Source: a virus. Taken from it: DNA of 49,551 nucleotides. The position numbers and the translations under genes were made by a program. Positions 1 to 49,551 of the stretch are shown piece by piece (positions within the stretch are counted from its first letter, which is position 1; each line of letters starts with the position of its first letter). Location: positions 1 through 49,551 of the IMG/VR virus record IMGVR_UViG_3300025764_000005; one strand, given 5' to 3'. The notes below the pieces were generated by a model that was not told the DNA's origin, did not search any database, and saw only the letters and a program-made list of their open reading frames with translations.

Positions 1-445
1 CCTTGCTAACGTAACGTATGTATGCATGACATGCATGTGTGCTATGTGTATATGCTTATGCTTAGTCATGCAATAGTGCGCATATGCAGGGATAAAGCAT
101 GATGCTGTATGCATTCTGCTTATGTCACGCCTAAGATGCAAGCATAGGCACACCTTACGCTTAGCACTCTGCTCTACCCTTCTCCCTATACAGCATGAGC
201 ATGAGAACGGGCAGTAAGAAGGGGTGCCACACTAGCAAGTAGTGTGCACATGAGCCCTCTATATGCGCCCCTCTATGGAAGGCCTCTATATGCGGCCCCC
301 CATATAAGCCTTTCTATATGAAGCCTTTCTAGGATATCCCTATATACGACTTCCTTTGTCTTGATTCCCCCATACTGCACTGTTCCCGTCCTGTATGCAG
401 CAATTGGATAAGATTCTTTTTGTTCGAGCCTAGCGTGTATGAAGA
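1..445. other. Left-end non-coding region rich in ATGCAT/TATGC words
   Basis: No supported gene is present. The first 130 bases are crowded with overlapping TATGC, GCATG and ATGCAT words, and the base composition is more AT-rich than the coding part. If the window is a complete genome with joined ends, this stretch and the right end (49226-49551) form about 850 bases of non-coding DNA between divergent genes, which would suit an origin, a packaging site or a control region. Function is not shown. Confidence 0.5.
251..347. repeat. Degenerate 12-15 bp tandem repeats (CCTCTATATG-like)
   Basis: Roughly seven imperfect units of the type GCC(T)CTCTATATG follow each other: CCTCTATATGC, CCCTCTATGGAAG, GCCTCTATATGC, CCCCATATAA, GCCTTTCTATATGAA, GCCTTTCTAGGAT and CCCTATATA. 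They lie about 100 bases upstream of the first rightward promoter. They could be protein-binding iterons or simply a slipped low-complexity tract. Confidence 0.5.
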
Positions 446-495
446 TTCTTGTTTTGCTATGGTATGATACACTGACATAGGGTAGACTACGTCTA
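446..495 (+). promoter_or_regulatory. Extended -10 promoter with palindromic operator candidate
   Basis: TATGAT at 463-468 is preceded by TGG, giving an extended -10 (TGN-hexamer); there is no good -35. Just downstream, TAGAC-TAC-GTCTA (483-495) is a perfect 5+5 palindrome overlapping the expected start of transcription, so a repressor could act there. It would drive the first rightward gene at 524. Confidence 0.5.
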
Positions 496-523
496 GACCA
501 AACAAACGGAGGAGGATAACGCC

Positions 524-793
524 ATGCGCGCGCCCAGATACCAGCACTCGACAAAAGTCAGCAAAGCTTACCTCGCGCGTATCGAAGCCGAGCGCCTCGC
601 GTCCCTCACGCCAGAAGATCGCGCACGCCAGAACGAATGGGCAGAGCACCTCGCCACCCTCACGGCAGCCGGGCACAAGTTCGGCCCGCCGGAGGAGCCA
701 CGCGCCGGAGTCGGAGACGACTGGGCCGACGATCAGTGGCGGCAGATGACCAAACCCGTGGAGACCGACCACGCCGATCCCGACAACGACTGA
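524..793 (+). CDS. Hypothetical early protein, 89 aa
   Basis: First gene of the rightward block. The start is fixed by a strong ribosome binding site (GGAGGAGG, 512-519) 8 bases upstream. The product is charged, with a basic N-terminal third (Lys/Arg/His), a helical Glu/Arg-rich middle (residues 15-50) and an acidic C-terminus ending in DHADPDND. No known family was recognised. A small soluble, probably helical protein of unknown role. Confidence 0.75.
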   Translation: MRAPRYQHSTKVSKAYLARIEAERLASLTPEDRARQNEWAEHLATLTAAGHKFGPPEEPRAGVGDDWADDQWRQMTKPVETDHADPDND

Positions 794-826
794 CCAAGCA
801 AACGGAAACTGACGGAAGGGGATGCC

Positions 827-1030
827 ATGAAGGCAACAGACCAACCCGACACCTTCTCAATTCGCACAACTGAGATTGTGGTCGAGGGCTACAAACTCCT
901 CATTTGGGGGTATCGCGACGCTTCGGGGCTACTGTGGACGGGCACGGCTCAGGGTGCTACCGACGCAGCACGGCAGGCTGCCGCATTTGGCTACCATGAA
1001 GGCCGCTCTCTCACTCTTTACTCCTACTGA
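827..1030 (+). CDS. Hypothetical protein, 67 aa
   Basis: Second gene of the rightward block, 33 bases after the first, with GGAAGGGG upstream of the ATG. The first half looks like beta strands (residues 11-45: EIVVEGYKLLIWGY...LLWTGTAQG) and a short helix follows, so a small folded domain is likely. No family recognised. Confidence 0.7.
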   Translation: MKATDQPDTFSIRTTEIVVEGYKLLIWGYRDASGLLWTGTAQGATDAARQAAAFGYHEGRSLTLYSY

Positions 1031-1058
1031 CAAGACCCACCCAGCCAAGGGAGACGTG

Positions 1059-1220
1059 ATGACCGCACAGCACAAGACCGATAAGGCCGAAAGGCTGGCC
1101 GCTTTTGCGGCAGCACTCGCCAAATGGCAAGCACTTGATTCGCGCTCAGAGCTAGGCTCCTCCATGCTGCGCTTCACTCGCCACAACAACACGCCAGTTC
1201 AACACAAGGAAACGCCATGA
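1059..1220 (+). CDS. Hypothetical protein, 53 aa, with LDSRSELGSSM motif
   Basis: The ATG at 1059 sits directly behind a recurrent leader (ACCCAGCCAAGGGAGAC, 1040-1056), which makes this start more likely than in-frame upstream codons. The helical protein contains W-x2-LDSRSELGSSM near residues 25-37. Almost the same motif occurs in the gene at 2035, so the two are probably diverged paralogues. Its end overlaps the next gene (ATGA). Confidence 0.65.
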   Translation: MTAQHKTDKAERLAAFAAALAKWQALDSRSELGSSMLRFTRHNNTPVQHKETP

Positions 1221-1525
1221 CTCCCACCCCGTTCACCGATCAAGCACTTGAATACGTCGACAATATGGACTACATGACCAGCGATGAATTGACCTTGTGC
1301 TTCAAGCTATACGCCGACGCAGGGCGCGCCGATGCGAACGTAGCGCAGGCAGACGCAGAATTGGACTATGCCGAAGCATTCTTGGACGGGCGCGATGCCG
1401 TATCCCAAATACGTTCGATTATCCGCAACGCAAACGCCCGCAGGGCACACACCGAGCGCGCCAGCGACCTTACCTTTGAAGACTATGTCTATCCGCGTGG
1501 ATGGCGTCCGGGAAGCCTCGGATGA
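1217..1525 (+). CDS. Hypothetical protein, 102 aa
   Basis: Starts inside the stop of the previous gene (ATGA overlap), so translation is probably coupled. Acidic and mostly helical, with Ala/Asp-rich stretches (residues 33-60) that could form a short coiled coil. No family recognised. Confidence 0.7.
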   Translation: MTPTPFTDQALEYVDNMDYMTSDELTLCFKLYADAGRADANVAQADAELDYAEAFLDGRDAVSQIRSIIRNANARRAHTERASDLTFEDYVYPRGWRPGSLG

Positions 1526-1677
1526 AGACTTACATCGTAACCCTGTGGACAACGGCGGGCCACCAGATTCGTACCATCGTTTATGTGAACAAGGGGGGGA
1601 GCCCAGAAGCGCGAGCGAAGATGCTTCGCTCGGAGTACGCACTCCAGCCAAACAGAGTGAGAGTTGAGGAGCGATGA
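1522..1677 (+). CDS. Hypothetical protein, 51 aa
   Basis: Short gene held between two ATGA overlaps: its ATG lies in the previous stop and its stop contains the next ATG. It begins MKTYIVTLWTTAGHQIRTIV, a strand-rich start, followed by a basic helix (PEARAKMLRSEYAL). This looks like a small alpha/beta domain of the kind seen in short phage proteins. Function unknown. Confidence 0.65.
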   Translation: MKTYIVTLWTTAGHQIRTIVYVNKGGSPEARAKMLRSEYALQPNRVRVEER

Positions 1678-1922
1678 AGGCATCACAATATGTATACGGC
1701 AGGCACATACGAGACACCAACGCGGAAAGCTGCTGGAACGTTGCCACGTGTCACACCACTGGCGACGCAGCACTGATAGCAGCACTCCTCAACGATCACG
1801 CCGAAGCAACGGATGGACCCGTGCGGTATGGGACCACAACGAGCAAGCTGGCACCTTACAAGTACGAGGGGGGGGGCGTTCTGATCAACAGGAAGTATAG
1901 CGGATTTATCGGCAGGCTTTGA
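1674..1922 (+). CDS. Hypothetical protein, 82 aa
   Basis: Coupled to the previous gene by an ATGA overlap. Residues 20-50 look helical (GDAALIAALLNDHAEA). A run of nine G at about 1868-1876 encodes Gly-Gly-Gly and is a plausible slippage site; a +1 or -1 slip would change the last 17 residues. No family recognised. Confidence 0.65.
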   Translation: MKASQYVYGRHIRDTNAESCWNVATCHTTGDAALIAALLNDHAEATDGPVRYGTTTSKLAPYKYEGGGVLINRKYSGFIGRL

Positions 1923-2034
1923 AGGCCCAAGCGATACCCGCAACACTCCCGCAGGAGCCCCGTAGGGCGGCGCGTAAAGCGCAAGCGGCGAGGTAGGCTC
2001 TACACACAACAGCCACGAGACAGGAGCGCACACC
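1923..2034. other. Short intergenic spacer
   Basis: About 110 bases with no gene. It ends in the ribosome binding site ACAGGAG of the next gene. No convincing promoter was seen. Confidence 0.4.
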
Positions 2035-2223
2035 ATGAAGCTCGACGCACGCACCTTCGAACAAGCCGCTCTCTGGGCCGCTTACTCGGCCCCCGGTGCC
2101 GACTGGCGCAAGCTGGACGCACGCAGCGAGCTAGGCGCATCAATGCAGCTCGCTACCGTGAGACTGCGTGACGCAATGCCGGCCGCAGTTCAGACCGTCG
2201 CCTACGTTGAGGTAGTTCAATGA
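2035..2223 (+). CDS. Hypothetical protein, 62 aa, with LDARSELGASM motif
   Basis: ATG preceded by AGGAGC at a normal distance. Carries W-x2-LDARSELGASM around residues 24-37, matching the motif in the 53-aa protein at 1059 (LDSRSELGSSM). The flanks differ, so the motif is probably the functional core. No database family was recognised. Confidence 0.65.
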   Translation: MKLDARTFEQAALWAAYSAPGADWRKLDARSELGASMQLATVRLRDAMPAAVQTVAYVEVVQ

Positions 2224-2269
2224 TCGCCACGCAGTACACGACTGACACGAGACAAAAGGAGCGGGAACG

Positions 2270-2653
2270 ATGATGTACAAGAACCGCACGTGGTGTATCT
2301 ACGACGCGTCAGAACTGACGCCCGAAGAACTGGCCGAGAAGCTAACGCAGCACACCTGGACGACCTGCACCGCGTTTCAGCGTGGCCCGGTGTTGTACCT
2401 GAACGACAGCACCAGCGAAGACGGCGCATTCGAGTGTGCCATGGTGGAGGTCTTCGTACAGCACTCTGATACGGAGGTCTCTGGCATACAGTTTGAAAGC
2501 GTAACCTTCGGCTGGATGACGGAATTGAAGGCCGCTTGTCTAATCCGCAGGTATGACGACGCCGACGAACGGGAGAAGCTCGCCGCAGACTTTGGGAGCA
2601 ACGTAACGGCCAAACTGCACGCTCCGGGCAACTACTGCCCCGCGTGCGCATAA
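2270..2653 (+). CDS. Hypothetical protein with C-terminal CPAC, 127 aa
   Basis: Starts ATGATG behind AAAAGGAGCGGG. It has a mixed alpha/beta sequence with a central strand-rich part (residues 40-80) and ends NYCPACA. A lone terminal CxxC could bind metal with partner cysteines such as Cys9, Cys33 or Cys56. No family recognised. Confidence 0.7.
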   Translation: MMYKNRTWCIYDASELTPEELAEKLTQHTWTTCTAFQRGPVLYLNDSTSEDGAFECAMVEVFVQHSDTEVSGIQFESVTFGWMTELKAACLIRRYDDADEREKLAADFGSNVTAKLHAPGNYCPACA

Positions 2654-2667
2654 CGGAGGTATGAACG

Positions 2668-2952
2668 ATGAGCAAGCATACACCCGGACCGTGGACAGCC
2701 AGAGAAGCCTACGACAACGGCGAGCCCTGCGGCATGGTGATTGGGCCGATGGAGTATGACCTTGTGATGAGTCTTGAAGACGAGAACATCGCGAACGCCA
2801 AACTTATTGCTCTTGCTCCGGCCATGTTCGATGCGCTGCTCGCACTCCTGACGGCCCGCAAGGAGTCAACAGAAGCCTTCCGGCGGCGGAGCTACAAGCC
2901 AGACGTGCAGACTGTGTTTGATCTTGTCGAGCGCGAAGCGGGGGAGGAATAG
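2668..2952 (+). CDS. Conserved phage protein of the HTPGPW/ANAKLIALAP type, 94 aa
   Basis: The N-terminus reads KHTPGPWTAREAYDNG and residues 41-58 read IANAKLIALAPAMFDALLA. This pairing (HTPGPW near the start, then a NA(K/R)LIA-AP-ALE-like helix) is a very common architecture of small uncharacterised phage proteins. The function of that family is unknown to me. SD ACGGAGG lies upstream. The neighbour at 2956 starts 3 bases after the stop. Confidence 0.75.
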   Translation: MSKHTPGPWTAREAYDNGEPCGMVIGPMEYDLVMSLEDENIANAKLIALAPAMFDALLALLTARKESTEAFRRRSYKPDVQTVFDLVEREAGEE

Positions 2953-2955
2953 ACA

Positions 2956-3162
2956 GTGACTCTTGAGGAAGTAATCGCCCGCAGTCTGCCCGCGACCATA
3001 GAGTATCGAGGCACCCTCGCGGTCTTTACCATCGACTACCTGCCGGACAATTCACCTAGCGAACGGTTCCGCGCACGGAACGGGCCGCCCTTTGCGGGAA
3101 TGGTATTCGGCCCCGGCGGAGAGCACACGCCGCAGGACGGCTGGCAGCTAAAGAACGCTTGA
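2956..3162 (+). CDS. Hypothetical protein, 68 aa
   Basis: GTG start 3 bases after the preceding stop; the preceding gene's last codons (GGGGGAGGAA) supply the ribosome binding site. Looks like a small beta-rich domain (TIEYRGTLAVFTIDYL...FAGMVFGPGG). No family recognised. Confidence 0.65.
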   Translation: MTLEEVIARSLPATIEYRGTLAVFTIDYLPDNSPSERFRARNGPPFAGMVFGPGGEHTPQDGWQLKNA

Positions 3163-3188
3163 CTACACCATGCGATGTGCTGTAGAAT
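3159..3188 (+). promoter_or_regulatory. Sigma-70-like promoter
   Basis: TTGACT (3159-3164), an 18-base spacer, then TAGAAT (3183-3188). The -35 overlaps the stop of the previous gene. It reads rightward into the gene at 3216 and would re-initiate transcription in the middle of the small-gene block. Confidence 0.6.
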
Positions 3189-3215
3189 TGACTAACGCAA
3201 ACGGAGGGAACGGGC

Positions 3216-3392
3216 ATGAATCTGGGACCGGCATGTAAAGCGTATGACGCCATCCACCACCGCCAATATGTGAAGACGTTCTATGCAGACGCAGCCCTCG
3301 CTGAGAAGGATTGCATTATTGAGGAGCTGGGGGCTGAACTTGATGAAGCCCTGGCTAAGGCCGCCGTGGTCGCCGCCCAGGCGGCCCGATGA
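3216..3392 (+). CDS. Hypothetical helical protein, 58 aa
   Basis: Short gene with a clear ribosome binding site (ACGGAGGGAA, 3201-3210) and the promoter at 3159 just upstream. The sequence MNLGPACKAYDAIHHRQYVK is followed by a long amphipathic helix (residues 25-58, Ala/Glu/Leu-rich) likely to form a coiled coil. Ends with an ATGA overlap into the next gene. Confidence 0.65.
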   Translation: MNLGPACKAYDAIHHRQYVKTFYADAALAEKDCIIEELGAELDEALAKAAVVAAQAAR

Positions 3393-3571
3393 GGATCGCT
3401 CTCATCGAAGCCCATCCAACCATGTTCCCCAGCGAGGAGTACATCGGCAAGGGCAAGCAGGCCAGGCTCGACATCGCCATTGATGCGACTGCCGTAAAGG
3501 GCAAGGCGGAGATGCCGACACCGAGGCCCCAGCAGATGCCGGGGCAAATCGGAATGGCCGACAAAGAGTGA
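3389..3571 (+). CDS. Hypothetical protein, 60 aa
   Basis: Starts in the previous stop (ATGA). Small basic protein with a Pro/Met-rich C-terminal half (MPTPRPQQMPGQIG) that is probably unstructured. The stop codon abuts a GC-rich hairpin (3571-3598). No family recognised. Confidence 0.55.
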   Translation: MRIALIEAHPTMFPSEEYIGKGKQARLDIAIDATAVKGKAEMPTPRPQQMPGQIGMADKE

Positions 3572-3598
3572 GGGCCGGGGGCGCAACCCCCCAGCCCT
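3571..3598 (+). terminator. GC-rich hairpin after a stop codon
   Basis: AGGGC (3571-3575) pairs with GCCCT (3594-3598) and GGGGG (3577-3581) pairs with CCCCC (3588-3592), with one C-A mismatch and a six-base loop. No T-run follows, so it may be a weak or U-less terminator, an RNA-stability hairpin, or a divider between transcripts. Confidence 0.4.
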
Positions 3599-3602
3599 CT
3601 GT

Positions 3603-3656
3603 CCACCCAGCCAAGAGCAGACAGTTTGAGAGTCTACACCCAGCCAAGAGGAGACA
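3603..3656 (+). repeat. Two tandem copies of the CACCCAGCCAAG leader
   Basis: CACCCAGCCAAGAGCAGACA (3604-3623) and CACCCAGCCAAGAGGAGACA (3637-3656) differ by one base and lie 13 bases apart. The second copy contains a proper GAGGAG ribosome binding site for the gene at 3659; the first has a C in the SD (GAGCAG) and no gene, so it may be a decayed start signal left after gene loss. Related leaders occur at 1040, 4877 and on the minus strand near 13346-13363. Confidence 0.7.
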
Positions 3657-3658
3657 CA

Positions 3659-3817
3659 ATGTTCAGGATTACCGTATACGCCGCCCTGCTGCTCGCCGCA
3701 GCCCTCGCGCTGCGCCAGCTTGACGGCAGCCTCCCGCAAGTCATCCCCCTCGCTTTCGCGCTAGTTGTCGTGCCGCTAGTGGCGCTTCACCTTCTCCTGA
3801 AGGACGTGACCTCGTGA
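3659..3817 (+). CDS. Small membrane protein, two TM segments, 52 aa
   Basis: ATG at 3659 directly follows the recurrent leader with GAGGAG. Two hydrophobic stretches (residues 4-19, and 29-47 with IPLAFALVVVPLVALHLLL) are separated by a short polar loop, so an inner-membrane hairpin topology is likely. Could be holin-like or a host-membrane modulator; nothing decides between these. Its stop overlaps the next start (GTGA). Confidence 0.6.
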   Translation: MFRITVYAALLLAAALALRQLDGSLPQVIPLAFALVVVPLVALHLLLKDVTS

Positions 3818-4008
3818 CTGCCACCGCCACACCCACAGCCACCTACTGCCCCAACTGCGCAGCTAACGCCGATCAGTCCCGGCACTCAGACCAGAGAGGA
3901 GATTGGGGAGCCGCAGACGATGTAGTTATCTGCAACAACTGCAACACCACTTACGGACACGCTGTCACCGTAGGCTATTTTATCGAGGAATACGAGGCGA
4001 CGCCATGA
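3814..4008 (+). CDS. Zinc-ribbon protein, 64 aa
   Basis: GTG start within the previous stop. Contains CPNC (residues 13-16) and CNNC (residues 40-43), spaced as a classic zinc ribbon. Small proteins of this kind bind nucleic acid or protein partners, but no target is visible. Ends with an ATGA overlap. Confidence 0.7.
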   Translation: MTATATPTATYCPNCAANADQSRHSDQRGDWGAADDVVICNNCNTTYGHAVTVGYFIEEYEATP

Positions 4009-4358
4009 GCGCCGTAGAGGAGTACCGGGAGTCAGGCGAGTGCATCTATCACGACATGGAGGCAACTGTGAGCACCACATATATCAACAGGGAAGAGGCC
4101 GGAGTTTCGGTGCGCCCTTCCAACCTCGACGAGGTACACGTAAGCGTCACGACGAGCAGCACGCATGTCCTTTCATATGGTAAGGCCATGCGCATGTACT
4201 TTGACATCGACTCAGGAGACGCGCTAGATGATCTCATTGCGGTGCTGATCGAGGCTCGTGGCGTCGTGGCCATTGAGGCTAATCGGCGGTGGACCGAAGA
4301 GATCAAGGAAGACGCTGATAGCGAGTTGGTCGGCAATCCGAAAGAAGAGGCGGCGTGA
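4005..4358 (+). CDS. Hypothetical protein with MSAVEEYR N-terminus, 117 aa
   Basis: The ATG lies inside the previous stop. Begins MSAVEEYRESGE; the gene at 46760 begins MSAVEEYRLAAD with a similar start context, so the two 5' ends may share ancestry. The rest looks alpha/beta with strands at residues 20-60 and an acidic helix at the end. No family recognised. Confidence 0.7.
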   Translation: MSAVEEYRESGECIYHDMEATVSTTYINREEAGVSVRPSNLDEVHVSVTTSSTHVLSYGKAMRMYFDIDSGDALDDLIAVLIEARGVVAIEANRRWTEEIKEDADSELVGNPKEEAA

Positions 4359-4564
4359 TGACCTATGAGGAGTATCTCGACGAGAAGGCGTGGAACCTTT
4401 TTCAAGAGCACATGCACGCCTTAGAGGTCGAGGAGGCCGAGAAGGATCGCATCATAGACGAGGCCCTACTTGAGGAGGAATGTCCGACCTGCTTCGGTCA
4501 CGGAGGCTGCGCCGATTGCATGAACGAGGACTCTTCCGACGATTGCGCTGTGCCGATATGTTGA
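4355..4564 (+). CDS. Acidic Cys-rich protein with DnaJ-like CxxC motifs, 69 aa
   Basis: GTG/ATG start overlapping the previous stop. An acidic helical half (residues 1-42) leads into CPTCFGHGGCADC, whose CxxCxGxG pattern recalls the DnaJ zinc-finger repeat. More cysteines (DDCAVPIC) close the protein. Probably zinc-binding; J-domain function is not implied. Overlaps the next gene by 7 bases. Confidence 0.65.
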   Translation: MMTYEEYLDEKAWNLFQEHMHALEVEEAEKDRIIDEALLEEECPTCFGHGGCADCMNEDSSDDCAVPIC

Positions 4565-4812
4565 CGTGTAGACAGTGCAAAGATCGGGTCTGCCCCGACA
4601 TGGGGAGCGGCGGGCCGGGCTGTGAGGACTTCACCAGCGAGGCCATCGAGGAGGAGCCCACGGAGTGGCAGCCCACGCTTGAGGACTACGGGGAGCTTGA
4701 GGCTCGTTACGAGGACATCACAGAGGACCTAGGCCGTGCGAATGCACGTATCGCGGGATTTGAGAACGCCATAGCCGAGCTGGTGCGATGGGCACAGGAC
4801 GAGCGGCCATGA
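4558..4812 (+). CDS. Zn-module protein with coiled coil, 84 aa
   Basis: ATG at 4558 overlaps the end of the previous gene. LTCRQCKDRVCPDMGSGGPGC gives four cysteines in the CxxC...C...C pattern seen in several other genes of this window (5494, 7631, 8841, 10456, 14177, 42615). An acidic segment and a helix (residues 45-80) follow. The order (Zn module first, helix second) is reversed relative to the other members. Function unknown. Confidence 0.6.
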   Translation: MLTCRQCKDRVCPDMGSGGPGCEDFTSEAIEEEPTEWQPTLEDYGELEARYEDITEDLGRANARIAGFENAIAELVRWAQDERP

Positions 4813-4874
4813 TTTGGCTCTATATCGCCATCCTCATAATCGGCTGGCGAATCTTCGTCGGCCGCTACAACTGA
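4809..4874 (+). CDS. Tiny single-TM membrane peptide, 21 aa
   Basis: ATG in the stop of the previous gene (ATGA). Translates as MIWLYIAILIIGWRIFVGRY plus Asn: one hydrophobic helix with a basic C-terminal end. Tight coupling and the membrane signature make it a credible gene despite its size. Role unknown. Confidence 0.5.
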   Translation: MIWLYIAILIIGWRIFVGRYN

Positions 4875-4898
4875 AACACCCAGCCAGGGGAGCGAACC

Positions 4899-5069
4899 AT
4901 GGAAACGATGTATAAAAATGCACCACCAATCGAAGAGACCGAACCGGAATTCTGTAAGCGCAAGATGCAGGACCGGGGTGTCTTCATCGGCGAGCAGAAG
5001 GCCACGATCCTTAAGCTGAGGCGCGCTCTTGGAGCCATCGAAGAGATATTGGATGAGGTGCTCGCGTGA
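4899..5069 (+). CDS. Hypothetical helical protein, 56 aa
   Basis: Begins behind the recurrent leader ACACCCAGCCAGGGGAGC (4877-4894), which fixes the start. Acidic N-terminus, then a long basic/acidic helix (residues 30-56) suitable for a coiled coil. Its stop overlaps the next GTG (GTGA). Confidence 0.65.
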   Translation: METMYKNAPPIEETEPEFCKRKMQDRGVFIGEQKATILKLRRALGAIEEILDEVLA

Positions 5070-5497
5070 AAGACCCGCTCACCAGCACGCGCACCACGAC
5101 CGGCCGAGGCGGCGGTACCTATGGGTCGCCCACCGGCACGGCGAAAGCACGCGGCGGCGCACACGTCCTGTATGTGCCCATCGAGCGCCGCTGTGGGTGT
5201 GGGAACCTCCTCAGCGGTTACAATCTTGAGACGAGCTGCGAGCTGTGCCTGAAGAGGCAGAGGCGGGCCGAGGCGAGCCCCAGGCCCAAGGGTGGGTCTA
5301 TCGTGCCCGAGGTGAGGGAGCGCCTACTGTCCCACCCCGACTTCACCGACTACTACGGATACTATGGGAGCCAGGGCTGGTCGGAGAAGAAGGTAAGCTG
5401 TGCCATGAGCGCCGCTAAGCGGTATTTCGGCCGAAGAGGCGTGATGCTGGTTTCCAAGCGTGGCTCAGGTTACAAACTACAGGGAGAGACGCCGTGA
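5066..5497 (+). CDS. Zinc-binding, possibly winged-helix protein, 143 aa
   Basis: GTG start coupled to the previous gene. Gly/Thr-rich N-terminus (residues 1-33), then CGCG...CELC (about residues 43-62), a probable zinc ribbon. The C-terminal part (EKKVSCAMSAAKRYFGRRG, then VSKRGSGYKL) has helix-then-hairpin character that could be a DNA-binding winged helix. No family recognised. Overlaps the next gene (GTGA). Confidence 0.65.
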   Translation: MKDPLTSTRTTTGRGGGTYGSPTGTAKARGGAHVLYVPIERRCGCGNLLSGYNLETSCELCLKRQRRAEASPRPKGGSIVPEVRERLLSHPDFTDYYGYYGSQGWSEKKVSCAMSAAKRYFGRRGVMLVSKRGSGYKLQGETP

Positions 5498-5841
5498 GCG
5501 ACGCAGTACACGCATGGGAGAACAGCCACGTCGAGGTCTACTCAGATGAGCTTGTTGCGCTGGGAAACGCCATGGAGGACGAGCTTGTAGCCCGCATCGC
5601 CGCGCTGGAGGCCAAGCTGACGTGGGCAATGGGGCTCAATGCCTGTATCGAGCATGCTCGTGCAGAACGGGCCGAGGCCGAGCTGGCCGCGCTGCGGGAG
5701 ATGCTGACACATACCTGCGGGAACTGTCGCAAGTGGACCACCAACCTCTGCGCCGTGGCGTGGAAGGATGGTGACGAATCTTGGGTTGGAGCAGGCGACC
5801 ACGACGACTATTGCCCTTATTGGCAGCCACGCAAGGAGTGA
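5494..5841 (+). CDS. Coiled coil plus C-terminal CxxC...C...CxxW Zn module, 115 aa
   Basis: GTG start in the previous stop. Residues 20-75 are helical with AERAEAELAALREML, a coiled coil. The C-terminus reads CGNCRKW...C...DDYCPYW, the small zinc module of form CxxCxxW...C...CxxW common in short phage proteins. The same helix-plus-module layout recurs at 8841 and 10456. A partner-binding adaptor is a guess. Confidence 0.7.
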   Translation: MSDAVHAWENSHVEVYSDELVALGNAMEDELVARIAALEAKLTWAMGLNACIEHARAERAEAELAALREMLTHTCGNCRKWTTNLCAVAWKDGDESWVGAGDHDDYCPYWQPRKE

Positions 5842-5857
5842 GCGAACGCAACGCTAC

Positions 5858-5887
5858 TTGACACCTGAGTACCACTAGGATTACACT
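5858..5887 (+). promoter_or_regulatory. Sigma-70-like promoter
   Basis: TTGACA (5858-5863), an 18-base spacer and TACACT (5882-5887), placed in the only sizeable gap before the HTH gene at 5922. This is the best consensus -35 in the window. Confidence 0.65.
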
Positions 5888-5921
5888 GCACGAGACAGAG
5901 GGCGATCAAGGAGGTGATGTA

Positions 5922-6209
5922 ATGCCGAGGCCGAGAGTTACCGTAGATGATGTCCCCGGAGAACTCTACGTGAATGGGAGACAGGTTTGCCTTAAGTTCA
6001 AAATCAGTCCCCAATATCTAGGGACCCTAAAGCACATGGAGGGCTTCCCTTACCTGACGATTCCCGGCGGGGAGGCACGCTATCTCATTTCTGAACTAAG
6101 GGAGTGGATGAGTACCCGGGGCGAAGAAGACAAAGAGCGTAAGCGACCGGCGCAAGTGGCCCGAGCTGAAGCTGCGCGCGACGCCATCGGTAAGAACGGA
6201 AAAGAATAG
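5922..6209 (+). CDS. Excisionase/AlpA-like winged HTH DNA-binding protein, 95 aa
   Basis: The start is fixed by AAGGAGGTGAT, a near-perfect SD, and the gene has its own promoter at 5858. Residues 22-65 (VCLKFKISPQYLGTLK...GFPYLTIPGGEARYLISELREWM) follow the pattern of small MerR/excisionase-type HTHs: helix-turn-helix, a GFPY-x-I wing, then ...L.EW. The C-terminal 30 residues are basic. It may act as a transcription regulator or recombination directionality factor; separate transcription fits a regulator. Confidence 0.65.
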   Translation: MPRPRVTVDDVPGELYVNGRQVCLKFKISPQYLGTLKHMEGFPYLTIPGGEARYLISELREWMSTRGEEDKERKRPAQVARAEAARDAIGKNGKE

Positions 6210-6219
6210 GAGGGGAGAT

Positions 6220-6384
6220 GTGCCAAGCGATTCAACTGATTCAACTGCCGCCTGTATGCACTGTGGGACTGAGCTTGACCTGATGCCAGTGGTCACGTTC
6301 GAGGGGTACGTCTGTGGGGGTTGTAAGACGGATGTAACGCTAAGACTGCCCGATGCGGTGCTGACAGTCACACTCGCAGCCTGA
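6220..6384 (+). CDS. Zinc-ribbon protein, 54 aa
   Basis: GTG start 6-8 bases behind GAGGGGAG. Begins PSDSTDSTAAC and contains CMHC and CGGC separated by 18 residues, a compact zinc ribbon with a beta-rich tail (VTLRLPDAVLTVTLAA). An overlapping ATG two bases upstream opens only a short out-of-frame reading. Last rightward gene before the terminator. Confidence 0.6.
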   Translation: MPSDSTDSTAACMHCGTELDLMPVVTFEGYVCGGCKTDVTLRLPDAVLTVTLAA

Positions 6385-6392
6385 CGAATCGA

Positions 6393-6425
6393 GGGGCTGG
6401 GGGATCGCTCTCCCAGCCCCTTTCT
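6393..6425 (+). terminator. Rho-independent terminator between convergent blocks
   Basis: GGGGCTGGG (6393-6401) pairs perfectly with CCCAGCCCC (6412-6420), followed by TTTCT. It ends the rightward small-gene operon and faces the 3' end of the leftward replication operon (6470). Confidence 0.75.
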
Positions 6426-6469
6426 CTGCCCCAATACCTACTCCAAGCCACCAGTACCCTATGGAGCCC

Positions 6470-6808
6470 TCAAGTCGCCGCCTTGGTGCTCGAAACAGCC
6501 CCTTTTGCGGCTCCTGTGGGCCCAGAAGTGGGTCCTCGTCCGGTACGGAAGAGGTAGAGGTAACAAGTGGTGGCCGAACACGCTTTTACCTCTTCATACG
6601 GTCGATTCTTCTTCTCAACGCTGCCATCACTGAGCCGCCAGTCAAACTCGTGCCCGCCCTGACAGCTCCAGCAGAAGTGCCGGATCGCTTGTCCCCGCGT
6701 GAGGCGCTTTCCCGTCAGGTTCCCGTAACCAGATGACACGGTGTCGAAGTCTTCGACCACATAGCCAGTGGTGACTCTCACCTTAGGCTTGCGTGTGCGT
6801 GTTGCCAA
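6470..6808 (-). CDS. Cys-rich phage protein (FCWSC...ACSATTC), 112 aa
   Basis: Start behind GGAAGGAGC. A basic N-terminus precedes IRHFCWSCQGG and, about 30 residues later, VKACSATTCYLYLFRTGR. The spaced CxxC...CxxxxC arrangement followed by L..FR.GR is typical of a small uncharacterised zinc-binding phage family. The C-terminal 20 residues are Gly/Ala/Thr-rich and flexible. Last gene of the leftward operon. Confidence 0.7.
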   Translation of the reverse strand: MATRTRKPKVRVTTGYVVEDFDTVSSGYGNLTGKRLTRGQAIRHFCWSCQGGHEFDWRLSDGSVEKKNRPYEEVKACSATTCYLYLFRTGRGPTSGPTGAAKGAVSSTKAAT

Positions 6809-6990
6809 TGGTATTCAGCTCCTTCCAGGGCGATACCGGGTTCTTGGTCCATCAGCTCCAGCATCCACGACAGTTTCTCAATCTGTCTTGCAAGAGAAGC
6901 AATCCTACTTTGGTAGTTAGCGGTATTCCGTGGCGCTCTGACTTTCGGCCAGAGAGTGGGCGGAGTACCCCCGTGTGTGAGTGCATCCAT
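6778..6990 (-). CDS. Hypothetical protein, 70 aa
   Basis: ATG follows GGGAGTTAGGA, which also holds the previous stop (TAG). The middle (residues 27-50: SRIASLARQIEKLSWMLELM) is a likely coiled coil. Overlaps the next gene by 31 bases. No family recognised. Confidence 0.6.
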   Translation of the reverse strand: MDALTHGGTPPTLWPKVRAPRNTANYQSRIASLARQIEKLSWMLELMDQEPGIALEGAEYHWQHAHASLR

Positions 6991-6992
6991 TC

Positions 6993-7259
6993 CTAACTCC
7001 CAATCTTGAGGCGACTTTGGAGGCCGCTGGTTATGCGATGCAGGGAGGACTCCTCTGACCGCAGGAGCTTCATCTCAAATTCTAGATCGCCGATTTCCTC
7101 CTCATCTTCCGCCGCCATAATCCTGAAGCGCAGGTTGCGCTTCTCAAGGTAGAGTTGGGTCAGTTCACCGATGGCCCACCCCAGAGCCTTGTCTGACTGA
7201 TCTATGGACGCCGCCGCACTGTCCTCTGGCGTAAGATAGGCGCTAAGTCCCTCATTCAT
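6993..7259 (-). CDS. Coiled-coil protein, 88 aa
   Basis: The ATG at 7259 overlaps the end of the HNH gene and has AGGAGCC upstream. Residues 25-88 are helical and highly charged (LTQLYLEKRNLRFRIM, EEIGDLEFEMKLLRSEE), so a coiled coil is likely. No family recognised. Confidence 0.65.
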   Translation of the reverse strand: MNEGLSAYLTPEDSAAASIDQSDKALGWAIGELTQLYLEKRNLRFRIMAAEDEEEIGDLEFEMKLLRSEESSLHRITSGLQSRLKIGS

Positions 7260-7506
7260 CGAATAGGCTCCTGATGTAGTCGTGGTACGAGGCTCCTGCC
7301 GTAGCAAGTTGACCCAGCACCCGGTGGTCGCCCTCGTGGGCGAGGTCGTGGTCCCTCCTGCACAGGGGCACCATCTCTAGCAAGCCATCCCCGGCACCCT
7401 TGCCCTTGCGCACTGGAAAGTGATGAGGATCACCAGACGGCCCGCCGCAGATGAGGCATGGCTGCCTCCGGGTCCAGTTCCGGTTAGCCCTATCCTGCGA
7501 GGTCAA
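7252..7506 (-). CDS. HNH endonuclease-like protein, 84 aa
   Basis: TTG start (TTGA overlap with the previous stop) six bases behind AGGAGG; this fits better than an upstream GTG without an SD. CLIC (residues 17-20), HH (28-29) and PLCRRDHDLAH (47-57) form the zinc-knuckle/HNH arrangement of short phage HNH nucleases that often accompany replication and recombination genes. A role in junction processing or DNA nicking is inferred. Confidence 0.7.
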   Translation of the reverse strand: MTSQDRANRNWTRRQPCLICGGPSGDPHHFPVRKGKGAGDGLLEMVPLCRRDHDLAHEGDHRVLGQLATAGASYHDYIRSLFDE

Positions 7507-7634
7507 CAACGACCTCCTGCTTGTCGAGCAGGCGTAAATGGTGCTCCCAGGTACGCTGAGCGTTTTGCCACGCACGAGATTTTGAGACTGGCGGAAAGGC
7601 TAGGCTCGGTGGATGGTGTCACGGAAAGTGTCAC
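7503..7634 (-). CDS. Possible small protein, 43 aa
   Basis: An open frame with a GTG in the previous stop (GTGA) and a stop in the next start (TTGA). Both couplings match the style of this operon and fill an otherwise empty 120 bases. The sequence (MTLSVTPSTEPSLSASLKIS...) is Ser/Thr-rich and not informative, so the coding call is weak. Confidence 0.35.
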   Translation of the reverse strand: MTLSVTPSTEPSLSASLKISCVAKRSAYLGAPFTPARQAGGRC

Positions 7635-7897
7635 GGCTTCTTCCAGCGGGACGGGGCGAAGTGGCATCGCTCTTGTGCCGGACGACCCATGCATCCGTTG
7701 GGCCTACCTTGCACGTTGTCCCACCACACCGCGCAGTTCCCGCAGCACTCCAGCCTCTCGTTCTCGACGCTGAGTTCGTTGTACTTGCTGCTGAGATTCC
7801 TCATCGCTTGGCGAAGTTCATCGACCTCGTCCGTATCATTCTCAGCCACGCATATGGCGCAGTCTTCCTCGTGCCACTCTCCATGTGGGCAGCTCAT
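7631..7897 (-). CDS. Zn-module coiled-coil protein, 88 aa
   Basis: ATG at 7897 overlaps the previous stop (ATGA). An N-terminal CPHGEWHEEDCAIC knuckle is followed by a coiled coil (residues 25-55, VDELRQAMRNLSSKYNEL) and a C-terminal CCGNCAVWW...C...C...W module. It therefore carries two Cys clusters around one helix. Related in layout to the genes at 5494, 8841 and 10456. Confidence 0.65.
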   Translation of the reverse strand: MSCPHGEWHEEDCAICVAENDTDEVDELRQAMRNLSSKYNELSVENERLECCGNCAVWWDNVQGRPNGCMGRPAQERCHFAPSRWKKP

Positions 7898-8043
7898 ATC
7901 AAGCCCTTCTCTCCTAGTTTCCATTGCAGTCTTGCGATCTCGGCCTCTAGCTCGTCAACCTGCCGCTCTAGCTCAGCGACGCGGGCAAGGGCACGTCGAT
8001 ACGGCGAATCAACAGGAGCGTCGTCATAACTACCCATCATCAT
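7894..8043 (-). CDS. Short coiled-coil protein, 47-49 aa
   Basis: One of three consecutive in-frame ATGs (8043, 8040, 8037) behind GCGAGG is the start. Translates as a short acidic lead then LARVAELERQVDELEAEIA, an obvious heptad coiled coil. The stop overlaps the ATG of the next gene. It lies between the Dam methylase and a Zn-module gene. Confidence 0.6.
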   Translation of the reverse strand: MMMGSYDDAPVDSPYRRALARVAELERQVDELEAEIARLQWKLGEKGLI

Positions 8044-8479
8044 CCTCGCTCTCTGAGTGGAACACTACGATTGCGCTTGGGAACGGCGCTCTATCCGACT
8101 TGCCTTCCTGCTCGAAGTACACCCGGCCTCGGAGGAATGTGATCTCGCCCTTCATGCAATAGTCGTGCCACCACGCGGTATCGGTGCGGGACGGAAGAAG
8201 GCATACGACCATCGCGCCCCTCTCGGCCGACTCATACGCCTTCCGGACCCACTTGATGATCTGGCGACCGTAGGGAGGATTCATGAACACGCGCCCAGTC
8301 CATACCTGCGACAGGCCGTCCTCGAAATACGTGTAGTAGGTGGCGCACTTCGCGTTGTCATGCGTAGCGCAGGGGTCAAGCGTGAACGGGCCGTACTTCG
8401 CGTCCAGGTCGTCGAATAGGTCCTGCGGAGTGGCCCACTCCGGGGTCGTGCTCGTCATCATGCCCGGGTTAATGCTCAC
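8030..8479 (-). CDS. dam: DNA N6-adenine methyltransferase (phage Dam type), 149 aa
   Basis: GTG start in the previous stop (GTGA). EWATPQDLFDDLDAKYGPFTLDPCA (residues 14-38, shown here as its key residues W15, D35 and C37) is the N-terminal signature of the short phage Dam family; NPPY at residues 67-70 is the catalytic motif IV of adenine-N6 methylases. Length is normal for this family, which lacks a separate target domain. It probably modifies adenine in phage or host DNA, protecting it from restriction or marking timing; the target site is not visible. Confidence 0.85.
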   Translation of the reverse strand: MSINPGMMTSTTPEWATPQDLFDDLDAKYGPFTLDPCATHDNAKCATYYTYFEDGLSQVWTGRVFMNPPYGRQIIKWVRKAYESAERGAMVVCLLPSRTDTAWWHDYCMKGEITFLRGRVYFEQEGKSDRAPFPSAIVVFHSESEDDDG

Positions 8480-8844
8480 TCCCCCACCCCCAGCGCCGCC
8501 GCGATCTCCCGCGCCGCCTGCCCACTCTTCACCATCTCGCCAGTGAATCTGAGGACGGTCCAGCCCATGAGCGCGGCGAGGTTGTACTTAGTGCAGTCCA
8601 GAGCGAATCCGGCGGGCCTCTGGTGGCGACCGCGGATGTACTGGCCGCCCTCGACCTCGACGGCGAGCATGTGATCGGGATAGGCCATGTCGAATCTGAA
8701 GCGGCGGATGTGGTGGAATCGGTACTCCCGCTCCGGCACCGGCAGGCCAAGTTTAGCGAGGTCTGCTAATAGCAGATCCTCTAGCGCCGTGCTCTTGGCC
8801 TTGCGGATGAGCGCGGCCGCCTGGGTCACGGTGACGGCGCTCAC
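8476..8844 (-). CDS. VSR/DUF559-like endonuclease, 122 aa
   Basis: GTG start coupled to the previous stop. The core reads FRFDMAYPDHMLAVEVEGG (residues 49-67), i.e. D52 and E63-x-E65 of a PD-(D/E)XK nuclease, followed by D83...N88 and GWTVLRFTGEMV, the usual ending of VSR-like/DUF559 nucleases. A nicking or junction-processing role in replication or recombination is inferred from its position between DnaB and Dam. Confidence 0.7.
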   Translation of the reverse strand: MSAVTVTQAAALIRKAKSTALEDLLLADLAKLGLPVPEREYRFHHIRRFRFDMAYPDHMLAVEVEGGQYIRGRHQRPAGFALDCTKYNLAALMGWTVLRFTGEMVKSGQAAREIAAALGVGE

Positions 8845-9167
8845 GTCTCGCTCCCTTCCTCGGCGCGGGCGGTCCATTGGTTGCAGCAGAAGTCGGGATG
8901 AACGCATCCCCACGTCCGGTACGGCTCGCATGCCCTCCCCTGGCATACGCATTCCTTACAGCGACGGTTATCCCGCTCCGCCAGCTCGGCCTCGGCCTGC
9001 TCGGCGCGGTCCTTATAGTGGCACATATCCGTATAGCAGGCGTCGAAGTAGCCAATCCACTCCTCGTTCTCCGCCTCCAGTTCGGCAATGCGCCTGTCCT
9101 TCAGGGCAGCCTCCTGCCGAAACCTGCGACTCTCTGAATGTGGCTCGTTGTATCCAGGTCCGCTCAT
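8841..9167 (-). CDS. Coiled coil plus C-terminal Zn module, 108 aa
   Basis: ATG at 9167 behind GAGGAGAGTGCC. Residues 12-70 form a charged helix with AELEAENEEW and AEQAEAELAE heptads. The C-terminus reads CKECVCQGRAC...GCVHPDFCCNQW, the CxxC...C...CxxW module. Close in layout to the genes at 10456 (CENC...CNRW) and 5494 (CGNC...CPYW). Confidence 0.7.
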   Translation of the reverse strand: MSGPGYNEPHSESRRFRQEAALKDRRIAELEAENEEWIGYFDACYTDMCHYKDRAEQAEAELAERDNRRCKECVCQGRACEPYRTWGCVHPDFCCNQWTARAEEGSET

Positions 9168-9190
9168 GGCACTCTCCTCTACCTTCGTAG

Positions 9191-10459
9191 TCACTCTTCG
9201 AAGCGGCAATATTTTGGGACCCAGGGCAATGAGACGATGCCAACGCGTCCGTGCCTGTTCTTAGCGACGTGAATATCCACTGACTTGCTTCCGCCGAAGT
9301 CATCCTTGTTGGGCTGAGACAACAGCCAAACTTGGTCGGCGTCCTGTTCGAGCGAGCCCGACTCACGGAGCTGGCTGAGCTTTGGCTTGCCGTCACCCAA
9401 GGGGGACTCACTCTCCCGGTTGAGCTGGCTCAGTGCCAATACGGGGCAGTGCAGCTCGCGAGCGAGAGCCTTCAGCTCTCTGGAGAAAGAAGACACCTCA
9501 AGGTAGCGACTCTCCGGCCTGCCCCCGTGAGTGAGGAGCTGGAGGTAGTCCACCACGATCAGCTTGACCTGCTTGCGGGCCGCTAGCTGCCGGGCGCGAC
9601 TCTTGAGTGACAGGAGGGTAAGCGAGGGGTTGTCGATGACCTCCATGTCCAGCGCCGTGACCGCATCGTGGCCCTGCATGAGCCGAGAGAGCTGCTCCGG
9701 CCCGAGGTTGCGAGAGCGCACGCTGGTAAGGCCAACGTTGGCGATGCTGCATAGCATCCTCTCGGTTAGCTCCGCCTTGCTCATCTCCAGGCTGAAGAAG
9801 GCCACGGTGCCGTTAGCTGCAACGTTGCGGGCGATGTTCAGAGCAAGAGAAGTCTTGCCAATGCCGGGCCTGGCCCCGATGATGATAAGGTTGCCGTTAT
9901 ACATACCGGTGGTCTGGCCATCGAGGGTCTTGAAACCAGTGCTCACGGTGTCGGGGGGCTTGCCCTCAAGGCACTCGTCTAAGATTTCCGAGGCCACGCT
10001 CTTTAGCGACTGCGTGTCGCTTGCCACGTTGGGGCGCAGCTTGTAGACTAGGGCCTCGGCCGCGTCCAGAAGGGTGTTGGGCTGCTCGGTGTGCCCGTGG
10101 CCCATCTCAACGATCTCGTACCCCGCCTTTATGAGGGCGCGCTGGGTGGAGGTCGTCTTGATGATGTTGGCGTACTGGGTGGCGTTGGTCGCCGATGGTA
10201 CATAGTCTGCCAGCGTGTGAATGTACTCACTCTGGGCGGGGAGCCGGGCACTGATGGTGACTGTATCCACGCCCTCAGTGTTGCTTACCCAGGCACCAAG
10301 GATGGAGGTGAAGATTTCCCTGTTGGTGATCTTGTAAAAGTCCTCCGCTTCCACCAGGTCGCTTACCGCACCTATGGCTGCGGGATTGACTAGCATGGCC
10401 CCCAAGATTGCCTGCTCTGCTCCAAGATCGAAGGGCGGGAGCTGGGTCGTGGGGGTCAA
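9191..10459 (-). CDS. dnaB: Replicative DNA helicase, DnaB family, 422 aa
   Basis: Unwinds DNA ahead of the phage fork as a hexamer. TTG start in the previous stop (TTGA). The N-terminal domain begins DLGAEQAILGAMLVNP, typical of DnaB. The RecA-like C-terminal domain has Walker A GARPGIGKT (195-203), the FFSLEMSK segment (221-228) and Walker B LIVVDYLQLL (300-309). ELKALARELHCPVLALSQLNR (H3-type region) and QDADQVWLL follow. Length matches phage DnaB (400-460 aa), so it looks complete. No primase or loader was recognised nearby, so host primase is probably recruited. Confidence 0.95.
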   Translation of the reverse strand: MTPTTQLPPFDLGAEQAILGAMLVNPAAIGAVSDLVEAEDFYKITNREIFTSILGAWVSNTEGVDTVTISARLPAQSEYIHTLADYVPSATNATQYANIIKTTSTQRALIKAGYEIVEMGHGHTEQPNTLLDAAEALVYKLRPNVASDTQSLKSVASEILDECLEGKPPDTVSTGFKTLDGQTTGMYNGNLIIIGARPGIGKTSLALNIARNVAANGTVAFFSLEMSKAELTERMLCSIANVGLTSVRSRNLGPEQLSRLMQGHDAVTALDMEVIDNPSLTLLSLKSRARQLAARKQVKLIVVDYLQLLTHGGRPESRYLEVSSFSRELKALARELHCPVLALSQLNRESESPLGDGKPKLSQLRESGSLEQDADQVWLLSQPNKDDFGGSKSVDIHVAKNRHGRVGIVSLPWVPKYCRFEE

Positions 10460-10743
10460 GCCTCGCCCCTATCGGCCCAGCGGTTGCAGGCATACCCAAG
10501 ATCGTTCCAGCGAGCATCGTGCCTACAGGAACATGCCGGATGCGACGTGTCCGCGTAGGCGACCGCCCCCTTGCTGACGCAGTTCTCGCACCGTCGCTCC
10601 CGCAGGGCTGCCAGCTCGGCCTCCAACCCCTCGACGCGATGCAGCAATTCCCACCGCATGGCGTCCGCGAGGCCGTGCAGCTCTCCGAGCGTCGTGCAGT
10701 CGTGGTGCTGTGAGTTGTAGACGTGTAGGCGTGAGTGAGTCAC
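10456..10743 (-). CDS. Coiled coil plus C-terminal Zn module, 95 aa
   Basis: GTG start in the previous stop. Residues 20-52 (LADAMRWELLHRVEGLEAEL) form a coiled coil with AELAALRERRCENC, almost the same junction as in the 5494 protein (AELAALREML...CGNC). Ends CRHDARWNDLGYACNRW. A member of the family at 5494, 7631 and 8841, all flanking replication genes. Confidence 0.7.
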   Translation of the reverse strand: MTHSRLHVYNSQHHDCTTLGELHGLADAMRWELLHRVEGLEAELAALRERRCENCVSKGAVAYADTSHPACSCRHDARWNDLGYACNRWADRGEA

Positions 10744-10886
10744 GATTCCCTCTCTATGTCGCAGCACTCGTAGGTGCCGTTGGGTTGCTTGCTGACGAGG
10801 ACGTGCGTGGCTCCGTCTGCCATGAGGTCAAGTACGGCCACGCCGGTGGCAACGCATGCGTCAGAGAGGCCGGTGATATCGCTCAC
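10740..10886 (-). CDS. Hypothetical protein, 48 aa
   Basis: Reads MSDITGLSDACVATGVAVLD from a GTG inside the nuclease stop (GTGA), and its own stop contains the next GTG. Looks like a small strand-helix-strand unit with four cysteines. Coupling on both sides makes it credible. Function unknown. Confidence 0.55.
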   Translation of the reverse strand: MSDITGLSDACVATGVAVLDLMADGATHVLVSKQPNGTYECCDIERES

Positions 10887-11797
10887 GATACGCCCAGTGG
10901 GTGCAGCATCCCCTCGGCGTTCTTCTCTCCCCACCGAGCCAGCTTCTCCACGTCGGCAGCCTTCTTCGCTTCCCAGCCGAAGACCTTGTCGAACTCGGCC
11001 CATGTGCTCTTGCTCATGTCGGGCTTGCAAGTGCCCGCATAGTTGCAATATCCACACTGCCAGTCGGGCTCGCAGCTTACGGACTTTCCGTAGCTACGGA
11101 GCTGCAAAACTTTGTCGAGCTGCGGGGGCAGGCACTCATCGGTACGGCCCATAAATGCCCCCTTGACGCGGGTCCGCGCTGCGTCCAACTCATCCATAAG
11201 CGAAACAGTCTCGGCCTCAACGTGGGGCACCTCGCACTCATTGGGCTCACCGGACCCGTCACGACTCACGTACCAGAGCAGTGGTGAGGCATCCAACCCG
11301 TACTCCTTCACCAGCTCCCAGTGGTAGGAGGATGCCTGGTGGACGTGGGGCACCTTGGGCAGTGTGTAGTTGCTGGCATTGCCCCGGTGCGTCTTCACCT
11401 CAATGATGCGGTAGTGACCGTCCAGTTCCACGATAAGGTCGGTACGCCCACCCCAGTTCTGACGTTCCGCAAAGGGCACCGGAGTCTGGTGGGAGATGAG
11501 ATCGCCTTTCCACATGAAGGCAGCGGTGAGCACGGCCTCGATATACTCAGCTACGTCGTACATGCGCTGATCGTTACGCTGCTTTTCGGGGGACTCGTAG
11601 TCCTTCGTGGTGGAGAGCAGGCGGTAACAGACCTGACGGGGGCACTTGCCGACATCTGTCGCATATAGACGGAAAGGGTCACGTTCTTTATCAACCTTGG
11701 GCTCAAGGAACACGTCGGTGAAACACTTCTGAGCCGAGGAGTCTCCACCCTGTCGGGCCTGAAGAAACTCGTCATAAATATCCGCTAGCTTTGTCAT
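10883..11797 (-). CDS. Cas4/RecB-like PD-(D/E)XK exonuclease with four-cysteine cluster, 304 aa
   Basis: ATG in the stop of the HNH gene. The nuclease core has GGRTDLIV (D120), IIEVKT (E133, K135) and the RecB-type QxxxY (Q154-Y158). CPRQ at residue 52 and C-terminal C248, C251, C257 (CGYCNYAGTC) match the Fe-S cysteine arrangement of Cas4/AddB-like nucleases. Such phage proteins trim DNA ends for recombination or replication. No recombinase (RecT/Erf) was recognised, so the partner may be the SSB at 12696. Confidence 0.8.
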   Translation of the reverse strand: MTKLADIYDEFLQARQGGDSSAQKCFTDVFLEPKVDKERDPFRLYATDVGKCPRQVCYRLLSTTKDYESPEKQRNDQRMYDVAEYIEAVLTAAFMWKGDLISHQTPVPFAERQNWGGRTDLIVELDGHYRIIEVKTHRGNASNYTLPKVPHVHQASSYHWELVKEYGLDASPLLWYVSRDGSGEPNECEVPHVEAETVSLMDELDAARTRVKGAFMGRTDECLPPQLDKVLQLRSYGKSVSCEPDWQCGYCNYAGTCKPDMSKSTWAEFDKVFGWEAKKAADVEKLARWGEKNAEGMLHPLGVS

Positions 11798-12216
11798 GCT
11801 GACACCCAGTACTTTCGATGTACGATTTCACTAACGTGCCCTTGGGATATCCCAAACCGAGCACCGACAACTCGCTGAAGTAGCCCTGATGCCACAAGCT
11901 CACGGATAGCGCGAACGTTTTCGATGGAGAGACGCGCTGTCCCACCGCGACCCTTCTCCTCCCTGTCTCTCACATTATCAGCCTGAGTCCCAAGGAATAG
12001 ATGGGACGGTTTCACGCATGTGGGATTATCGCAGCGGTGGAGGACACACATGCCGCTTGTGTCGCCGACAAACAACGCATAGGACACCCGGTGCGCAGCA
12101 GCATAAGCTCCGTCGACCCAGAGGCTACCGTACCTACCGCCAGCTAGGCCCGCGGTCCACTCCCAACAGTCGTCTCCCACAAGAATCTTGTCGGAGAACC
12201 TCTCAAGTAGCGTCAT
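11794..12216 (-). CDS. HNH homing-type endonuclease with C-terminal HTH, 140 aa
   Basis: ATGA-coupled on both sides. CWEWTAGLAGGRYG begins the fold; the active region is HRVSYALF...CVLHRCDNPTCVKPSHLFLG (key residues H42, H60, C62, C67, H72). The C-terminus (residues 95-135: IRELVASGLLQ...FGISQGHVSEIVHRKYW) is a helix-turn-helix resembling those on phage homing endonucleases. It sits inside the operon without disrupting coupling, so it may be domesticated or a free-standing mobile gene. Confidence 0.8.
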   Translation of the reverse strand: MTLLERFSDKILVGDDCWEWTAGLAGGRYGSLWVDGAYAAAHRVSYALFVGDTSGMCVLHRCDNPTCVKPSHLFLGTQADNVRDREEKGRGGTARLSIENVRAIRELVASGLLQRVVGARFGISQGHVSEIVHRKYWVSA

Positions 12217-12437
12217 CGCTTCTCCCTATGCGCACGGTAGTGCTGTGCGTGCGCAGCCTCGTGCATCGACTTGTACTTGGCCACCAGTAGGGCGAGGGCC
12301 AGGATGGCATCGTGGGCATCATCAGTAATTTCCCAGTACTGTTTGTCGCTGAACTCGTAGTCAATTGCCAAGTACGCGTCGAGTGCCTCGCACTTCACGC
12401 CCGCCGCCTTGAGGATGCCACTCAGGTCGGTGCTCAT
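12213..12437 (-). CDS. Hypothetical protein, 74 aa, paralogue of the gene at 40515
   Basis: ATG behind GGTGGAG. Contains ILKAAGVKCEALDAYL near the N-terminus and DAILALALLVAKYK near the end. The protein at 40515 has IIKAAGVECAEVEAL and DAAILALARLAAKYK, so these are paralogues in different operons. The pattern is a small helical domain. Function unknown. Confidence 0.65.
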   Translation of the reverse strand: MSTDLSGILKAAGVKCEALDAYLAIDYEFSDKQYWEITDDAHDAILALALLVAKYKSMHEAAHAQHYRAHREKR

Positions 12438-12562
12438 CGCTCCACCATCCACTGCCGCAATTTTTGGAGACCCTTCACCACGAGCACCACGACCACCACG
12501 ATGAGAGCGGCTGCAATCACTACCCCGGCTACGGCCTCGACGATAAGAAGGAGATCAATCAT
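12434..12562 (-). CDS. Single-TM membrane protein, 42 aa
   Basis: ATGA overlaps on both ends. Begins MIDLLLIVEAVAGVVIAAAL with a strongly hydrophobic Val-rich helix (residues 3-29), then a basic tail (KGLQKLRQWMVER). An N-out/C-in anchor is likely. Role unknown; a lysis or membrane-targeting factor is possible. Confidence 0.55.
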   Translation of the reverse strand: MIDLLLIVEAVAGVVIAAALIVVVVVLVVKGLQKLRQWMVER

Positions 12563-12696
12563 TTCTTGCCCCACTTTCCTTTGCGCTTCTTCTTGGTCTT
12601 TGGGAATGCTAGCGAATCGTCGGTGTAGTCCATAGCAGTTCCCTCCTTAATCTCCTTGGGGAACTTCTCCGGCAGCTTCTCGGGTATCTTCTTCAT
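12559..12696 (-). CDS. Lys-rich small protein, 45 aa
   Basis: Starts at the TGATG junction with the SSB gene. The sequence is rich in Lys/Pro/Glu (MKKIPEKLPEKFPKEIKEGT) and ends KTKKKRKGKWGKK. A second ATG at 12633, behind a strong AAGGAGGG, would give only the last 24 residues and may be the real start. The basic tail suggests nucleic-acid contact. Confidence 0.45.
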   Translation of the reverse strand: MKKIPEKLPEKFPKEIKEGTAMDYTDDSLAFPKTKKKRKGKWGKK

Positions 12697-13343
12697 CAGA
12701 ATGGAAACTCTGAGTCCTCGTCGGCCGAGGGTGCGGGCGTATCCGCAAGGCTTGTCACAGGAGCTTGGCCGAGAGGGCTTCCATTGTCTGCTTCAAGACC
12801 TGCCTGAAAGCTCGCATCGGGAGCCTGATCGGCCCACGCGAGCACCTTGTCGCACTCAGCGAGGAAGTCTTCGATGGTCGAGAAGGTACCGCCCGAACGC
12901 AGTGTAGCAACCGCAAGGGCCACTTCCTGCCGCTGAATCTGCACGGGCGTCCTGAACTGACCGTCCTTGCTGAAGCCACTGCTACCGCCGGTGCTGCTAC
13001 CAGTGCTGCTACCCGTGCTGCCGCCGCCACCACCGCCCGTGTACTTCTCTTTGGCGGGGAAGGTGTCAACCTCGCCGGGCTGAGCAGGCACGGCATCGTT
13101 GATGAACTTCAACATGGTTCCGGCGTATTTCGTGGACTCAACCACGTCGTAGCTTATCTTGATGCGAGCGCCGATGGTCATAATGGCGGCGCAGTTGACC
13201 TGACCCTGCTTGGCGTTGTAGCGCCACGGCGTCTGACTCTTGCAAGTAAGTATCACCTTGGTCGGAGGGTTCCCGCCCTGCGTGATCTGCACGTTCTCAA
13301 CGCTAATGACCGCTATCGCATTCTTGACGGGCTGAAAGTCCAT
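12696..13343 (-). CDS. ssb: Single-stranded DNA-binding protein, 215 aa
   Basis: Protects ssDNA and recruits replication partners. The N-terminal about 110 residues look like an OB-type beta barrel. A Gly/Ser-rich linker (residues 103-125) leads to a helical segment, and the protein ends with the acidic tip ADEDSEFPF, the usual SSB partner-binding tail (D/E-rich then PF). The OB part is not a standard bacterial SSB sequence, so identification rests mainly on the tail and context. The start is set by the recurrent CCCAGCCAAGGAG leader and a dedicated promoter (13408-13441). Confidence 0.75.
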   Translation of the reverse strand: MDFQPVKNAIAVISVENVQITQGGNPPTKVILTCKSQTPWRYNAKQGQVNCAAIMTIGARIKISYDVVESTKYAGTMLKFINDAVPAQPGEVDTFPAKEKYTGGGGGGSTGSSTGSSTGGSSGFSKDGQFRTPVQIQRQEVALAVATLRSGGTFSTIEDFLAECDKVLAWADQAPDASFQAGLEADNGSPLGQAPVTSLADTPAPSADEDSEFPF

Positions 13344-13364
13344 CTACGCTCCTTGGCTGGGGTT
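13344..13364 (-). repeat. Minus-strand copy of the CCCAGCCAAGGAG start-associated leader
   Basis: Read on the minus strand, CCCCAGCCAAGGAGCGTAG precedes the SSB ATG. It matches the rightward leaders at 1040, 3604, 3637 and 4877, so the element works on both strands as a start signal. Confidence 0.65.
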
Positions 13365-13365
13365 G

Positions 13366-13391
13366 GGAAAGCCCGCCGTAGCGGGCCTTCC
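13366..13391 (-). terminator. Hairpin in the SSB 5' leader (terminator or attenuator)
   Basis: GCGGGC (13381-13386) and GCCCGC (13371-13376) pair around a four-base loop, extended by GGAAG/CTTTCC with one mismatch. On the minus strand it is followed by TTTCCC. It lies after the holin-like gene but downstream of the SSB promoter's expected start, so it could end the upstream transcript or attenuate the SSB transcript. Confidence 0.55.
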
Positions 13392-13407
13392 GTTAGTCTT
13401 CAATAAC

Positions 13408-13441
13408 AGAGTATCACACAATTCAGCGTTTGTTACCCTCC
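13408..13441 (-). promoter_or_regulatory. Promoter of the GGAGGGTAR-N19 family, SSB operon
   Basis: On the minus strand: GGAGGGTAA (13441-13433), 19 bases ending TGTGA, then TACTCT (13413-13408). It matches four other sites at box, spacing and the GTGN before the hexamer. An overlapping GATACT two bases upstream could serve as an alternative -10. Drives SSB and the downstream replication genes. Confidence 0.6.
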
Positions 13442-13445
13442 GCTT

Positions 13446-13637
13446 TCAGTAAGTCGACTTTGCGATGGCGGCGCGGAAACTGATGCCGGTCAGGACGCCG
13501 ACGACCAGGGTGATGATCTGCACGTACACACTGTCCACAGAGACTACGCCGGCCGATGCCAGCACGCCGATGATGCCGAGGACGATGGTGCCGATTACGG
13601 ATTTCTTGCCGTCCAAAAATGCGATGATTTCATTCAT
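13446..13637 (-). CDS. Holin-like protein with two TM segments, 63 aa
   Basis: ATG at 13637 behind GAAGGGAGG. After MNEIIAFLDGKKS come two hydrophobic helices (residues 13-33 and 38-55) and a short polar end (RAAIAKSTY), the size and layout of small class II holins. The amidase at 15310 is in the same leftward operon, supporting a lysis role. It resembles small phage holins of Gram-positive hosts by general features only. Confidence 0.6.
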   Translation of the reverse strand: MNEIIAFLDGKKSVIGTIVLGIIGVLASAGVVSVDSVYVQIITLVVGVLTGISFRAAIAKSTY

Positions 13638-13947
13638 GTGAACCTCCCTTCTCTGTTTCATTGTTCCGTTCATCCCACCAAGCGGGGTTAGAGACCAGCA
13701 CCCCGTACAGAGCAACCTCCAGCGCCATGATCGTGTCGTGCTTGAGTTCCAGATACATAGATGCGTTGATGGCCTCAATAACCTCATGCAGAAGTACGGA
13801 CGCCTGAGTTTCCGGGTGCTGGTCACCGTCGATAGTGATGTCTTGGCGACAGTTGCAGCAGGCCCCCGTGGCATCGTCGCCCATGGGCTGGACGGTAACG
13901 CTATAGGTGCGGTCACATATCTTGAGGGTGGGAGGGATTGTGCTCAT
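13630..13947 (-). CDS. HExxE-motif phage protein (zincin-like), 105 aa
   Basis: ATG in the previous stop (ATGA), same start context (GGTGGAGCGATGAGCA) as the gene at 12213. ICDRTYSVTVQ is an N-terminal strand, CCNCRQDITID follows, and LLHEVIEAINASM is then followed by LKHDTIMALEVALYGVL. Many Gram-positive phages encode a protein with this build and LHE(I/V)(I/V)(H/E)AI, thought to be a small metalloprotease-like fold. Here the third ligand position is Glu, not His, so activity is uncertain. Confidence 0.6.
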   Translation of the reverse strand: MSTIPPTLKICDRTYSVTVQPMGDDATGACCNCRQDITIDGDQHPETQASVLLHEVIEAINASMYLELKHDTIMALEVALYGVLVSNPAWWDERNNETEKGGSHE

Positions 13948-14180
13948 CGCTCCACCCTCATCTCGTCGATGTGGGGGAACCACCAATACATAACTTCCAG
14001 GTTCGTCTCCACGTCATCGCGAAGCTCAGACCACAGCGACCACACCCGGACCCCGCCATCCTTGCGACGCAGCTTCACCACGTCGTCGTCACTGCCGAGC
14101 ACCTCGTTGCCGTCACGGAATATTTGTACGTTCCGCGTTCCAAACAGGCGGCGGCGAATGCGGGCTTCAAGGATCGTCAT
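13944..14180 (-). CDS. Hypothetical protein, 78 aa
   Basis: ATGA-coupled both ways. Beta-rich with many charged and aromatic residues (VQIFRDGNEVLGSDDD, VRVWSLWSELRDDVET). No family recognised. Confidence 0.65.
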   Translation of the reverse strand: MTILEARIRRRLFGTRNVQIFRDGNEVLGSDDDVVKLRRKDGGVRVWSLWSELRDDVETNLEVMYWWFPHIDEMRVER

Positions 14181-14329
14181 TGGGCGCTTCCCTCCTCCAC
14201 CAGTAAGACGAAGTCATACGTGCAGCCGCCCCACGCCAGCGTGGGCAGCCCACTAGCCCCACAAGTGCCCTGCGGGCCATCCTTCTGCTTGTAATGAGTG
14301 CAATTACAACACCGGCAAACATCTGCCAT
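14177..14329 (-). CDS. Cys-rich Zn-module protein, 50 aa
   Basis: ATG behind GGAAGGAC; the stop overlaps the next ATG. Translates MADVCRCCNCTHYKQKDGPQ then GTCGASG...GGCTYDF, a stand-alone CxxC...C...C module of the kind attached to coiled coils elsewhere in the window. Probably binds one zinc. Confidence 0.65.
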   Translation of the reverse strand: MADVCRCCNCTHYKQKDGPQGTCGASGLPTLAWGGCTYDFVLLVEEGSAQ

Positions 14330-14351
14330 CTACAGCCGTCCTTCCGCGCCC

Positions 14352-15122
14352 TTAAGCATTTACGAGTGTGGGATGTGTGCTCTCGGATTTGCGCGAGCGA
14401 CTCCACGCATCGCACTCGTTGCACTGCCATCTCTGGTAGGTGCAGGTTGCCGTGTGGGAGAAGCCCCTGCGCTGTAGGGATGTAGAGCTGCACCGTGGGC
14501 AGACATCCTCCACCGAGGATAGGCTCCCGAGGTTGGGATGAGAGACAATGAAGGGACGCAGCTCATCGTAGAGGTTGGACAACAGCACCACGTCTTGGTT
14601 GCAATACTTCTTCATCTTTTTCCACGCACCCATGTCGCCGTCTACGCAGTCGCGCCAGAGCTTGCCGTGTGTATCCTTTGGCTTGCTGCCAAGTGCGAGC
14701 TTCTCGCAGAGGTCGTTCAGGGAGTTGGACGCCATCCTGAAGTAGCGACGAGCAGCCAGGAGAGTGTCCACGCTCTTGTATGGAGAGGGCGGGCCAAGGT
14801 GATGGAAAAGGAACCTTGCAGTGGCTATGCGGTTGTCAAACTTGTTAGCGTTGTGTGCCACCACGATGTCCGCCTTGTTCATAAGCTCCCATAGCTTCTT
14901 GACTACCATGTAATCACTGTGGGGATCGTCCTCGTACTGGTCCCAGGAGTCGGGCTGGGCCACGTTGTGGACCTTCTTCTCGCCGTACCACTTATACGAG
15001 AAGCACATGATGTAGCTGTCTCTCTCCACGGATATAATGTTGGTATCCCAGATTTTATATGTCCATCCTAAAATCGGGGTCACTTCGAGGTCGTACATTA
15101 GGATTCGGGGCGTGCCCGTCAT
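14352..15122 (-). CDS. DEDDy 3'-5' exonuclease (RNase H fold) with C-terminal zinc ribbon, 256 aa
   Basis: ATG at 15122 is fixed by an ATGA overlap and AAAGGGAA upstream; an in-frame ATG 16 codons earlier lies inside the neighbour. Exo I YDLEVTP (D11, E13), Exo II VAHNANKFDNR (D96) and Exo III YCNQD (Y173, D177) make a full DEDDy site. The C-terminus has CPRC (208-211) and CNEC (234-237), a zinc ribbon likely for DNA contact. It resembles the exonuclease domain of DNA polymerases, but no polymerase domain is attached or found nearby. Probably proofreads or degrades DNA ends. Confidence 0.85.
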   Translation of the reverse strand: MTGTPRILMYDLEVTPILGWTYKIWDTNIISVERDSYIMCFSYKWYGEKKVHNVAQPDSWDQYEDDPHSDYMVVKKLWELMNKADIVVAHNANKFDNRIATARFLFHHLGPPSPYKSVDTLLAARRYFRMASNSLNDLCEKLALGSKPKDTHGKLWRDCVDGDMGAWKKMKKYCNQDVVLLSNLYDELRPFIVSHPNLGSLSSVEDVCPRCSSTSLQRRGFSHTATCTYQRWQCNECDAWSRSRKSESTHPTLVNA

Positions 15123-15313
15123 GCGTTCCCTTTCCCGGGAAAGACTTTCTCCGGCCTCGGAACGCAGCACGCGGGGACCTGATGCTCGCTGAACATCATT
15201 TTTTCAAAAGGACACTGTTCACCGTAGGTCTCACGATACTTGCGCATAGCTAAGACGATAAAGACGCATCGGTGGTGGTCGGCGCAATATTGTTCACAGA
15301 CGTTCAAGCTCAC
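15119..15313 (-). CDS. Cys-rich small protein, 64 aa
   Basis: GTG at 15313 overlaps the amidase stop (GTGA) and the end overlaps the exonuclease ATG. Contains CEQYCADHHRC and later CPFEKM...CC, enough Cys/His for one or two metal sites. No family recognised. Confidence 0.6.
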   Translation of the reverse strand: MSLNVCEQYCADHHRCVFIVLAMRKYRETYGEQCPFEKMMFSEHQVPACCVPRPEKVFPGKGNA

Positions 15314-15969
15314 GAGGTGATCGTGTTGAAATGATAGTACTTGCCTGGGCAAGCTGTGCTGTTGCCCGACATGTTGCGGTGCTGCCAGTCGGGCCGCCCG
15401 TACTTCTTGTGCAGGTAGTTGTGGACTGCCTGCGCGGCCTTGAGCTGCACGGTCGGCATGTCGTCGTGGGCCTCGTAGTTGCCCTCCAGGCAGACGCCGA
15501 TGCAGTCGTTGTGGCCGAGGCAGTGAGCACCCATGGTGTTCTCGGGGCGGCCGGCGTCGACCTCGCCGTTGCGGCGAATGTAAAGGTGATAAGCGATGCC
15601 GCGATCACCGATGTTAAGGTGAACCTGGTGGATTTGCTGGGCGGAGCCCAAGCCTGCGGCGTGATGCCAGACGATGCCAGGAGGACTGCCACGCCGCGCG
15701 ACCGGCGCACCGTTCCACTTGTAGTGCGGATAGATGATGTGAAGTTTCGGCACGAGGTTCGGGAACAGTGCCGCGACGAGCTGGTCTGTCTTGCGCGCCG
15801 ACTGCGTGATCTTCTTGCCGTGCTCTCGCATGTGGCCCGAGACGCGCCATGCGAGGGTCGCCTTGCCTATCCCCCACAGGGAGTTCTTGGTGCTGGGATT
15901 GCCAGTGTCGAGCTTGTGGACCAGGGCATACGACAGCATCTTCTGCGTGGTCGAGATATTCGATGGCAT
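15310..15969 (-). CDS. N-acetylmuramoyl-L-alanine amidase (endolysin), 219 aa
   Basis: Cleaves the bond between muramic acid and the stem peptide. Amidase_2/PGRP core: IVWHHAAG (H102-H103), YHLYIRRNGEVDAGRP (127-142), GAHCLGHND, then H197 and NSTACPGKYY (C207), giving the zinc ligands His, His, Cys. The N-terminal about 90 residues (helical, basic) are an extra domain of unknown role rather than a known wall binder. No signal peptide, so release needs a holin. Strong SD CCGGAGG and its own promoter (16012-16045). Confidence 0.88.
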   Translation of the reverse strand: MPSNISTTQKMLSYALVHKLDTGNPSTKNSLWGIGKATLAWRVSGHMREHGKKITQSARKTDQLVAALFPNLVPKLHIIYPHYKWNGAPVARRGSPPGIVWHHAAGLGSAQQIHQVHLNIGDRGIAYHLYIRRNGEVDAGRPENTMGAHCLGHNDCIGVCLEGNYEAHDDMPTVQLKAAQAVHNYLHKKYGRPDWQHRNMSGNSTACPGKYYHFNTITS

Positions 15970-16011
15970 ACATTACCTCCGGCTAGATTTTCATAGTCGT
16001 TCCGTAGACTT

Positions 16012-16045
16012 AGTATACCACGTCTCAGCAAAAAGCCTACCCTCC
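16012..16045 (-). promoter_or_regulatory. Promoter of the GGAGGGTAG-N19 family, amidase operon
   Basis: Minus strand: GGAGGGTAG (16045-16037), 19 bases ending ACGTGG, then TATACT (16017-16012), an extended -10. The box is part of the 3' arm of the late terminator. Start of transcription is expected near 16005, about 35 bases before the amidase ATG. Confidence 0.7.
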
Positions 16046-16061
16046 GCGCCGGAGGGAAGGC
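16030..16061 (-). terminator. Rho-independent terminator of the late operon
   Basis: On the minus strand GCC-TT-CCCTCCG, a three-base loop and CGGAGGG-TA-GGC, followed by TTTTT. It ends the leftward late transcript just after the 23-aa membrane peptide. Its stem embeds the GGAGGGTAG promoter box. Confidence 0.8.
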
Positions 16062-16086
16062 CCCCTGTTCTGCTCTTGCTCTTATG

Positions 16087-16158
16087 CTAAAGTTGTCTTA
16101 ACAGAACGACTGCGATGACGACGACGACAAGCACTATCAAGATGGTCTCAAGGTTCAT
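16087..16158 (-). CDS. Tiny single-TM peptide at the end of the late operon, 23 aa
   Basis: ATG behind a strong GTAGGAGG. Translates MNLETILIVLVVVVIAVVLL plus RQL: one hydrophobic helix with a basic end. It follows the peptidase gene and precedes the terminator, so a lysis accessory role (holin, antiholin or spanin-like) is plausible but unproven. Confidence 0.55.
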   Translation of the reverse strand: MNLETILIVLVVVVIAVVLLRQL

Positions 16159-16167
16159 GTGCACCTC

Positions 16168-16926
16168 CTACAGACTGGAGATAAGCTTTTCCAGGGCCGT
16201 CACGGCTGCCTTGAACGCAGCGAGAATGGCCTGCAGCGCGGCCTTCAGCCCGGTCGGGGTCGGCGTAGGCGCCGGAGTGGGCGGGATAGGAGCGGCCTGC
16301 ACGACGGCCCACGCCTCGAAGTCGCCGTTCCGCAGCTTGGCGAACTGGGCGGCGGTCATGTAGAAGTGACCGTGGTCGGCCCACTCGCCCCACGAGTTGA
16401 CGAAGTCCTGCCCGCCCACGTCGCCGTTGCCGTAGAAACAGTGGCCGCCGAGAATGGTGCCCGCGACCGTGACGAAGCCGGTAGAGCTGGGCGAGTCCAT
16501 GCCGGAGAACCAGTCGGCGCCGATGACGATAGGGCCGTGCTTCTCCTGCCAGTCCTTGATCTGCGCAGAGGACGTGAGCAGCGAGTAGGCCGTGATGTAG
16601 CCGGCATTCTTCGCCGCCTTCAGGCCCTCGCGAACTTCGGCGCCGCCGTCGGGCAGGTCTCCGTGTCCGGCGATCTTCTCGAAGAACGGCAGGATGTCGG
16701 CGCTAGTGAAGCCGGGATCGGTGTGGGTCTCGTCGTCGCAGTCAAGCGCGCCCAGCGTGCCTGCTGCCACGCATGTGCCGTTGTCCCCCTGGTCGAGGAT
16801 GCGCGGCACGGACCACTTGAGGGGTACGGCCACGCCTTCGGCGATGAGTTGTGCCAAGCGGAAGACGGGCCAGTCGCGCTCATCTTTGACGAACGGTTTG
16901 CGGCCGAGGCCGTGGGCGGCGGTCAT
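16168..16926 (-). CDS. Papain-like (C1) cysteine peptidase with PT linker and amphipathic tail, 252 aa
   Basis: DQGDNGTCVAAG holds the oxyanion Gln (48) and catalytic Cys (54), GGHCFYGNG the His (164) and FVNSWGEW the Asn (179), numbered from the GTG at 16932. That is the full C1A set. After the catalytic domain comes PIPPTPAPTPTPTG and a C-terminal amphipathic Ala/Leu/Lys helix of 26 residues. No signal peptide. It sits between membrane-protein genes at the end of the late block, so it may work in lysis, in virion maturation or against a host protein. A papain-fold enzyme as lysin would be unusual. ATG at 16926 or GTG at 16932 may be used. Confidence 0.85.
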   Translation of the reverse strand: MTAAHGLGRKPFVKDERDWPVFRLAQLIAEGVAVPLKWSVPRILDQGDNGTCVAAGTLGALDCDDETHTDPGFTSADILPFFEKIAGHGDLPDGGAEVREGLKAAKNAGYITAYSLLTSSAQIKDWQEKHGPIVIGADWFSGMDSPSSTGFVTVAGTILGGHCFYGNGDVGGQDFVNSWGEWADHGHFYMTAAQFAKLRNGDFEAWAVVQAAPIPPTPAPTPTPTGLKAALQAILAAFKAAVTALEKLISSL

Positions 16927-16933
16927 GGGCACC

Positions 16934-17200
16934 TCACCTCCCCTTAATTAGAAAGCGACTGAGCAGCCGATAGAGATAGACGGTGTGCGCGAGGACCAGG
17001 CCGAAGAACGGCAGGATAGCGCCATAGTCGAGGATGCAGGGTGCGAATGGCAACACTATGCGGTAAACCGTGAGGTACGCCATGGCCAGCGCCATGAGCA
17101 GGAACGCGGGGGAACGCACAATCCGGTAGAGCCGCATCTGATACCAGCACGACACGAGGGCGATAGCAGCGATGATGATGTTCAGGGTCAGTGGTTCCAC
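16934..17200 (-). CDS. Membrane protein with three TM segments (holin candidate), 88 aa
   Basis: GTG start seven bases behind GGAGG. Hydrophobic stretches at about residues 6-20, 32-48 and 60-78 with a basic C-terminus (RLLSRFLIKGR) match a class I holin layout. Placed directly before the C1 peptidase, a typical holin-lysin order. Confidence 0.6.
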   Translation of the reverse strand: MEPLTLNIIIAAIALVSCWYQMRLYRIVRSPAFLLMALAMAYLTVYRIVLPFAPCILDYGAILPFFGLVLAHTVYLYRLLSRFLIKGR

Positions 17201-17680
17201 TTAGATTCCTCCATTTGTGAATGGCTTCCGCTCAAGAGCTTCGATCTGCCCTACTACCCGACCGAGCAGAAGCGCGCCAACGATCTGCAAGTTCTTATTG
17301 TCTCCGGCATCTGCCTCGGCCAGCATCTGCTCCAGCTCGTCGCGCAGCTCGCGCAGGTCAGACTCGGGGATGCTTCCCTTCGCGCCGAGCCACTCGTCCA
17401 TGAGCCGGTCTCTGTTTTTATGTACGGGTGAATGAATGATTCCTCCTAGGTGCGGGCCCAAGACGCGCCAGAACACGTCGTCGGCGGCGTTCAGTTTCAC
17501 CAGATCGGCCTGCATCTTCGGCAGACAGTCGACGGCCTTGGCTAGACCGACGCACGCGGACTGGACGGTCACAATGTCCTCCCTAACTTTGATCACGAAT
17601 TTGAAATAGGTGAAGACCAGCCCCAGTACTGCCACGGCGACGGAGACAAAAGGGAGGAGGGTCTCGTAGGTCTCGGTCAT
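17201..17680 (-). CDS. Membrane-anchored helical protein, 159 aa
   Basis: ATGA-coupled to the adhesin gene. One N-terminal TM (residues 8-30, LLPFVSVAVAVLGLVFTYF), then a soluble helical part with FWRVLGPHLGGIIHSPVHKNRD and a C-terminal Glu/Leu-rich region. Similar IHSP(T/V)H-containing proteins appear near phage tail and lysis genes, but I cannot name a function. Confidence 0.6.
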   Translation of the reverse strand: MTETYETLLPFVSVAVAVLGLVFTYFKFVIKVREDIVTVQSACVGLAKAVDCLPKMQADLVKLNAADDVFWRVLGPHLGGIIHSPVHKNRDRLMDEWLGAKGSIPESDLRELRDELEQMLAEADAGDNKNLQIVGALLLGRVVGQIEALERKPFTNGGI

Positions 17681-19635
17681 CCCTGCTCACGAACAACGAT
17701 CTTACAAATTCCGCTCGGACCCTCCGAAGGGGAGATGGGCGCAGGCGTGAACTCCACCGACTCGATTGCTCCTTGGTAAACTCCGGCGAACCTATCCTCA
17801 AATGAGGCCCGCTCGTTGGCGGTGGCGTAGAGGAACTTCAGAGCTGCCAGTGGGTTCTCGTTCCACCTACCGGCTTCCGCTCCGCTCCTGCAATCGAGGG
17901 AGTAGGTGTGCTTCTTATTCTTGACGAAGTTCCAGACGACGTTGACGCCCTTGACCACGGGAGAGATGCTCTTTGTGTAGTCCGGGGTCATCCCGAGGGT
18001 GGTCTCAATGGAGTAGCCCTGCTGGTCAATCGAGTACCTAGTTTCCTGCGGACTGTAGGCAACTCCATTGGCCGTACCGTACACACCATCTATCAGCCAG
18101 CTCATGGGCCTGACAGTGGCCCCGTCTGGAAGCACATCGTGCGACACGGAGGCGTACCTGAAATCCTTCTTCATGCTGCCAGTGTGAAATGTGGTCGGTG
18201 ACTGCGTGAGCCAGCCGACATCGTTGTATCCACCCGAGGTAAGTGCCCAGCCGACACTGTGATTGTAGAGAACCAGGCCCGCTGTCCCGGCGGTCGTCAC
18301 GTTGACGGGGATGGAGAAGGTCGTATCGCTTACCCTTGTTGCCACATGGGAGCCGTCGATGGATGGAGTAGAGTTGCTTCCCGCAATTGACACGACCTGG
18401 GCCGTGGCGGCGAGTATGCCGTGGGCTTCGGTTGTGTCGACGATGGTGGGCGAGGCCAGAGTGTTTCCCGCAATGGTGAGTATCTTGGCGTCCTCGCCCT
18501 TGGAGTAGGGGGCAAACAGCCTGCCGGCCCTATATGCGAGGGATGGACGGAAGATACTTGTGCGCAGTGATGGGGAAGTCGCGATAGCATCGGCAGTCTT
18601 ATAGCGTATGACAACGACGCCCTTGCCACCATCGCCACCCCAACAGTTCCCAAGGCTTGTCGAACCTGCCCCGCCACCTCCACCGCCAGTGTTGATGACT
18701 CCGGGGTTACCATTACCCCACCCCAGTCCTTTGCCCAGTCCCCCACCGTGCGTTGCTCCACCGGGGGCACCGTAACTCAACATACCGCCGCCACCGCCGC
18801 CCGCGTAACCTGCCGACTGACCAGAGAGGCTGCTGACTAGACCTGCCCCCCCATCACCGGCTTTCTGCGGTGCTGCGGTGAAGGTTACATCGGCTCCAAA
18901 TCCATACCCGTTTGCGTTACCAGCGTAAGCCCTGACATAGTAAAGAGTGCCCGGAGCCAGTGGCGTCAGGGGAACGGTATATGCTCCCGTCTCGCCGCCT
19001 ACGGCAAAAGCCGAATCCGTCCCGCCCGGCCATCTACCTACTTGCACTCCCCGCTCGCCGATGCCCGCGCCCATGTCAGAGACTACGGTACCATTGCCGG
19101 TTGCCGAGGTTGAGTGGATGCCACTGACGGCTTGGGTTGTTACCGTAGGGACACCGCTCGCAGGAGGAGGAGGTGCAACGTAGGGCTCATACGTTACGCT
19201 AACCGTTATCTGGTCGATATAGACGCTGACCGCCGCTCCGGTAGTTCTTCCGACAAACACCTGCATCCAAATAGATTGTGGATTATTCGCTTCTGTGGGG
19301 GTGGGCAGCCCAGAGGAAATGTCAGCAGTGGCCCACCTTCCCGATACGGCCCCCGTATCGTAGGCGTATTGTCCGAAGCTCGGAAAACCAAATCTTATAT
19401 AACTTCCAGCGTTACTCCCCCACCAATAGGCAGCCACGTGCATCCCGGTAATTGTGGCATCGAGGGGAATGGCGAAGCCAAACTGCCCCGCAGCCCCATA
19501 CTTCTCCGAATCGTTTGCCCCAAGGTCGCATGTGGCGAGATAAGAGTCCATATACTGAAGGAAGCTGGGGCTGAAGTTGGTCCACCGTTCCGACCAGCTT
19601 GTCGCCGTGGCGGTTTTAGTTACCGTTACCGACAT
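17677..19635 (-). CDS. Glycine-rich tail adhesin with fibronectin-like module, 652 aa
   Basis: ATG in the previous stop (TGATG). Residues 1-150 look like a beta-sandwich (lectin-like). A fibronectin-III-like module follows (about 160-250, APGTLYYVRAYAGNANGYGFG). A poly-glycine region (about 255-345) ends GGKGVVVIRYK, the standard end of glycine-rich adhesin domains whose polyglycine sandwiches bind host receptors. The C-terminal 300 residues are beta-rich. Probably host recognition at the tail tip or in a fibre. Confidence 0.7.
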   Translation of the reverse strand: MSVTVTKTATATSWSERWTNFSPSFLQYMDSYLATCDLGANDSEKYGAAGQFGFAIPLDATITGMHVAAYWWGSNAGSYIRFGFPSFGQYAYDTGAVSGRWATADISSGLPTPTEANNPQSIWMQVFVGRTTGAAVSVYIDQITVSVTYEPYVAPPPPASGVPTVTTQAVSGIHSTSATGNGTVVSDMGAGIGERGVQVGRWPGGTDSAFAVGGETGAYTVPLTPLAPGTLYYVRAYAGNANGYGFGADVTFTAAPQKAGDGGAGLVSSLSGQSAGYAGGGGGGMLSYGAPGGATHGGGLGKGLGWGNGNPGVINTGGGGGGAGSTSLGNCWGGDGGKGVVVIRYKTADAIATSPSLRTSIFRPSLAYRAGRLFAPYSKGEDAKILTIAGNTLASPTIVDTTEAHGILAATAQVVSIAGSNSTPSIDGSHVATRVSDTTFSIPVNVTTAGTAGLVLYNHSVGWALTSGGYNDVGWLTQSPTTFHTGSMKKDFRYASVSHDVLPDGATVRPMSWLIDGVYGTANGVAYSPQETRYSIDQQGYSIETTLGMTPDYTKSISPVVKGVNVVWNFVKNKKHTYSLDCRSGAEAGRWNENPLAALKFLYATANERASFEDRFAGVYQGAIESVEFTPAPISPSEGPSGICKIVVREQG

Positions 19636-21398
19636 CAGCTTGCCTGCCCCGCTTGTCCGGCGGCACCCTTGCCGCCGCCGCCGCCCGCAGGATACGGGGC
19701 GACCGTGCTACCAGAATTACCGCCCGCGTAGCCCTGACCAGACGTGGGGGCACCGCCGACCTCGGCAGCCAGGTCATCCGCACCGCCGCCGCCACCAGAA
19801 CCACCGACCTGACCAGCCGCCCTATACATACCTCCGCCACCGCCGCCTTTGGCGGTGCGCGAACCGAAGATACTGTCTGCTCCGAGCCCACCACTTACCC
19901 CAGCCCCCCCGTTGGCCATCCCCCCCGTGCCACCGACGCCAACAGTTACGTCCATGCTCCCGCTAAGTTCCTGTGCTCCCAAGAGGACGCCACCGCCACC
20001 CCCGCCCCCCGAGGAACCGCCGCCACCACCCGCAACCACGAGAACCTCGGCAGTGATAGGAGAGAGCAGGTTTCCATATTTATCAACACGTGGAGGACAT
20101 ACCAGCGCTCCCGAGCCCGTAAAGGTGTGAATCGTGTACTCTCCAACGTGAGTGATGACGCCTCCAGTTGGAAGCACGTCGCTTGCTGTTTCAGTAGTGA
20201 TTCGCGCATCGGACCCCGCGCCGATGAAGTCAAAGACGTGGGAGTGTCCGCCATCGTCGATGTCCCAGCGCCAGCAAGCCCTCTCGGTGAGGAAATACTC
20301 ATCCTTGACGCCGATACATGCCGCCCTAATCCTGTTGTCGTTGCTAATGTCGGCGGGAACTTCCGTCTTCTCGGGCTCATCCCCGATCTCAAAGAGTAGT
20401 GCCGACATTCCACCCGCAAACCTGTAGACAGCGCCCTTGCCCACACCAGTGACTCGACTTTCAAAGTATCCGCCAACGTCAACGTTGCTAAGGTAGCCCA
20501 CGGCGCAGGTCGCAATGAAGCCCGCCGGGAACTCGGCGGCTTGTTCCGTAACCATGGTCGATGCTGTCGCGTCGTAGGTCAGCTTATAGATATACGACCG
20601 ACCATTCTGCGCTACCACCCAGTACACCGCGTTACCAGCCGACACCAGGGCAACCGACTCGTTTGTGCCGTTGAGGAAAGCGGGCACCTTCTGCGTGTAC
20701 ACTCCCGTAGTAGAGTCCACCAGTCCCGCCCCAAGGGCTGTCGCCGCAAAGAGGAAGCCCCCGTTGTAGGCCATGTGCTCGATGGGGGAGGTCGTCGCAG
20801 TGGTCCCGAACTTCGCAAAGGTTCCGACCGCCGCGCCCTTGTTGGACCAGATGCCCGTTGAGCCGCCGCCGGGGACACAGAAGTAGAGACTTGTGCCGTC
20901 CGTTGCAAACCCGCCTATCGTGGAGCTGATCGTGTCGCCGCCAATGGTCGCGCTACCCCACGTTACGCCGTCGTCGTTGGTGTACTTGAGCGTGCCAAGG
21001 GAACCTCCCAGCCAGATGTAGCCACAGGCCGAGAAGATAGGACCAGCAGAGTTCATCGCCTCGGTACTTACTACGGGGCGAAGTAGCTTGAGCTGTCCCT
21101 TGGTGGAAACGTCAACGTAGGAGCTTGCGAGGTAGCGGGAGTACACGGAAGACTCGGAGTCAAGCGTCTTCTGGCCTTCACCCTGCACCCAGTCAAGGTG
21201 CGTGATGGCCTTGTCGCCCTCGGTGTCCCTTACGTCGTACTGCCCACCCGGCTGCGTGGGCGTCGACATAGCGGCGTTGAGGGGAACGTTGGGAGAGGTC
21301 GCGGTATGAAGAACCGCAGGCTGGGTCTGGTCGAACACGTAGCCAACGGACTCATCGTCCTTGTCCGTGATCCGGAGGTCTGCGCCCAGAAGCGTCAC
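19635..21398 (-). CDS. Beta-propeller-like tail protein with glycine-rich C-terminus, 587 aa
   Basis: GTG at 21398 (GTGA overlap) is preferred over an ATG 20 codons upstream that would overlap the neighbour. Residues 60-420 have repeated strand patterns (GGFATDGTSLYFCVP, AMNSAGPIFSACGYIWLGG) suggesting a propeller. The last about 150 residues are a glycine-rich domain beginning AEVLVVAGGGGG but lacking the usual VVIIRY end, which appears in the next gene. Likely a tail hub or fibre-base protein carrying a receptor-binding domain. Confidence 0.65.
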   Translation of the reverse strand: MTLLGADLRITDKDDESVGYVFDQTQPAVLHTATSPNVPLNAAMSTPTQPGGQYDVRDTEGDKAITHLDWVQGEGQKTLDSESSVYSRYLASSYVDVSTKGQLKLLRPVVSTEAMNSAGPIFSACGYIWLGGSLGTLKYTNDDGVTWGSATIGGDTISSTIGGFATDGTSLYFCVPGGGSTGIWSNKGAAVGTFAKFGTTATTSPIEHMAYNGGFLFAATALGAGLVDSTTGVYTQKVPAFLNGTNESVALVSAGNAVYWVVAQNGRSYIYKLTYDATASTMVTEQAAEFPAGFIATCAVGYLSNVDVGGYFESRVTGVGKGAVYRFAGGMSALLFEIGDEPEKTEVPADISNDNRIRAACIGVKDEYFLTERACWRWDIDDGGHSHVFDFIGAGSDARITTETASDVLPTGGVITHVGEYTIHTFTGSGALVCPPRVDKYGNLLSPITAEVLVVAGGGGGSSGGGGGGGVLLGAQELSGSMDVTVGVGGTGGMANGGAGVSGGLGADSIFGSRTAKGGGGGGMYRAAGQVGGSGGGGGADDLAAEVGGAPTSGQGYAGGNSGSTVAPYPAGGGGGKGAAGQAGQAS

Positions 21399-22252
21399 CT
21401 CGACATCCAAGGAGGCATCTTGTTCGCGGCTACTTGCAGTTGGTAGCGCATCATCCATGCCTGCACGCCATCGTTTATCTGGCGCGGCGAAAGGGTACCG
21501 ACGCCCTGCGTGTTGACGGCAATGTCGGAGCGGATGCGGGGAGCTATCTTCTGCGTCAGGAGATACCAGCAGGCGTAGGAGATGATCGGCCCCTTAGCCC
21601 GCGCGGGCAGCCCAGCCGTAGTCTCCAGCGTGTCGGAGGGTTCAACGAGGGGGGATGGTCTATTGATGCAGCGCACACGCATAAAGCCTGTCGGCGCACT
21701 AAAGAAGCGCAGATTCAGATGATCACCATCGCTCAGCCATTCGTACTTGCTGCGGGCCATCTTTGTGTAGGCCCCCGCAGCGTCGGCACGGGTCTCAACG
21801 GCGGTGATGAACTGCGTCTCTGGGGGCAACGCGTACTCGTAGGTGTCCGCCACGAGAGGGATGCTGGTGTCGGCCTTGGGCACGTAGAAGGCGGGGAAAA
21901 GGTTGTTGATACCGGCGTTGACTGCCTGCAAGACAAGTTCGTCGGTCCAGCAGGCGTGATTGAACTTCGCCGTCAGGGGGACCGATAGGGCGGGAGCGGC
22001 GTCAAAGGTGATGACTCCCGAGTCGAAGTCCATGGTAAACTCCGTAGTTGCCACGCCACCCGCCTCAACTACGAAGGCACCGTTATCTACGATGTACCGG
22101 GCCAGGGGGGCGACGGTAAAGGATGTGGTTGTCCCGTCGCCAACGGCGTTCCACGAGCCGGAGGCGGCGTGGTTCTCAAGTTCACCATTTACAAGGGTAA
22201 CGAGGTCGTCTTGAGGAACGGTGACCGGGGTGCCAATACCTGTGCCGCTCAT
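21395..22252 (-). CDS. Head-tail or tail connector protein (inferred), 285 aa
   Basis: ATGA-coupled. The N-terminal 80 residues are beta-rich. Then DELVLQAVNAGINNLFPAFYV...YEYALPPETQFI and a C-terminal helical part (LPARAKGPIISYACWYLLTQKI...QAWMMRYQLQVAANKMPP). This layout recalls phage neck/adaptor proteins whose helical bundle docks on the portal or tail. The assignment rests on general pattern and position. Confidence 0.5.
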   Translation of the reverse strand: MSGTGIGTPVTVPQDDLVTLVNGELENHAASGSWNAVGDGTTTSFTVAPLARYIVDNGAFVVEAGGVATTEFTMDFDSGVITFDAAPALSVPLTAKFNHACWTDELVLQAVNAGINNLFPAFYVPKADTSIPLVADTYEYALPPETQFITAVETRADAAGAYTKMARSKYEWLSDGDHLNLRFFSAPTGFMRVRCINRPSPLVEPSDTLETTAGLPARAKGPIISYACWYLLTQKIAPRIRSDIAVNTQGVGTLSPRQINDGVQAWMMRYQLQVAANKMPPWMSR

Positions 22253-22761
22253 GCGACCACCTCAATATCTGGAGAATCGAAGTTTAGGCCAGCTTTCTTT
22301 GGCCAAAAATAGTAGGTGCCTGCGTCAAGCTGAGGCACTGGCTGTAGTGCTCCGAAGTCGTCGGTACGGCCGGAAGTCACAACCTCTGCTCCTTCAACAT
22401 CCGTTGTCACCCACACCTTGGCGTCGGGTATTGGCGTGCCGTTGGGGGTAGTCAGGGTGTAGGGCCAAGCGATTGCACCGGGGCCGCCGATGGTGTCGGT
22501 CTTGGCCTTGATGGCCGCGATGTCCAGAGCTTCGGATGTAAACGCAAACATCTCTGTTGCATATCTGGGGACAGTCTCCCCCGTGTCCCACAAGACCACC
22601 CGACCAGCTAGGGTGGCGTTGTCAACCTCTACGCCGTACTCGCCGCTACCGAGGTCCGTGATCCCGGCTGTGACGCGCGCCTGGTGGGTCGACTTGTCGG
22701 CGTTGAGAATCGCGTAGCCCGGCGTGAGGCCGGTCGTGCCGGTCGAGAATGTTATGAGCAT
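22249..22761 (-). CDS. Structural protein with Ig/carboxypeptidase-regulatory-like domain, 170 aa
   Basis: SD GAGGGGG upstream. The N-terminal half is a beta domain (GTTGLTPGYAILNADKS...) ending in DIAAIKAKTDTIGG, a helix often found in tail-associated phage proteins. The C-terminal half (LTTPNGTPIPDAKVWVTTD...LDAGTYYFWPKK) is a carboxypeptidase-regulatory-like beta sandwich. Likely an adaptor or accessory of the tail or spike. Confidence 0.6.
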   Translation of the reverse strand: MLITFSTGTTGLTPGYAILNADKSTHQARVTAGITDLGSGEYGVEVDNATLAGRVVLWDTGETVPRYATEMFAFTSEALDIAAIKAKTDTIGGPGAIAWPYTLTTPNGTPIPDAKVWVTTDVEGAEVVTSGRTDDFGALQPVPQLDAGTYYFWPKKAGLNFDSPDIEVVA

Positions 22762-22771
22762 GTTGGCCCCC

Positions 22772-24616
22772 TCATGGCTGCGGAATCACGATCATGGTCG
22801 GGGCACTGGAATAGGTGACAAGGAGTGCATCGCCATTTCGCAGGTGGAACGCGCCTCCCGTCATCCCCGTGCCCCCGAAGTTGCCGCCGTCATTCGTCGA
22901 CATATCAATGCTGCTAACCGTCCCCCCTCGGACGAAGACGAGTCCGTCTAGGGTGGTGAGGTTGGTATACGTGAATGGCGATGCGCCTACGCTGATTGCC
23001 GCCGGAGCGGGCTTCGTTGGGTAACGGTTGTTCTTGCAGCGGAGATTGTGGACGTTATCGGTTCCATCCGGGGAGTAAATGTACCCATTACACGTAACGG
23101 CGCTGAAGTCGCACGACTCGAAAAGAAACTCTCCAGTGATCGTCAGGCCCGAGGAGTCGCTCACAATAATGGGGCGTCTGGTCGAGTGGTCGCCCAGGTT
23201 GACAAGAGTGAAGTGCCGGACGCTTCCTCCCGTGAGGAGGTTGGGCGAGGGGTAGATGCCCCCGAGATGGATACACTCAACAGAAGAAGCCCCCGCCCCG
23301 AAGACGATGATGTCGGAGGTAACTCCGTCTATGTCGTACTGCACGGTATCGCCGCCGAGCAATAACCCTCTGTGACCGTACTTGTAAGTACCCGTCCCAG
23401 CCGTGCGGACATAATCGTGAAGGTCCCGCAGGGTGACAATGGTAGGCCCTACCGGGCAGAAATGAGCGGTTCTGGTGTAGCAGTACTGGACGTCAGAGGC
23501 TGCCGAGTTCTTGATAGAGCTGCTGTATCCGCTGACGTAAAGTTCGTCTATACCGCCCTCGAAGTCCAGGGGGGGGTAGGGGTTATCAGTAAAGGGTTCC
23601 GCATAGTCGCGAGATGACCGGCAGTTGACAATCTCGACGCGATGGACGCGCACCGTCCCACCCATCCCGAAGTCCACACAGGCACTTACGGTCAGGGCGT
23701 CGCGGAGCACGGTGCAGTTCTCGTATCTGACACAATCTGCGCCAGGCCCAAGGGTCGGTCCAAAGTTGATCGTGCCAAAGGCACATGCCCAATTGTTCTT
23801 CACGGTGCAGTTACGAAGGAGGGCGTTTGTGGCGTTGTTGATCTCGAACCCGAGGTCGCCAGCAGCCTCGCCGTAGCAACCGTCCATGAGGAGCGTGCCG
23901 ACCTTGGCCCGCCCGCCTATCTGGAAACTATCGCCACCTTGGTCGACCGGCGGACGTTGCAGGGTGCTGTGATAGCAGTCCCGTAGGGTCACTCGGTCTA
24001 TCCAGTAGTTAATGTCATACGCCCCGACGACGGTTTCATAGGCGGCAATGAGGAATCCGTAGTTGCCACCCTCAACGCGCACGTTGTCGCAAAGGATGTC
24101 CTCGATGTAATGACCGCCTCCGCCTTCTGGCTCTGCGCCTCGAATAGACACCGCGATGATTTGGTGACTGACGTCGAAGTGAAGATCGTAAAGACGTATG
24201 TCTCGCAGGGTGATGTGGTGAAAGCTCTGGCTCGTGCCGCCGAGGGCGACAATCCACTCGATTTCGTCAACGGAGGCGTAGTTGGAGCAGTCGACCTCTA
24301 ATCCCTCGATAAGGAAGTAACAAAAGACATCATCGGCAGAACCGGCTGCCGAGCTGATTGTGGGACCGGCCGTCGACGATGGCAGTAACGTAGCCCCGTA
24401 GCCCGATAGCGCGAGTTGCCCCGTGTTGCCCGGCGGAAGGGTCAGGCCGGTGTGGATGTGGTAGATGCCGGGCGGGAAGACGACCACGCCCCCAGTCGTC
24501 CCGCAGGAATCAATGGCCGCCTGTATTGAGGCGCTGTCGTCGGTCGTGCCGTTACCGGCCGCGCCGAAGTCGCTCACGTTGACCCACACTCTCCGTGCCG
24601 TCAGCCGTGCCGTCAT
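22772..24616 (-). CDS. Tailspike with pectate-lyase-superfamily beta helix, 614 aa
   Basis: Starts ATG at 24616 (or GTG at 24619) at the previous stop. VNVSDFGAAGNGTTDDSASI at residues 13-32 and GGVVVFPPGIYHIHTGL are the hallmark start of Pfam pectate-lyase-superfamily (right-handed beta-helix) tailspikes. The body contains many short strand turns (LRDIRLYDL, VTLRDCYH, LLRNCTVKNN). Such spikes usually degrade host polysaccharide. No N-terminal anchor domain is present, so attachment may go through the neighbours. Confidence 0.85.
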   Translation of the reverse strand: MTARLTARRVWVNVSDFGAAGNGTTDDSASIQAAIDSCGTTGGVVVFPPGIYHIHTGLTLPPGNTGQLALSGYGATLLPSSTAGPTISSAAGSADDVFCYFLIEGLEVDCSNYASVDEIEWIVALGGTSQSFHHITLRDIRLYDLHFDVSHQIIAVSIRGAEPEGGGGHYIEDILCDNVRVEGGNYGFLIAAYETVVGAYDINYWIDRVTLRDCYHSTLQRPPVDQGGDSFQIGGRAKVGTLLMDGCYGEAAGDLGFEINNATNALLRNCTVKNNWACAFGTINFGPTLGPGADCVRYENCTVLRDALTVSACVDFGMGGTVRVHRVEIVNCRSSRDYAEPFTDNPYPPLDFEGGIDELYVSGYSSSIKNSAASDVQYCYTRTAHFCPVGPTIVTLRDLHDYVRTAGTGTYKYGHRGLLLGGDTVQYDIDGVTSDIIVFGAGASSVECIHLGGIYPSPNLLTGGSVRHFTLVNLGDHSTRRPIIVSDSSGLTITGEFLFESCDFSAVTCNGYIYSPDGTDNVHNLRCKNNRYPTKPAPAAISVGASPFTYTNLTTLDGLVFVRGGTVSSIDMSTNDGGNFGGTGMTGGAFHLRNGDALLVTYSSAPTMIVIPQP

Positions 24617-25140
24617 CACATCCCCCTACAGATTCTTGAGATGACGGGGAAGCGGCCTGACCGGATGGGTATGGCGAGTGTCTCCATCATCTCCAACTCG
24701 CCGACGCACACGTAACCGGAAACGTCATTGGTGGCGGAGATGTGCAGGCGGTAATAGAGGTACGCGGTCGTGTTGAGGAGAGGGAAGGTCTTTTGGGTGT
24801 TCAGCGAAGCCGCCCAATCGGTGATGTCCGTCTGCGTGTCGAGCGTCACCCACGTGGTGCCGTTGTTGCTGCCCTCGAAGGTCCACGTCTTCGGCGCACG
24901 GACGTTCTGGTAGTTACGCGAGGTGAGGGTGTACTGCGTGATCGTCTTCGCCACGGCGAACTGGTATTCAAGCCACTTGGGGAAGTTCGCGGGTCCAGAC
25001 TGCCAGCAAATATCGTCGACATTGGAGTGGTCAAACGCCTTCCAATCATAGCTTGCGCCTACGTAGTCGCTCGACGTGACCACGCCGCTGGGCTCCGTGG
25101 CGGAGGTCATCGTGGGGATGATGTTGGCGGTGTAGGTCAT
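24616..25140 (-). CDS. F5/8 type C (discoidin) carbohydrate-binding protein, 174 aa
   Basis: A single discoidin-like jelly roll: YDWKAFDHSN...CWQSG...WLEYQFA (residues 32-62), ITQYTLTSR, PKTWTFEGSNNGTTWVTLDTQT and a final YYRLHISATN...VCVGELEM. These match the F5/8C signature order. Located beside the tailspike, it probably binds surface sugars. The last about 20 residues (RSGRFPVISRICRGM) are basic. Confidence 0.8.
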   Translation of the reverse strand: MTYTANIIPTMTSATEPSGVVTSSDYVGASYDWKAFDHSNVDDICWQSGPANFPKWLEYQFAVAKTITQYTLTSRNYQNVRAPKTWTFEGSNNGTTWVTLDTQTDITDWAASLNTQKTFPLLNTTAYLYYRLHISATNDVSGYVCVGELEMMETLAIPIRSGRFPVISRICRGM

Positions 25141-25167
25141 AGCGCCACCGTCCTATGCGCGTCCTGG

Positions 25168-25560
25168 TCAGTCACTCATGCTCGTAAAGCGCACGACCGC
25201 TCCCGCCGTCGCACTCTGGACGTGGGCCTTGTCGTCGGCAGCAGTGCCGGTGACGGTCACGGGGAACACGGTGGGGGTACCTGCGGCGACGTAGACGCCT
25301 ACAGTAGAAGTAGTGGCCTCCCCCATGGAGACGATGCAGCCGCTTCCGCTGAAGACCGAGAGGTACTTGCTGCCCGCGACCATTGCGTTGGCCATCGGGT
25401 AGTCGGTGTTGGCGTTGGTGCAGGTGACTTCCTCGGAGACTGTGCCGAGCTTCTTGAGTTTGGCGGCGGTGACGCCACCCATGACCAGTTCACCGCTGGA
25501 TGACACGTTCAGGTTCTTGTAAGTCCCTGTACTCGTCTGACCCTTCATCACGATGGACAT
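25168..25560 (-). CDS. Small beta-rich virion protein, 130 aa
   Basis: SD GGAGGTAAAAG upstream. Starts MSIVMKGQTSTGTYKNLNVS and continues with strand-rich, Ala/Thr/Val-rich sequence and few charges, as in phage decoration or fibre-trimer proteins. Sits between capsid and tail-fibre genes. No family recognised. Confidence 0.6.
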   Translation of the reverse strand: MSIVMKGQTSTGTYKNLNVSSSGELVMGGVTAAKLKKLGTVSEEVTCTNANTDYPMANAMVAGSKYLSVFSGSGCIVSMGEATTSTVGVYVAAGTPTVFPVTVTGTAADDKAHVQSATAGAVVRFTSMSD

Positions 25561-25618
25561 CTTTTACCTCCTGATTGCCAATTTCCCGTCCGTGGCGCGT
25601 CCCACGTCAGAGGTAGTT

Positions 25619-25642
25619 GGGCGGGGGCGCAAGCCCCCGCCC
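25619..25642 (-). terminator. Perfect 10-bp GC hairpin downstream of the 128-aa gene
   Basis: GGGCGGGGGC pairs perfectly with GCCCCCGCCC around a four-base loop (GCAA on plus, TTGC on minus). No T-run. It lies right after the stop at 25651 and probably limits read-through from capsid into tail genes or protects the capsid mRNA end. Confidence 0.6.
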
Positions 25643-25650
25643 CTGTAGTT

Positions 25651-26037
25651 TCAGTAGCCTATGGCGAAGCCCGTCACAACGTAGTCAGTAATAACCACGG
25701 TAGCGTCTGCGGTCATAATGCCAGTTGCCGCGTAGGAGTAAATCTTCCCAGTAGCGGGGGCACCGTTTGCGGCCGGAACGTATACCGACAGAAACCCGAG
25801 GTCTGCCGATGCCCGAGCCGGATCGTGGAGTGGGCTGATAACTGCCATAAGAACCTTGTTCGGGAACAGGGCTGACAGGTCGAGGGTAAGACCGGCGATG
25901 GGAAAGGTGCCGGTACCAGCAGTAGCGGTGAACGCCTTGATGGAAGCGCCGGGCTTATTCTGAGCCCCGCCGCAAGCGGCAACAATCTTCTGGCTGATGC
26001 CAGTAACAGCTGCGGTCGTAAGAGTAGTGTTGGCCAT
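25651..26037 (-). CDS. Capsid-associated (decoration-like) protein, 128 aa
   Basis: SD TAGGAGGTGA upstream. Ala/Thr/Gly-rich beta protein (NTTLTTAAVTGISQKIVA..., ALFPNKVLMAVISP, VYVPAANGAPATGKIYSY). It directly follows the capsid gene and is bracketed by two strong hairpins, hinting at separate dosage control, as for decoration proteins. Family not recognised. Confidence 0.55.
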   Translation of the reverse strand: MANTTLTTAAVTGISQKIVAACGGAQNKPGASIKAFTATAGTGTFPIAGLTLDLSALFPNKVLMAVISPLHDPARASADLGFLSVYVPAANGAPATGKIYSYAATGIMTADATVVITDYVVTGFAIGY

Positions 26038-26060
26038 TACTCACCTCCTAGATGAGTGGT

Positions 26061-26090
26061 GTGGGGAGAGGGCCGAAGCCCCCTCCCCAC
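26061..26090 (-). terminator. 13-bp hairpin with UUCG loop after the capsid gene
   Basis: On the minus strand GTGGGGAGGGGGC-TTCG-GCCCTCTCCCCAC: 13 pairs with one A-C mismatch and a C(UUCG)G tetraloop. Follows the capsid stop by 15 bases. No T-run, so it may be a U-less terminator or a 3' stabiliser for capsid mRNA. Confidence 0.6.
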
Positions 26091-26105
26091 ATTTCATTCA
26101 GAGGG

Positions 26106-27326
26106 TCAGGTCGGCCAACTGAGCAGGGTCATGCAGCCGTGGGCCTTCAGTGGGTCGATGACTCGCATCGTGTACTCACCGAGGATGCGCTTCTTGTACG
26201 CATCCGTGCCGTCAGGCGTGCTGGTTGCCATGCCCCACTCCATCTGCATCCACGGACGGAAGGGAACAAGCTCGACCTTGTTCATGTTGAGCAGGAACAG
26301 GTTGCTCTTGAGGACCAGGGGATCAGGCACAATCTCCAGCTCGAAGCCTAGGTCAGACAGGAGGTAGGTCACATAGCGACCCCACGTCTTGTCCACGCGC
26401 TCGACGCGAACCTTGTCGGCACCGAAGCTAGAGATGACGCGAGCGTGAGCGGGATGCACGAAAATCTTGTACGTCTCGCTGCGGTCGCAGCCGTTCGCGA
26501 GGATGTTCTCGCAGAGCTTATTGATGCCGTCTTCGGTGACTGCGGTGGAAGCGTAGTCACAGTTGCCGCCCGCCTGTGCGAGCGCCTGAAGGACGCCCTT
26601 GGTGGTGCGAATGTTGGCATCCGTACCGGCGGGGTTCGCCGGAGCCTGAGCACCGTAGAGAATGAAGGCGCTGAGGTCGTTCTTCAGCTCAATCATGCGG
26701 TCCTCGTACTGACGCTGCATGTTGTCCGCAGCGATCAGGGGACGACGGGCCATCTCCGTGCCGGTCACGGTCAGATAGAAGTCTAGGATGCTGGTGTAGT
26801 TGGAGTCCAGCACGGTCGGCTTGTACTTGTTGACGCTAGGGCCGGAACCTTCCTCAACGCCCGTGAAGATGACTTCATAGGCAGAGACCGTACCGTGGGT
26901 GGTAAAACCCGTACCGGAGTTGTTGGCCCCGTAGTCACGGTAGAGGGTGAGCACGTCGCCGGAAATGGCGGTAACTAGCATGAGTTCGTCAACCTTGTAG
27001 GTGCCGATGCCGGTAGCCTTGCTGGCGTTGCGGAGAATCGCACCGACCTTGACGGTCGCACCCAGGCCGGAGCCGAGAGCCAAATCCGTGGCGCTGCCGG
27101 AGTTGTGGATCGTGGTGCTGGACGAGACACCCTGGACGGTACGAGCGTTGGTCTGAGCGGAAACCCACTCAATCTTCGGCTCGTCGGTCTGAGCGCCGAC
27201 CTTTACTGAATCGAGCATCTGCGACTTAGCGCAGAGCATCGGGTGAAGCACGCCGTCAACCTGACGGCCTTCGGTACCGGAAGTTCTGTCCCAGGTTGCA
27301 GTCGGGACTACAGCGGGCCATGCCAT
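26106..27326 (-). CDS. Major capsid protein, 406 aa
   Basis: Builds the icosahedral shell (HK97 fold expected). Long strand-rich N-terminal part, then a helical spine (GTEMARRPLIAADNMQRQYE, about 195-215) and a C-terminal beta domain ending GEYTMRVIDPLKAHGCM. This profile, and the DPLVLKSNLFLLN...VELVPFRP segment, recall the SU10/DUF5309 capsid family; that name is a recollection, not a search. It follows the scaffold gene and has its own promoter and a structured leader, as expected for the most abundant product. Confidence 0.8.
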   Translation of the reverse strand: MAWPAVVPTATWDRTSGTEGRQVDGVLHPMLCAKSQMLDSVKVGAQTDEPKIEWVSAQTNARTVQGVSSSTTIHNSGSATDLALGSGLGATVKVGAILRNASKATGIGTYKVDELMLVTAISGDVLTLYRDYGANNSGTGFTTHGTVSAYEVIFTGVEEGSGPSVNKYKPTVLDSNYTSILDFYLTVTGTEMARRPLIAADNMQRQYEDRMIELKNDLSAFILYGAQAPANPAGTDANIRTTKGVLQALAQAGGNCDYASTAVTEDGINKLCENILANGCDRSETYKIFVHPAHARVISSFGADKVRVERVDKTWGRYVTYLLSDLGFELEIVPDPLVLKSNLFLLNMNKVELVPFRPWMQMEWGMATSTPDGTDAYKKRILGEYTMRVIDPLKAHGCMTLLSWPT

Positions 27327-27331
27327 AAAGC

Positions 27332-27403
27332 ATCGCCTCCTTCGTTAGTGGTTGAGTTGGTATGCTCTTGAAAGCGACTCAGCCCTGAACGCCAGGAGGC
27401 GAT
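27332..27403 (-). promoter_or_regulatory. Capsid leader: complement that can hide the ribosome binding site
   Basis: In the mRNA, ATCGCCTCCT (from 27403-27394) is a perfect 10-base complement of AGGAGGCGAT (from 27341-27332), the SD of the capsid gene. TGAGT/ACTCA can pair in between. The leader is about 150 nt from the promoter to the ATG. Folding would block initiation, so translation may be switched by a protein, by the ribosome, or by RNA processing. Confidence 0.55.
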
Positions 27404-27479
27404 TCGGCTTATGTAATGTTACTCAAGAATGGACCGTCATTGAGAGAACAATTACTTCGTCGTATGGAACTCTTACCTT

Positions 27480-27493
27480 ATTATAACACAGGT
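27480..27493 (-). promoter_or_regulatory. Extended -10 promoter of the capsid gene
   Basis: Minus strand ACCTGTGT-TATAAT (27493-27480), perfect -10 with TGTG in front; no clear -35. The same ACCTGTG(T/G)TATA(A/C)T string occurs before the portal gene and the 35-aa gene. Confidence 0.65.
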
Positions 27494-27503
27494 TTGAATA
27501 GAG

Positions 27504-28070
27504 TTAGTGGAACAGGCCCCCAAGTATGGAGTCGTTGCCGAACATGGACTGCAACGCCGCCTTCGAGTCGCCCTTAGCAATTCTTTCTGCGAGAAGCTTC
27601 TCTTCGTCACTAGGAGCTGGTGCGACAACGCCAACGGGCGACCCACTAACTCCCCAAGCAACTCGCGCTTTGGCGGCAGCATCAACCTTTGCCTCCTGCT
27701 GATACTTCTCAATCTCCGACTGCATCACCTTGGACTTATCACGGACCATACCGGCCACGCGAGCAAGGGATTCCATGTCCTTGATATCGGCGGAAACAGT
27801 CTTGAAGAGGTCTTTCTCCAGCTCGTTTGAGCTAGCAATGAACTTCTCCTTGGCGTTCTGCAACGTCGTGGTGTCAAACTTCTTCTGGAGGTTATCTACG
27901 CGAGCAGACAGTTTCTTTGCGAGCTTGTCCTCTTTCTCGGCCTCCACTTCGGCCTCTTCCTCTTCGGCTTCGTACTCCCCGGCGTCGTCTTCCGGCTCTT
28001 CGATGCCCAGCACTTTCCAGATACTTTCTTCTTCCTGCTCTTCTACTGGCTGGGCGGCTTCTTCAGTCAC
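27504..28070 (-). CDS. Scaffolding protein, 188 aa
   Basis: GTG start behind GAGGAG. Strongly acidic N-terminus (residues 1-50, mostly Glu/Asp), then a coiled coil (52-140, LAKKLSARVDNLQKKF...IEKYQQEAKVD) and a flexible end with a short hydrophobic tip (NDSILGGLFH). Size, charge and location immediately before the capsid gene fit an assembly scaffold. No protease domain is seen. Confidence 0.75.
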   Translation of the reverse strand: MTEEAAQPVEEQEEESIWKVLGIEEPEDDAGEYEAEEEEAEVEAEKEDKLAKKLSARVDNLQKKFDTTTLQNAKEKFIASSNELEKDLFKTVSADIKDMESLARVAGMVRDKSKVMQSEIEKYQQEAKVDAAAKARVAWGVSGSPVGVVAPAPSDEEKLLAERIAKGDSKAALQSMFGNDSILGGLFH

Positions 28071-28080
28071 GATATTCTCC

Positions 28081-29817
28081 TCACACTTTCTGTGTAATAA
28101 GACCTGAGCCCTGCTGCTCCTGGGAGCGGTATGGGGTGGCGTTGGAGTTCAGATAAGCCTTCTGTTGTGCCAGGGCATCCGCCATCTTCTTACGCAGCAA
28201 ACCTCCGGCGGTCTTGTCCACGAGATCGGTTGCGGTGGCCACGTCGGCCTGCTCACCGCTTTGCCATGTATATGCCTCCTTGTTTTGCGCGAACTGGCCC
28301 ACGTGTTGCGTGAAGTCAGTCGTAGTGTCACCACTCGCAAAGAACTGGCGCTCAAGGTCTTGTGGTGCCTGCATCCCCTGATCGGCGAAGGCGTTATTGA
28401 AGGCTGTCTTGTACTCGTTGTAAAGAAGTGGGTCGGTCATGGCCGCGTTGCCCACTGCCTGTTGTCCTGCCGAGAAGGCATCCCAGTTTCCGTACTGACT
28501 CTTGAACTCGTTGGTCTGCTTTACCTGGTCGAATAGTTGGATGGGGTCCTGGTATTCCCCAATGGCATAGACATCCCGCAGAGATTGGTCGGGCACCGCG
28601 TTCTCCCCAAAGGTCTTCTTCCAATAGAGGTCGAAGCTCGCCGTGTCGTTCTTGTAGGTGTCGGTGCCCTTGTAGGCTACGTCTTCCTTCTTCACGGTCA
28701 TCTTGAATAGTGCGTCGCTCCAGTTGCCATCGAAAGCTCTCTTGAGCAAGTCCTCGGGGATAACGGCCTCAGTGTTGCCCAACATCTCCTTATAGAGAGT
28801 GCCAAAGTTCTCCCTAGCCGCACCCTTCTCGGCCAGGTAGGACGTGATATTTATCAAGTCTTCGGCAACACCAAGCTTAGTCTGTTTATCCGACCACGCC
28901 CTGTACTCAGGGAAAGCATTGTGGACAAGAAGTGTATCCTTCAGGTCGGAGTTGACGAAGGTTGCGAAGTCCATACTGCCGAGGCGGTATTTGGACATAA
29001 GGGCTTCATTATAATTGCCCTCTTCCTTCGTGCCCGCAAAGATGGAATCCCAGTTCCGCTTGAACTCATCGTCCCGTGGCTTGCCCATGGTGGTCTTCCA
29101 CGCATCGCCCGAGGTAAGGTTCAGGGTGAACTGTGTATCGTCCCAGTTGCCCTTGAGAGCGGCGAGGATGAACGCGTCGTCCACGATGTTGGTCTTCATG
29201 GCGTCGCGGTACTTCTTCTCTAAGTCCGCCTTAACCGTTACGAACGCAGCAGCGGCTTCAAGAGAAGACTTCCAGAGATTGTTGTGTTGAGCAAGTGCGA
29301 ACCACTCGTCGAAGCCCTTGAACGCCTTATTGAACGACTTGCTCTTTTTGACGACCTTGCCGAAGAACTTGGCCTCATCGTTCTTCTCTGGGTCGGCCAG
29401 TCCGAACTTGGTGAGCAGCCCCGGCATATCCTTCATGGATTTGTAGTCCTGCCCGAGAAGAGTCTTCAGACTGTCATTGAGACTCTTCACGCGCTTGTAG
29501 AAGTCTAGGGTGTCCTTGTAGTGCGTAGCGTCGTTCTTGCGTACCCACTCTTTGAGACGATCTGAAGAGACATGACCCTTACTTGCTAAGAATAGCTTCC
29601 AAAGAGCAGCCGGAGGGCTACTCTTTCCACGAACGAAAGTTTGGTAGAAATCCCTCAGCTCACCCTTCCAACTCGCAATCTGAGCAGCAGTGGGAGCGGT
29701 GGTGCCCGTAGCCGGGGTGTTGTTGTGCGCGGGAGGGGTGTTGTTCGCCGGGGGATTGCCGGGAGGGTTGCCGGGAGGGTTGTTGTTATCGCCGGGTGGA
29801 TTGAGGTTGGTTGTCAT
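28081..29817 (-). CDS. Large helical virion protein with Pro/Asn-rich N-terminus, 578 aa
   Basis: ATG at 29817 behind AAAGGGGG. Residues 1-40 are a low-complexity run of PPG/NPP/TP repeats. The rest is almost fully helical and rich in Lys/Asp/Phe/Trp, with repeated patterns such as WSDALFK, WKTTMGK, WDSIF and WKSSLEAAA. Its place between the giant protein and the scaffold suggests an ejection or internal head protein; no enzyme motif was seen. It has its own extended -10 promoter. Confidence 0.6.
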   Translation of the reverse strand: MTTNLNPPGDNNNPPGNPPGNPPANNTPPAHNNTPATGTTAPTAAQIASWKGELRDFYQTFVRGKSSPPAALWKLFLASKGHVSSDRLKEWVRKNDATHYKDTLDFYKRVKSLNDSLKTLLGQDYKSMKDMPGLLTKFGLADPEKNDEAKFFGKVVKKSKSFNKAFKGFDEWFALAQHNNLWKSSLEAAAAFVTVKADLEKKYRDAMKTNIVDDAFILAALKGNWDDTQFTLNLTSGDAWKTTMGKPRDDEFKRNWDSIFAGTKEEGNYNEALMSKYRLGSMDFATFVNSDLKDTLLVHNAFPEYRAWSDKQTKLGVAEDLINITSYLAEKGAARENFGTLYKEMLGNTEAVIPEDLLKRAFDGNWSDALFKMTVKKEDVAYKGTDTYKNDTASFDLYWKKTFGENAVPDQSLRDVYAIGEYQDPIQLFDQVKQTNEFKSQYGNWDAFSAGQQAVGNAAMTDPLLYNEYKTAFNNAFADQGMQAPQDLERQFFASGDTTTDFTQHVGQFAQNKEAYTWQSGEQADVATATDLVDKTAGGLLRKKMADALAQQKAYLNSNATPYRSQEQQGSGLITQKV

Positions 29818-29847
29818 AGTCAGCACCCCCTTTCTGTTGCTTCTCTA

Positions 29848-29861
29848 ATTATACCATACCC
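29848..29861 (-). promoter_or_regulatory. Extended -10 promoter before the 578-aa gene
   Basis: Minus strand GGGTATGG-TATAAT (29861-29848): consensus -10 with TGG in front. About 30 bases upstream of the ATG; lies in the short gap after the giant gene. Confidence 0.6.
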
Positions 29862-29866
29862 TGACA

Positions 29867-32800
29867 TCACTTAGAAGTGTCCAGAAGGTCGTAGATTAGA
29901 TTCCCTCCGGCAGCCTTATCAGCTTCTCCCCACTGACGATAGAAGCTCTTGCTGATAGGAGCTTTCGCGTTAGTGAAAGCGTGAAGGTTCTGCTTCATCC
30001 AGTTCTGCACTGTTTCGCCATACTTGCTCTCTATGGTCCAACCCTTGTACCACCCGTAGGGGTTATTACTTTTGGTAAGCGCATCGCGTCCCTGAGCCGC
30101 TAGTCTGAATGTGAAGTCCCAGCTTAGGGCACGCGTGGCCTCATCCCAGTTGGCCCGCAGTTCCGGTGAAGCCTTCTGCTTGAGCTTTAGAATGTTCTTC
30201 GCCGTGACGACGCCGGGAGTGCTGTAGAGCGTGGTCCGCATCTTCCCCCACTCAGCCATCGTCTTCGGACTCGCGTCCACGAAAGCGGGCTTGTCGAGAG
30301 CAAGCTGGCCGGTGCCGAGGAGCTTGGGCGCAGACGCCCCGATGTAGGGCGCAAGCAACTTGTTCTTCGTCTTTACAGTGTGGATGTAATCTTGCAGTTT
30401 GTAATACTCGGCCTTGTATTCCTTGGTAGCGAACGTCAGCTTCTTGAGAGCCGCACTGCGCTTCTCAATCTCGGTGAGGAAGCCCAGAAGCTTGTTCCCT
30501 AGCGCCGGAGCAGTCTTTTCGTTCCAACCTTTGCCGAAGAGCGCCCAGTCGTCGGAATGGACGCTGCTCTTGTAGGGCGCGAGGGCGGCGGTGAGGAAGC
30601 GGCGCTGGATACCAGCAATCTCCTCCTTGCGCATCCCCAGGTACTGATCGTAGCGCCGTGAGCCCTGCACAAGCTCCTTGCCCCAGAGCAAGCCCGAACC
30701 CTCCAGGCGCTTCATGCCCTCATAGTCATTCTGACTGAGTTGCGTTTCTTGCGTCCGGCCCAGCATGTCGGGGAAGAGGTAGGGGTTGTTGAATAGGTGC
30801 TTCTCCCCGGCCTGCTTCAGCACGGTGGTGTGCTCCTTGAGGCCCACGGGCTTGTTGTCGGTCAGAAGAAGGCGGTCCATCTCGCCCAGAGTTTCTCCCG
30901 GGAGTTTCTTGTTGTGGTCTTTGTAGAACTTCGCTTGGCGCGGCTTGAAATACGCGTCCCAAAACCCCATCTTGGGATCGTCGGCGGCGGACTTTGCCTG
31001 ACCCTTGAGCCCCTTGTACTTCTCCGCAAAGCCCTTCTTCCAGAGCTTCTCCTGCGCCTGGTATGCCTGCGAGAGCACGTACTTGTCGACCTGGTTGTAA
31101 CGAGTCTTCATACCACCGGCGATGGTGGCAGGGTCAAGCAGGTCGCCGGGCTCAGTAATGGGGGATGCGTCGTCTGCACTGGGTTCACGCCTCTGACTGA
31201 CGAGAGGGATGACCCAGCGATTCTTGGAGAGGTAGTCGAGCTGCTTCTCGCCGTGCAGGTCCCACGCCTTTTCCACGGCAGCATACTCCGGATAGTCAGC
31301 GAGCACCTTGGCCTTGGCCTCCGGCGTGACCGCAGAGAGATACTGCCACTGGGCCGTAGCAATGCGGCCCATGTCTATGTTCACCGTGGTACCGTCGGGC
31401 TGCTTGGCCGTGAACTTAGCCGTCTTTGCGCTCCACGTACCAGGGAGAAGCCACTGTATGGCACCCTTGCCCGCCTCCTGCTTCCTCACGGCCATGGTGG
31501 CAGCACCAGCGTTGATACCTTTTCCGTCTGTCTGCATGGCCTGCCTGACCATCTCCGCGATGATGCGCTTCTTACGGGAGGTGTCGATTTGCTCGCTACC
31601 CGGAGCAGGGATGTGGAGGGCTTTTGCGGCGTCATAACCCGTTGTGCCGAGGGCTCCCCAGATAAGTGAGTCGAGCCAGCGCATTTGCGGGCCACCCGGC
31701 TCGAAGCCACCGTTGAGGCGCTTGTAGAAGGCGACTGCATCCGGCTGGCCGGTGAGTGTCGAGACTTCGGCGGGCACGGTGATCGTGGGGGCCAGTGGCG
31801 GCAGCCAGCTCTGATTGCCCTCTCCGCTGAGCCCGGCGAAGAAGTTCATCGACTGCGGGTTCCACTGGACGCCGCCAAGGACGGGCACGGTGTCGGGGAT
31901 GCGCACGGGAGGTAGGGACGAGAGTCCCTTCATCAACTGGTGAGTACCGAAGGGATGCGTCGCAAATCGCTTGGCCCACCACGTCAAGAACTGGCGGTAA
32001 GCGGGGAGGAACATAACGACGTTGCGCATGTTCTCCTCGACGAGGGTGCGGCCGGAGAGGTAGGAGAGTTCGTCCGTCTTAGCGACGGCGTACTTGCGGG
32101 ACACCTCCATCTTCTCAAGGCGCGGCATATCAATTCCCTTGAGGGTCGCCATGCGCTCATCAAAGAAGTTGCCGAACTCCTGCTTCTTCAGGTGCGTAGC
32201 CATATGCTCAAGTGTCCCGAGAATCGTGTCAGAAATCTTGAGCGGTAGGGCGAGTGATGGGCTCCCGACAGGGATGCGCTCGATGGCGTACTGCACGGGT
32301 CCATAGATGTTCTGCACGGTCGCGCTCTTGAGGTCCTTAGGGTCGATCTTGCCGGTACGCAGGTGAAGCTCCGTGACGTTGTGGCTCATCATGGCGTGGA
32401 TTTTACGATTGTATTCGTCCCCAATGTCCTTTATCCACGGCGTATTGTCCAAACCCTCAGCAAGGAGCTGCGGATCGAAGGCGTTAGGGTTACGTGTGGG
32501 GAGCAGGCCGGTGAGCTTGCGCCCGTCAGCCGTGGTGCCGCCTATGTAGCGCGGATCGCTGCGCATCATGCGCCCAAGCTCCGCGTCTGCTGCGGCTGAC
32601 GCCTTGGCCTTGCGGAGGGCAATCTGGTCGCGCTCGCTGAGGACGGGAGTTGGTGCGACCTTGGGTTCGTCAAGGCTACTGAGCGGGACAGACTCCTTGG
32701 GTGATCCGGCCTGTAGACGAGCGATTTCGGCTTCTATCTCGGAAAGCCTAGCGTTAGCCTCTGTCGCGGTAGCGCCTGCTTTCTCAGTCCCCTGCTTTTG

Positions 32801-35800
32801 CAGCCACCCCCACAGGTCACCGCTGTCGAAGATGTCAAAACCAGTTTCATCGGCGATAAGGACCGCCAGTTCGTCCATCGGCACTCCGCCCTCTTTAGCG
32901 TCGAGATACGCGAACTTCCTGCGGTTCTCGCCAATAGTCACGTCACCAGCCTTCCCACTCGGCTTCGACCAGTGAGGATCGTCGCGCGAAATACCACCCT
33001 TTGCCCTGATGTATCCGCGCAAATCTGCGTCCGTGATCGGCTGGTCGATATTTACGGGGGCGCGTGCTTCCGGCTTGCCCTCAATGAGAATCGAGGCTTC
33101 TCGCTCAAGGTCCGCTATTTGTGCGTCCACCCCAACGCCCGGCGCTACATCGGCAACCTTCGGAGGCTTCACCGTTGGGGCGAACTTGGCGCGTTCAGCC
33201 TCCGCTACCAGGTCGGCGTATGCTGCGTCGTTAGCCTCTAGCCAATCCTTGACCGGCATGGACGTTTCGGCATTGAAGGTCTTAAGTGACTGATGTACGC
33301 CCATGTTGCGCGTTGTAATGTCAGCGGCATCGGGGCCTATCTCACCCCAATCGGTCGCCCTTTTGATGTCAGTGATGCCGAGGATGTCCACCGTTGTTGA
33401 GGGACTGCGCAGTGCTGCCTCCGCAGCATCGGCGGACATCGTGCCCTCAAAGCCAGGGAGCTTTCTCAGGCCCTTGATACCGCCAACGGGGTTGACACCG
33501 TTCAACATTCCTCTGAGCATCTCGTCGGAGCCGATGATGGTGAGCATGGTGCCCATGCGCGAGAGCCACATACGTTTGAAAGCGGAGTTGATGTCGGTGA
33601 GGTGGAGCATCTTCTGGGTGATAGCCCACTGCTGCATGGTCTTCCCGCCCGAGAAGATGGCCAGCTCGGTGGGGGTGTAGTCGGGTGAGAATGTCTTGGC
33701 GAACTGCGCCTCCGTGGCAGCAGTCGGCATACCAACAACCTGCGGGTCCATGATTTCGAGTTCGTGGACGGCGACCTGTTTGGAGGTTTCAGCACTCGCG
33801 CGCTTCTTAGCAAGAGAGGCCGCAGTCTTGGCGTCAGCACCGGGGAGCCTCTTGTCTATGTCGTCAATTACCTTGTTGGCAGCTCGCACCTTCTCCAGCA
33901 CGGGGGCCGTGAGTTCTACGGGGAGCCCAAGCGAGCCCTCCTGAAGGCGGTCGGCCACAGTCGCACCGGGTTTGAGAGAGTATCCAACGCGCGTAGCCGT
34001 CTTCTCTACCCCCACACCCTTGCCACGGAATCGGCGTAGGAAGGAGTTCAGCTCATCGAGCTTCGTGGATGCCCCGTTCTCAGCGATAAACTTCGCCGAT
34101 GCTTTCTGCCCCCCAAGGTGCTTCTCGATGAAAGCGTTGAAGCCGGTCTTCGGATGCGTCAGATAACCACGCACCGCCATCTCGGGAAAGTCAGCAGCGT
34201 CGAGGCGGGCCTTTATGAGTCCGTCCACGAAGTCGTGAGCCGTCTTCGAGTCCACGCCCGCGTATCGCAGGGTCCCGAGGACCTGATGCTCTGTGTCCAC
34301 AACGGTGTCGAATACGCCCTCGGGTAGTGGGGCCATGAACGCCCTGTACCACGGGGCGAGCTTGGTATCACCAGTCATCTTGACGCGAAGGTTCTGCGCG
34401 ATGGAACGTGCGGTGAAGTGCGTGTCGGGGTCGAAGTAGGCGGCCAGATTCATTTCCTTAGCCGCCTGTCCGGGCACTACATCCCCAACGGTCGGAACGT
34501 CTCCTCCCTGCATGTGTTCCCATAGGACGGTGCGAAGGTCCTCGGGGATGGCTGTGCCCGACTGCTCAAACTTGGCCCTGACACCCGTGGTCACATCATC
34601 CATAAGCCGCTGTGCTTCTGCATCAGATAGACGCCCGCTGTCAATAGCGTCTGCTACCTCGTCAAGTGTTGTGGGTCGCTGGTACTGTGTGCGAATGGTG
34701 CGTCCGTCTCGAAGCTTCGTACCCTCTGTTACAAACCCTGGCTCGACCAAACGAGCCGAGTCACCCGACAGACTCGTGGTGTCGTGTGCCCCTCGTGCGC
34801 TTGTTCCTCGAATCCTCTCAGCAAGGCCCCTGATACGAGAAGAGATTCCGGCTGCCACGGGCACTGGTGCACCCCCCCCCGTGGCGGGACCTTTCAGCTT
34901 GAGCAGCATCTCGTCGAGGTTGTTGATCTTGGCGAGTTCTCTAGCCGCTGCCGGGGTGACGTTGTAGAGTTCCATGATACGGGATGGACTTGTCGCCGCC
35001 GTGAGAATCTCAGCATGACTCTGCACTTGGAAAGCCTTGAGTGCGGCTAACGCTGGGGGACTCACGGCCGCGGCGCCAACTACCGCAGCGGCACCAGCCT
35101 GGAGGATAGGACACCAAGCCGTGTCCATCCCCATCTGAGCCCAGAACGCGATGAACTCGTGTTTCGCCGGGTCAACCCCGGCCTCAGAGAGATACTCGTA
35201 CATGATGCTACGGCCAGAACTCAGCTTCCACGCTTTTGTAGCCGTCTCTAGTTGACTAGCCCAACTCTGTGCGTGGTCTACGGCATCCTGGTTCGGGTAG
35301 GTCTTTCCTGTCGGGTCAAGGGTTGAGACCACGTTTCCGGCAGCATCCTTCGTGACGGTCCACTCGGCCTTACCGCCCGGCTTAAAGCTGGGGTCAATCT
35401 GCAAGAGTGCGTTAAACCGATACGCAACCATGATGCGATTGGCCTCGGTAAAGGGAACCTGAGCGTACTTGTTCGCCACTCCTACCGTCTTGCTCACGCC
35501 GCCGTGTAGTTCCTTGATGGTAGAGCCAACTACGGGGGCGGTCTCGGGGGCGTTCCACATCCAGCTTGCTGCCTTGGCGACGGGCGGGCCGGGGGCGGCC
35601 ATCTCCCTGGTAACGAAATCGCCCAGCTTGCCAGAAGTGGCCACAAAGTGCCACACAACCTCGGGGGGCGACTTCATAAAATCAAAGACGGTCTGAAAAA
35701 CGTTACCCTTGCTGACTCCCTGAGCCCCTGCTTGTTCGGTCTGGGGGAGGTTCTCGGTGCCCCACTTCTTCGCGTACCAGAGTGCAAACCCGGACTCGCT

Positions 35801-37189
35801 CACATTCGGCGGGCGGGCCGACAGGGAAGCCCCGTAGACTGCTGTGAGGAACTGGTCGGAATCAATACCTCCCATGTCCTGCGCGAGTTTCCCGAGGTCG
35901 GGACCGCCGCCCTGCACGTTTGTACGCGCCAATATCTCGCTGGCGTCGCCCTTCTCGTGAGGGTCTTTCGAGAAGACAGCCGCCGCTATATTGGCGTTGT
36001 AGACGAACTGGTTGACCTGGGAGACGTAGGGCATGACGGAGCCGATGGTGCCGAGCGGGTCGCTCTTGGCGGGAGTGAATCCCCTGTCGGAAAGTGCCTT
36101 CTGAACAGCCTTCCTCTGAGCGTCGTCAAGACCCATAAACCAATCGAGATCGCGTGCGCCGGGAGGGACAACCTCGGGCTTTATGCCAAGGTACTCCTTC
36201 GGGTTCCCAAAAGCAGCATCCATCTTGTTCGTGGTTTCGTAGAAGTTCCCGGCGAGATGCTTTACCTGGTTCCAAACCCCACCCGTACCGAAGCTCCAGA
36301 AGCCGGGATGGTTGCCCGTATCCGGGTCGGGTGCCTTGGAGAAGTCGGCCTTCTTGAACATGAGGTCGGCGGTAGGACCGCCCAGGGCTATTGCGTCGTC
36401 TGCGGGCGGCGGGACTTTCGACGGATACTTATGCGCCGTCTGCATGAACTTCATCCACGCATCGGCACCGGGAGTACCAACCCCGGCCTGAAGTACATAA
36501 GGGGATGTGGCGGAGGGTTCGAGGTCGGTCATGGAGAGCCCAGCGGAGAGTAGGTCTACCATCTTCTGCGGGCCGGGGATCGTGCCGGTAGCCTGCCACT
36601 GGCCGAGTGCGATGTCCCTGACCGGCTGGTCTGCGGGAGGCACGGGTATGTCCGATGCCTGCGGGGTCGGCTCAGGGGCGATGGCGGCGGCCAGGTTGTC
36701 GGTGATCGGCGTCCTGCTCCGCGAGAGGATGTCGTTGCCACCGTTCTGGGCGTAAGAGTCGAGTACGCCCTGATATTTCTTGGTCGGCTGGAGTAAGTTC
36801 TTCTCGTGGAACGCATGGTAGTCGAGGCCCCCCGCCCCGATGTTGACCTTCTCGCCACTGGCGTTCGGGACGCTGATGCCACCGTGCTTTTTCAGTCCCC
36901 CAATCCACTTGCGGGCGGTGTCGATGGCCTGCGCCAGTTCTTTGGTTTCCGGCTTGTGGGTCGTCCACGCAAGGCGCTGCATGTACTGAGCGTCTTTGAT
37001 GCCCAGCGGCTTCCCCGCCTGCGACTTTTTCGCGATGGCAATGAATGGCGCGATGCTCTTGACGCGACCGGAGCCGCTAGGACCCTTCGGAGCGGCGGGA
37101 GCAGCGGGCGCGTGAGCAGCCGGCGGCTTCTTCTTCTTTTTCTTGTAGTATCGGGTGGGGGTAGCCGCCCCTCCGCGAATGATTGCCAC
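29867..37189 (-). CDS. Giant virion/polyvalent protein, 2440 aa
   Basis: GTG start just after the 125-aa gene. It takes about 15% of the window. A basic tip (KKKKKK, residues 16-21) leads to a Pro/Ala-rich linker and helical domains. A hydrophobic Ala/Val stretch (about 695-725) could insert into a membrane. Residues about 1385-1465 (LRGYIRAKGGI...GVPMDELAVLIADETGFD) recall small modules of phage polyvalent proteins. About 1700-1760 contains ENMRNVVMFLPAYRQFLTWW, similar in feel to conserved segments of large ejection proteins. No polymerase, transglycosylase or protease motif was found by eye. Most likely an ejected head protein delivering functions into the host. Confidence 0.7.
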   Translation of the reverse strand: MAIIRGGAATPTRYYKKKKKKPPAAHAPAAPAAPKGPSGSGRVKSIAPFIAIAKKSQAGKPLGIKDAQYMQRLAWTTHKPETKELAQAIDTARKWIGGLKKHGGISVPNASGEKVNIGAGGLDYHAFHEKNLLQPTKKYQGVLDSYAQNGGNDILSRSRTPITDNLAAAIAPEPTPQASDIPVPPADQPVRDIALGQWQATGTIPGPQKMVDLLSAGLSMTDLEPSATSPYVLQAGVGTPGADAWMKFMQTAHKYPSKVPPPADDAIALGGPTADLMFKKADFSKAPDPDTGNHPGFWSFGTGGVWNQVKHLAGNFYETTNKMDAAFGNPKEYLGIKPEVVPPGARDLDWFMGLDDAQRKAVQKALSDRGFTPAKSDPLGTIGSVMPYVSQVNQFVYNANIAAAVFSKDPHEKGDASEILARTNVQGGGPDLGKLAQDMGGIDSDQFLTAVYGASLSARPPNVSESGFALWYAKKWGTENLPQTEQAGAQGVSKGNVFQTVFDFMKSPPEVVWHFVATSGKLGDFVTREMAAPGPPVAKAASWMWNAPETAPVVGSTIKELHGGVSKTVGVANKYAQVPFTEANRIMVAYRFNALLQIDPSFKPGGKAEWTVTKDAAGNVVSTLDPTGKTYPNQDAVDHAQSWASQLETATKAWKLSSGRSIMYEYLSEAGVDPAKHEFIAFWAQMGMDTAWCPILQAGAAAVVGAAAVSPPALAALKAFQVQSHAEILTAATSPSRIMELYNVTPAAARELAKINNLDEMLLKLKGPATGGGAPVPVAAGISSRIRGLAERIRGTSARGAHDTTSLSGDSARLVEPGFVTEGTKLRDGRTIRTQYQRPTTLDEVADAIDSGRLSDAEAQRLMDDVTTGVRAKFEQSGTAIPEDLRTVLWEHMQGGDVPTVGDVVPGQAAKEMNLAAYFDPDTHFTARSIAQNLRVKMTGDTKLAPWYRAFMAPLPEGVFDTVVDTEHQVLGTLRYAGVDSKTAHDFVDGLIKARLDAADFPEMAVRGYLTHPKTGFNAFIEKHLGGQKASAKFIAENGASTKLDELNSFLRRFRGKGVGVEKTATRVGYSLKPGATVADRLQEGSLGLPVELTAPVLEKVRAANKVIDDIDKRLPGADAKTAASLAKKRASAETSKQVAVHELEIMDPQVVGMPTAATEAQFAKTFSPDYTPTELAIFSGGKTMQQWAITQKMLHLTDINSAFKRMWLSRMGTMLTIIGSDEMLRGMLNGVNPVGGIKGLRKLPGFEGTMSADAAEAALRSPSTTVDILGITDIKRATDWGEIGPDAADITTRNMGVHQSLKTFNAETSMPVKDWLEANDAAYADLVAEAERAKFAPTVKPPKVADVAPGVGVDAQIADLEREASILIEGKPEARAPVNIDQPITDADLRGYIRAKGGISRDDPHWSKPSGKAGDVTIGENRRKFAYLDAKEGGVPMDELAVLIADETGFDIFDSGDLWGWLQKQGTEKAGATATEANARLSEIEAEIARLQAGSPKESVPLSSLDEPKVAPTPVLSERDQIALRKAKASAAADAELGRMMRSDPRYIGGTTADGRKLTGLLPTRNPNAFDPQLLAEGLDNTPWIKDIGDEYNRKIHAMMSHNVTELHLRTGKIDPKDLKSATVQNIYGPVQYAIERIPVGSPSLALPLKISDTILGTLEHMATHLKKQEFGNFFDERMATLKGIDMPRLEKMEVSRKYAVAKTDELSYLSGRTLVEENMRNVVMFLPAYRQFLTWWAKRFATHPFGTHQLMKGLSSLPPVRIPDTVPVLGGVQWNPQSMNFFAGLSGEGNQSWLPPLAPTITVPAEVSTLTGQPDAVAFYKRLNGGFEPGGPQMRWLDSLIWGALGTTGYDAAKALHIPAPGSEQIDTSRKKRIIAEMVRQAMQTDGKGINAGAATMAVRKQEAGKGAIQWLLPGTWSAKTAKFTAKQPDGTTVNIDMGRIATAQWQYLSAVTPEAKAKVLADYPEYAAVEKAWDLHGEKQLDYLSKNRWVIPLVSQRREPSADDASPITEPGDLLDPATIAGGMKTRYNQVDKYVLSQAYQAQEKLWKKGFAEKYKGLKGQAKSAADDPKMGFWDAYFKPRQAKFYKDHNKKLPGETLGEMDRLLLTDNKPVGLKEHTTVLKQAGEKHLFNNPYLFPDMLGRTQETQLSQNDYEGMKRLEGSGLLWGKELVQGSRRYDQYLGMRKEEIAGIQRRFLTAALAPYKSSVHSDDWALFGKGWNEKTAPALGNKLLGFLTEIEKRSAALKKLTFATKEYKAEYYKLQDYIHTVKTKNKLLAPYIGASAPKLLGTGQLALDKPAFVDASPKTMAEWGKMRTTLYSTPGVVTAKNILKLKQKASPELRANWDEATRALSWDFTFRLAAQGRDALTKSNNPYGWYKGWTIESKYGETVQNWMKQNLHAFTNAKAPISKSFYRQWGEADKAAGGNLIYDLLDTSK

Positions 37190-37190
37190 G

Positions 37191-37568
37191 TCAGCCCTGC
37201 ATCTTGAAAAACGGAGAATCCGCCTTGAACTTCACGGCAAGAGCCTGGTACCTCTGCGCAGCAACGCTGGCGTAGTATTTGAGCCACGGTCCCGCGTCAG
37301 GAGCGGCAGCCTTCTGAGAGAGTACCTTCGCCGTCTTCATGGCCCGTGCCATCTCGCTCATCATGTTCTGGTGTTCGAGAGGTACGCCGGGAGTGGGGGC
37401 GGGTGCGCCTTGAGGAGTGGGTCCGCCGCCGCCCTGACCCTTCATGGGCTTCTCATTCCCAGTCATCGGCGTTGTGGTAGTGGACTTCTTCAGACGGTCG
37501 ATGGTCGATACGTCTCCGTACTGGCGCTCCTGATTAACTGACAGTGGTGAAGAACCCTGCCCGGCCAT
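37191..37568 (-). CDS. Structural or accessory protein, 125 aa
   Basis: ATG in the stop of the HNH gene (TAATG). Starts MAGQGSSPLSVNQERQ, nearly the same as the start of the upstream HNH protein (MAGVGSNPISVNQAKQ). A Pro/Gly-rich middle (residues 44-64) is followed by a helical C-terminus (MMSEMARAMKTAKVL...YYASVAAQRYQALAVKF). Possibly a small portal-associated protein. Confidence 0.6.
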   Translation of the reverse strand: MAGQGSSPLSVNQERQYGDVSTIDRLKKSTTTTPMTGNEKPMKGQGGGGPTPQGAPAPTPGVPLEHQNMMSEMARAMKTAKVLSQKAAAPDAGPWLKYYASVAAQRYQALAVKFKADSPFFKMQG

Positions 37569-37981
37569 TAGAGGACCCCCATCAGGTCGTGAGCGAAGGC
37601 ATGACAAGTCCGACAGAGCACATCGCACTTATCGATTTCCTCCAACATCCTGCTCCATGAGCGGCCCCTAGTTCCGACATCGAACGACTTGAACTCCGGG
37701 TCGCGGTGGTGGAAGACAAGGCTGCGATCGGAACCGCACTCCTCACACCACAGATAATTCCTTAGCTCGAAGAACTGCTCCCCTATTCGCTGCCTCCAAT
37801 TTCTCTTTCGCGACCTAACTCGGTCAGGATGAGCGGCTTGATAACGATACTCGTTGGCGAGGTGCTTTTCTTGATAGCGCTGAGGATGCTTGGCCTTGTA
37901 GCGAAGTTGCCGCTCCACATCCGTCAGCGGGGCCTGTTTGGCTTGATTCACGCTGATCGGATTGCTGCCTACGCCAGCCAT
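37568..37981 (-). CDS. HNH endonuclease inserted in the head-gene block, 137 aa
   Basis: Start at the TGATG junction with the 67-aa gene. The basic N-terminal half (residues 24-65, KHPQRYQEKHLANEYRYQAA) resembles repeats before HNH domains in phage nucleases. CEEC (79-82), HH (91-92), CRTC (123-126) and H131 form the zinc-HNH core. Its first 16 residues mirror those of the next gene, suggesting it entered by duplicating that gene's start. Probably a free-standing homing nuclease. Confidence 0.8.
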   Translation of the reverse strand: MAGVGSNPISVNQAKQAPLTDVERQLRYKAKHPQRYQEKHLANEYRYQAAHPDRVRSRKRNWRQRIGEQFFELRNYLWCEECGSDRSLVFHHRDPEFKSFDVGTRGRSWSRMLEEIDKCDVLCRTCHAFAHDLMGVL

Positions 37982-38184
37982 CACTTGCCCCATTTTCTGG
38001 CGTTGATCGCGAACACGAGTTGCTTTATCAGTGCGGTGTTACCCGCCTTTTTGGCAGCGGCTAGTTTCGCTTTCAGCTCCGAAAGGGGGATATTCTTGCC
38101 CTTTGGTGCGCCCATCTTCTTACGCAGTTTGCCGACGTTCTTTTTCTTGATATGGATTCCGCTCGGGGATTTCTTCGCCGCCAT
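37981..38184 (-). CDS. Small very basic protein, 67 aa
   Basis: ATG overlaps the portal stop. Lys-rich throughout (MAAKKSPSGIHIKKKNVGKL) with a helical second half (LSELKAKLAAAKKAGNTALI). Nucleic-acid binding is likely. Possibly a DNA-condensing head protein, a completion factor, or a homologue of small basic proteins found next to phage portals. Its MAAKK start is also seen in the 35-aa protein at 48326. Confidence 0.6.
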   Translation of the reverse strand: MAAKKSPSGIHIKKKNVGKLRKKMGAPKGKNIPLSELKAKLAAAKKAGNTALIKQLVFAINARKWGK

Positions 38185-40436
38185 TACATGCCACCGCCCG
38201 CAAGCGCAGCCAGCTCAGGAGGCAGACCTTCAGGTGGTGCCCCTCCATCCTGGGGCGTTTGTGGGGGTCCGGAAGGCTCCGCGCCTGTAGGTTCTCCGCC
38301 CGCCACCTGCTTCGTCTGTTCATCAGGACTAGGAGCGCCCTGCTTGAACCGGAGGTGCCCATAGATCACGTCGACCTTCTCGGCGGCCCGCGTGATAGTG
38401 CCCTGGTCCTGCGGGTCCGTAATCCAGACCGTAACGAACCAGTTGTCGGAGGCGAACTTCTCCGGAGCGAGGAAGGGGTCGCCGCCGAACCAGACGCTAC
38501 CCTTCAGCTTGGGGATGCCCCGGAAGAACTCTTCGATGACGCTGATGAGTTGATTGGTCGGGTCGGTACTACCGTTCGCGCCCGCCGTGGCCGGGGGAGC
38601 TTCGCCCTCTGCGCTCGGAGGCGCTCCAGTCTCACCCATGAAGCCGCGCTCCAGACCGTAGTTGGTCTGCTGCTGATCGGACAGCGGGGTATTGGCAGTC
38701 ATGCCACTATTGGCGACTTGCTGACTCATGGCGAGGCCCTCGGCCTTCCACTTGCGGTCGCGGTCTATGGCGGAGCGTGTGCGCTTCTTGTTGGTGATTT
38801 GCGGGAGGTCGTCGGCAACGGAGTCCCAGTCAATCAGCTCGTTCTGGTAGAGCTGCATCAGCTCCACGGCGTTGCCCTGCCGGTCCATGTAGCTCTGGGC
38901 CGCTAGGTAAACTTCAATCTCAGTCCACATCTGACCGTTGACCACGAAGTCGTCAGGAGTAGCCTCGATGTAGTAGGTGACCTTGTTCTTCGAGCCCGAG
39001 AGCTTCAGGGTCCCGGTAACACCGGGGAAGTCCTTCCACATCATCAGCATGTACTTTATGACTTGCTTCCACGCACTCATCACAATGTCGAGGCGAGTCT
39101 GCATCCGCGCGGCGATGGGGCCGAGCTGGGCGTTGAAGCCCTTGCCCGTGATAATGGAGCCGCCACCCTCGGAGCGCAGGACGGCGGGGTTGTCGGCAAT
39201 CAGGTCAAACCACGTCTGGAGAGTGCTAGAGAGCTGCCAGAAGGCATTCGGCAGCCCGATGGGGCCAAGGACTTCGGCAGAGCCGTTGGGTCCCATGGTG
39301 GCCACGCCGCCCTTGCCGATAGCGAGGTCGGGGGGCACGTTGAGCGGGTCCTTGATAACGATGGTCGGCTTGACCATCGCGGAGGCCATCTCGTCGATCA
39401 GGCTCATGTGGTAGTTGATCTGCTTGGCAACAGGAATGGCGTCCTTGATGTCCGTGCCCCCGAAAATCATGCCGGGGAGGCCGAGGGCTCCGACGCAGAC
39501 GATGGGCACGATGCCCATAAGATTCTTTACCGGAGGATGCGCCCACTCGGTGCCGTCAAGGACAGTGTAGAAGTTCTCCTCGTCGATACACTGGATGACC
39601 TCTACGTCGTTCCGACCGATATACTTGTTGTTCCCCCAGCGTGCCTCGATGTCGTTGCCGTTCATAACCTCCATCCACAGCGCCTTGGTCAACTCAAGAC
39701 CGTCTGGGTCGTAGGACACTGGGTAGAAGTCCTGCGGAGTCCTCGTGAAGATGCGGGGGCACTCGTGCCGGAAGTCGGGCCACACGCCGATGACCGCGCC
39801 GTCCATAGCGCACATAGACCACGCGATGTCACGGCAACGCTTGGGCATGTTGCTGAAGGCGAGCAGCGAGGAGATGGCCTGCTCCAGCCGGTCGGCGAAG
39901 TCGATACCCCAGTCCTGGCCAGAGTCACCCGTGGAGGCGGCTATGCCGGGGGGAAGTGGACCGGGGGGCGCTGGGCCAGTTGGGCCAGCAGGCAAAGCCT
40001 CTGGACCGGAGGCCGGTGGGCCTACGCCCAGCCCCCCCGGAATTGCGGTCAGGCTCGCCGTTCCCGCCGTCGTGGCGGGAGGGCCTGACGTTGCTCCTGC
40101 GGTGCCAGGGGATGCACCTGGAGCCAGTTGCGGCGGCGGCTCAATAACTCGCACCGTGGGAGGCAGTGCGAGGAACGCCACCTTGTTCTCGATTGCAGGT
40201 TTGATGAGGTTGATCGGAGTGGTGAGCTGGGTGTCCTCTTCACCCTCCTTGGGAGTAAACACCGAAGAGAGGGCCTTGGTGATACCCGACATGAACCCCT
40301 GCTTCTTGGTTTCATTGAGGGTCGAGCCCGCGTAGAACTTCAAAACCTCGTCGTAGGAGTTGTTACGAGCTGCATCGCGCTCCTTGAGCTGCGCATACAG
40401 GTCGACGACCTTTGATGCCCCACTACTCGACGCCAT
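38184..40436 (-). CDS. Portal protein, 750 aa
   Basis: Forms the dodecameric DNA gate at one capsid vertex. Identified by position (after terminase), size and pattern: an N-terminal helical part, residues 70-98 (TTPINLIKPAIENKVAFLAL), a central stem/wing with RCRDIAWSMCAMDGAVIGVWPDF, and DMIADNPAVLRSEG-like crown residues near 420. Residues about 99-175 are an unusual Pro/Gly/Ala-rich insertion, and the C-terminus is again Pro/Gly-rich. Strong SD AGGGGGTGG and its own extended -10 promoter. Confidence 0.8.
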   Translation of the reverse strand: MASSSGASKVVDLYAQLKERDAARNNSYDEVLKFYAGSTLNETKKQGFMSGITKALSSVFTPKEGEEDTQLTTPINLIKPAIENKVAFLALPPTVRVIEPPPQLAPGASPGTAGATSGPPATTAGTASLTAIPGGLGVGPPASGPEALPAGPTGPAPPGPLPPGIAASTGDSGQDWGIDFADRLEQAISSLLAFSNMPKRCRDIAWSMCAMDGAVIGVWPDFRHECPRIFTRTPQDFYPVSYDPDGLELTKALWMEVMNGNDIEARWGNNKYIGRNDVEVIQCIDEENFYTVLDGTEWAHPPVKNLMGIVPIVCVGALGLPGMIFGGTDIKDAIPVAKQINYHMSLIDEMASAMVKPTIVIKDPLNVPPDLAIGKGGVATMGPNGSAEVLGPIGLPNAFWQLSSTLQTWFDLIADNPAVLRSEGGGSIITGKGFNAQLGPIAARMQTRLDIVMSAWKQVIKYMLMMWKDFPGVTGTLKLSGSKNKVTYYIEATPDDFVVNGQMWTEIEVYLAAQSYMDRQGNAVELMQLYQNELIDWDSVADDLPQITNKKRTRSAIDRDRKWKAEGLAMSQQVANSGMTANTPLSDQQQTNYGLERGFMGETGAPPSAEGEAPPATAGANGSTDPTNQLISVIEEFFRGIPKLKGSVWFGGDPFLAPEKFASDNWFVTVWITDPQDQGTITRAAEKVDVIYGHLRFKQGAPSPDEQTKQVAGGEPTGAEPSGPPQTPQDGGAPPEGLPPELAALAGGGM

Positions 40437-40491
40437 GCGCCACCCCCTGCATCATAAGCAAACCCCACTAGTTGTATGTATGTCTCTTATA

Positions 40492-40505
40492 ATTATACCA
40501 CAGGT
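40492..40505 (-). promoter_or_regulatory. Extended -10 promoter of the portal gene
   Basis: Minus strand ACCTGTGG-TATAAT (40505-40492), followed by TATAAG. Belongs with the capsid promoter by its ACCTGTG string; no GGAGGGTAG box. It gives the head genes transcription independent of the terminase promoter. Confidence 0.6.
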
Positions 40506-40514
40506 CTGAATTGG

Positions 40515-40826
40515 TTAGCTCAGTTCATCCCAGCGCTGGTCAAGTTCGGAAAACCACTCATTTTGACTTTCGGGAAAGGATGGAAGTTCGTCCTGTGGGG
40601 GGACCATCTCCCAAGCCTCGCCAACTTGCCACTTGTACTTGGCCGCGAGTCGGGCGAGGGCGAGGATGGCGGCGTCGTATGGCGGTTGCCGAGAATAGAC
40701 CTTGATGTCCACGGTCCCGAACTCGGGACTCCTGATGGGGACAATCAGCGGCTCCTCAAACAGCGCTTCCACCTCCGCGCACTCCACGCCCGCCGCCTTG
40801 ATGATGTCTCTCGGGTCGTCAGTCAT
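40515..40826 (-). CDS. Hypothetical protein, 103 aa, paralogue of the gene at 12213
   Basis: ATG at 40826 behind GGAGGAAGAG. DIIKAAGVECAEVEALF and DAAILALARLAAKYKWQ match the 74-aa protein at 12213 (ILKAAGVKCEALDAYL, DAILALALLVAKYK). Between them this copy has an extra beta-rich insert. An acidic, aromatic C-terminus (SEWFSELDQRWDELS) is specific to this one. It is an odd early-type gene inside the packaging block. Confidence 0.65.
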   Translation of the reverse strand: MTDDPRDIIKAAGVECAEVEALFEEPLIVPIRSPEFGTVDIKVYSRQPPYDAAILALARLAAKYKWQVGEAWEMVPPQDELPSFPESQNEWFSELDQRWDELS

Positions 40827-40839
40827 CACTCTTCCTCCA

Positions 40840-42618
40840 TCAATCGTAGGCTGGGTTGTGGATCATGGTCCCGGAGCCCCCGGTGGTGAACCAGCTCTTG
40901 AAGTCTTTGCTCGAATCACGTATGGGAATCTGAGCAAGCCAGAGGGCCATGATTAGGTCGCACGTGCCCTTCGGGTACATGAGCATCTCGCCGATGAAAG
41001 TCTCTGCCTTTGACTCATCCGCCGGTGTGGCGTAGGGGATACGGAAACGTCCGTTCTGGAGCATTGCTCCCATCGCAAATACGCCAGACTCCGGGTCGGT
41101 CTTGTTGTTACCCGTGTAGGACGGACGTATAAGGTTCTTGTCTACATAGGGTTTCATTCTGTCGTTGTCGATTATCCACTTTCCAAATGCGTTCTTTTCA
41201 ACGGTAGCCGTAGCATAGCGGTACTTCGCATAGAATCCCGGGATGGCATACATGGGATTACCTTCTAAAAGATGGTCGAGCATCCTGTCGAAGTTGTCCT
41301 GCAACTTGAGGTAGTCGATAAGGTAGATATGGTGCTCTGGGTCTTTCTTGTCATATCCCAGTACGACATAGGCCGCGAAGGCGCTCCATCGCGACTTGGA
41401 ACCGCTTGCGGGGTCGAAACCCAGCAGAATCTCCCACCTGGAGTCAGTCTCCTCGAAAGAGCGGTCCAGATCGAGGCAGCCGGGGTGACTGACGGTCACG
41501 CCGTTCACCTCTTCGTCGTGTCCGCGTATCCATGCCTCACGGAAAGCCATCTCTTCCTCGTTGAAGCTGATATTTCGGAATCTCTTGTTGAAAGCGATTG
41601 TCTTGAGCGAATCCCGAGCAGCATCGAGCGCCGCCGGTTTCAGCATCTTGTCAGATAGCGAGATCGAGCACTTCTTGTCTTTCCAGCAGTCGAACTTGAT
41701 ACAGGTGAAAGTAGGGTCTCTCATCAACATGGCGTAGAAGGCTTCCGGGTGGAAGATGGTACCGACCACCCCGGTGCCGTAGTAGCGAGCCGTCTTCGAC
41801 CACTGAAGTCGTTGCGGAACCTTCACCTGGTCGTTCTTATCGCGTTCCCACAGTGGCCGGGCAGAGGTGAGTGGGCCGATGCGCACCCACTCAAGGAACT
41901 TGGCCCGCATGTCGGGAGTGCGGGCCGTATCGGGGGTCTCAACGTCGTCGATGTAAACTTGGTCGGACCTCTTCCCAAGTTCGGCATGACTGTTCGTGCC
42001 GTAGAACTCGAAGTTCTCGCGCACGTCGCGCCACTGGCGCTGCTGGACGGAGAAGGCGTTGTTGCTCCACGGAACAGCCTTGTCCACGGGCATGAAGTCC
42101 CCGAAGTCCTTTACAAGTCGTGGGTTCATCAGTTCGCGCCGAATACTGGTTGAGAAGCTGAAACTTTCCGTTTCGTTCTTCCCTATGAATTGTAAGCGCG
42201 CGTTCGGATTGTCGCAGATCGACATAACGGGAATGCAGCGTGTTGACACAACTGTGGTTTTGCCGAAGCCGGCCGGCCAGAGAATAAGGGCGTTAGGCTT
42301 GCCTAACTCGCCGGGTTTGTCGAAGTAGTAGGGGGAGAAACCGGGTTTGCCATTGTGCTGAATCCAGCCATTCTCAAAGAGCCATTCCATCTTGGAGTCA
42401 TGGATGAACTTGTATGCCTCTTCCTCAGTGCGAAACCGACCCCGAAGGACCTTCATGCTGAAGACTTGGTAGGGATCGAGTTCTAGGTCGAGATACTGGC
42501 GGGCGAAGAGTTCCTCTGCGTTGTCTGAGTCGATCAGCATGTACTTGTAAAGCTTCTCGTCATCCATATTCCGAAGGGCAACGTCCGGGTCTTTGCTAGT
42601 GGGCAGTTGGGTAGTCAC
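40840..42618 (-). CDS. terL: Terminase large subunit, 592 aa
   Basis: ATP-driven packaging motor and DNA-cutting nuclease. Walker A is WPAGFGKTT (114-122), Walker B VYIDDVE (D224-D225), with a coupling motif region near YYGTGVVGTIF (279-289). The RNase-H-like nuclease starts LLGFDPASGSKS (D402). GTG start in the previous stop (GTGA). Length and order fit a complete enzyme. Which packaging mechanism (cos or headful) cannot be read from sequence alone. Confidence 0.92.
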   Translation of the reverse strand: MTTQLPTSKDPDVALRNMDDEKLYKYMLIDSDNAEELFARQYLDLELDPYQVFSMKVLRGRFRTEEEAYKFIHDSKMEWLFENGWIQHNGKPGFSPYYFDKPGELGKPNALILWPAGFGKTTVVSTRCIPVMSICDNPNARLQFIGKNETESFSFSTSIRRELMNPRLVKDFGDFMPVDKAVPWSNNAFSVQQRQWRDVRENFEFYGTNSHAELGKRSDQVYIDDVETPDTARTPDMRAKFLEWVRIGPLTSARPLWERDKNDQVKVPQRLQWSKTARYYGTGVVGTIFHPEAFYAMLMRDPTFTCIKFDCWKDKKCSISLSDKMLKPAALDAARDSLKTIAFNKRFRNISFNEEEMAFREAWIRGHDEEVNGVTVSHPGCLDLDRSFEETDSRWEILLGFDPASGSKSRWSAFAAYVVLGYDKKDPEHHIYLIDYLKLQDNFDRMLDHLLEGNPMYAIPGFYAKYRYATATVEKNAFGKWIIDNDRMKPYVDKNLIRPSYTGNNKTDPESGVFAMGAMLQNGRFRIPYATPADESKAETFIGEMLMYPKGTCDLIMALWLAQIPIRDSSKDFKSWFTTGGSGTMIHNPAYD

Positions 42619-42785
42619 TCCTTGGCCTCCCAGAAAGAACAGAAGCCCTCATCGGGCATGAAGACGTCGAAGATGCCACAAATCGTGTCCTCAATACTCA
42701 CGAGTTGCCCATCTTCGTTCTCAACGCGCACCATTTCACGATCCTGGAATACGCAGTTGTTGCACAGTCCTCGAATCTCACGCAT
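42615..42785 (-). CDS. Zn-module protein in the terminase operon, 56 aa
   Basis: ATG at 42785 overlaps the end of the small terminase gene. MREIRGLCNNCVFQD...ICGIF...EGFCSFW shows CxxC...C...CxxW, the same module fused to coiled coils in the early operons. The acidic middle (ENEDGQLVSIED) is the linker. Translationally locked between the two terminase genes, so it may assist packaging, but this is a guess. Confidence 0.65.
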   Translation of the reverse strand: MREIRGLCNNCVFQDREMVRVENEDGQLVSIEDTICGIFDVFMPDEGFCSFWEAKE

Positions 42786-43431
42786 TGTCAGCGCCTTTGT
42801 GGGCCAGATCGAGGGCGTCAATTCGAGCTTTTTCGCGTTCTAGACTATCCCTGTAGCCATCCAGCGCCTTCTGACGAGCGATTGGGTCTGAGATGGATTC
42901 CAACAGTTTGTCGCTCTTGATTTCAGGCTCCTCCCCCAACTTGGAGAGGGTAATCCCGGCGTCTAGGACTACCTTTACCATCTTTAGGAGCTGCTCGGTA
43001 CTCAGCGAATGAGGATAGTATTTGACCCGCTCATATAGGCTCCGGAGAGCCTCTCCACCCACTTCTTTCCACAATTTGTGCTCGAAATCGCGGCGAAAGA
43101 GGGGGTCGGTGCGGCGGACACGGTACAATTCCACCATTTCCCAGAAATACTCGTCTACCCCGAGCCTCTTCTCGAACATCTCGATGGACTGGCCCCGGTA
43201 GCCCGCCCGCCTCATGCACTCAGCCTTGTTCGGCACGATATTGCCGTCTTTGTCGTGCTGTTTACGGGTGCCCGGTCCGTAAACCCACTCGTCGGCCTCC
43301 ATCGCGACGTAGGCCGCAGCAGCCATTTCGGTCGAAACTCTTTTCTTTTCGCGCTTGAGCGCTGTTGGCTTTCCGACTGGCCTTTTTGCGGGCGACGGAA
43401 AGTCTTCGGAAGTCATTAGGTCTGTACTCAT
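42778..43431 (-). CDS. terS: Terminase small subunit (inferred), 217 aa
   Basis: Placed directly upstream of TerL as the first gene of the leftward late operon. A basic N-terminus (PVGKPTALKREKKRVS) is followed by an HTH-like stretch around residues 60-105 (AECMRRAGYRGQSIEMFEKRL) and a long C-terminal helix (EREKARIDALDLAHK). This order (DNA-binding, then oligomerisation) fits TerS. The promoter -10 lies only 7 bases before this ATG, so the mRNA would be leaderless; an in-frame ATG 5 codons later also lacks an SD. Confidence 0.65.
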   Translation of the reverse strand: MSTDLMTSEDFPSPAKRPVGKPTALKREKKRVSTEMAAAAYVAMEADEWVYGPGTRKQHDKDGNIVPNKAECMRRAGYRGQSIEMFEKRLGVDEYFWEMVELYRVRRTDPLFRRDFEHKLWKEVGGEALRSLYERVKYYPHSLSTEQLLKMVKVVLDAGITLSKLGEEPEIKSDKLLESISDPIARQKALDGYRDSLEREKARIDALDLAHKGADNA

Positions 43432-43438
43432 CTAGTCC

Positions 43439-43472
43439 ATTGTACCACACATCTCAGTTTCCTCTACCCTCC
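43439..43472 (-). promoter_or_regulatory. Late promoter of the GGAGGGTAG-N19 family (leftward)
   Basis: Minus strand: GGAGGGTAG (43472-43464), 19 bases ending ATGTGTGG, then TACAAT (43444-43439). Back to back with the rightward promoter at 43488. Predicts transcription start at or next to the terminase small-subunit ATG (43431). Confidence 0.7.
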
Positions 43473-43487
43473 GCCAGCCGTAACCAT

Positions 43488-43521
43488 GGAGGGTAGACTC
43501 AGTTCCAGATCGTGCTATACT
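43488..43521 (+). promoter_or_regulatory. Rightward promoter of the GGAGGGTAG-N19 family
   Basis: GGAGGGTAG (43488-43496), 19 bases ending ATCGTGC, then TATACT (43516-43521). Together with the leftward box it forms a perfect 10-bp inverted repeat (TCTACCCTCC at 43463-43472 and GGAGGGTAGA at 43488-43497) with a 15-base centre. Drives the accessory operon. Confidence 0.7.
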
Positions 43522-43753
43522 GTAGTCCAGAGGTAGACAAGACGAAAACTCGGTCTGTTAAAAGCTCTTGCTCTTTAAGAAAAGAACTTTCCTTCATTCC
43601 GGTTACCCATAGCAAGCTCTTGATCTGTAATCTCTACTGAAAGGTAAGAATGCAAAAAGAGAAAGCCCTTTTCTTCTTCTTACTTACACCCCCACTACTG
43701 CTCTTAGCCTTAAAAGCTCTTATGGGGTTTTCGGCGCGCGCGATGCGGTCGAC
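43522..43753 (+). other. AT-rich transcribed leader with repeated AAGCTCTT
   Basis: About 230 bases without a convincing gene, distinctly poorer in GC than its surroundings. TTAAAAGCTCTT occurs exactly at 43558-43569 and 43710-43721, with a third AAGCTCTTG at 43614-43622 and related GCTCTT words. Polypurine/polypyrimidine tracts (AAAAAGAGAAAG, TTTTCTTCTTCTT) are also present. It may be an untranslated leader, a small RNA, or an origin-like AT-rich segment. Confidence 0.45.
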
Positions 43754-44587
43754 GTGATGGGATGGCTCGGTGAGTGCGATGAACCGCTGTCGATTCATTC
43801 GCATAAAGCGTCAGAATCAGGCGGTTTACGCGAACAGAATGACAGCCCGGACCCGACATATCAGGGCTGCTGGCCGAGCGAGCGGTACCCAAGCGATGGG
43901 CCGGACGACAGTACCCCCGAGTCTGCGTGGTCGTGGAGGGTCGCCCCGTGGCGCGTAACCGTCAAGGAATCCTCGACAGTTGACCAGTGCTCCGATTGCC
44001 GTTGCGCGCCGGGCCAGCCACACAACCCCGAGTGCGATATTTCCAGCAGCCCTGATATTTCCTGCGACAGGAAAGATGACGCGACGGGGTGCGATGAGGC
44101 TGCGCAAGTAACGGATGCGCATAGTAACGCAGTAGAAACGTACGTGTTTCCTGAGATCGGACAGTTTCCCGGACAGAAAACGGGCTCCGAAGAGGAAAAG
44201 CACGAGGATTTGCAGGGAAAAGACGCGGACAGTTTCGTTGTCATGTCCTGCCCCGAGTGCGGCGCGGTGACGGACATCGACTACGGGACTGTCAAGGATA
44301 AGCCGCCGAACTGTCAAGCTTACGGCGAGCGCGAGGCGGACAAAGTCCCATTCTCGGCGCAGGAGTGGATGTTCGAGTCGCTGTGCGAGGTCGAGATTGA
44401 AAACCTGCACGACCTGATTGACGACCACCACGACCTGATCATCGAGATGGCGCGCGACAGATTCCGCAAGGGGTTCTGCAAGTACGGTAGCACCATGTAC
44501 TCATGGTCGCCGGAGCGGCGGCTGGACGAGACGTTGCAGGAGCTTGCCGATGCCACCGTATACCACACGTCCGGACCACTGGAATGA
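43754..44587 (+). CDS. Zn-binding protein with MazG-like C-terminus, 277 aa
   Basis: GTG (43754) or ATG (43757) start without a clear SD; the first about 70 residues look weakly coding, so the real start may be later. CSDCRCAPGQPHNPEC and CPECGAVTDIDYG are Cys clusters. The C-terminus, DRFRKGFCKYGSTMYSW...RRLDETLQELADATVYH, follows the KYG...E(E/Q)L.DA..Y pattern of phage MazG-like nucleotide pyrophosphohydrolase-related proteins. A role in nucleotide pools is plausible. Confidence 0.55.
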   Translation: MMGWLGECDEPLSIHSHKASESGGLREQNDSPDPTYQGCWPSERYPSDGPDDSTPESAWSWRVAPWRVTVKESSTVDQCSDCRCAPGQPHNPECDISSSPDISCDRKDDATGCDEAAQVTDAHSNAVETYVFPEIGQFPGQKTGSEEEKHEDLQGKDADSFVVMSCPECGAVTDIDYGTVKDKPPNCQAYGEREADKVPFSAQEWMFESLCEVEIENLHDLIDDHHDLIIEMARDRFRKGFCKYGSTMYSWSPERRLDETLQELADATVYHTSGPLE

Positions 44588-44877
44588 CCGACATGAGCGA
44601 CGAATGCCGTGCCTGGGTCGATGACGTGTGGGCTGACATGACCGACTTGCGGCGCATCGCCGCAACCGCATTCGTGTTACGGCACGTGTCCGCATCCCTC
44701 TCGCACCCCGGCTCGTTCCGCTACCTCATCTATGACTGCATCGGACTCGGGCACAATGCCTACGGCGACGTGTATCTCAACGGCGGCATGAACGTGACCA
44801 ACTTCATCTTCGAGCACGGCGGCAAGAACGAGTGGAAGAAGCACACGGAGGAAGACGTTGGGTCGGGGGGTGAGTGA
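44584..44877 (+). CDS. Hypothetical protein, 97 aa
   Basis: ATG in the previous stop (ATGA). Helical N-terminal half (ECRAWVDDVWADMTDLRRIA) and a Gly/Tyr/Asn-rich second half (GLGHNAYGDVYLNGGMNVTN). Coupled into the next gene (GTGA). No family recognised. Confidence 0.6.
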   Translation: MTDMSDECRAWVDDVWADMTDLRRIAATAFVLRHVSASLSHPGSFRYLIYDCIGLGHNAYGDVYLNGGMNVTNFIFEHGGKNEWKKHTEEDVGSGGE

Positions 44878-45125
44878 TGGCGGGCTGTGATACCCGCCCG
44901 TCGCCAGGCGATAAGGAGCACACGAGCACCGAGGTCAGCGTGCAGGACACGGTGCGCGTCTGCCTCATGTGCGGAGTTGCCATTTCGAAGGAGGCGAGTC
45001 CTGACATTTACACGCTGGAGTCGTTTCTCGATGCCGCGCCGATGCTGATTGTCTACGTCCATCCCAACGGCGTATGCCGGTACGCGCTGTCCGGGCGGGC
45101 TCAGAAGTTGGTGAGGGGTGCCTAA
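44874..45125 (+). CDS. Hypothetical Cys-containing protein, 83 aa
   Basis: GTG/ATG start overlapping the previous stop. A strand-rich centre with VRVCLMCGVAIS (CxxC) and VHPNGVCRYALSG suggests a small zinc-stabilised beta fold. Overlaps the next start by 8 bases. Confidence 0.6.
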   Translation: MMAGCDTRPSPGDKEHTSTEVSVQDTVRVCLMCGVAISKEASPDIYTLESFLDAAPMLIVYVHPNGVCRYALSGRAQKLVRGA

Positions 45126-45291
45126 CAAGCGATGCCTCATCTGCAAGATATCAGTCGCGCCGGACGCCGAACCCTACTGCTCCACGCAGAAGAAGAGCGG
45201 CGGCCTGGTTTGCCCCAACTGCACGGCGCTGATTCGCAAGGGCAACACGGACGCGCTGCGGAAACTGGCGGAGAGTGGGAGCGTGTGGTGA
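45118..45291 (+). CDS. Small zinc-ribbon protein, 57 aa
   Basis: GTG start behind GTGAGGG within the previous gene's end. MPNKRCLICKISVAPDAEPY, then C21 and, about 11 residues on, CPNC: three cysteine groups (CLIC, YC, CPNC) make a treble-clef or ribbon. A basic helix (RKGNTDALRKLAES) closes it. It is followed by the structured intergenic region 45304-45484. Confidence 0.6.
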   Translation: MPNKRCLICKISVAPDAEPYCSTQKKSGGLVCPNCTALIRKGNTDALRKLAESGSVW

Positions 45292-45303
45292 TGTTTTGAG
45301 ACT

Positions 45304-45484
45304 GCCGACCGCGACAGGGTACGCTGGTATCCCTGCAACGTGAGTCGGCCCCCGAGCACCAAGTCGGTTGATAGCCGGCCGCTGGTTTGAAGTCTCGGGA
45401 CGGGCGCGGACCTGACCCCCAGCAGGGTCGAGACGATTCAGGGGTCCGCACGGCAGCAGGCAGGACGTAATGGGGGCCGCTGCC
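45304..45484 (+). ncRNA. Structured intergenic region: four consecutive stem-loops
   Basis: Helix 1: GCCGAC (45304-45309) with GTCGGC (45344-45349), enclosing CAGGGTAC/GTA-T-CCCTG. Helix 2: CCCGAG (45351-45356) with CTCGGG (45394-45399), enclosing ACCA/TGGT and GTCGG/CCGGC. Helix 3: GCGGACC (45406-45412) with GGTCCGC (45443-45449), enclosing GACCC/GGGTC. Helix 4: GGCAGC (45452-45457) with GCTGCC (45479-45484). It ends 13 bases before the SD of the next gene, so it could be a cis-regulatory leader or an independent RNA. No known riboswitch class was recognised. Confidence 0.45.
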
Positions 45485-45512
45485 CATACATACAACAGAA
45501 AGGAGTATCGTT

Positions 45513-46001
45513 TTGTTTGAGTTCAGCAACATGTTTTCTGTAGAGTTTTCCGCCGGATGTGACCCAGACGCCGTCGAGCCCCTCAGCATCATCAGTTACC
45601 TCTGCGAGGCAGGCAGGGCGGGATTCTTTGTCCACTTCCTGCGCGAGGGCTTTCCGCAGTGGCTGACCCTCTGCAAACTAGAGGAAGCGCTCATCGACAA
45701 CCGGCAGAATGAGGACTTCGTCTTTGTGGTCGGCGGCGTCGTCGGCGAGCCCGAGATCGAAGGCTGGCTTGAGTTCGGGGACTACATCCTGATCCCCTAC
45801 GGCCCCAAGATGCAACAGGCGAGCGGTGACCAGATGGGCGTCTGGACTCGTGAGGACTTCGACGAACTGGACTACAGCGTCTACGCCTTCTGCCCGGCGG
45901 ACGATGATTCCGGCATGGTGCTGAATCGTATGGTGAAGGTAGTTTGCCCCGAGCGCTACCCACTCGGAACGGGGTATCACGAGGTTGCTCATGTGGGCTG
46001 A
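45513..46001 (+). CDS. Hypothetical acidic protein, 162 aa
   Basis: TTG start seven bases behind AAAGGAG; a later ATG (codon 7) lacks an SD. An acidic, beta-rich protein with EDFVFVVGGVVGEPEIEGWLE and a hydrophobic aromatic centre. It may be under control of the structured leader upstream. No family recognised. Confidence 0.65.
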   Translation: MFEFSNMFSVEFSAGCDPDAVEPLSIISYLCEAGRAGFFVHFLREGFPQWLTLCKLEEALIDNRQNEDFVFVVGGVVGEPEIEGWLEFGDYILIPYGPKMQQASGDQMGVWTREDFDELDYSVYAFCPADDDSGMVLNRMVKVVCPERYPLGTGYHEVAHVG

Positions 46002-46071
46002 CATCGCAAGCATCGCCGCCATGCTGCTACTCGCGGGCCTGATGGCGTATGAAATTCACCGAGCAGAATGA
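45991..46071 (+). CDS. Tiny single-TM peptide, 26 aa
   Basis: ATG inside the end of the previous gene (11-base overlap). Translates MWADIASIAAMLLLAGLMAY plus EIHRAE: one membrane helix with a polar tail. Similar in type to the peptides at 4809 and 16087. Weak but plausible. Confidence 0.4.
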   Translation: MWADIASIAAMLLLAGLMAYEIHRAE

Positions 46072-46072
46072 C

Positions 46073-46249
46073 ATGAAGCCCTGCGAACGCACGAAGGAAG
46101 AGCTGCACGCTGAAATAGAGGGGCTGGCCCAGCACTACCTCGAAATGTCCGCAGACGAGTTCCTGAAGCGTGACATCCATGACGTTCCCGACACTCCGGC
46201 CGTGCGCTACATGCTCGTTCTCTCGGGCGCGCTGAGGACTCGTGCATGA
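46073..46249 (+). CDS. Hypothetical acidic protein, 58 aa
   Basis: ATG one base after the previous stop; an in-frame ATG at 46049 is an alternative. MKPCERTKEELHAEIEGLAQ is a charged helix, followed by HYLEMSADEFLKRDIHDVPD. Ends with an ATGA overlap into the HTH gene. Confidence 0.55.
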   Translation: MKPCERTKEELHAEIEGLAQHYLEMSADEFLKRDIHDVPDTPAVRYMLVLSGALRTRA

Positions 46250-46473
46250 CCCAGATCGCCCCCGACGCCCCCGTGCTTGTCTTCAAGGAGGCCAAGGAGT
46301 TGCTTCGCTGCAGCGCGTCGACCCTGCTGGACTGCATCCACGACGGCAGCGTGCCGGCGTTCAGGCTGGGACGTGGCTGGCGCTTCTACCGCGCCGACCT
46401 CATGGCTATAGAGTCGGCCGGAAGCGAACAGCGCGAGGATGCTGAGGTGCGCCCGATATGTTCCCACAGGTGA
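46246..46473 (+). CDS. xis: Excisionase-like helix-turn-helix protein, 75 aa
   Basis: ATG in the previous stop. Residues 11-55 (VFKEAKELLRCSASTLLDCI, then GSVPAFRLGRGWRFYRADLMAI) follow the MerR-type excisionase pattern: HTH, a short wing with (V/A)P-x-(F/Y)-R-x-G-x-x-(W/R)-R(F/Y), then a helix. It is the nearest HTH gene to the integrase, so a recombination directionality factor is the best guess. A transcriptional regulator is the alternative. Confidence 0.65.
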   Translation: MTQIAPDAPVLVFKEAKELLRCSASTLLDCIHDGSVPAFRLGRGWRFYRADLMAIESAGSEQREDAEVRPICSHR

Positions 46474-46709
46474 GCATGGACACCGCCAGACACCGATACC
46501 TAGGGCTCAATCGTGCCTGATTCCCGACCCACCAGCGTCCCCGAGCCTAGCCCCCCGTATCCTACACTTACGGGCGTTGGCGCGGGCCGCCATTTGAGAA
46601 TGTGCGCTTTTGCAGCGAGATCACGAGAACTGGACGCTGCGACAGTAAAAGAATCGGCGCCAAGGTGCGCCCGTTCGACGCCGCGTTCTGAAACGGGCTA
46701 TCAGCGAGG
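46474..46709. other. Intergenic region with inverted repeats beside the excisionase-like gene
   Basis: No supported gene. CTAGGGCTC (46500-46508) pairs with GAGCCTAG (46543-46550) with one bulge; CCCGTA (46554-46559) pairs with TACGGG (46569-46574); GCCCGTT (46669-46675) pairs with AACGGGC (46692-46698). Arms of 6-8 bp are not decisive in GC-rich DNA. It could hold the attP site, integrase or Xis arm sites, or a structured RNA. Confidence 0.35.
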
Positions 46710-46763
46710 ATGAACATGGACATAGGATATCGCAGGCAAATCAATCAGGGGGGGACGCCGTGA
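46710..46763 (+). CDS. Possible leader peptide, 17 aa
   Basis: ATG with GCGAGG just upstream encodes MNMDIGYRRQINQGGTP and its stop overlaps the GTG of the next gene (GTGA). The seven-G run near its end doubles as the SD of that gene. Could be a coupling leader rather than a functional peptide. Confidence 0.3.
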   Translation: MNMDIGYRRQINQGGTP

Positions 46764-47146
46764 GCGCAGTTGAGGAGTACAGACTGGCCGCAGACCGATG
46801 GGAAGTCGACTCTCACGACCACGGAGATGAGGCAGTAAACGCCGCCGACGCCGCCATCGCCGATCTGGAGGCTCATGCCGAGCATGACGAGGACAACCTG
46901 GCGGGCCTAGAGCACGCGCTGGTCCGGGCAAACCAGCGGTACACGCAGGCCGAGGCCGAGCGGGATTTTGCCGTCGACATTCTCGTCGTTCATGGCCTCG
47001 ACGCCAAGTTCTTCGATGGGGTCGGCTGGACGACGACCCTGACCGATTCACCCACCATCCCGACGGGGGCACGGGAGCGCATCAGAAAGATGCTTAGTGA
47101 GACTGACCGGCAGTCTTCTCCTGCACACCGGCCACCGCCTGATTGA
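46760..47146 (+). CDS. Hypothetical acidic coiled-coil protein, 128 aa
   Basis: GTG start behind AGGGGGGG. MSAVEEYR start as in the gene at 4005. Residues 35-80 are Ala/Glu/His-rich helix (ADAAIADLEAHAEHDEDNLA...ANQRYTQAEAERDF), a coiled coil. The 3' end overlaps the convergent integrase gene by 53 bases. No family recognised. Confidence 0.6.
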   Translation: MSAVEEYRLAADRWEVDSHDHGDEAVNAADAAIADLEAHAEHDEDNLAGLEHALVRANQRYTQAEAERDFAVDILVVHGLDAKFFDGVGWTTTLTDSPTIPTGARERIRKMLSETDRQSSPAHRPPPD

Positions 47147-48239
47147 GCGCCGCCACCGACCGCTCCCGCATACGCTCCGAGACGTGCGCGTAAATCTCGG
47201 ACGTGGTGCTCATCTGCGCGTGGCCGAGCATCTCGGAAAGGGTCTTCATATCGACGCCGGCCTCCAGCATTGCGGAGGCATACGAGTGACGTAGGTCGTG
47301 AAAGCGCATCGGCGGCAGTTCCAGACTGGCCAGCAGCTCGCGCCACGCCCCGTTCAAGACTTCGGGCTTCATCGGCTCCTCGCCGCCGCACACGTACCAG
47401 CCGTCCGGTTTGCCCTCCTTGGCGGGACCGAACACGGCGGCTGCGAACTCCGGCATCGGCACGACGCGCGCCTTGCCACCCTTTGGCAGCTTCTCGACCA
47501 GGCCCCTGCCCACGACGCGGCCGAGCTTGCGCGCCACCCGGAGCCGTCTGCCGATCACGTCAACGTCGCCCCACTTCATGCCGATGCACTCGCCGCGACG
47601 GGTGCCGGCGCTCATGGCGACCATCAGGGGCAGTGCCATCGTCGTGTCGCGCACCTTCTCCAGCACCATGAGCATCTGCCGCAGCGACAGCACCGGCCTC
47701 TCATCGGGACGCCCAGTCGGCAGCTTGGCCACGTCGGAATCGCAGACGTTGCGCAAGACGAGGTCGTGCGACCTCGCCCAGTGCAGAGCCCCGTGCAGGA
47801 TATCGTAGTAGTGGCTGACGGAAGACAGCGCGTAACCCTCGGCGCGAATCTGCCGCCAGAGTTCGGCAACGTGCGAGGGCTGCAGGGACAGGGCGCGGAT
47901 ATGCCCTATTGCGGGTCGCAGGTAGAGACGGACTGCGGAGTTGTACCCGGCCTGCGTCTCGGAGGCGTAGCGCTCGTCGTCGTCGACCCACTCATCGAGC
48001 CAGCGGTCGAAGAGGTCGCCCATGGTGAGCTTGTGACTCGGGACGACGCCGCCCTCGGCCTGTTGCTGCAAGTGCGCCAGAAGGTCGCGCGCCTTCTGCG
48101 GCGGGTGCTTCGTCAGCTTGGCGACCCGCACACTCCTCACGATCCTGCCGGCGTGGCGACCGTAGCCCACGGGGACGGTGACGTGCCAGGAGAAGGTGCC
48201 GTCCTTGTTGGCGCGTGGGGTCTTCCCGATGCTACCCAT
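47094..48239 (-). CDS. int: Tyrosine-type integrase, 381 aa
   Basis: Integrates and excises the prophage by site-specific recombination. An N-terminal strand-rich arm-binding-like domain (residues 1-60), a SAM-like core-binding domain (70-170), then the catalytic domain with R214 (AGTRRGE), Lys in LPKGGKARVV (250-259), H314-x-x-R317 (HDLRHSYAS), H340 (LGHAQ) and Y350 (EIYAHV). All catalytic residues are present and length is standard, so it should be active. The attP site is not identified; candidates are the gaps at 46474-46709 and 48240-48784. Confidence 0.95.
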   Translation of the reverse strand: MGSIGKTPRANKDGTFSWHVTVPVGYGRHAGRIVRSVRVAKLTKHPPQKARDLLAHLQQQAEGGVVPSHKLTMGDLFDRWLDEWVDDDERYASETQAGYNSAVRLYLRPAIGHIRALSLQPSHVAELWRQIRAEGYALSSVSHYYDILHGALHWARSHDLVLRNVCDSDVAKLPTGRPDERPVLSLRQMLMVLEKVRDTTMALPLMVAMSAGTRRGECIGMKWGDVDVIGRRLRVARKLGRVVGRGLVEKLPKGGKARVVPMPEFAAAVFGPAKEGKPDGWYVCGGEEPMKPEVLNGAWRELLASLELPPMRFHDLRHSYASAMLEAGVDMKTLSEMLGHAQMSTTSEIYAHVSERMRERSVAALNQAVAGVQEKTAGQSH

Positions 48240-48252
48240 GCGTGAATCTTAG

Positions 48253-48293
48253 CACAGGTGGAGGGTAGCGGCAACAGAGACCTGTGTTATACT
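48253..48293 (+). promoter_or_regulatory. Rightward promoter of the GGAGGGTAG-N19 family, with flanking inverted repeat
   Basis: GGAGGGTAG (48260-48268), 19 bases ending CCTGTGT, then TATACT (48288-48293). CACAGGT (48253-48259) and ACCTGTG (48280-48286) form a 7-bp inverted repeat around the box. Drives the 35-aa gene and the structured stretch behind it, divergent from the integrase. Confidence 0.7.
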
Positions 48294-48325
48294 AAGATAA
48301 GGTAAAGAACTAATGAGGAGGGCTG

Positions 48326-48433
48326 ATGGCGGCCAAAAAGGGCGCGACGAAGAAGGGTGTGAACCCATTCGCCAAGAAGGGTGCGAAGAAGACGATTACG
48401 TGTCCGAAATGCGGGGCAACGATTACCGTCTGA
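48326..48433 (+). CDS. Lys-rich Zn-knuckle protein, 35 aa
   Basis: ATG four bases behind GAGGAGGG, with a strong promoter 30 bases upstream. Begins MAAKKGATKKGVNPFAKKGA and ends TITCPKCGATITV. A basic tail plus one CPKC points to nucleic-acid binding, perhaps as a dimer sharing a metal. It is the only protein gene between this promoter and the structured stretch 48438-48723. Confidence 0.6.
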   Translation: MAAKKGATKKGVNPFAKKGAKKTITCPKCGATITV

Positions 48434-48437
48434 TTCT

Positions 48438-48723
48438 TTGCTCGGGAGTGCCCGCTACAGAGTCGAGCAATCAGGATGCGGGACGAACGGTTCGGAGGTG
48501 GGGCCGAGCCAGCAATGTGGGCGCCTAGCAGATCACTTGGGCCAGCGATATTGGTGGCTAGGCGAGGGCGGGTAAGCTGGCTCTGGTGTCTCGGCGGGGC
48601 CGAAGGACGCTGGATGGGAGCCCGCCCACTTTCTATCCGGGGCGGCTCTGCGGCATATAGGGTCAGACGCACTGATACTGCGTCACTGGTCGATTCGGCC
48701 GGACGACCTCCGCGAGCCGCCCC
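48438..48723 (+). ncRNA. Highly structured stretch, candidate non-coding RNA
   Basis: Starts 4 bases after the 35-aa gene. Helices in order: TTGCTC/GAGCAA (48438-48443, 48465-48470) with inner GGG-AGTG-CCC; GAGCCAGC/GCTGGCTC (48506-48513, 48576-48583) enclosing CGCCTAGC/GCTAGGCG (48522-48529, 48557-48564); TCGGC-GGG-GCCGA (48591-48603); GGATGGG...CCCA...ATCC (48612-48638). Last is a three-way junction closed by GGGGCGGCTC-T-GCGG (48639-48653) with CCGC-GAGCCGCCCC (48710-48723), 14 bp with one bulge, holding GACGCA-CTGATAC-TGCGTC and GGTCG/CGACC. No known RNA family was recognised. Confidence 0.5.
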
Positions 48724-48784
48724 ATTCTAGTCCCCACAGACGCCTAGGGACACGTTTCAGCGCCCTAAACGGCGTTCCCAGCTC
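48724..48784. other. Spacer between the structured stretch and a convergent gene
   Basis: Contains GTCCC/GGGAC and GCGCC/GGCGT short hairpins that could end either transcript. No T-run. Confidence 0.3.
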
Positions 48785-49225
48785 TCACGAGGGTACGGGT
48801 AGCTTCGAGGCACTTTCTGCGCTCATCGCGCTACCTTTTGTGACGCCCTCGCCTGCCACTATAGTAGCGCCTTCGGCGGCAGCCGGAGCCCGGCTGCTAA
48901 CCTCCGGGGGAGTAGCCTTAGCCCGGACCACCCCCCTTCTCGCCATCCCGGCACAACTCATGCTGCAATACTTCGAGCCCTGTCTGACCTGCTTCACGGT
49001 GAGTTTGTTGGGGCAACCCTCCCTCGCACACAGCGTGGCACTGTAGGGACCCCTATGCAGGGTTTGGACAACTTTGGACTCTTTGGACTCGACTTTGGAC
49101 CCGATTGGACTCAAAGCCGCCGCACTTATCGGTAACTGCCGAGGATTCGGAACGCCCGACAGGACGAGCAACGCCGCCCGTACCTCTTCCGCCGACCCCG
49201 TGAGATGGATAGTCACTTGCTCCAT
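48785..49225 (-). CDS. Zinc-finger protein, 146 aa
   Basis: ATG behind GAGGAGG. The N-terminus MEQVTIHLTGSAEEVRAALL is a strand-helix unit. CAREGCPNKL...SKYCSMSCAG (C..C...C..C at about residues 67-91) resembles small treble-clef fingers with a CS.SC end. The C-terminal 55 residues are Ala/Pro/Ser-rich and flexible. A DNA-binding regulator at the genome edge is possible; no classical repressor was found elsewhere. Confidence 0.65.
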   Translation of the reverse strand: MEQVTIHLTGSAEEVRAALLVLSGVPNPRQLPISAAALSPIGSKVESKESKVVQTLHRGPYSATLCAREGCPNKLTVKQVRQGSKYCSMSCAGMARRGVVRAKATPPEVSSRAPAAAEGATIVAGEGVTKGSAMSAESASKLPVPS

Positions 49226-49551
49226 GCTACCTCCTCTAGCCTCCGAGTCACCCTACCACGAAAAAATATTCTCAGAAAGAGGCACCCACTCTACCACAGA
49301 GTGCTCCTAAAGAGTAGGGGGGGGTCTATGAGCAAAGAGCGATATGTCCGGCGCTGTGGCTGCATGTCCGGGGCTGTGGCAGTCTCCGGCAAAAGCAAGC
49401 TCCTTGGCGCTGTGGCATTGCCTATATGTTTCCTACTGTACTCTCGCTCCTCCCCACTAAGTCACCCGGCCTCTATGTGACTACATATGTTGTCTGATCA
49501 TGCGTGCGTGCGCTGCTGCGTCGTTGCGCCAGCCCTCCCCCTCCCCCTCCC
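49226..49551. other. Right-end non-coding region with 20-bp repeats and C-rich tip
   Basis: ATGTCCGG(C/G)GCTGTGGC occurs at 49344-49360 and 49364-49380 (period 20), and GGCGCTGTGGC again at 49406-49416. CACTCT-ACCAC-AGAGTG (49287-49303) is a perfect hairpin. The last bases are a CCCTCCCC-type pyrimidine tract. A short open frame at 49328-49480 is not convincing. Confidence 0.5.

Follow-up and report, generated by a model that had tools for sequence, protein, structure and literature searches.

A family of phage promoters with a shared box at fixed distance from an extended -10 element

Five box promoters in a 49,551-base virus genome

The sequence analysed here (hereafter the window) comes from a bacterial virus seen so far in environmental DNA only, and corresponds to a 49,551-base IMG/VR virus record. 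Its genes include those for TerL, DnaB, an exonuclease, an amidase, a major capsid protein and an integrase; profile matches back the terminase, DnaB, amidase and integrase labels. The putative regulon described below belongs to a virus lineage whose TerL and adjacent 750-aa structural protein (38184-40436) match no isolated phage. Isolated phage records also gave no match for the DNA of the amidase and ssb regions, and only distant matches for the major capsid protein. In addition, when bacterial genomes were scanned twice, with TerL and the 750-aa protein as queries, neither a prophage nor a host turned up.

Five sites in the window match GGAGGGTA(G/A)-N19-TANNNT. All are intergenic and oriented toward genes. 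The late-block promoter (43439..43472, minus strand; box 43472-43464, spacer 43463-43445, -10 TACAAT 43444-43439) faces a block with a 217-aa first gene, TerL onward, and the accessory-block promoter (43488..43521, plus strand; box 43488-43496, -10 TATACT 43516-43521) diverges from it. A third site, divergent from the integrase (48260..48293, plus strand; box 48260-48268, -10 TATACT 48288-48293), drives a gene whose translation is a 35-aa basic Zn-ribbon protein (48326..48433, plus strand); its homologs in three related phages (G001, G002 and G006) also have extended -10 promoters. The other two, both on the minus strand, precede the amidase operon (16012..16045; box 16045-16037, -10 TATACT 16017-16012) and an ssb-like/DnaB operon (13408..13441; box GGAGGGTAA 13441-13433, -10 TACTCT 13413-13408). 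An earlier, sequence-only reading had listed all five at these coordinates, with GTGN directly before the hexamer; this was confirmed at each of them, hence an extended -10 (TGN) at 5/5 sites. The same reading had named the five controlled units. Its terminase and amidase labels agree with the profile matches, whereas profile search of the genes in its "SSB operon" gave no SSB match. There, the label relies on the C-terminus of the 215-aa product of the first gene, DDDIPF, which we take to be an SSB-type C-terminal tip, and on DnaB downstream.

The pattern occurs five times against 0.01 expected. In dinucleotide-preserving shuffles, GGAGGGTARN19TANNNT was found 0.01 +/- 0.10 times, and none of the 100 shuffles reached at least five matches. 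Exact GGAGGGTA is present six times in the window, with a -10 at the fixed spacing in five cases. The sixth, at 9613 (plus strand), lies inside dnaB without a -10; it is the sole extra copy in coding DNA, where frequent occurrence of the pattern had been named as an argument against the family. A box-naive test compared, for resemblance, 9-mers at a fixed distance from any TGNTANNNT. Among the 35 TGNTANNNT sites of the window, 10 pairs had at least 8 of 9 bases alike at N19 (shuffles: mean 0.13 pairs, maximum 1). Neighbouring offsets score as well, since the 9-mers taken there still cover part of that box. Overall, the five sites are a real promoter family, and very probably they form a phage-specific regulon. 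The box, GGAGGGTAG, spans about -40 to -32, which is the usual place of the sigma region 4 contact with the -35.

Spacing and sequence of the box in related phages

The relatives used for comparison are metagenome-derived viral contigs (G001, G002, G003, G004, G005, G006, L034, L046, L047-L049). The closest, G001 (TerL 93%), has a 127-bp terminal repeat. When the same intergenic regions were compared, G001 was found to keep a box at all five gene junctions, always at N19. Four of its five promoters with GGATGGT(A/T)G at N19 stand at window junctions and are syntenic: before the late block (10857, minus strand, GGATGGTAG-N19-TATAAT), the accessory block (10872, plus strand, GGATGGTTG-N19-TATACT), the amidase operon (32717, minus strand, GGATGGTTG-N19-TACAAT) and the ssb operon (29838, minus strand, GGATGGTAG-N19-TAGGAT). 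A weak site (13912, plus strand, degenerate GGATAGTGG-N19-TATAAT) faces the homolog of the 35-aa gene, so that all five window sites have counterparts. A second weak site (14460, plus strand) has AGATGGCAG at N19 from a perfect TATAAT extended -10. At every orthologous site, base 4 of the box is changed from G to T (GGATGGTAG/TTG; one degenerate GGATAGTGG). In these five pairs of orthologous sites, identity is 78% for the box, as compared to 27% for the upstream DNA and 37% for the first 15 bases of the spacer.

G006 is more distant. Three of its sites carry an unrelated box, ACGAGTG (AACGAGTG twice, GACGAGTG once), each at N19 from TATACT. Two of them form the divergent late/accessory pair, the accessory-block counterpart being at 4594 (minus strand, GACGAGTG), and one precedes a gene adjoining tail-region genes. 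The G006 promoter for the homolog of the 35-aa gene has an extended -10 without ACGAGTG. In total, N19 is exact at 15/15 sites in three phages (5 in the window, 7 in G001 including the 2 weak ones, 3 in G006). Hence, across these three phages, the spacing of the box is fixed and its sequence turns over as a set.

G002, which is close to G006, has extended -10s at the junctions that correspond to the late, accessory, lysis-region and small-gene ones, with no box shared between them, and a search of G002, G004 and G005 for a common box at N19 gave none that was convincing. In IMG/VR, GGAGGGTAG-N17-GTGN-TANNNT matched once in each of 12 contigs; a second phage with the box as a set was therefore not found there. 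Scans of viral contigs for the box plus TATACT and the box plus GTGN also gave single matches per contig, none of which looks related. The one exception was L011, which has two box sites and whose sequence is the same as a part of the window.

The box had been placed in the -35 region and described as unlike TTGACA. Both points hold: at the matching divergent junction, L046 has TTGACA-N18-TATACT one way and TTGACA-N18-TATAAT the other way (read by eye). Together with the 18-base spacers of the window's own ordinary promoters, this puts the box on the -35 position. A palindrome seen by eye at the -35 position in L046, GTCAAGTTTGAC, amounts to overlapping TTGACA, and the L046 sites are best taken as ordinary promoters. 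In L034, a palindrome, CAAGACCTTG, was also seen by eye at the -35 position.

Promoters without a box and candidate reader proteins

Two further promoters of the window, both on the plus strand and box-less, are ordinary sigma-70 promoters, in agreement with the sequence-only reading: 3159..3188 (TTGACT-N18-TAGAAT) and 5858..5887 (TTGACA-N18-TACACT), the latter preceding a 95-aa gene and having 22/30 bases in common with G001. Both are presumed to be early. The spacer of the 5858 promoter contains an imperfect palindrome that could be an operator of its own.

Three extended -10s on the minus strand contrast with the box sites in that they stand without a box: TGG-TATAAT at 40492..40500, before the 750-aa structural gene, with homologous promoters in G001, G002, G006 and G005; TGG-TATAAT at 29848..29856, before the 28081-29826 gene; and TGT-TATAAT at 27480..27488, before the major capsid gene. 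In a hand count over the window and G001, made after the data were seen, a perfect TATAAT was present at 1/10 strong-box sites as compared to 9/10 box-less or weak-box intergenic extended -10s. The rarity of TATAAT at strong-box sites points to the box as the source of activity, although G006 does not show this contrast in -10 strength between box and box-less promoters.

The gene behind the 5858 promoter (5922..6209, plus strand) encodes a predicted winged-helix DNA-binding protein of 95 aa, MerR/Xis-like, with PHROG matches to HTH and excisionase/regulator families. Its structure model, of moderate confidence, resembles the RdfS excisionase and BldC, with no match at E <0.001. The gene occurs in every phage that has the box family, and among the sequences tested it was found only in the window, G001, G002 and G006. 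The 95-aa protein is the likeliest candidate for the reader of the box. If so, a very small activator would stand in for the -35 contact.

A 146-aa Cys4 protein (48785..49225, minus strand) is a second candidate, either as reader or as lysogeny regulator. Its gene has the same distribution plus one weak match and diverges fast; in four phages it is found on the integrase strand, upstream of that gene. Profile searches gave no family match for this protein, and its structure model (pLDDT 43) was too poor for use. In the comparison of window proteins with Pfam and PHROGs, the regulator families recognised were limited to those of two small HTH proteins and, below threshold, an HTH in an HNH endonuclease. 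A search for the RNA polymerase motif DxDGD gave no match.

A putative activator at the -35 position and competing readings

We hold, with slightly better than even confidence, that the five sites are one regulon read by a phage-encoded, sequence-specific DNA-binding protein, most likely an activator at the -35 position, the 95-aa protein being the likeliest reader. The promoter core would be a host-type extended -10 (TGN-TANNNT) without a usable -35. The reader would most likely bind the box as an oriented unit and act as an activator beside or instead of the sigma region 4 contact. In an early step, the 95-aa protein would be made from its ordinary TTGACA/TACACT promoter; the late, lysis, replication, accessory and small Zn-ribbon genes would then be switched on together, after early expression.

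The exact spacing, the replacement of a canonical -35 and the box-less early promoters favour activation. Since the target blocks are late, lytic and replicative, and their promoters combine a poor or absent -35 with an extended -10, an activator is also the most economical reading. The concerted change of base 4 in G001, and the different box within the same architecture in G006, are as predicted for a phage-specific DNA-binding protein. The sequences show the five sites, their fixed spacing and synteny, the concerted change of the box in relatives and, in one relative, a canonical -35 at the matching place; a phage origin of the reader, an activating role and the choice of its gene are what we infer. 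The sequence-only reading had implied a dedicated activator, repressor or anti-sigma-type factor; the comparison with G001 and G006 gives good support to one family read by a dedicated factor, and among the types of factor, activation is favoured. We count several observations against this explanation. G002 has both candidate genes and extended -10s without a shared box. Between the window and G001, the putative recognition helix of the 95-aa protein is clearly different, yet their boxes are one base apart. From the extended -10 promoters that lack a box, the core may function on its own, which would suit a repressor, and the -10 contrast is absent in G006.

In MotA-like, activator-dependent promoters, a box takes the place of the -35 and keeps a constant distance to a sigma-70 -10, and the present family shows this arrangement. 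In T4 middle promoters, the MotA box, (a/t)(a/t)(a/t)TGCTTtA, lies 12 +/- 1 bp from the -10 and is centred at -30, and it works with AsiA through sigma appropriation (PMC6755090, PMC2988021). As in T4, dispersed promoters have a short, asymmetric phage box instead of a -35, the sigma-70 -10 is kept (often extended in T4), the spacing is nearly fixed and phage operons are controlled. Unlike the MotA box, GGAGGGTAG is 19 bp from the -10 and centred near -36, and the box sequence varies between related phages. In the window proteins that were compared with Pfam and PHROGs, no MotA or AsiA homolog was recognised. Because sequence, distance and proteins differ, the family is not a member of the MotA/AsiA system, though similar in function.

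Lambda CII is a small, early-made DNA-binding protein that activates dispersed promoters with a poor -35 by binding at the -35, in exact register. The proposed activator would resemble it in acting on several dispersed promoters, at the -35 and in exact register. CII sites are direct repeats that flank the -35, whereas the window box is a single asymmetric block, and no CII relative was identified among the window proteins.

More tentatively, and with clearly less than even odds of being right, we suggest that the activator and its whole regulon may shift jointly in DNA specificity between phages a short evolutionary distance apart (GGAGGGTAG to GGATGGTAG to AACGAGTG), the -10 register and most of the controlled operons staying fixed. 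This would make the lineage a compact natural experiment, in which a regulator and all its target sites shift specificity together within a fixed promoter geometry. Regulon-wide change of DNA specificity is usually described for immunity repressors.

The boxes could be operators of a lysogeny or timing repressor that covers the -35 of competent extended -10 promoters, the turnover of the box being diversification of immunity specificity. We regard this as unlikely, though with a real chance of being right. The window has an integrase, the fast-diverging 146-aa gene lies upstream of it, and the extended -10s without a box in these genomes point to a core with activity of its own. Oriented, asymmetric and dispersed sites with a phage-specific consensus are, moreover, the hallmark of L5-type operators and stoperators, in which the consensus changes with the repressor (PMC6550527, PMC9283540). 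However, the repressor of L5, a cluster A mycobacteriophage, has more than 20 sites, mostly away from promoters and including the early promoter (PMC6550527, PMC9283540). Here, there are 5-7 sites, all of them promoters with base-exact spacing, which a repressor does not need; five of the six exact GGAGGGTA copies are at promoters, and the candidate early lytic promoters, 3159 and 5858, have no box. Profile searches of the window proteins also revealed no recognisable repressor gene.

A further reading, which we think rather improbable, makes the box the loading site of a Q/AlpA-like antiterminator that boards the polymerase at the promoter and carries it through terminators downstream. The AlpA element, GGGACG, recruits a phage-type HTH protein from a fixed distance to the -10 (PMC9371919), and the present box is likewise a short element at fixed distance from the -10, with late and lysis operons among its targets. 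Both the window and G001 have a strong hairpin, GGCCCGC-tacg-GCGGGC, downstream of the ssb-operon promoter and ahead of its gene, with a similar one in G006 and, by eye, in G002. Yet the AlpA element is located between the -35 and the -10 (PMC9371919), whereas this box is on the -35. Our terminator scan did not accept the ssb hairpin, and the other four window promoters are followed by no comparable terminator.

It is still less probable that an alternative sigma factor, from phage or host, uses the box as its -35 element, even if the box sits where a -35 would and has the fixed spacing of one. Promoters with and without the box share one type of -10 in these phages, the extended sigma-70 type, and a host sigma factor would need a changed -35 between close relatives. 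No sigma family scored above the cut-off in the window proteins scanned, which cover all but a few small ORFs; the only sigma-like trace is a sub-threshold, region 4-like stretch in the HNH endonuclease.

Finally, at 16045 a terminator-like hairpin has the box as its 3' arm, and the two divergent boxes together make up CCCTCC/GGAGGG, but an origin of the box in chance or as a side effect of such terminator or repeat arms is virtually excluded, chance by the shuffles and synteny and the repeat arms by the lack of such a hairpin at 13441, at 48260 and at the G001 amidase site, and the G001 and G006 sites refute this reading.

Elements at the ssb-operon and 95-aa gene promoters

Between the ssb-operon promoter and the first gene of the operon lies a strong hairpin (GGAAGGCCCGC-tacg-GCGGGCTTTCC; 13402-13376, minus strand), an arrangement common to the window and to the related viral contigs G001, G006 and G002. 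The position of this terminator-like structure, 3' of the promoter, suggests attenuation or antitermination at the ssb operon. At the promoter of the 95-aa winged-helix gene, an imperfect palindrome, CCTGAGTACCACTAGG (5864-5879, plus strand), is found inside the spacer. Its counterpart in G001, the closest relative, is CCTAGCAGCCGCCAGG. This palindrome is possibly a separate operator.

A second repeated element

Several relatives carry another repeated element, AAGAGCAAGAGCA, close to the promoters of the late block and the amidase operon. Copies are observed in the window (16083-16071 and 43575-43563, both minus), G001 (11037, minus), G002 (34192, minus; 10243, plus), G006 (4430, plus; 29339, minus; 29364, plus) and G003 (3681, plus). 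The element is also present in G004 (51307, plus; 26964, minus), a contig in which no box family is seen.

Conserved genes of the integrase region and structural block

The 146-aa protein (48785-49225, minus strand) contains a CxxxxC...CxxxC motif, present in two copies in the G002 and G006 versions. In all four phages (window, G001, G002, G006), the integrase gene lies downstream of the 146-aa gene on the same strand. The protein is a possible lysogeny regulator. Also adjoining the integrase, the gene for a 35-aa basic protein with a C-terminal CPKCG zinc-ribbon motif (48326-48433, plus strand) is kept in the same three relatives, and an extended -10 promoter precedes it in every case, window included. 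Within the structural block, the 2440-aa protein (29867-37189, minus strand) has neither a Pfam or PHROG match nor a DxDGD polymerase motif; relatives encode versions of similar size.

Follow-up and report, generated by a model that had tools for sequence, protein, structure and literature searches.

A probable new phage non-coding RNA with a conserved core and changing gene neighbours

Small RNAs encoded by phages, and small RNAs derived from the 3′ untranslated regions of bacterial transcripts, are known as a kind. GOLLD and ROOL are structured RNAs encoded by phages; they have no assigned role and are often found near tRNA genes or tRNA islands, and many GOLLD RNAs are longer than 800 nt (PMC12286853). 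Theta ribozymes are HDV-like and lie at most 5 nt from phage tRNAs (PMC10879173). The put RNA of phage HK022, of about 70 nt and with two stem-loops, acts on the RNA polymerase that transcribes it (PMC9378689). Here, we analyzed a virus record of 49,551 bases, the whole of which we call the window. A first-pass annotation of the letters alone had drawn attention to positions 48438 to 48723 as a long structured stretch and possible phage non-coding RNA. Our results indicate that this is probably a genuine new non-coding RNA outside the known families: a homologue with compensating changes was found in a related phage, although what is conserved is mainly the first 75 nt and two hairpins and not the whole stretch.

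A variable slot beside the integrase gene

The stretch (48438-48723) is bounded by two stop codons, that of a 35-aa gene on the plus strand and that of a convergent 146-aa gene on the minus strand. Upstream of it, and divergent from the transcript that would carry the RNA, lies a gene for a tyrosine-family phage integrase (47094-48239, minus strand; Pfam PF00589, E = 7.5 × 10−26; PHROG integrase). An extended −10 promoter box, TGTTATACT (48285-48293, plus strand), is kept at the same place in the relatives L006, L007 and L013, with the consensus TG(G/T)TA(T/G)A(A/C)T. A strong promoter had been proposed at 48260-48293; what lies there is this extended −10 box, and a promoter scan found neither a canonical −35 element nor a canonical sigma-70 pair. 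The transcript carrying the 35-aa gene and the RNA presumably starts at this box. The 35-aa zinc-ribbon gene (MAAKKGATKKGVNPFAKKGAKKTITCPKCGATITV; 48326-48433, plus strand) is genuine, as relatives have it too: its homologues in L006, L007 and L013 have NPFAKK...CPxCG in common. The slot is closed by the convergent 146-aa zinc-finger gene (48785-49225, minus strand), which also has homologues in these three relatives.

The gene order (integrase, promoter, small zinc-ribbon gene, slot, convergent zinc-finger gene) is kept in L006 and L007, which came, with others, from relatives of the terminase, and in L013, which came from relatives of the convergent 146-aa gene. The window's RNA is absent from the slot of all three relatives with this order. 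The slot is occupied there by other small genes and then a terminator, which in L007 and L013 takes the standard form of a hairpin and a U run; in L006 the slot ends in a GC-rich hairpin (GGGGCGGUUCCGA/UCGGGGCCGCCCC). The slot is thus variable in content, and the RNA is optional cargo. In L001 to L004, the integrases are 78 to 94% identical to that of the window, and the sequence upstream of them is unrelated.

Several other features of the window and its relatives were recorded. A 5.87-kb segment (9193-15060) is 99.5% identical to G003, the contig of L003, while the remainder has diverged, and the integrase module is placed elsewhere in G003, indicating strong mosaicism. A near-repeat at window 12389-12446 and 40765-40830 (minus strand), at G012 7308-7373 and at G003 2619-2675 encodes a recurring N-terminal peptide, roughly DPRDILKAAGVECAEVEA, which starts several different small phage ORFs. 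A C/T-rich tract (49530-49551) closes the record, and the record's end joined to its start (1-60) resembles a continuous stretch of L006 (3620-3430); a circular or permuted genome with a break at this tract is therefore possible. The motif GGSGCTGTGGC occurs three times at 49350-49416, with similar copies at L006 3660-3710, possibly marking a replication or packaging region. In L006, a repeated promoter-like sequence, approximately GACTCATGGTATAATAAAGT, precedes small accessory genes (5920-5890, 5385-5355 and 4485-4455, minus strand).

A homologous copy and its compensating changes

A degenerate DNA search, in which patterns back-translated from a minus frame served as a device only, recovered two contigs, L015 and L016. 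Since L015 is the L016 sequence cut by a contig end, the comparison involves two independent sequences, those of the window and of L016. Positions 48439-48513 of the window (plus strand), the 75-nt conserved core, match L016 5048-4973 (minus strand) with 94.7% identity over 76 nt (E = 5.5 × 10−27). The first 47 nt of the core are identical, and the 75 aligned positions differ by three substitutions and one inserted base. In the window the core begins 5 nt past the stop codon of the 35-aa gene; the L016 copy starts 9 nt past the CCA of a gene for tRNA-Ile(GAT). Next after the L016 copy come a GC-rich hairpin and two ORFs in the same direction, one for a zinc-finger protein and then one for a small membrane protein. 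RNA and upstream gene run in the same direction in both phages, and the sequences on either side of the RNA lack homology between them. A larger RNA around the L016 tRNA was considered and rejected, as the 237 nt preceding the tRNA do not surpass their shuffles in folding (z = +0.4). As related mosaics, the two phages have other common pieces, which are about 70 to 95% identical and occur in shuffled order. Because short patches of 90 to 95% identity are found elsewhere between these mosaic phages, the identity of the core alone could reflect recent exchange.

In hairpin P2 (48489-48495 with 48504-48510, plus strand; 7 bp), the loop AGGUGGGG is enclosed by GGUUCGG and CCGAGCC in the window and by GGUUCGC and GCGGGCC in L016. 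All three core substitutions lie in P2 and retain pairing, as one double change (G-C to C-G) and one compatible change (U-A to U-G). When sets of three substitutions were placed at random on the window core, 17 of 40,001 reproduced this pattern, defined as all three falling within a helix of at least 6 bp with pairing kept and a double change. Two further helices are invariant in both sequences: S1 (UGCUCG/CGAGCA; 48439-48444 with 48464-48469) and S2 (GUGCCCGC/GCGGGACG; 48451-48455 with 48478-48482), both on the plus strand. The first half of the core may form a pseudoknot of S1 and S2 or nested hairpins. The modeled energies are equivocal and the sequences identical here, and we regard S2 as a probable pseudoknot helix; the C inserted in L016, which would extend S2 by one pair, is a weak hint in its favor. 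A three-hairpin consensus fold closed by GCU/AGC raised the idea of a tRNA-like cloverleaf, which was rejected, as ARAGORN and the Rfam tRNA model both gave negative results for a tRNA or tmRNA identity of the RNA.

The core is followed by a variable insert (48514-48582, plus strand) that has no clear alignment in L016, where it is much shorter. The inner 7-8-bp arms noticed in the first-pass annotation fall within this insert. The complementary sequence for the nested 8+8-bp arms described at 48506-48583 exists, but other pairings compete with it and the arms are absent from the minimum-energy fold. Hairpin P4 (48583-48613, plus strand; CUGGU GUC UCGGC [GGG] GCCGA AG GAC GCUGG, the AG bulge being kept) has a tip, CUCGGCNGGGCCGAAGG, that is identical in L016 at 16 of 17 positions, whereas the sequences past the core have otherwise diverged. 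Its eight outer pairs show five double changes and no breaks. Random flanks of the same composition yield a comparable outer helix in about 2% of cases; P4 therefore backs P2 and does not stand alone.

At the 3′ end is a GC-rich hairpin (48639-48723, plus strand), whose outer stem is also present in L016 and L006. The 14-bp stem described earlier was confirmed in a different form, in which 10 perfect pairs are followed by a one-base bulge and 4 further pairs and the whole surrounds two inner hairpins. The ten pairs are retained in L016; two of them have become U-G by a change on one side and none has changed on both sides, so compensation in this stem, on which the earlier proposal had been made to depend, is weak. 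The end hairpin is terminator-like; it is followed by AUUCUAG instead of a U run, and a terminator scan was negative. The alignments of P4 and the end hairpin were set by hand from the structures, and MAFFT shifts P4 slightly.

Between the two independent sequences, and with P4 and the end hairpin aligned by hand, the compared helices contain six double changes, three one-sided changes and no breaking change. Read as plus-strand RNA, P1, P2, P4 and the end hairpin pair in 72 of 72 cells, compared to 64 of 72 for the minus strand, indicating that in both phages the RNA has the orientation of its upstream gene. For such pair counts with two sequences a shuffle control is uninformative, and a control with slid helices was clear. 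Covariation of this type, in which changes between homologues compensate for each other, is what is generally looked for in a conserved structured non-coding RNA. With just two independent sequences to draw on, we consider it probable that the RNA is conserved; the function proposed below is an inference.

Folding energy, coding character and distribution

The stretch 48438-48723 folds on the plus strand with −140.1 kcal/mol, compared to −125.6 ± 5.4 kcal/mol for dinucleotide shuffles (z = −2.71; 1 of 200 shuffles equally good); on the minus strand, the z score is −2.11. The comparison with shuffled controls that the first-pass annotation had proposed thus came out modestly in its favor. The energy ranks 9th among the 344 plus-strand 286-nt segments of the whole genome, however, which tempers the claim of a long stretch with many helices visible by eye. 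Such helices alone are no more than chance plus selection gives: perfect 10-bp inverted repeats number 5 in the stretch and 2 to 11 in its shuffles, and are no commoner. When the full length was folded, P4 and the end hairpin came out as nearly certain and P2 as competing with its neighbors; taken alone, the core does not exceed shuffles in folding stability (z = +0.9). The folding energy is good but not outstanding for this genome and alone would not justify the claim.

Strong folds were also seen at other places in the window. Three strong hairpins cluster at 3520-3660 (minus strand; z = −5.0 relative to shuffles), clearly stronger than the RNA stretch. The most stable 286-nt plus-strand segment of the genome (25844-26129; z = −5.5) lies across the end of the gene for the major capsid protein (26106-27326, minus strand) and the preceding gap. 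A long imperfect hairpin (27310-27440; z = −3.3, plus strand), perhaps a leader or terminator structure, stands immediately upstream of where this gene starts.

No notable open frame had been reported for the stretch, and the 84-aa plus frame and 120-aa minus frame within it indeed have no coding character. Their codon scores are −0.25 and −0.07, respectively, compared to +0.09 to +0.28 for the long genes of the phage, a measure that is not decisive for small genes, as even the conserved 146-aa gene has a score of −0.05. A protein-coding reading was rejected on these scores together with the one-base indel in the conserved block.

Exact-loop patterns searched in IMG/VR found, beyond chance matches, only the L015 and L016 contigs; searches of the species-genome collection produced chance matches alone, and those of annotated phages and plasmids produced none. 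Pattern matches lacking the RNA (all those in IMG/VR other than L015 and L016, those in six bacterial genomes, and L056 and L057) were judged to be chance. A covariance model matched 2 of 12 related virus records, namely, those of L015 and L016. Only close relatives are within reach of these searches, and a wider distribution is possible. Neither the terminase nor the helicase pointed to a host. Against Rfam 15, the window RNA matched no family at gathering scores and none at E values up to 10, and L016 gave only its tRNA and one chance match. In a search for antisense targets, exact complements of 12 to 15 nt were absent outside the RNA, save for one 12-nt match in G012.

Possible roles and relation to known phage RNAs

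The reading we tentatively favor, with a probability of about 0.48, is that 48439-48723 (plus strand) specifies a released phage RNA acting in trans and composed of the core, the variable insert, P4 and the end hairpin. The RNA would form the tail of a longer transcript. In the window, this transcript would be driven by the extended −10 promoter at 48285 and encode the 35-aa protein first; in L016 it would be the tRNA-Ile transcript, with the RNA behind the tRNA. Processing past the upstream gene could then release it, through tRNA 3′ maturation in L016 and through mRNA cleavage or decay in the window. The structured core and the 3′ hairpin would shield its ends and, as a small RNA of the phage, it might bind a protein or another RNA. 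Its size is best read as that of a cassette of 160 to 290 nt with its own 3′ hairpin. Both neighbors differ while the RNA is kept, suggesting that it most likely acts in trans; likewise, a core, P4 and end hairpin kept among changed neighbors fit a self-contained product better than a regulator of a single neighbor. Against this reading, the fold energy is ordinary, S1 and S2 are invariant, and relatives with the same gene order do without the RNA.

The main rival, which we consider rather unlikely, is a cis-acting transcription element: the core might act on its own RNA polymerase, as put RNA does, or the whole might be an attenuator in which the end hairpin serves as terminator and sets the amount of transcription reaching genes further on. 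The core of about 75 nt matches put RNA in size (about 70 nt with two stem-loops; PMC9378689), strong hairpins follow it, and co-directional genes lie past the end hairpin in L016. In the window, however, the next gene is convergent (48785-49225, minus strand) and no plus-strand gene occurs for more than 800 bp; moreover, the RNA does not stand at the head of a long operon and matches no known element in sequence. It is unlikely that the RNA is a 3′-end element, that is, a terminator and stabilizing structure for the carrier transcript (the tRNA or the 35-aa mRNA) with no separate product. Such an element would explain the start 5 nt past a stop codon or 9 nt past a tRNA CCA, the same end-hairpin stem in the L006 slot and the ordinary terminators there in L007 and L013. 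Yet a terminator needs no identical 47-nt core with conserved loops, the end hairpin has no U run, and a simple hairpin suffices in the relatives.

Two further explanations dispense with a functional RNA. One is a recently exchanged intergenic patch with chance helices and no function. This is compatible with the ordinary fold rank, the commonness of mosaic patches and the other sequences that relatives carry in the slot, but every change in the compared helices keeps pairing, and P4 and the end hairpin are common to both phages despite diverged surroundings, making it very unlikely. The other, which we find the least credible, is a DNA element such as an attachment site or a replication or packaging hairpin. 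The integrase gene adjoins the stretch in the window and inverted repeats also form in DNA; no integrase adjoins the RNA in L016, however, the element is absent from phages whose integrase is nearly the same, and the plus-strand helices tolerate G-U but not A-C. Apart from these rivals, the core could be the first known example of a new functional class among phage RNAs, a cassette moving between transcripts (for example, a self-processing or RNA-polymerase-modifying RNA with tRNA and small-gene transcripts as carriers), although we regard this as a long shot. Phage genomes are tightly packed, and a conserved non-coding cassette with changing neighbors and a kept fold is likely to be useful. 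Phage RNAs of a similar sort have proved to be cages, ribozymes, antiterminators and regulators, and two aligned sequences and a helix list now exist for this one.

The likeness to GOLLD suggested in the first-pass annotation found no support: covariance models for GOLLD, ROOL and other Rfam classes were negative, and at 160 to 290 nt the RNA has at most about a third of the length of GOLLD. In place of those architectures, we find two conserved hairpins, a probable pseudoknot and an end hairpin. As for the proximity to tRNA genes typical of GOLLD and ROOL, a tRNA-Ile gene adjoins the RNA in L016 only, and there is no tRNA anywhere in the window. Like theta ribozymes, the L016 copy is a compact RNA immediately downstream of a phage tRNA gene; unlike them, it starts 9 nt past the tRNA, and the RNA is also found after a protein gene. 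An HDV-like ribozyme, a kind defined by a nested double pseudoknot (P1-P2-P3-P4) with a catalytic C in J4/2, was rejected, since a home-made and not exhaustive topology scan found no nested double pseudoknot at homologous positions; the sole candidate common to both sequences has the 3′ strand of its P2 at non-homologous sites and no P4.

The 75-nt core described here is close to put RNA in size, and both have a place in an accessory or early transcript; of two stem-loops in the core, P2 is supported and the first is ambiguous. Whereas put RNA lies near early promoters, ahead of the operon that it serves, this RNA would be the tail of a short transcript, which in the window carries one gene and faces a convergent gene, and no sequence relation to put RNA was shown. 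Compared to phage and 3′-UTR-derived small RNAs, it differs in its unusually conserved structured core and in its end without a canonical U-run terminator, and it resembles them as a short phage transcript with its own 3′ hairpin, encoded in an accessory region.
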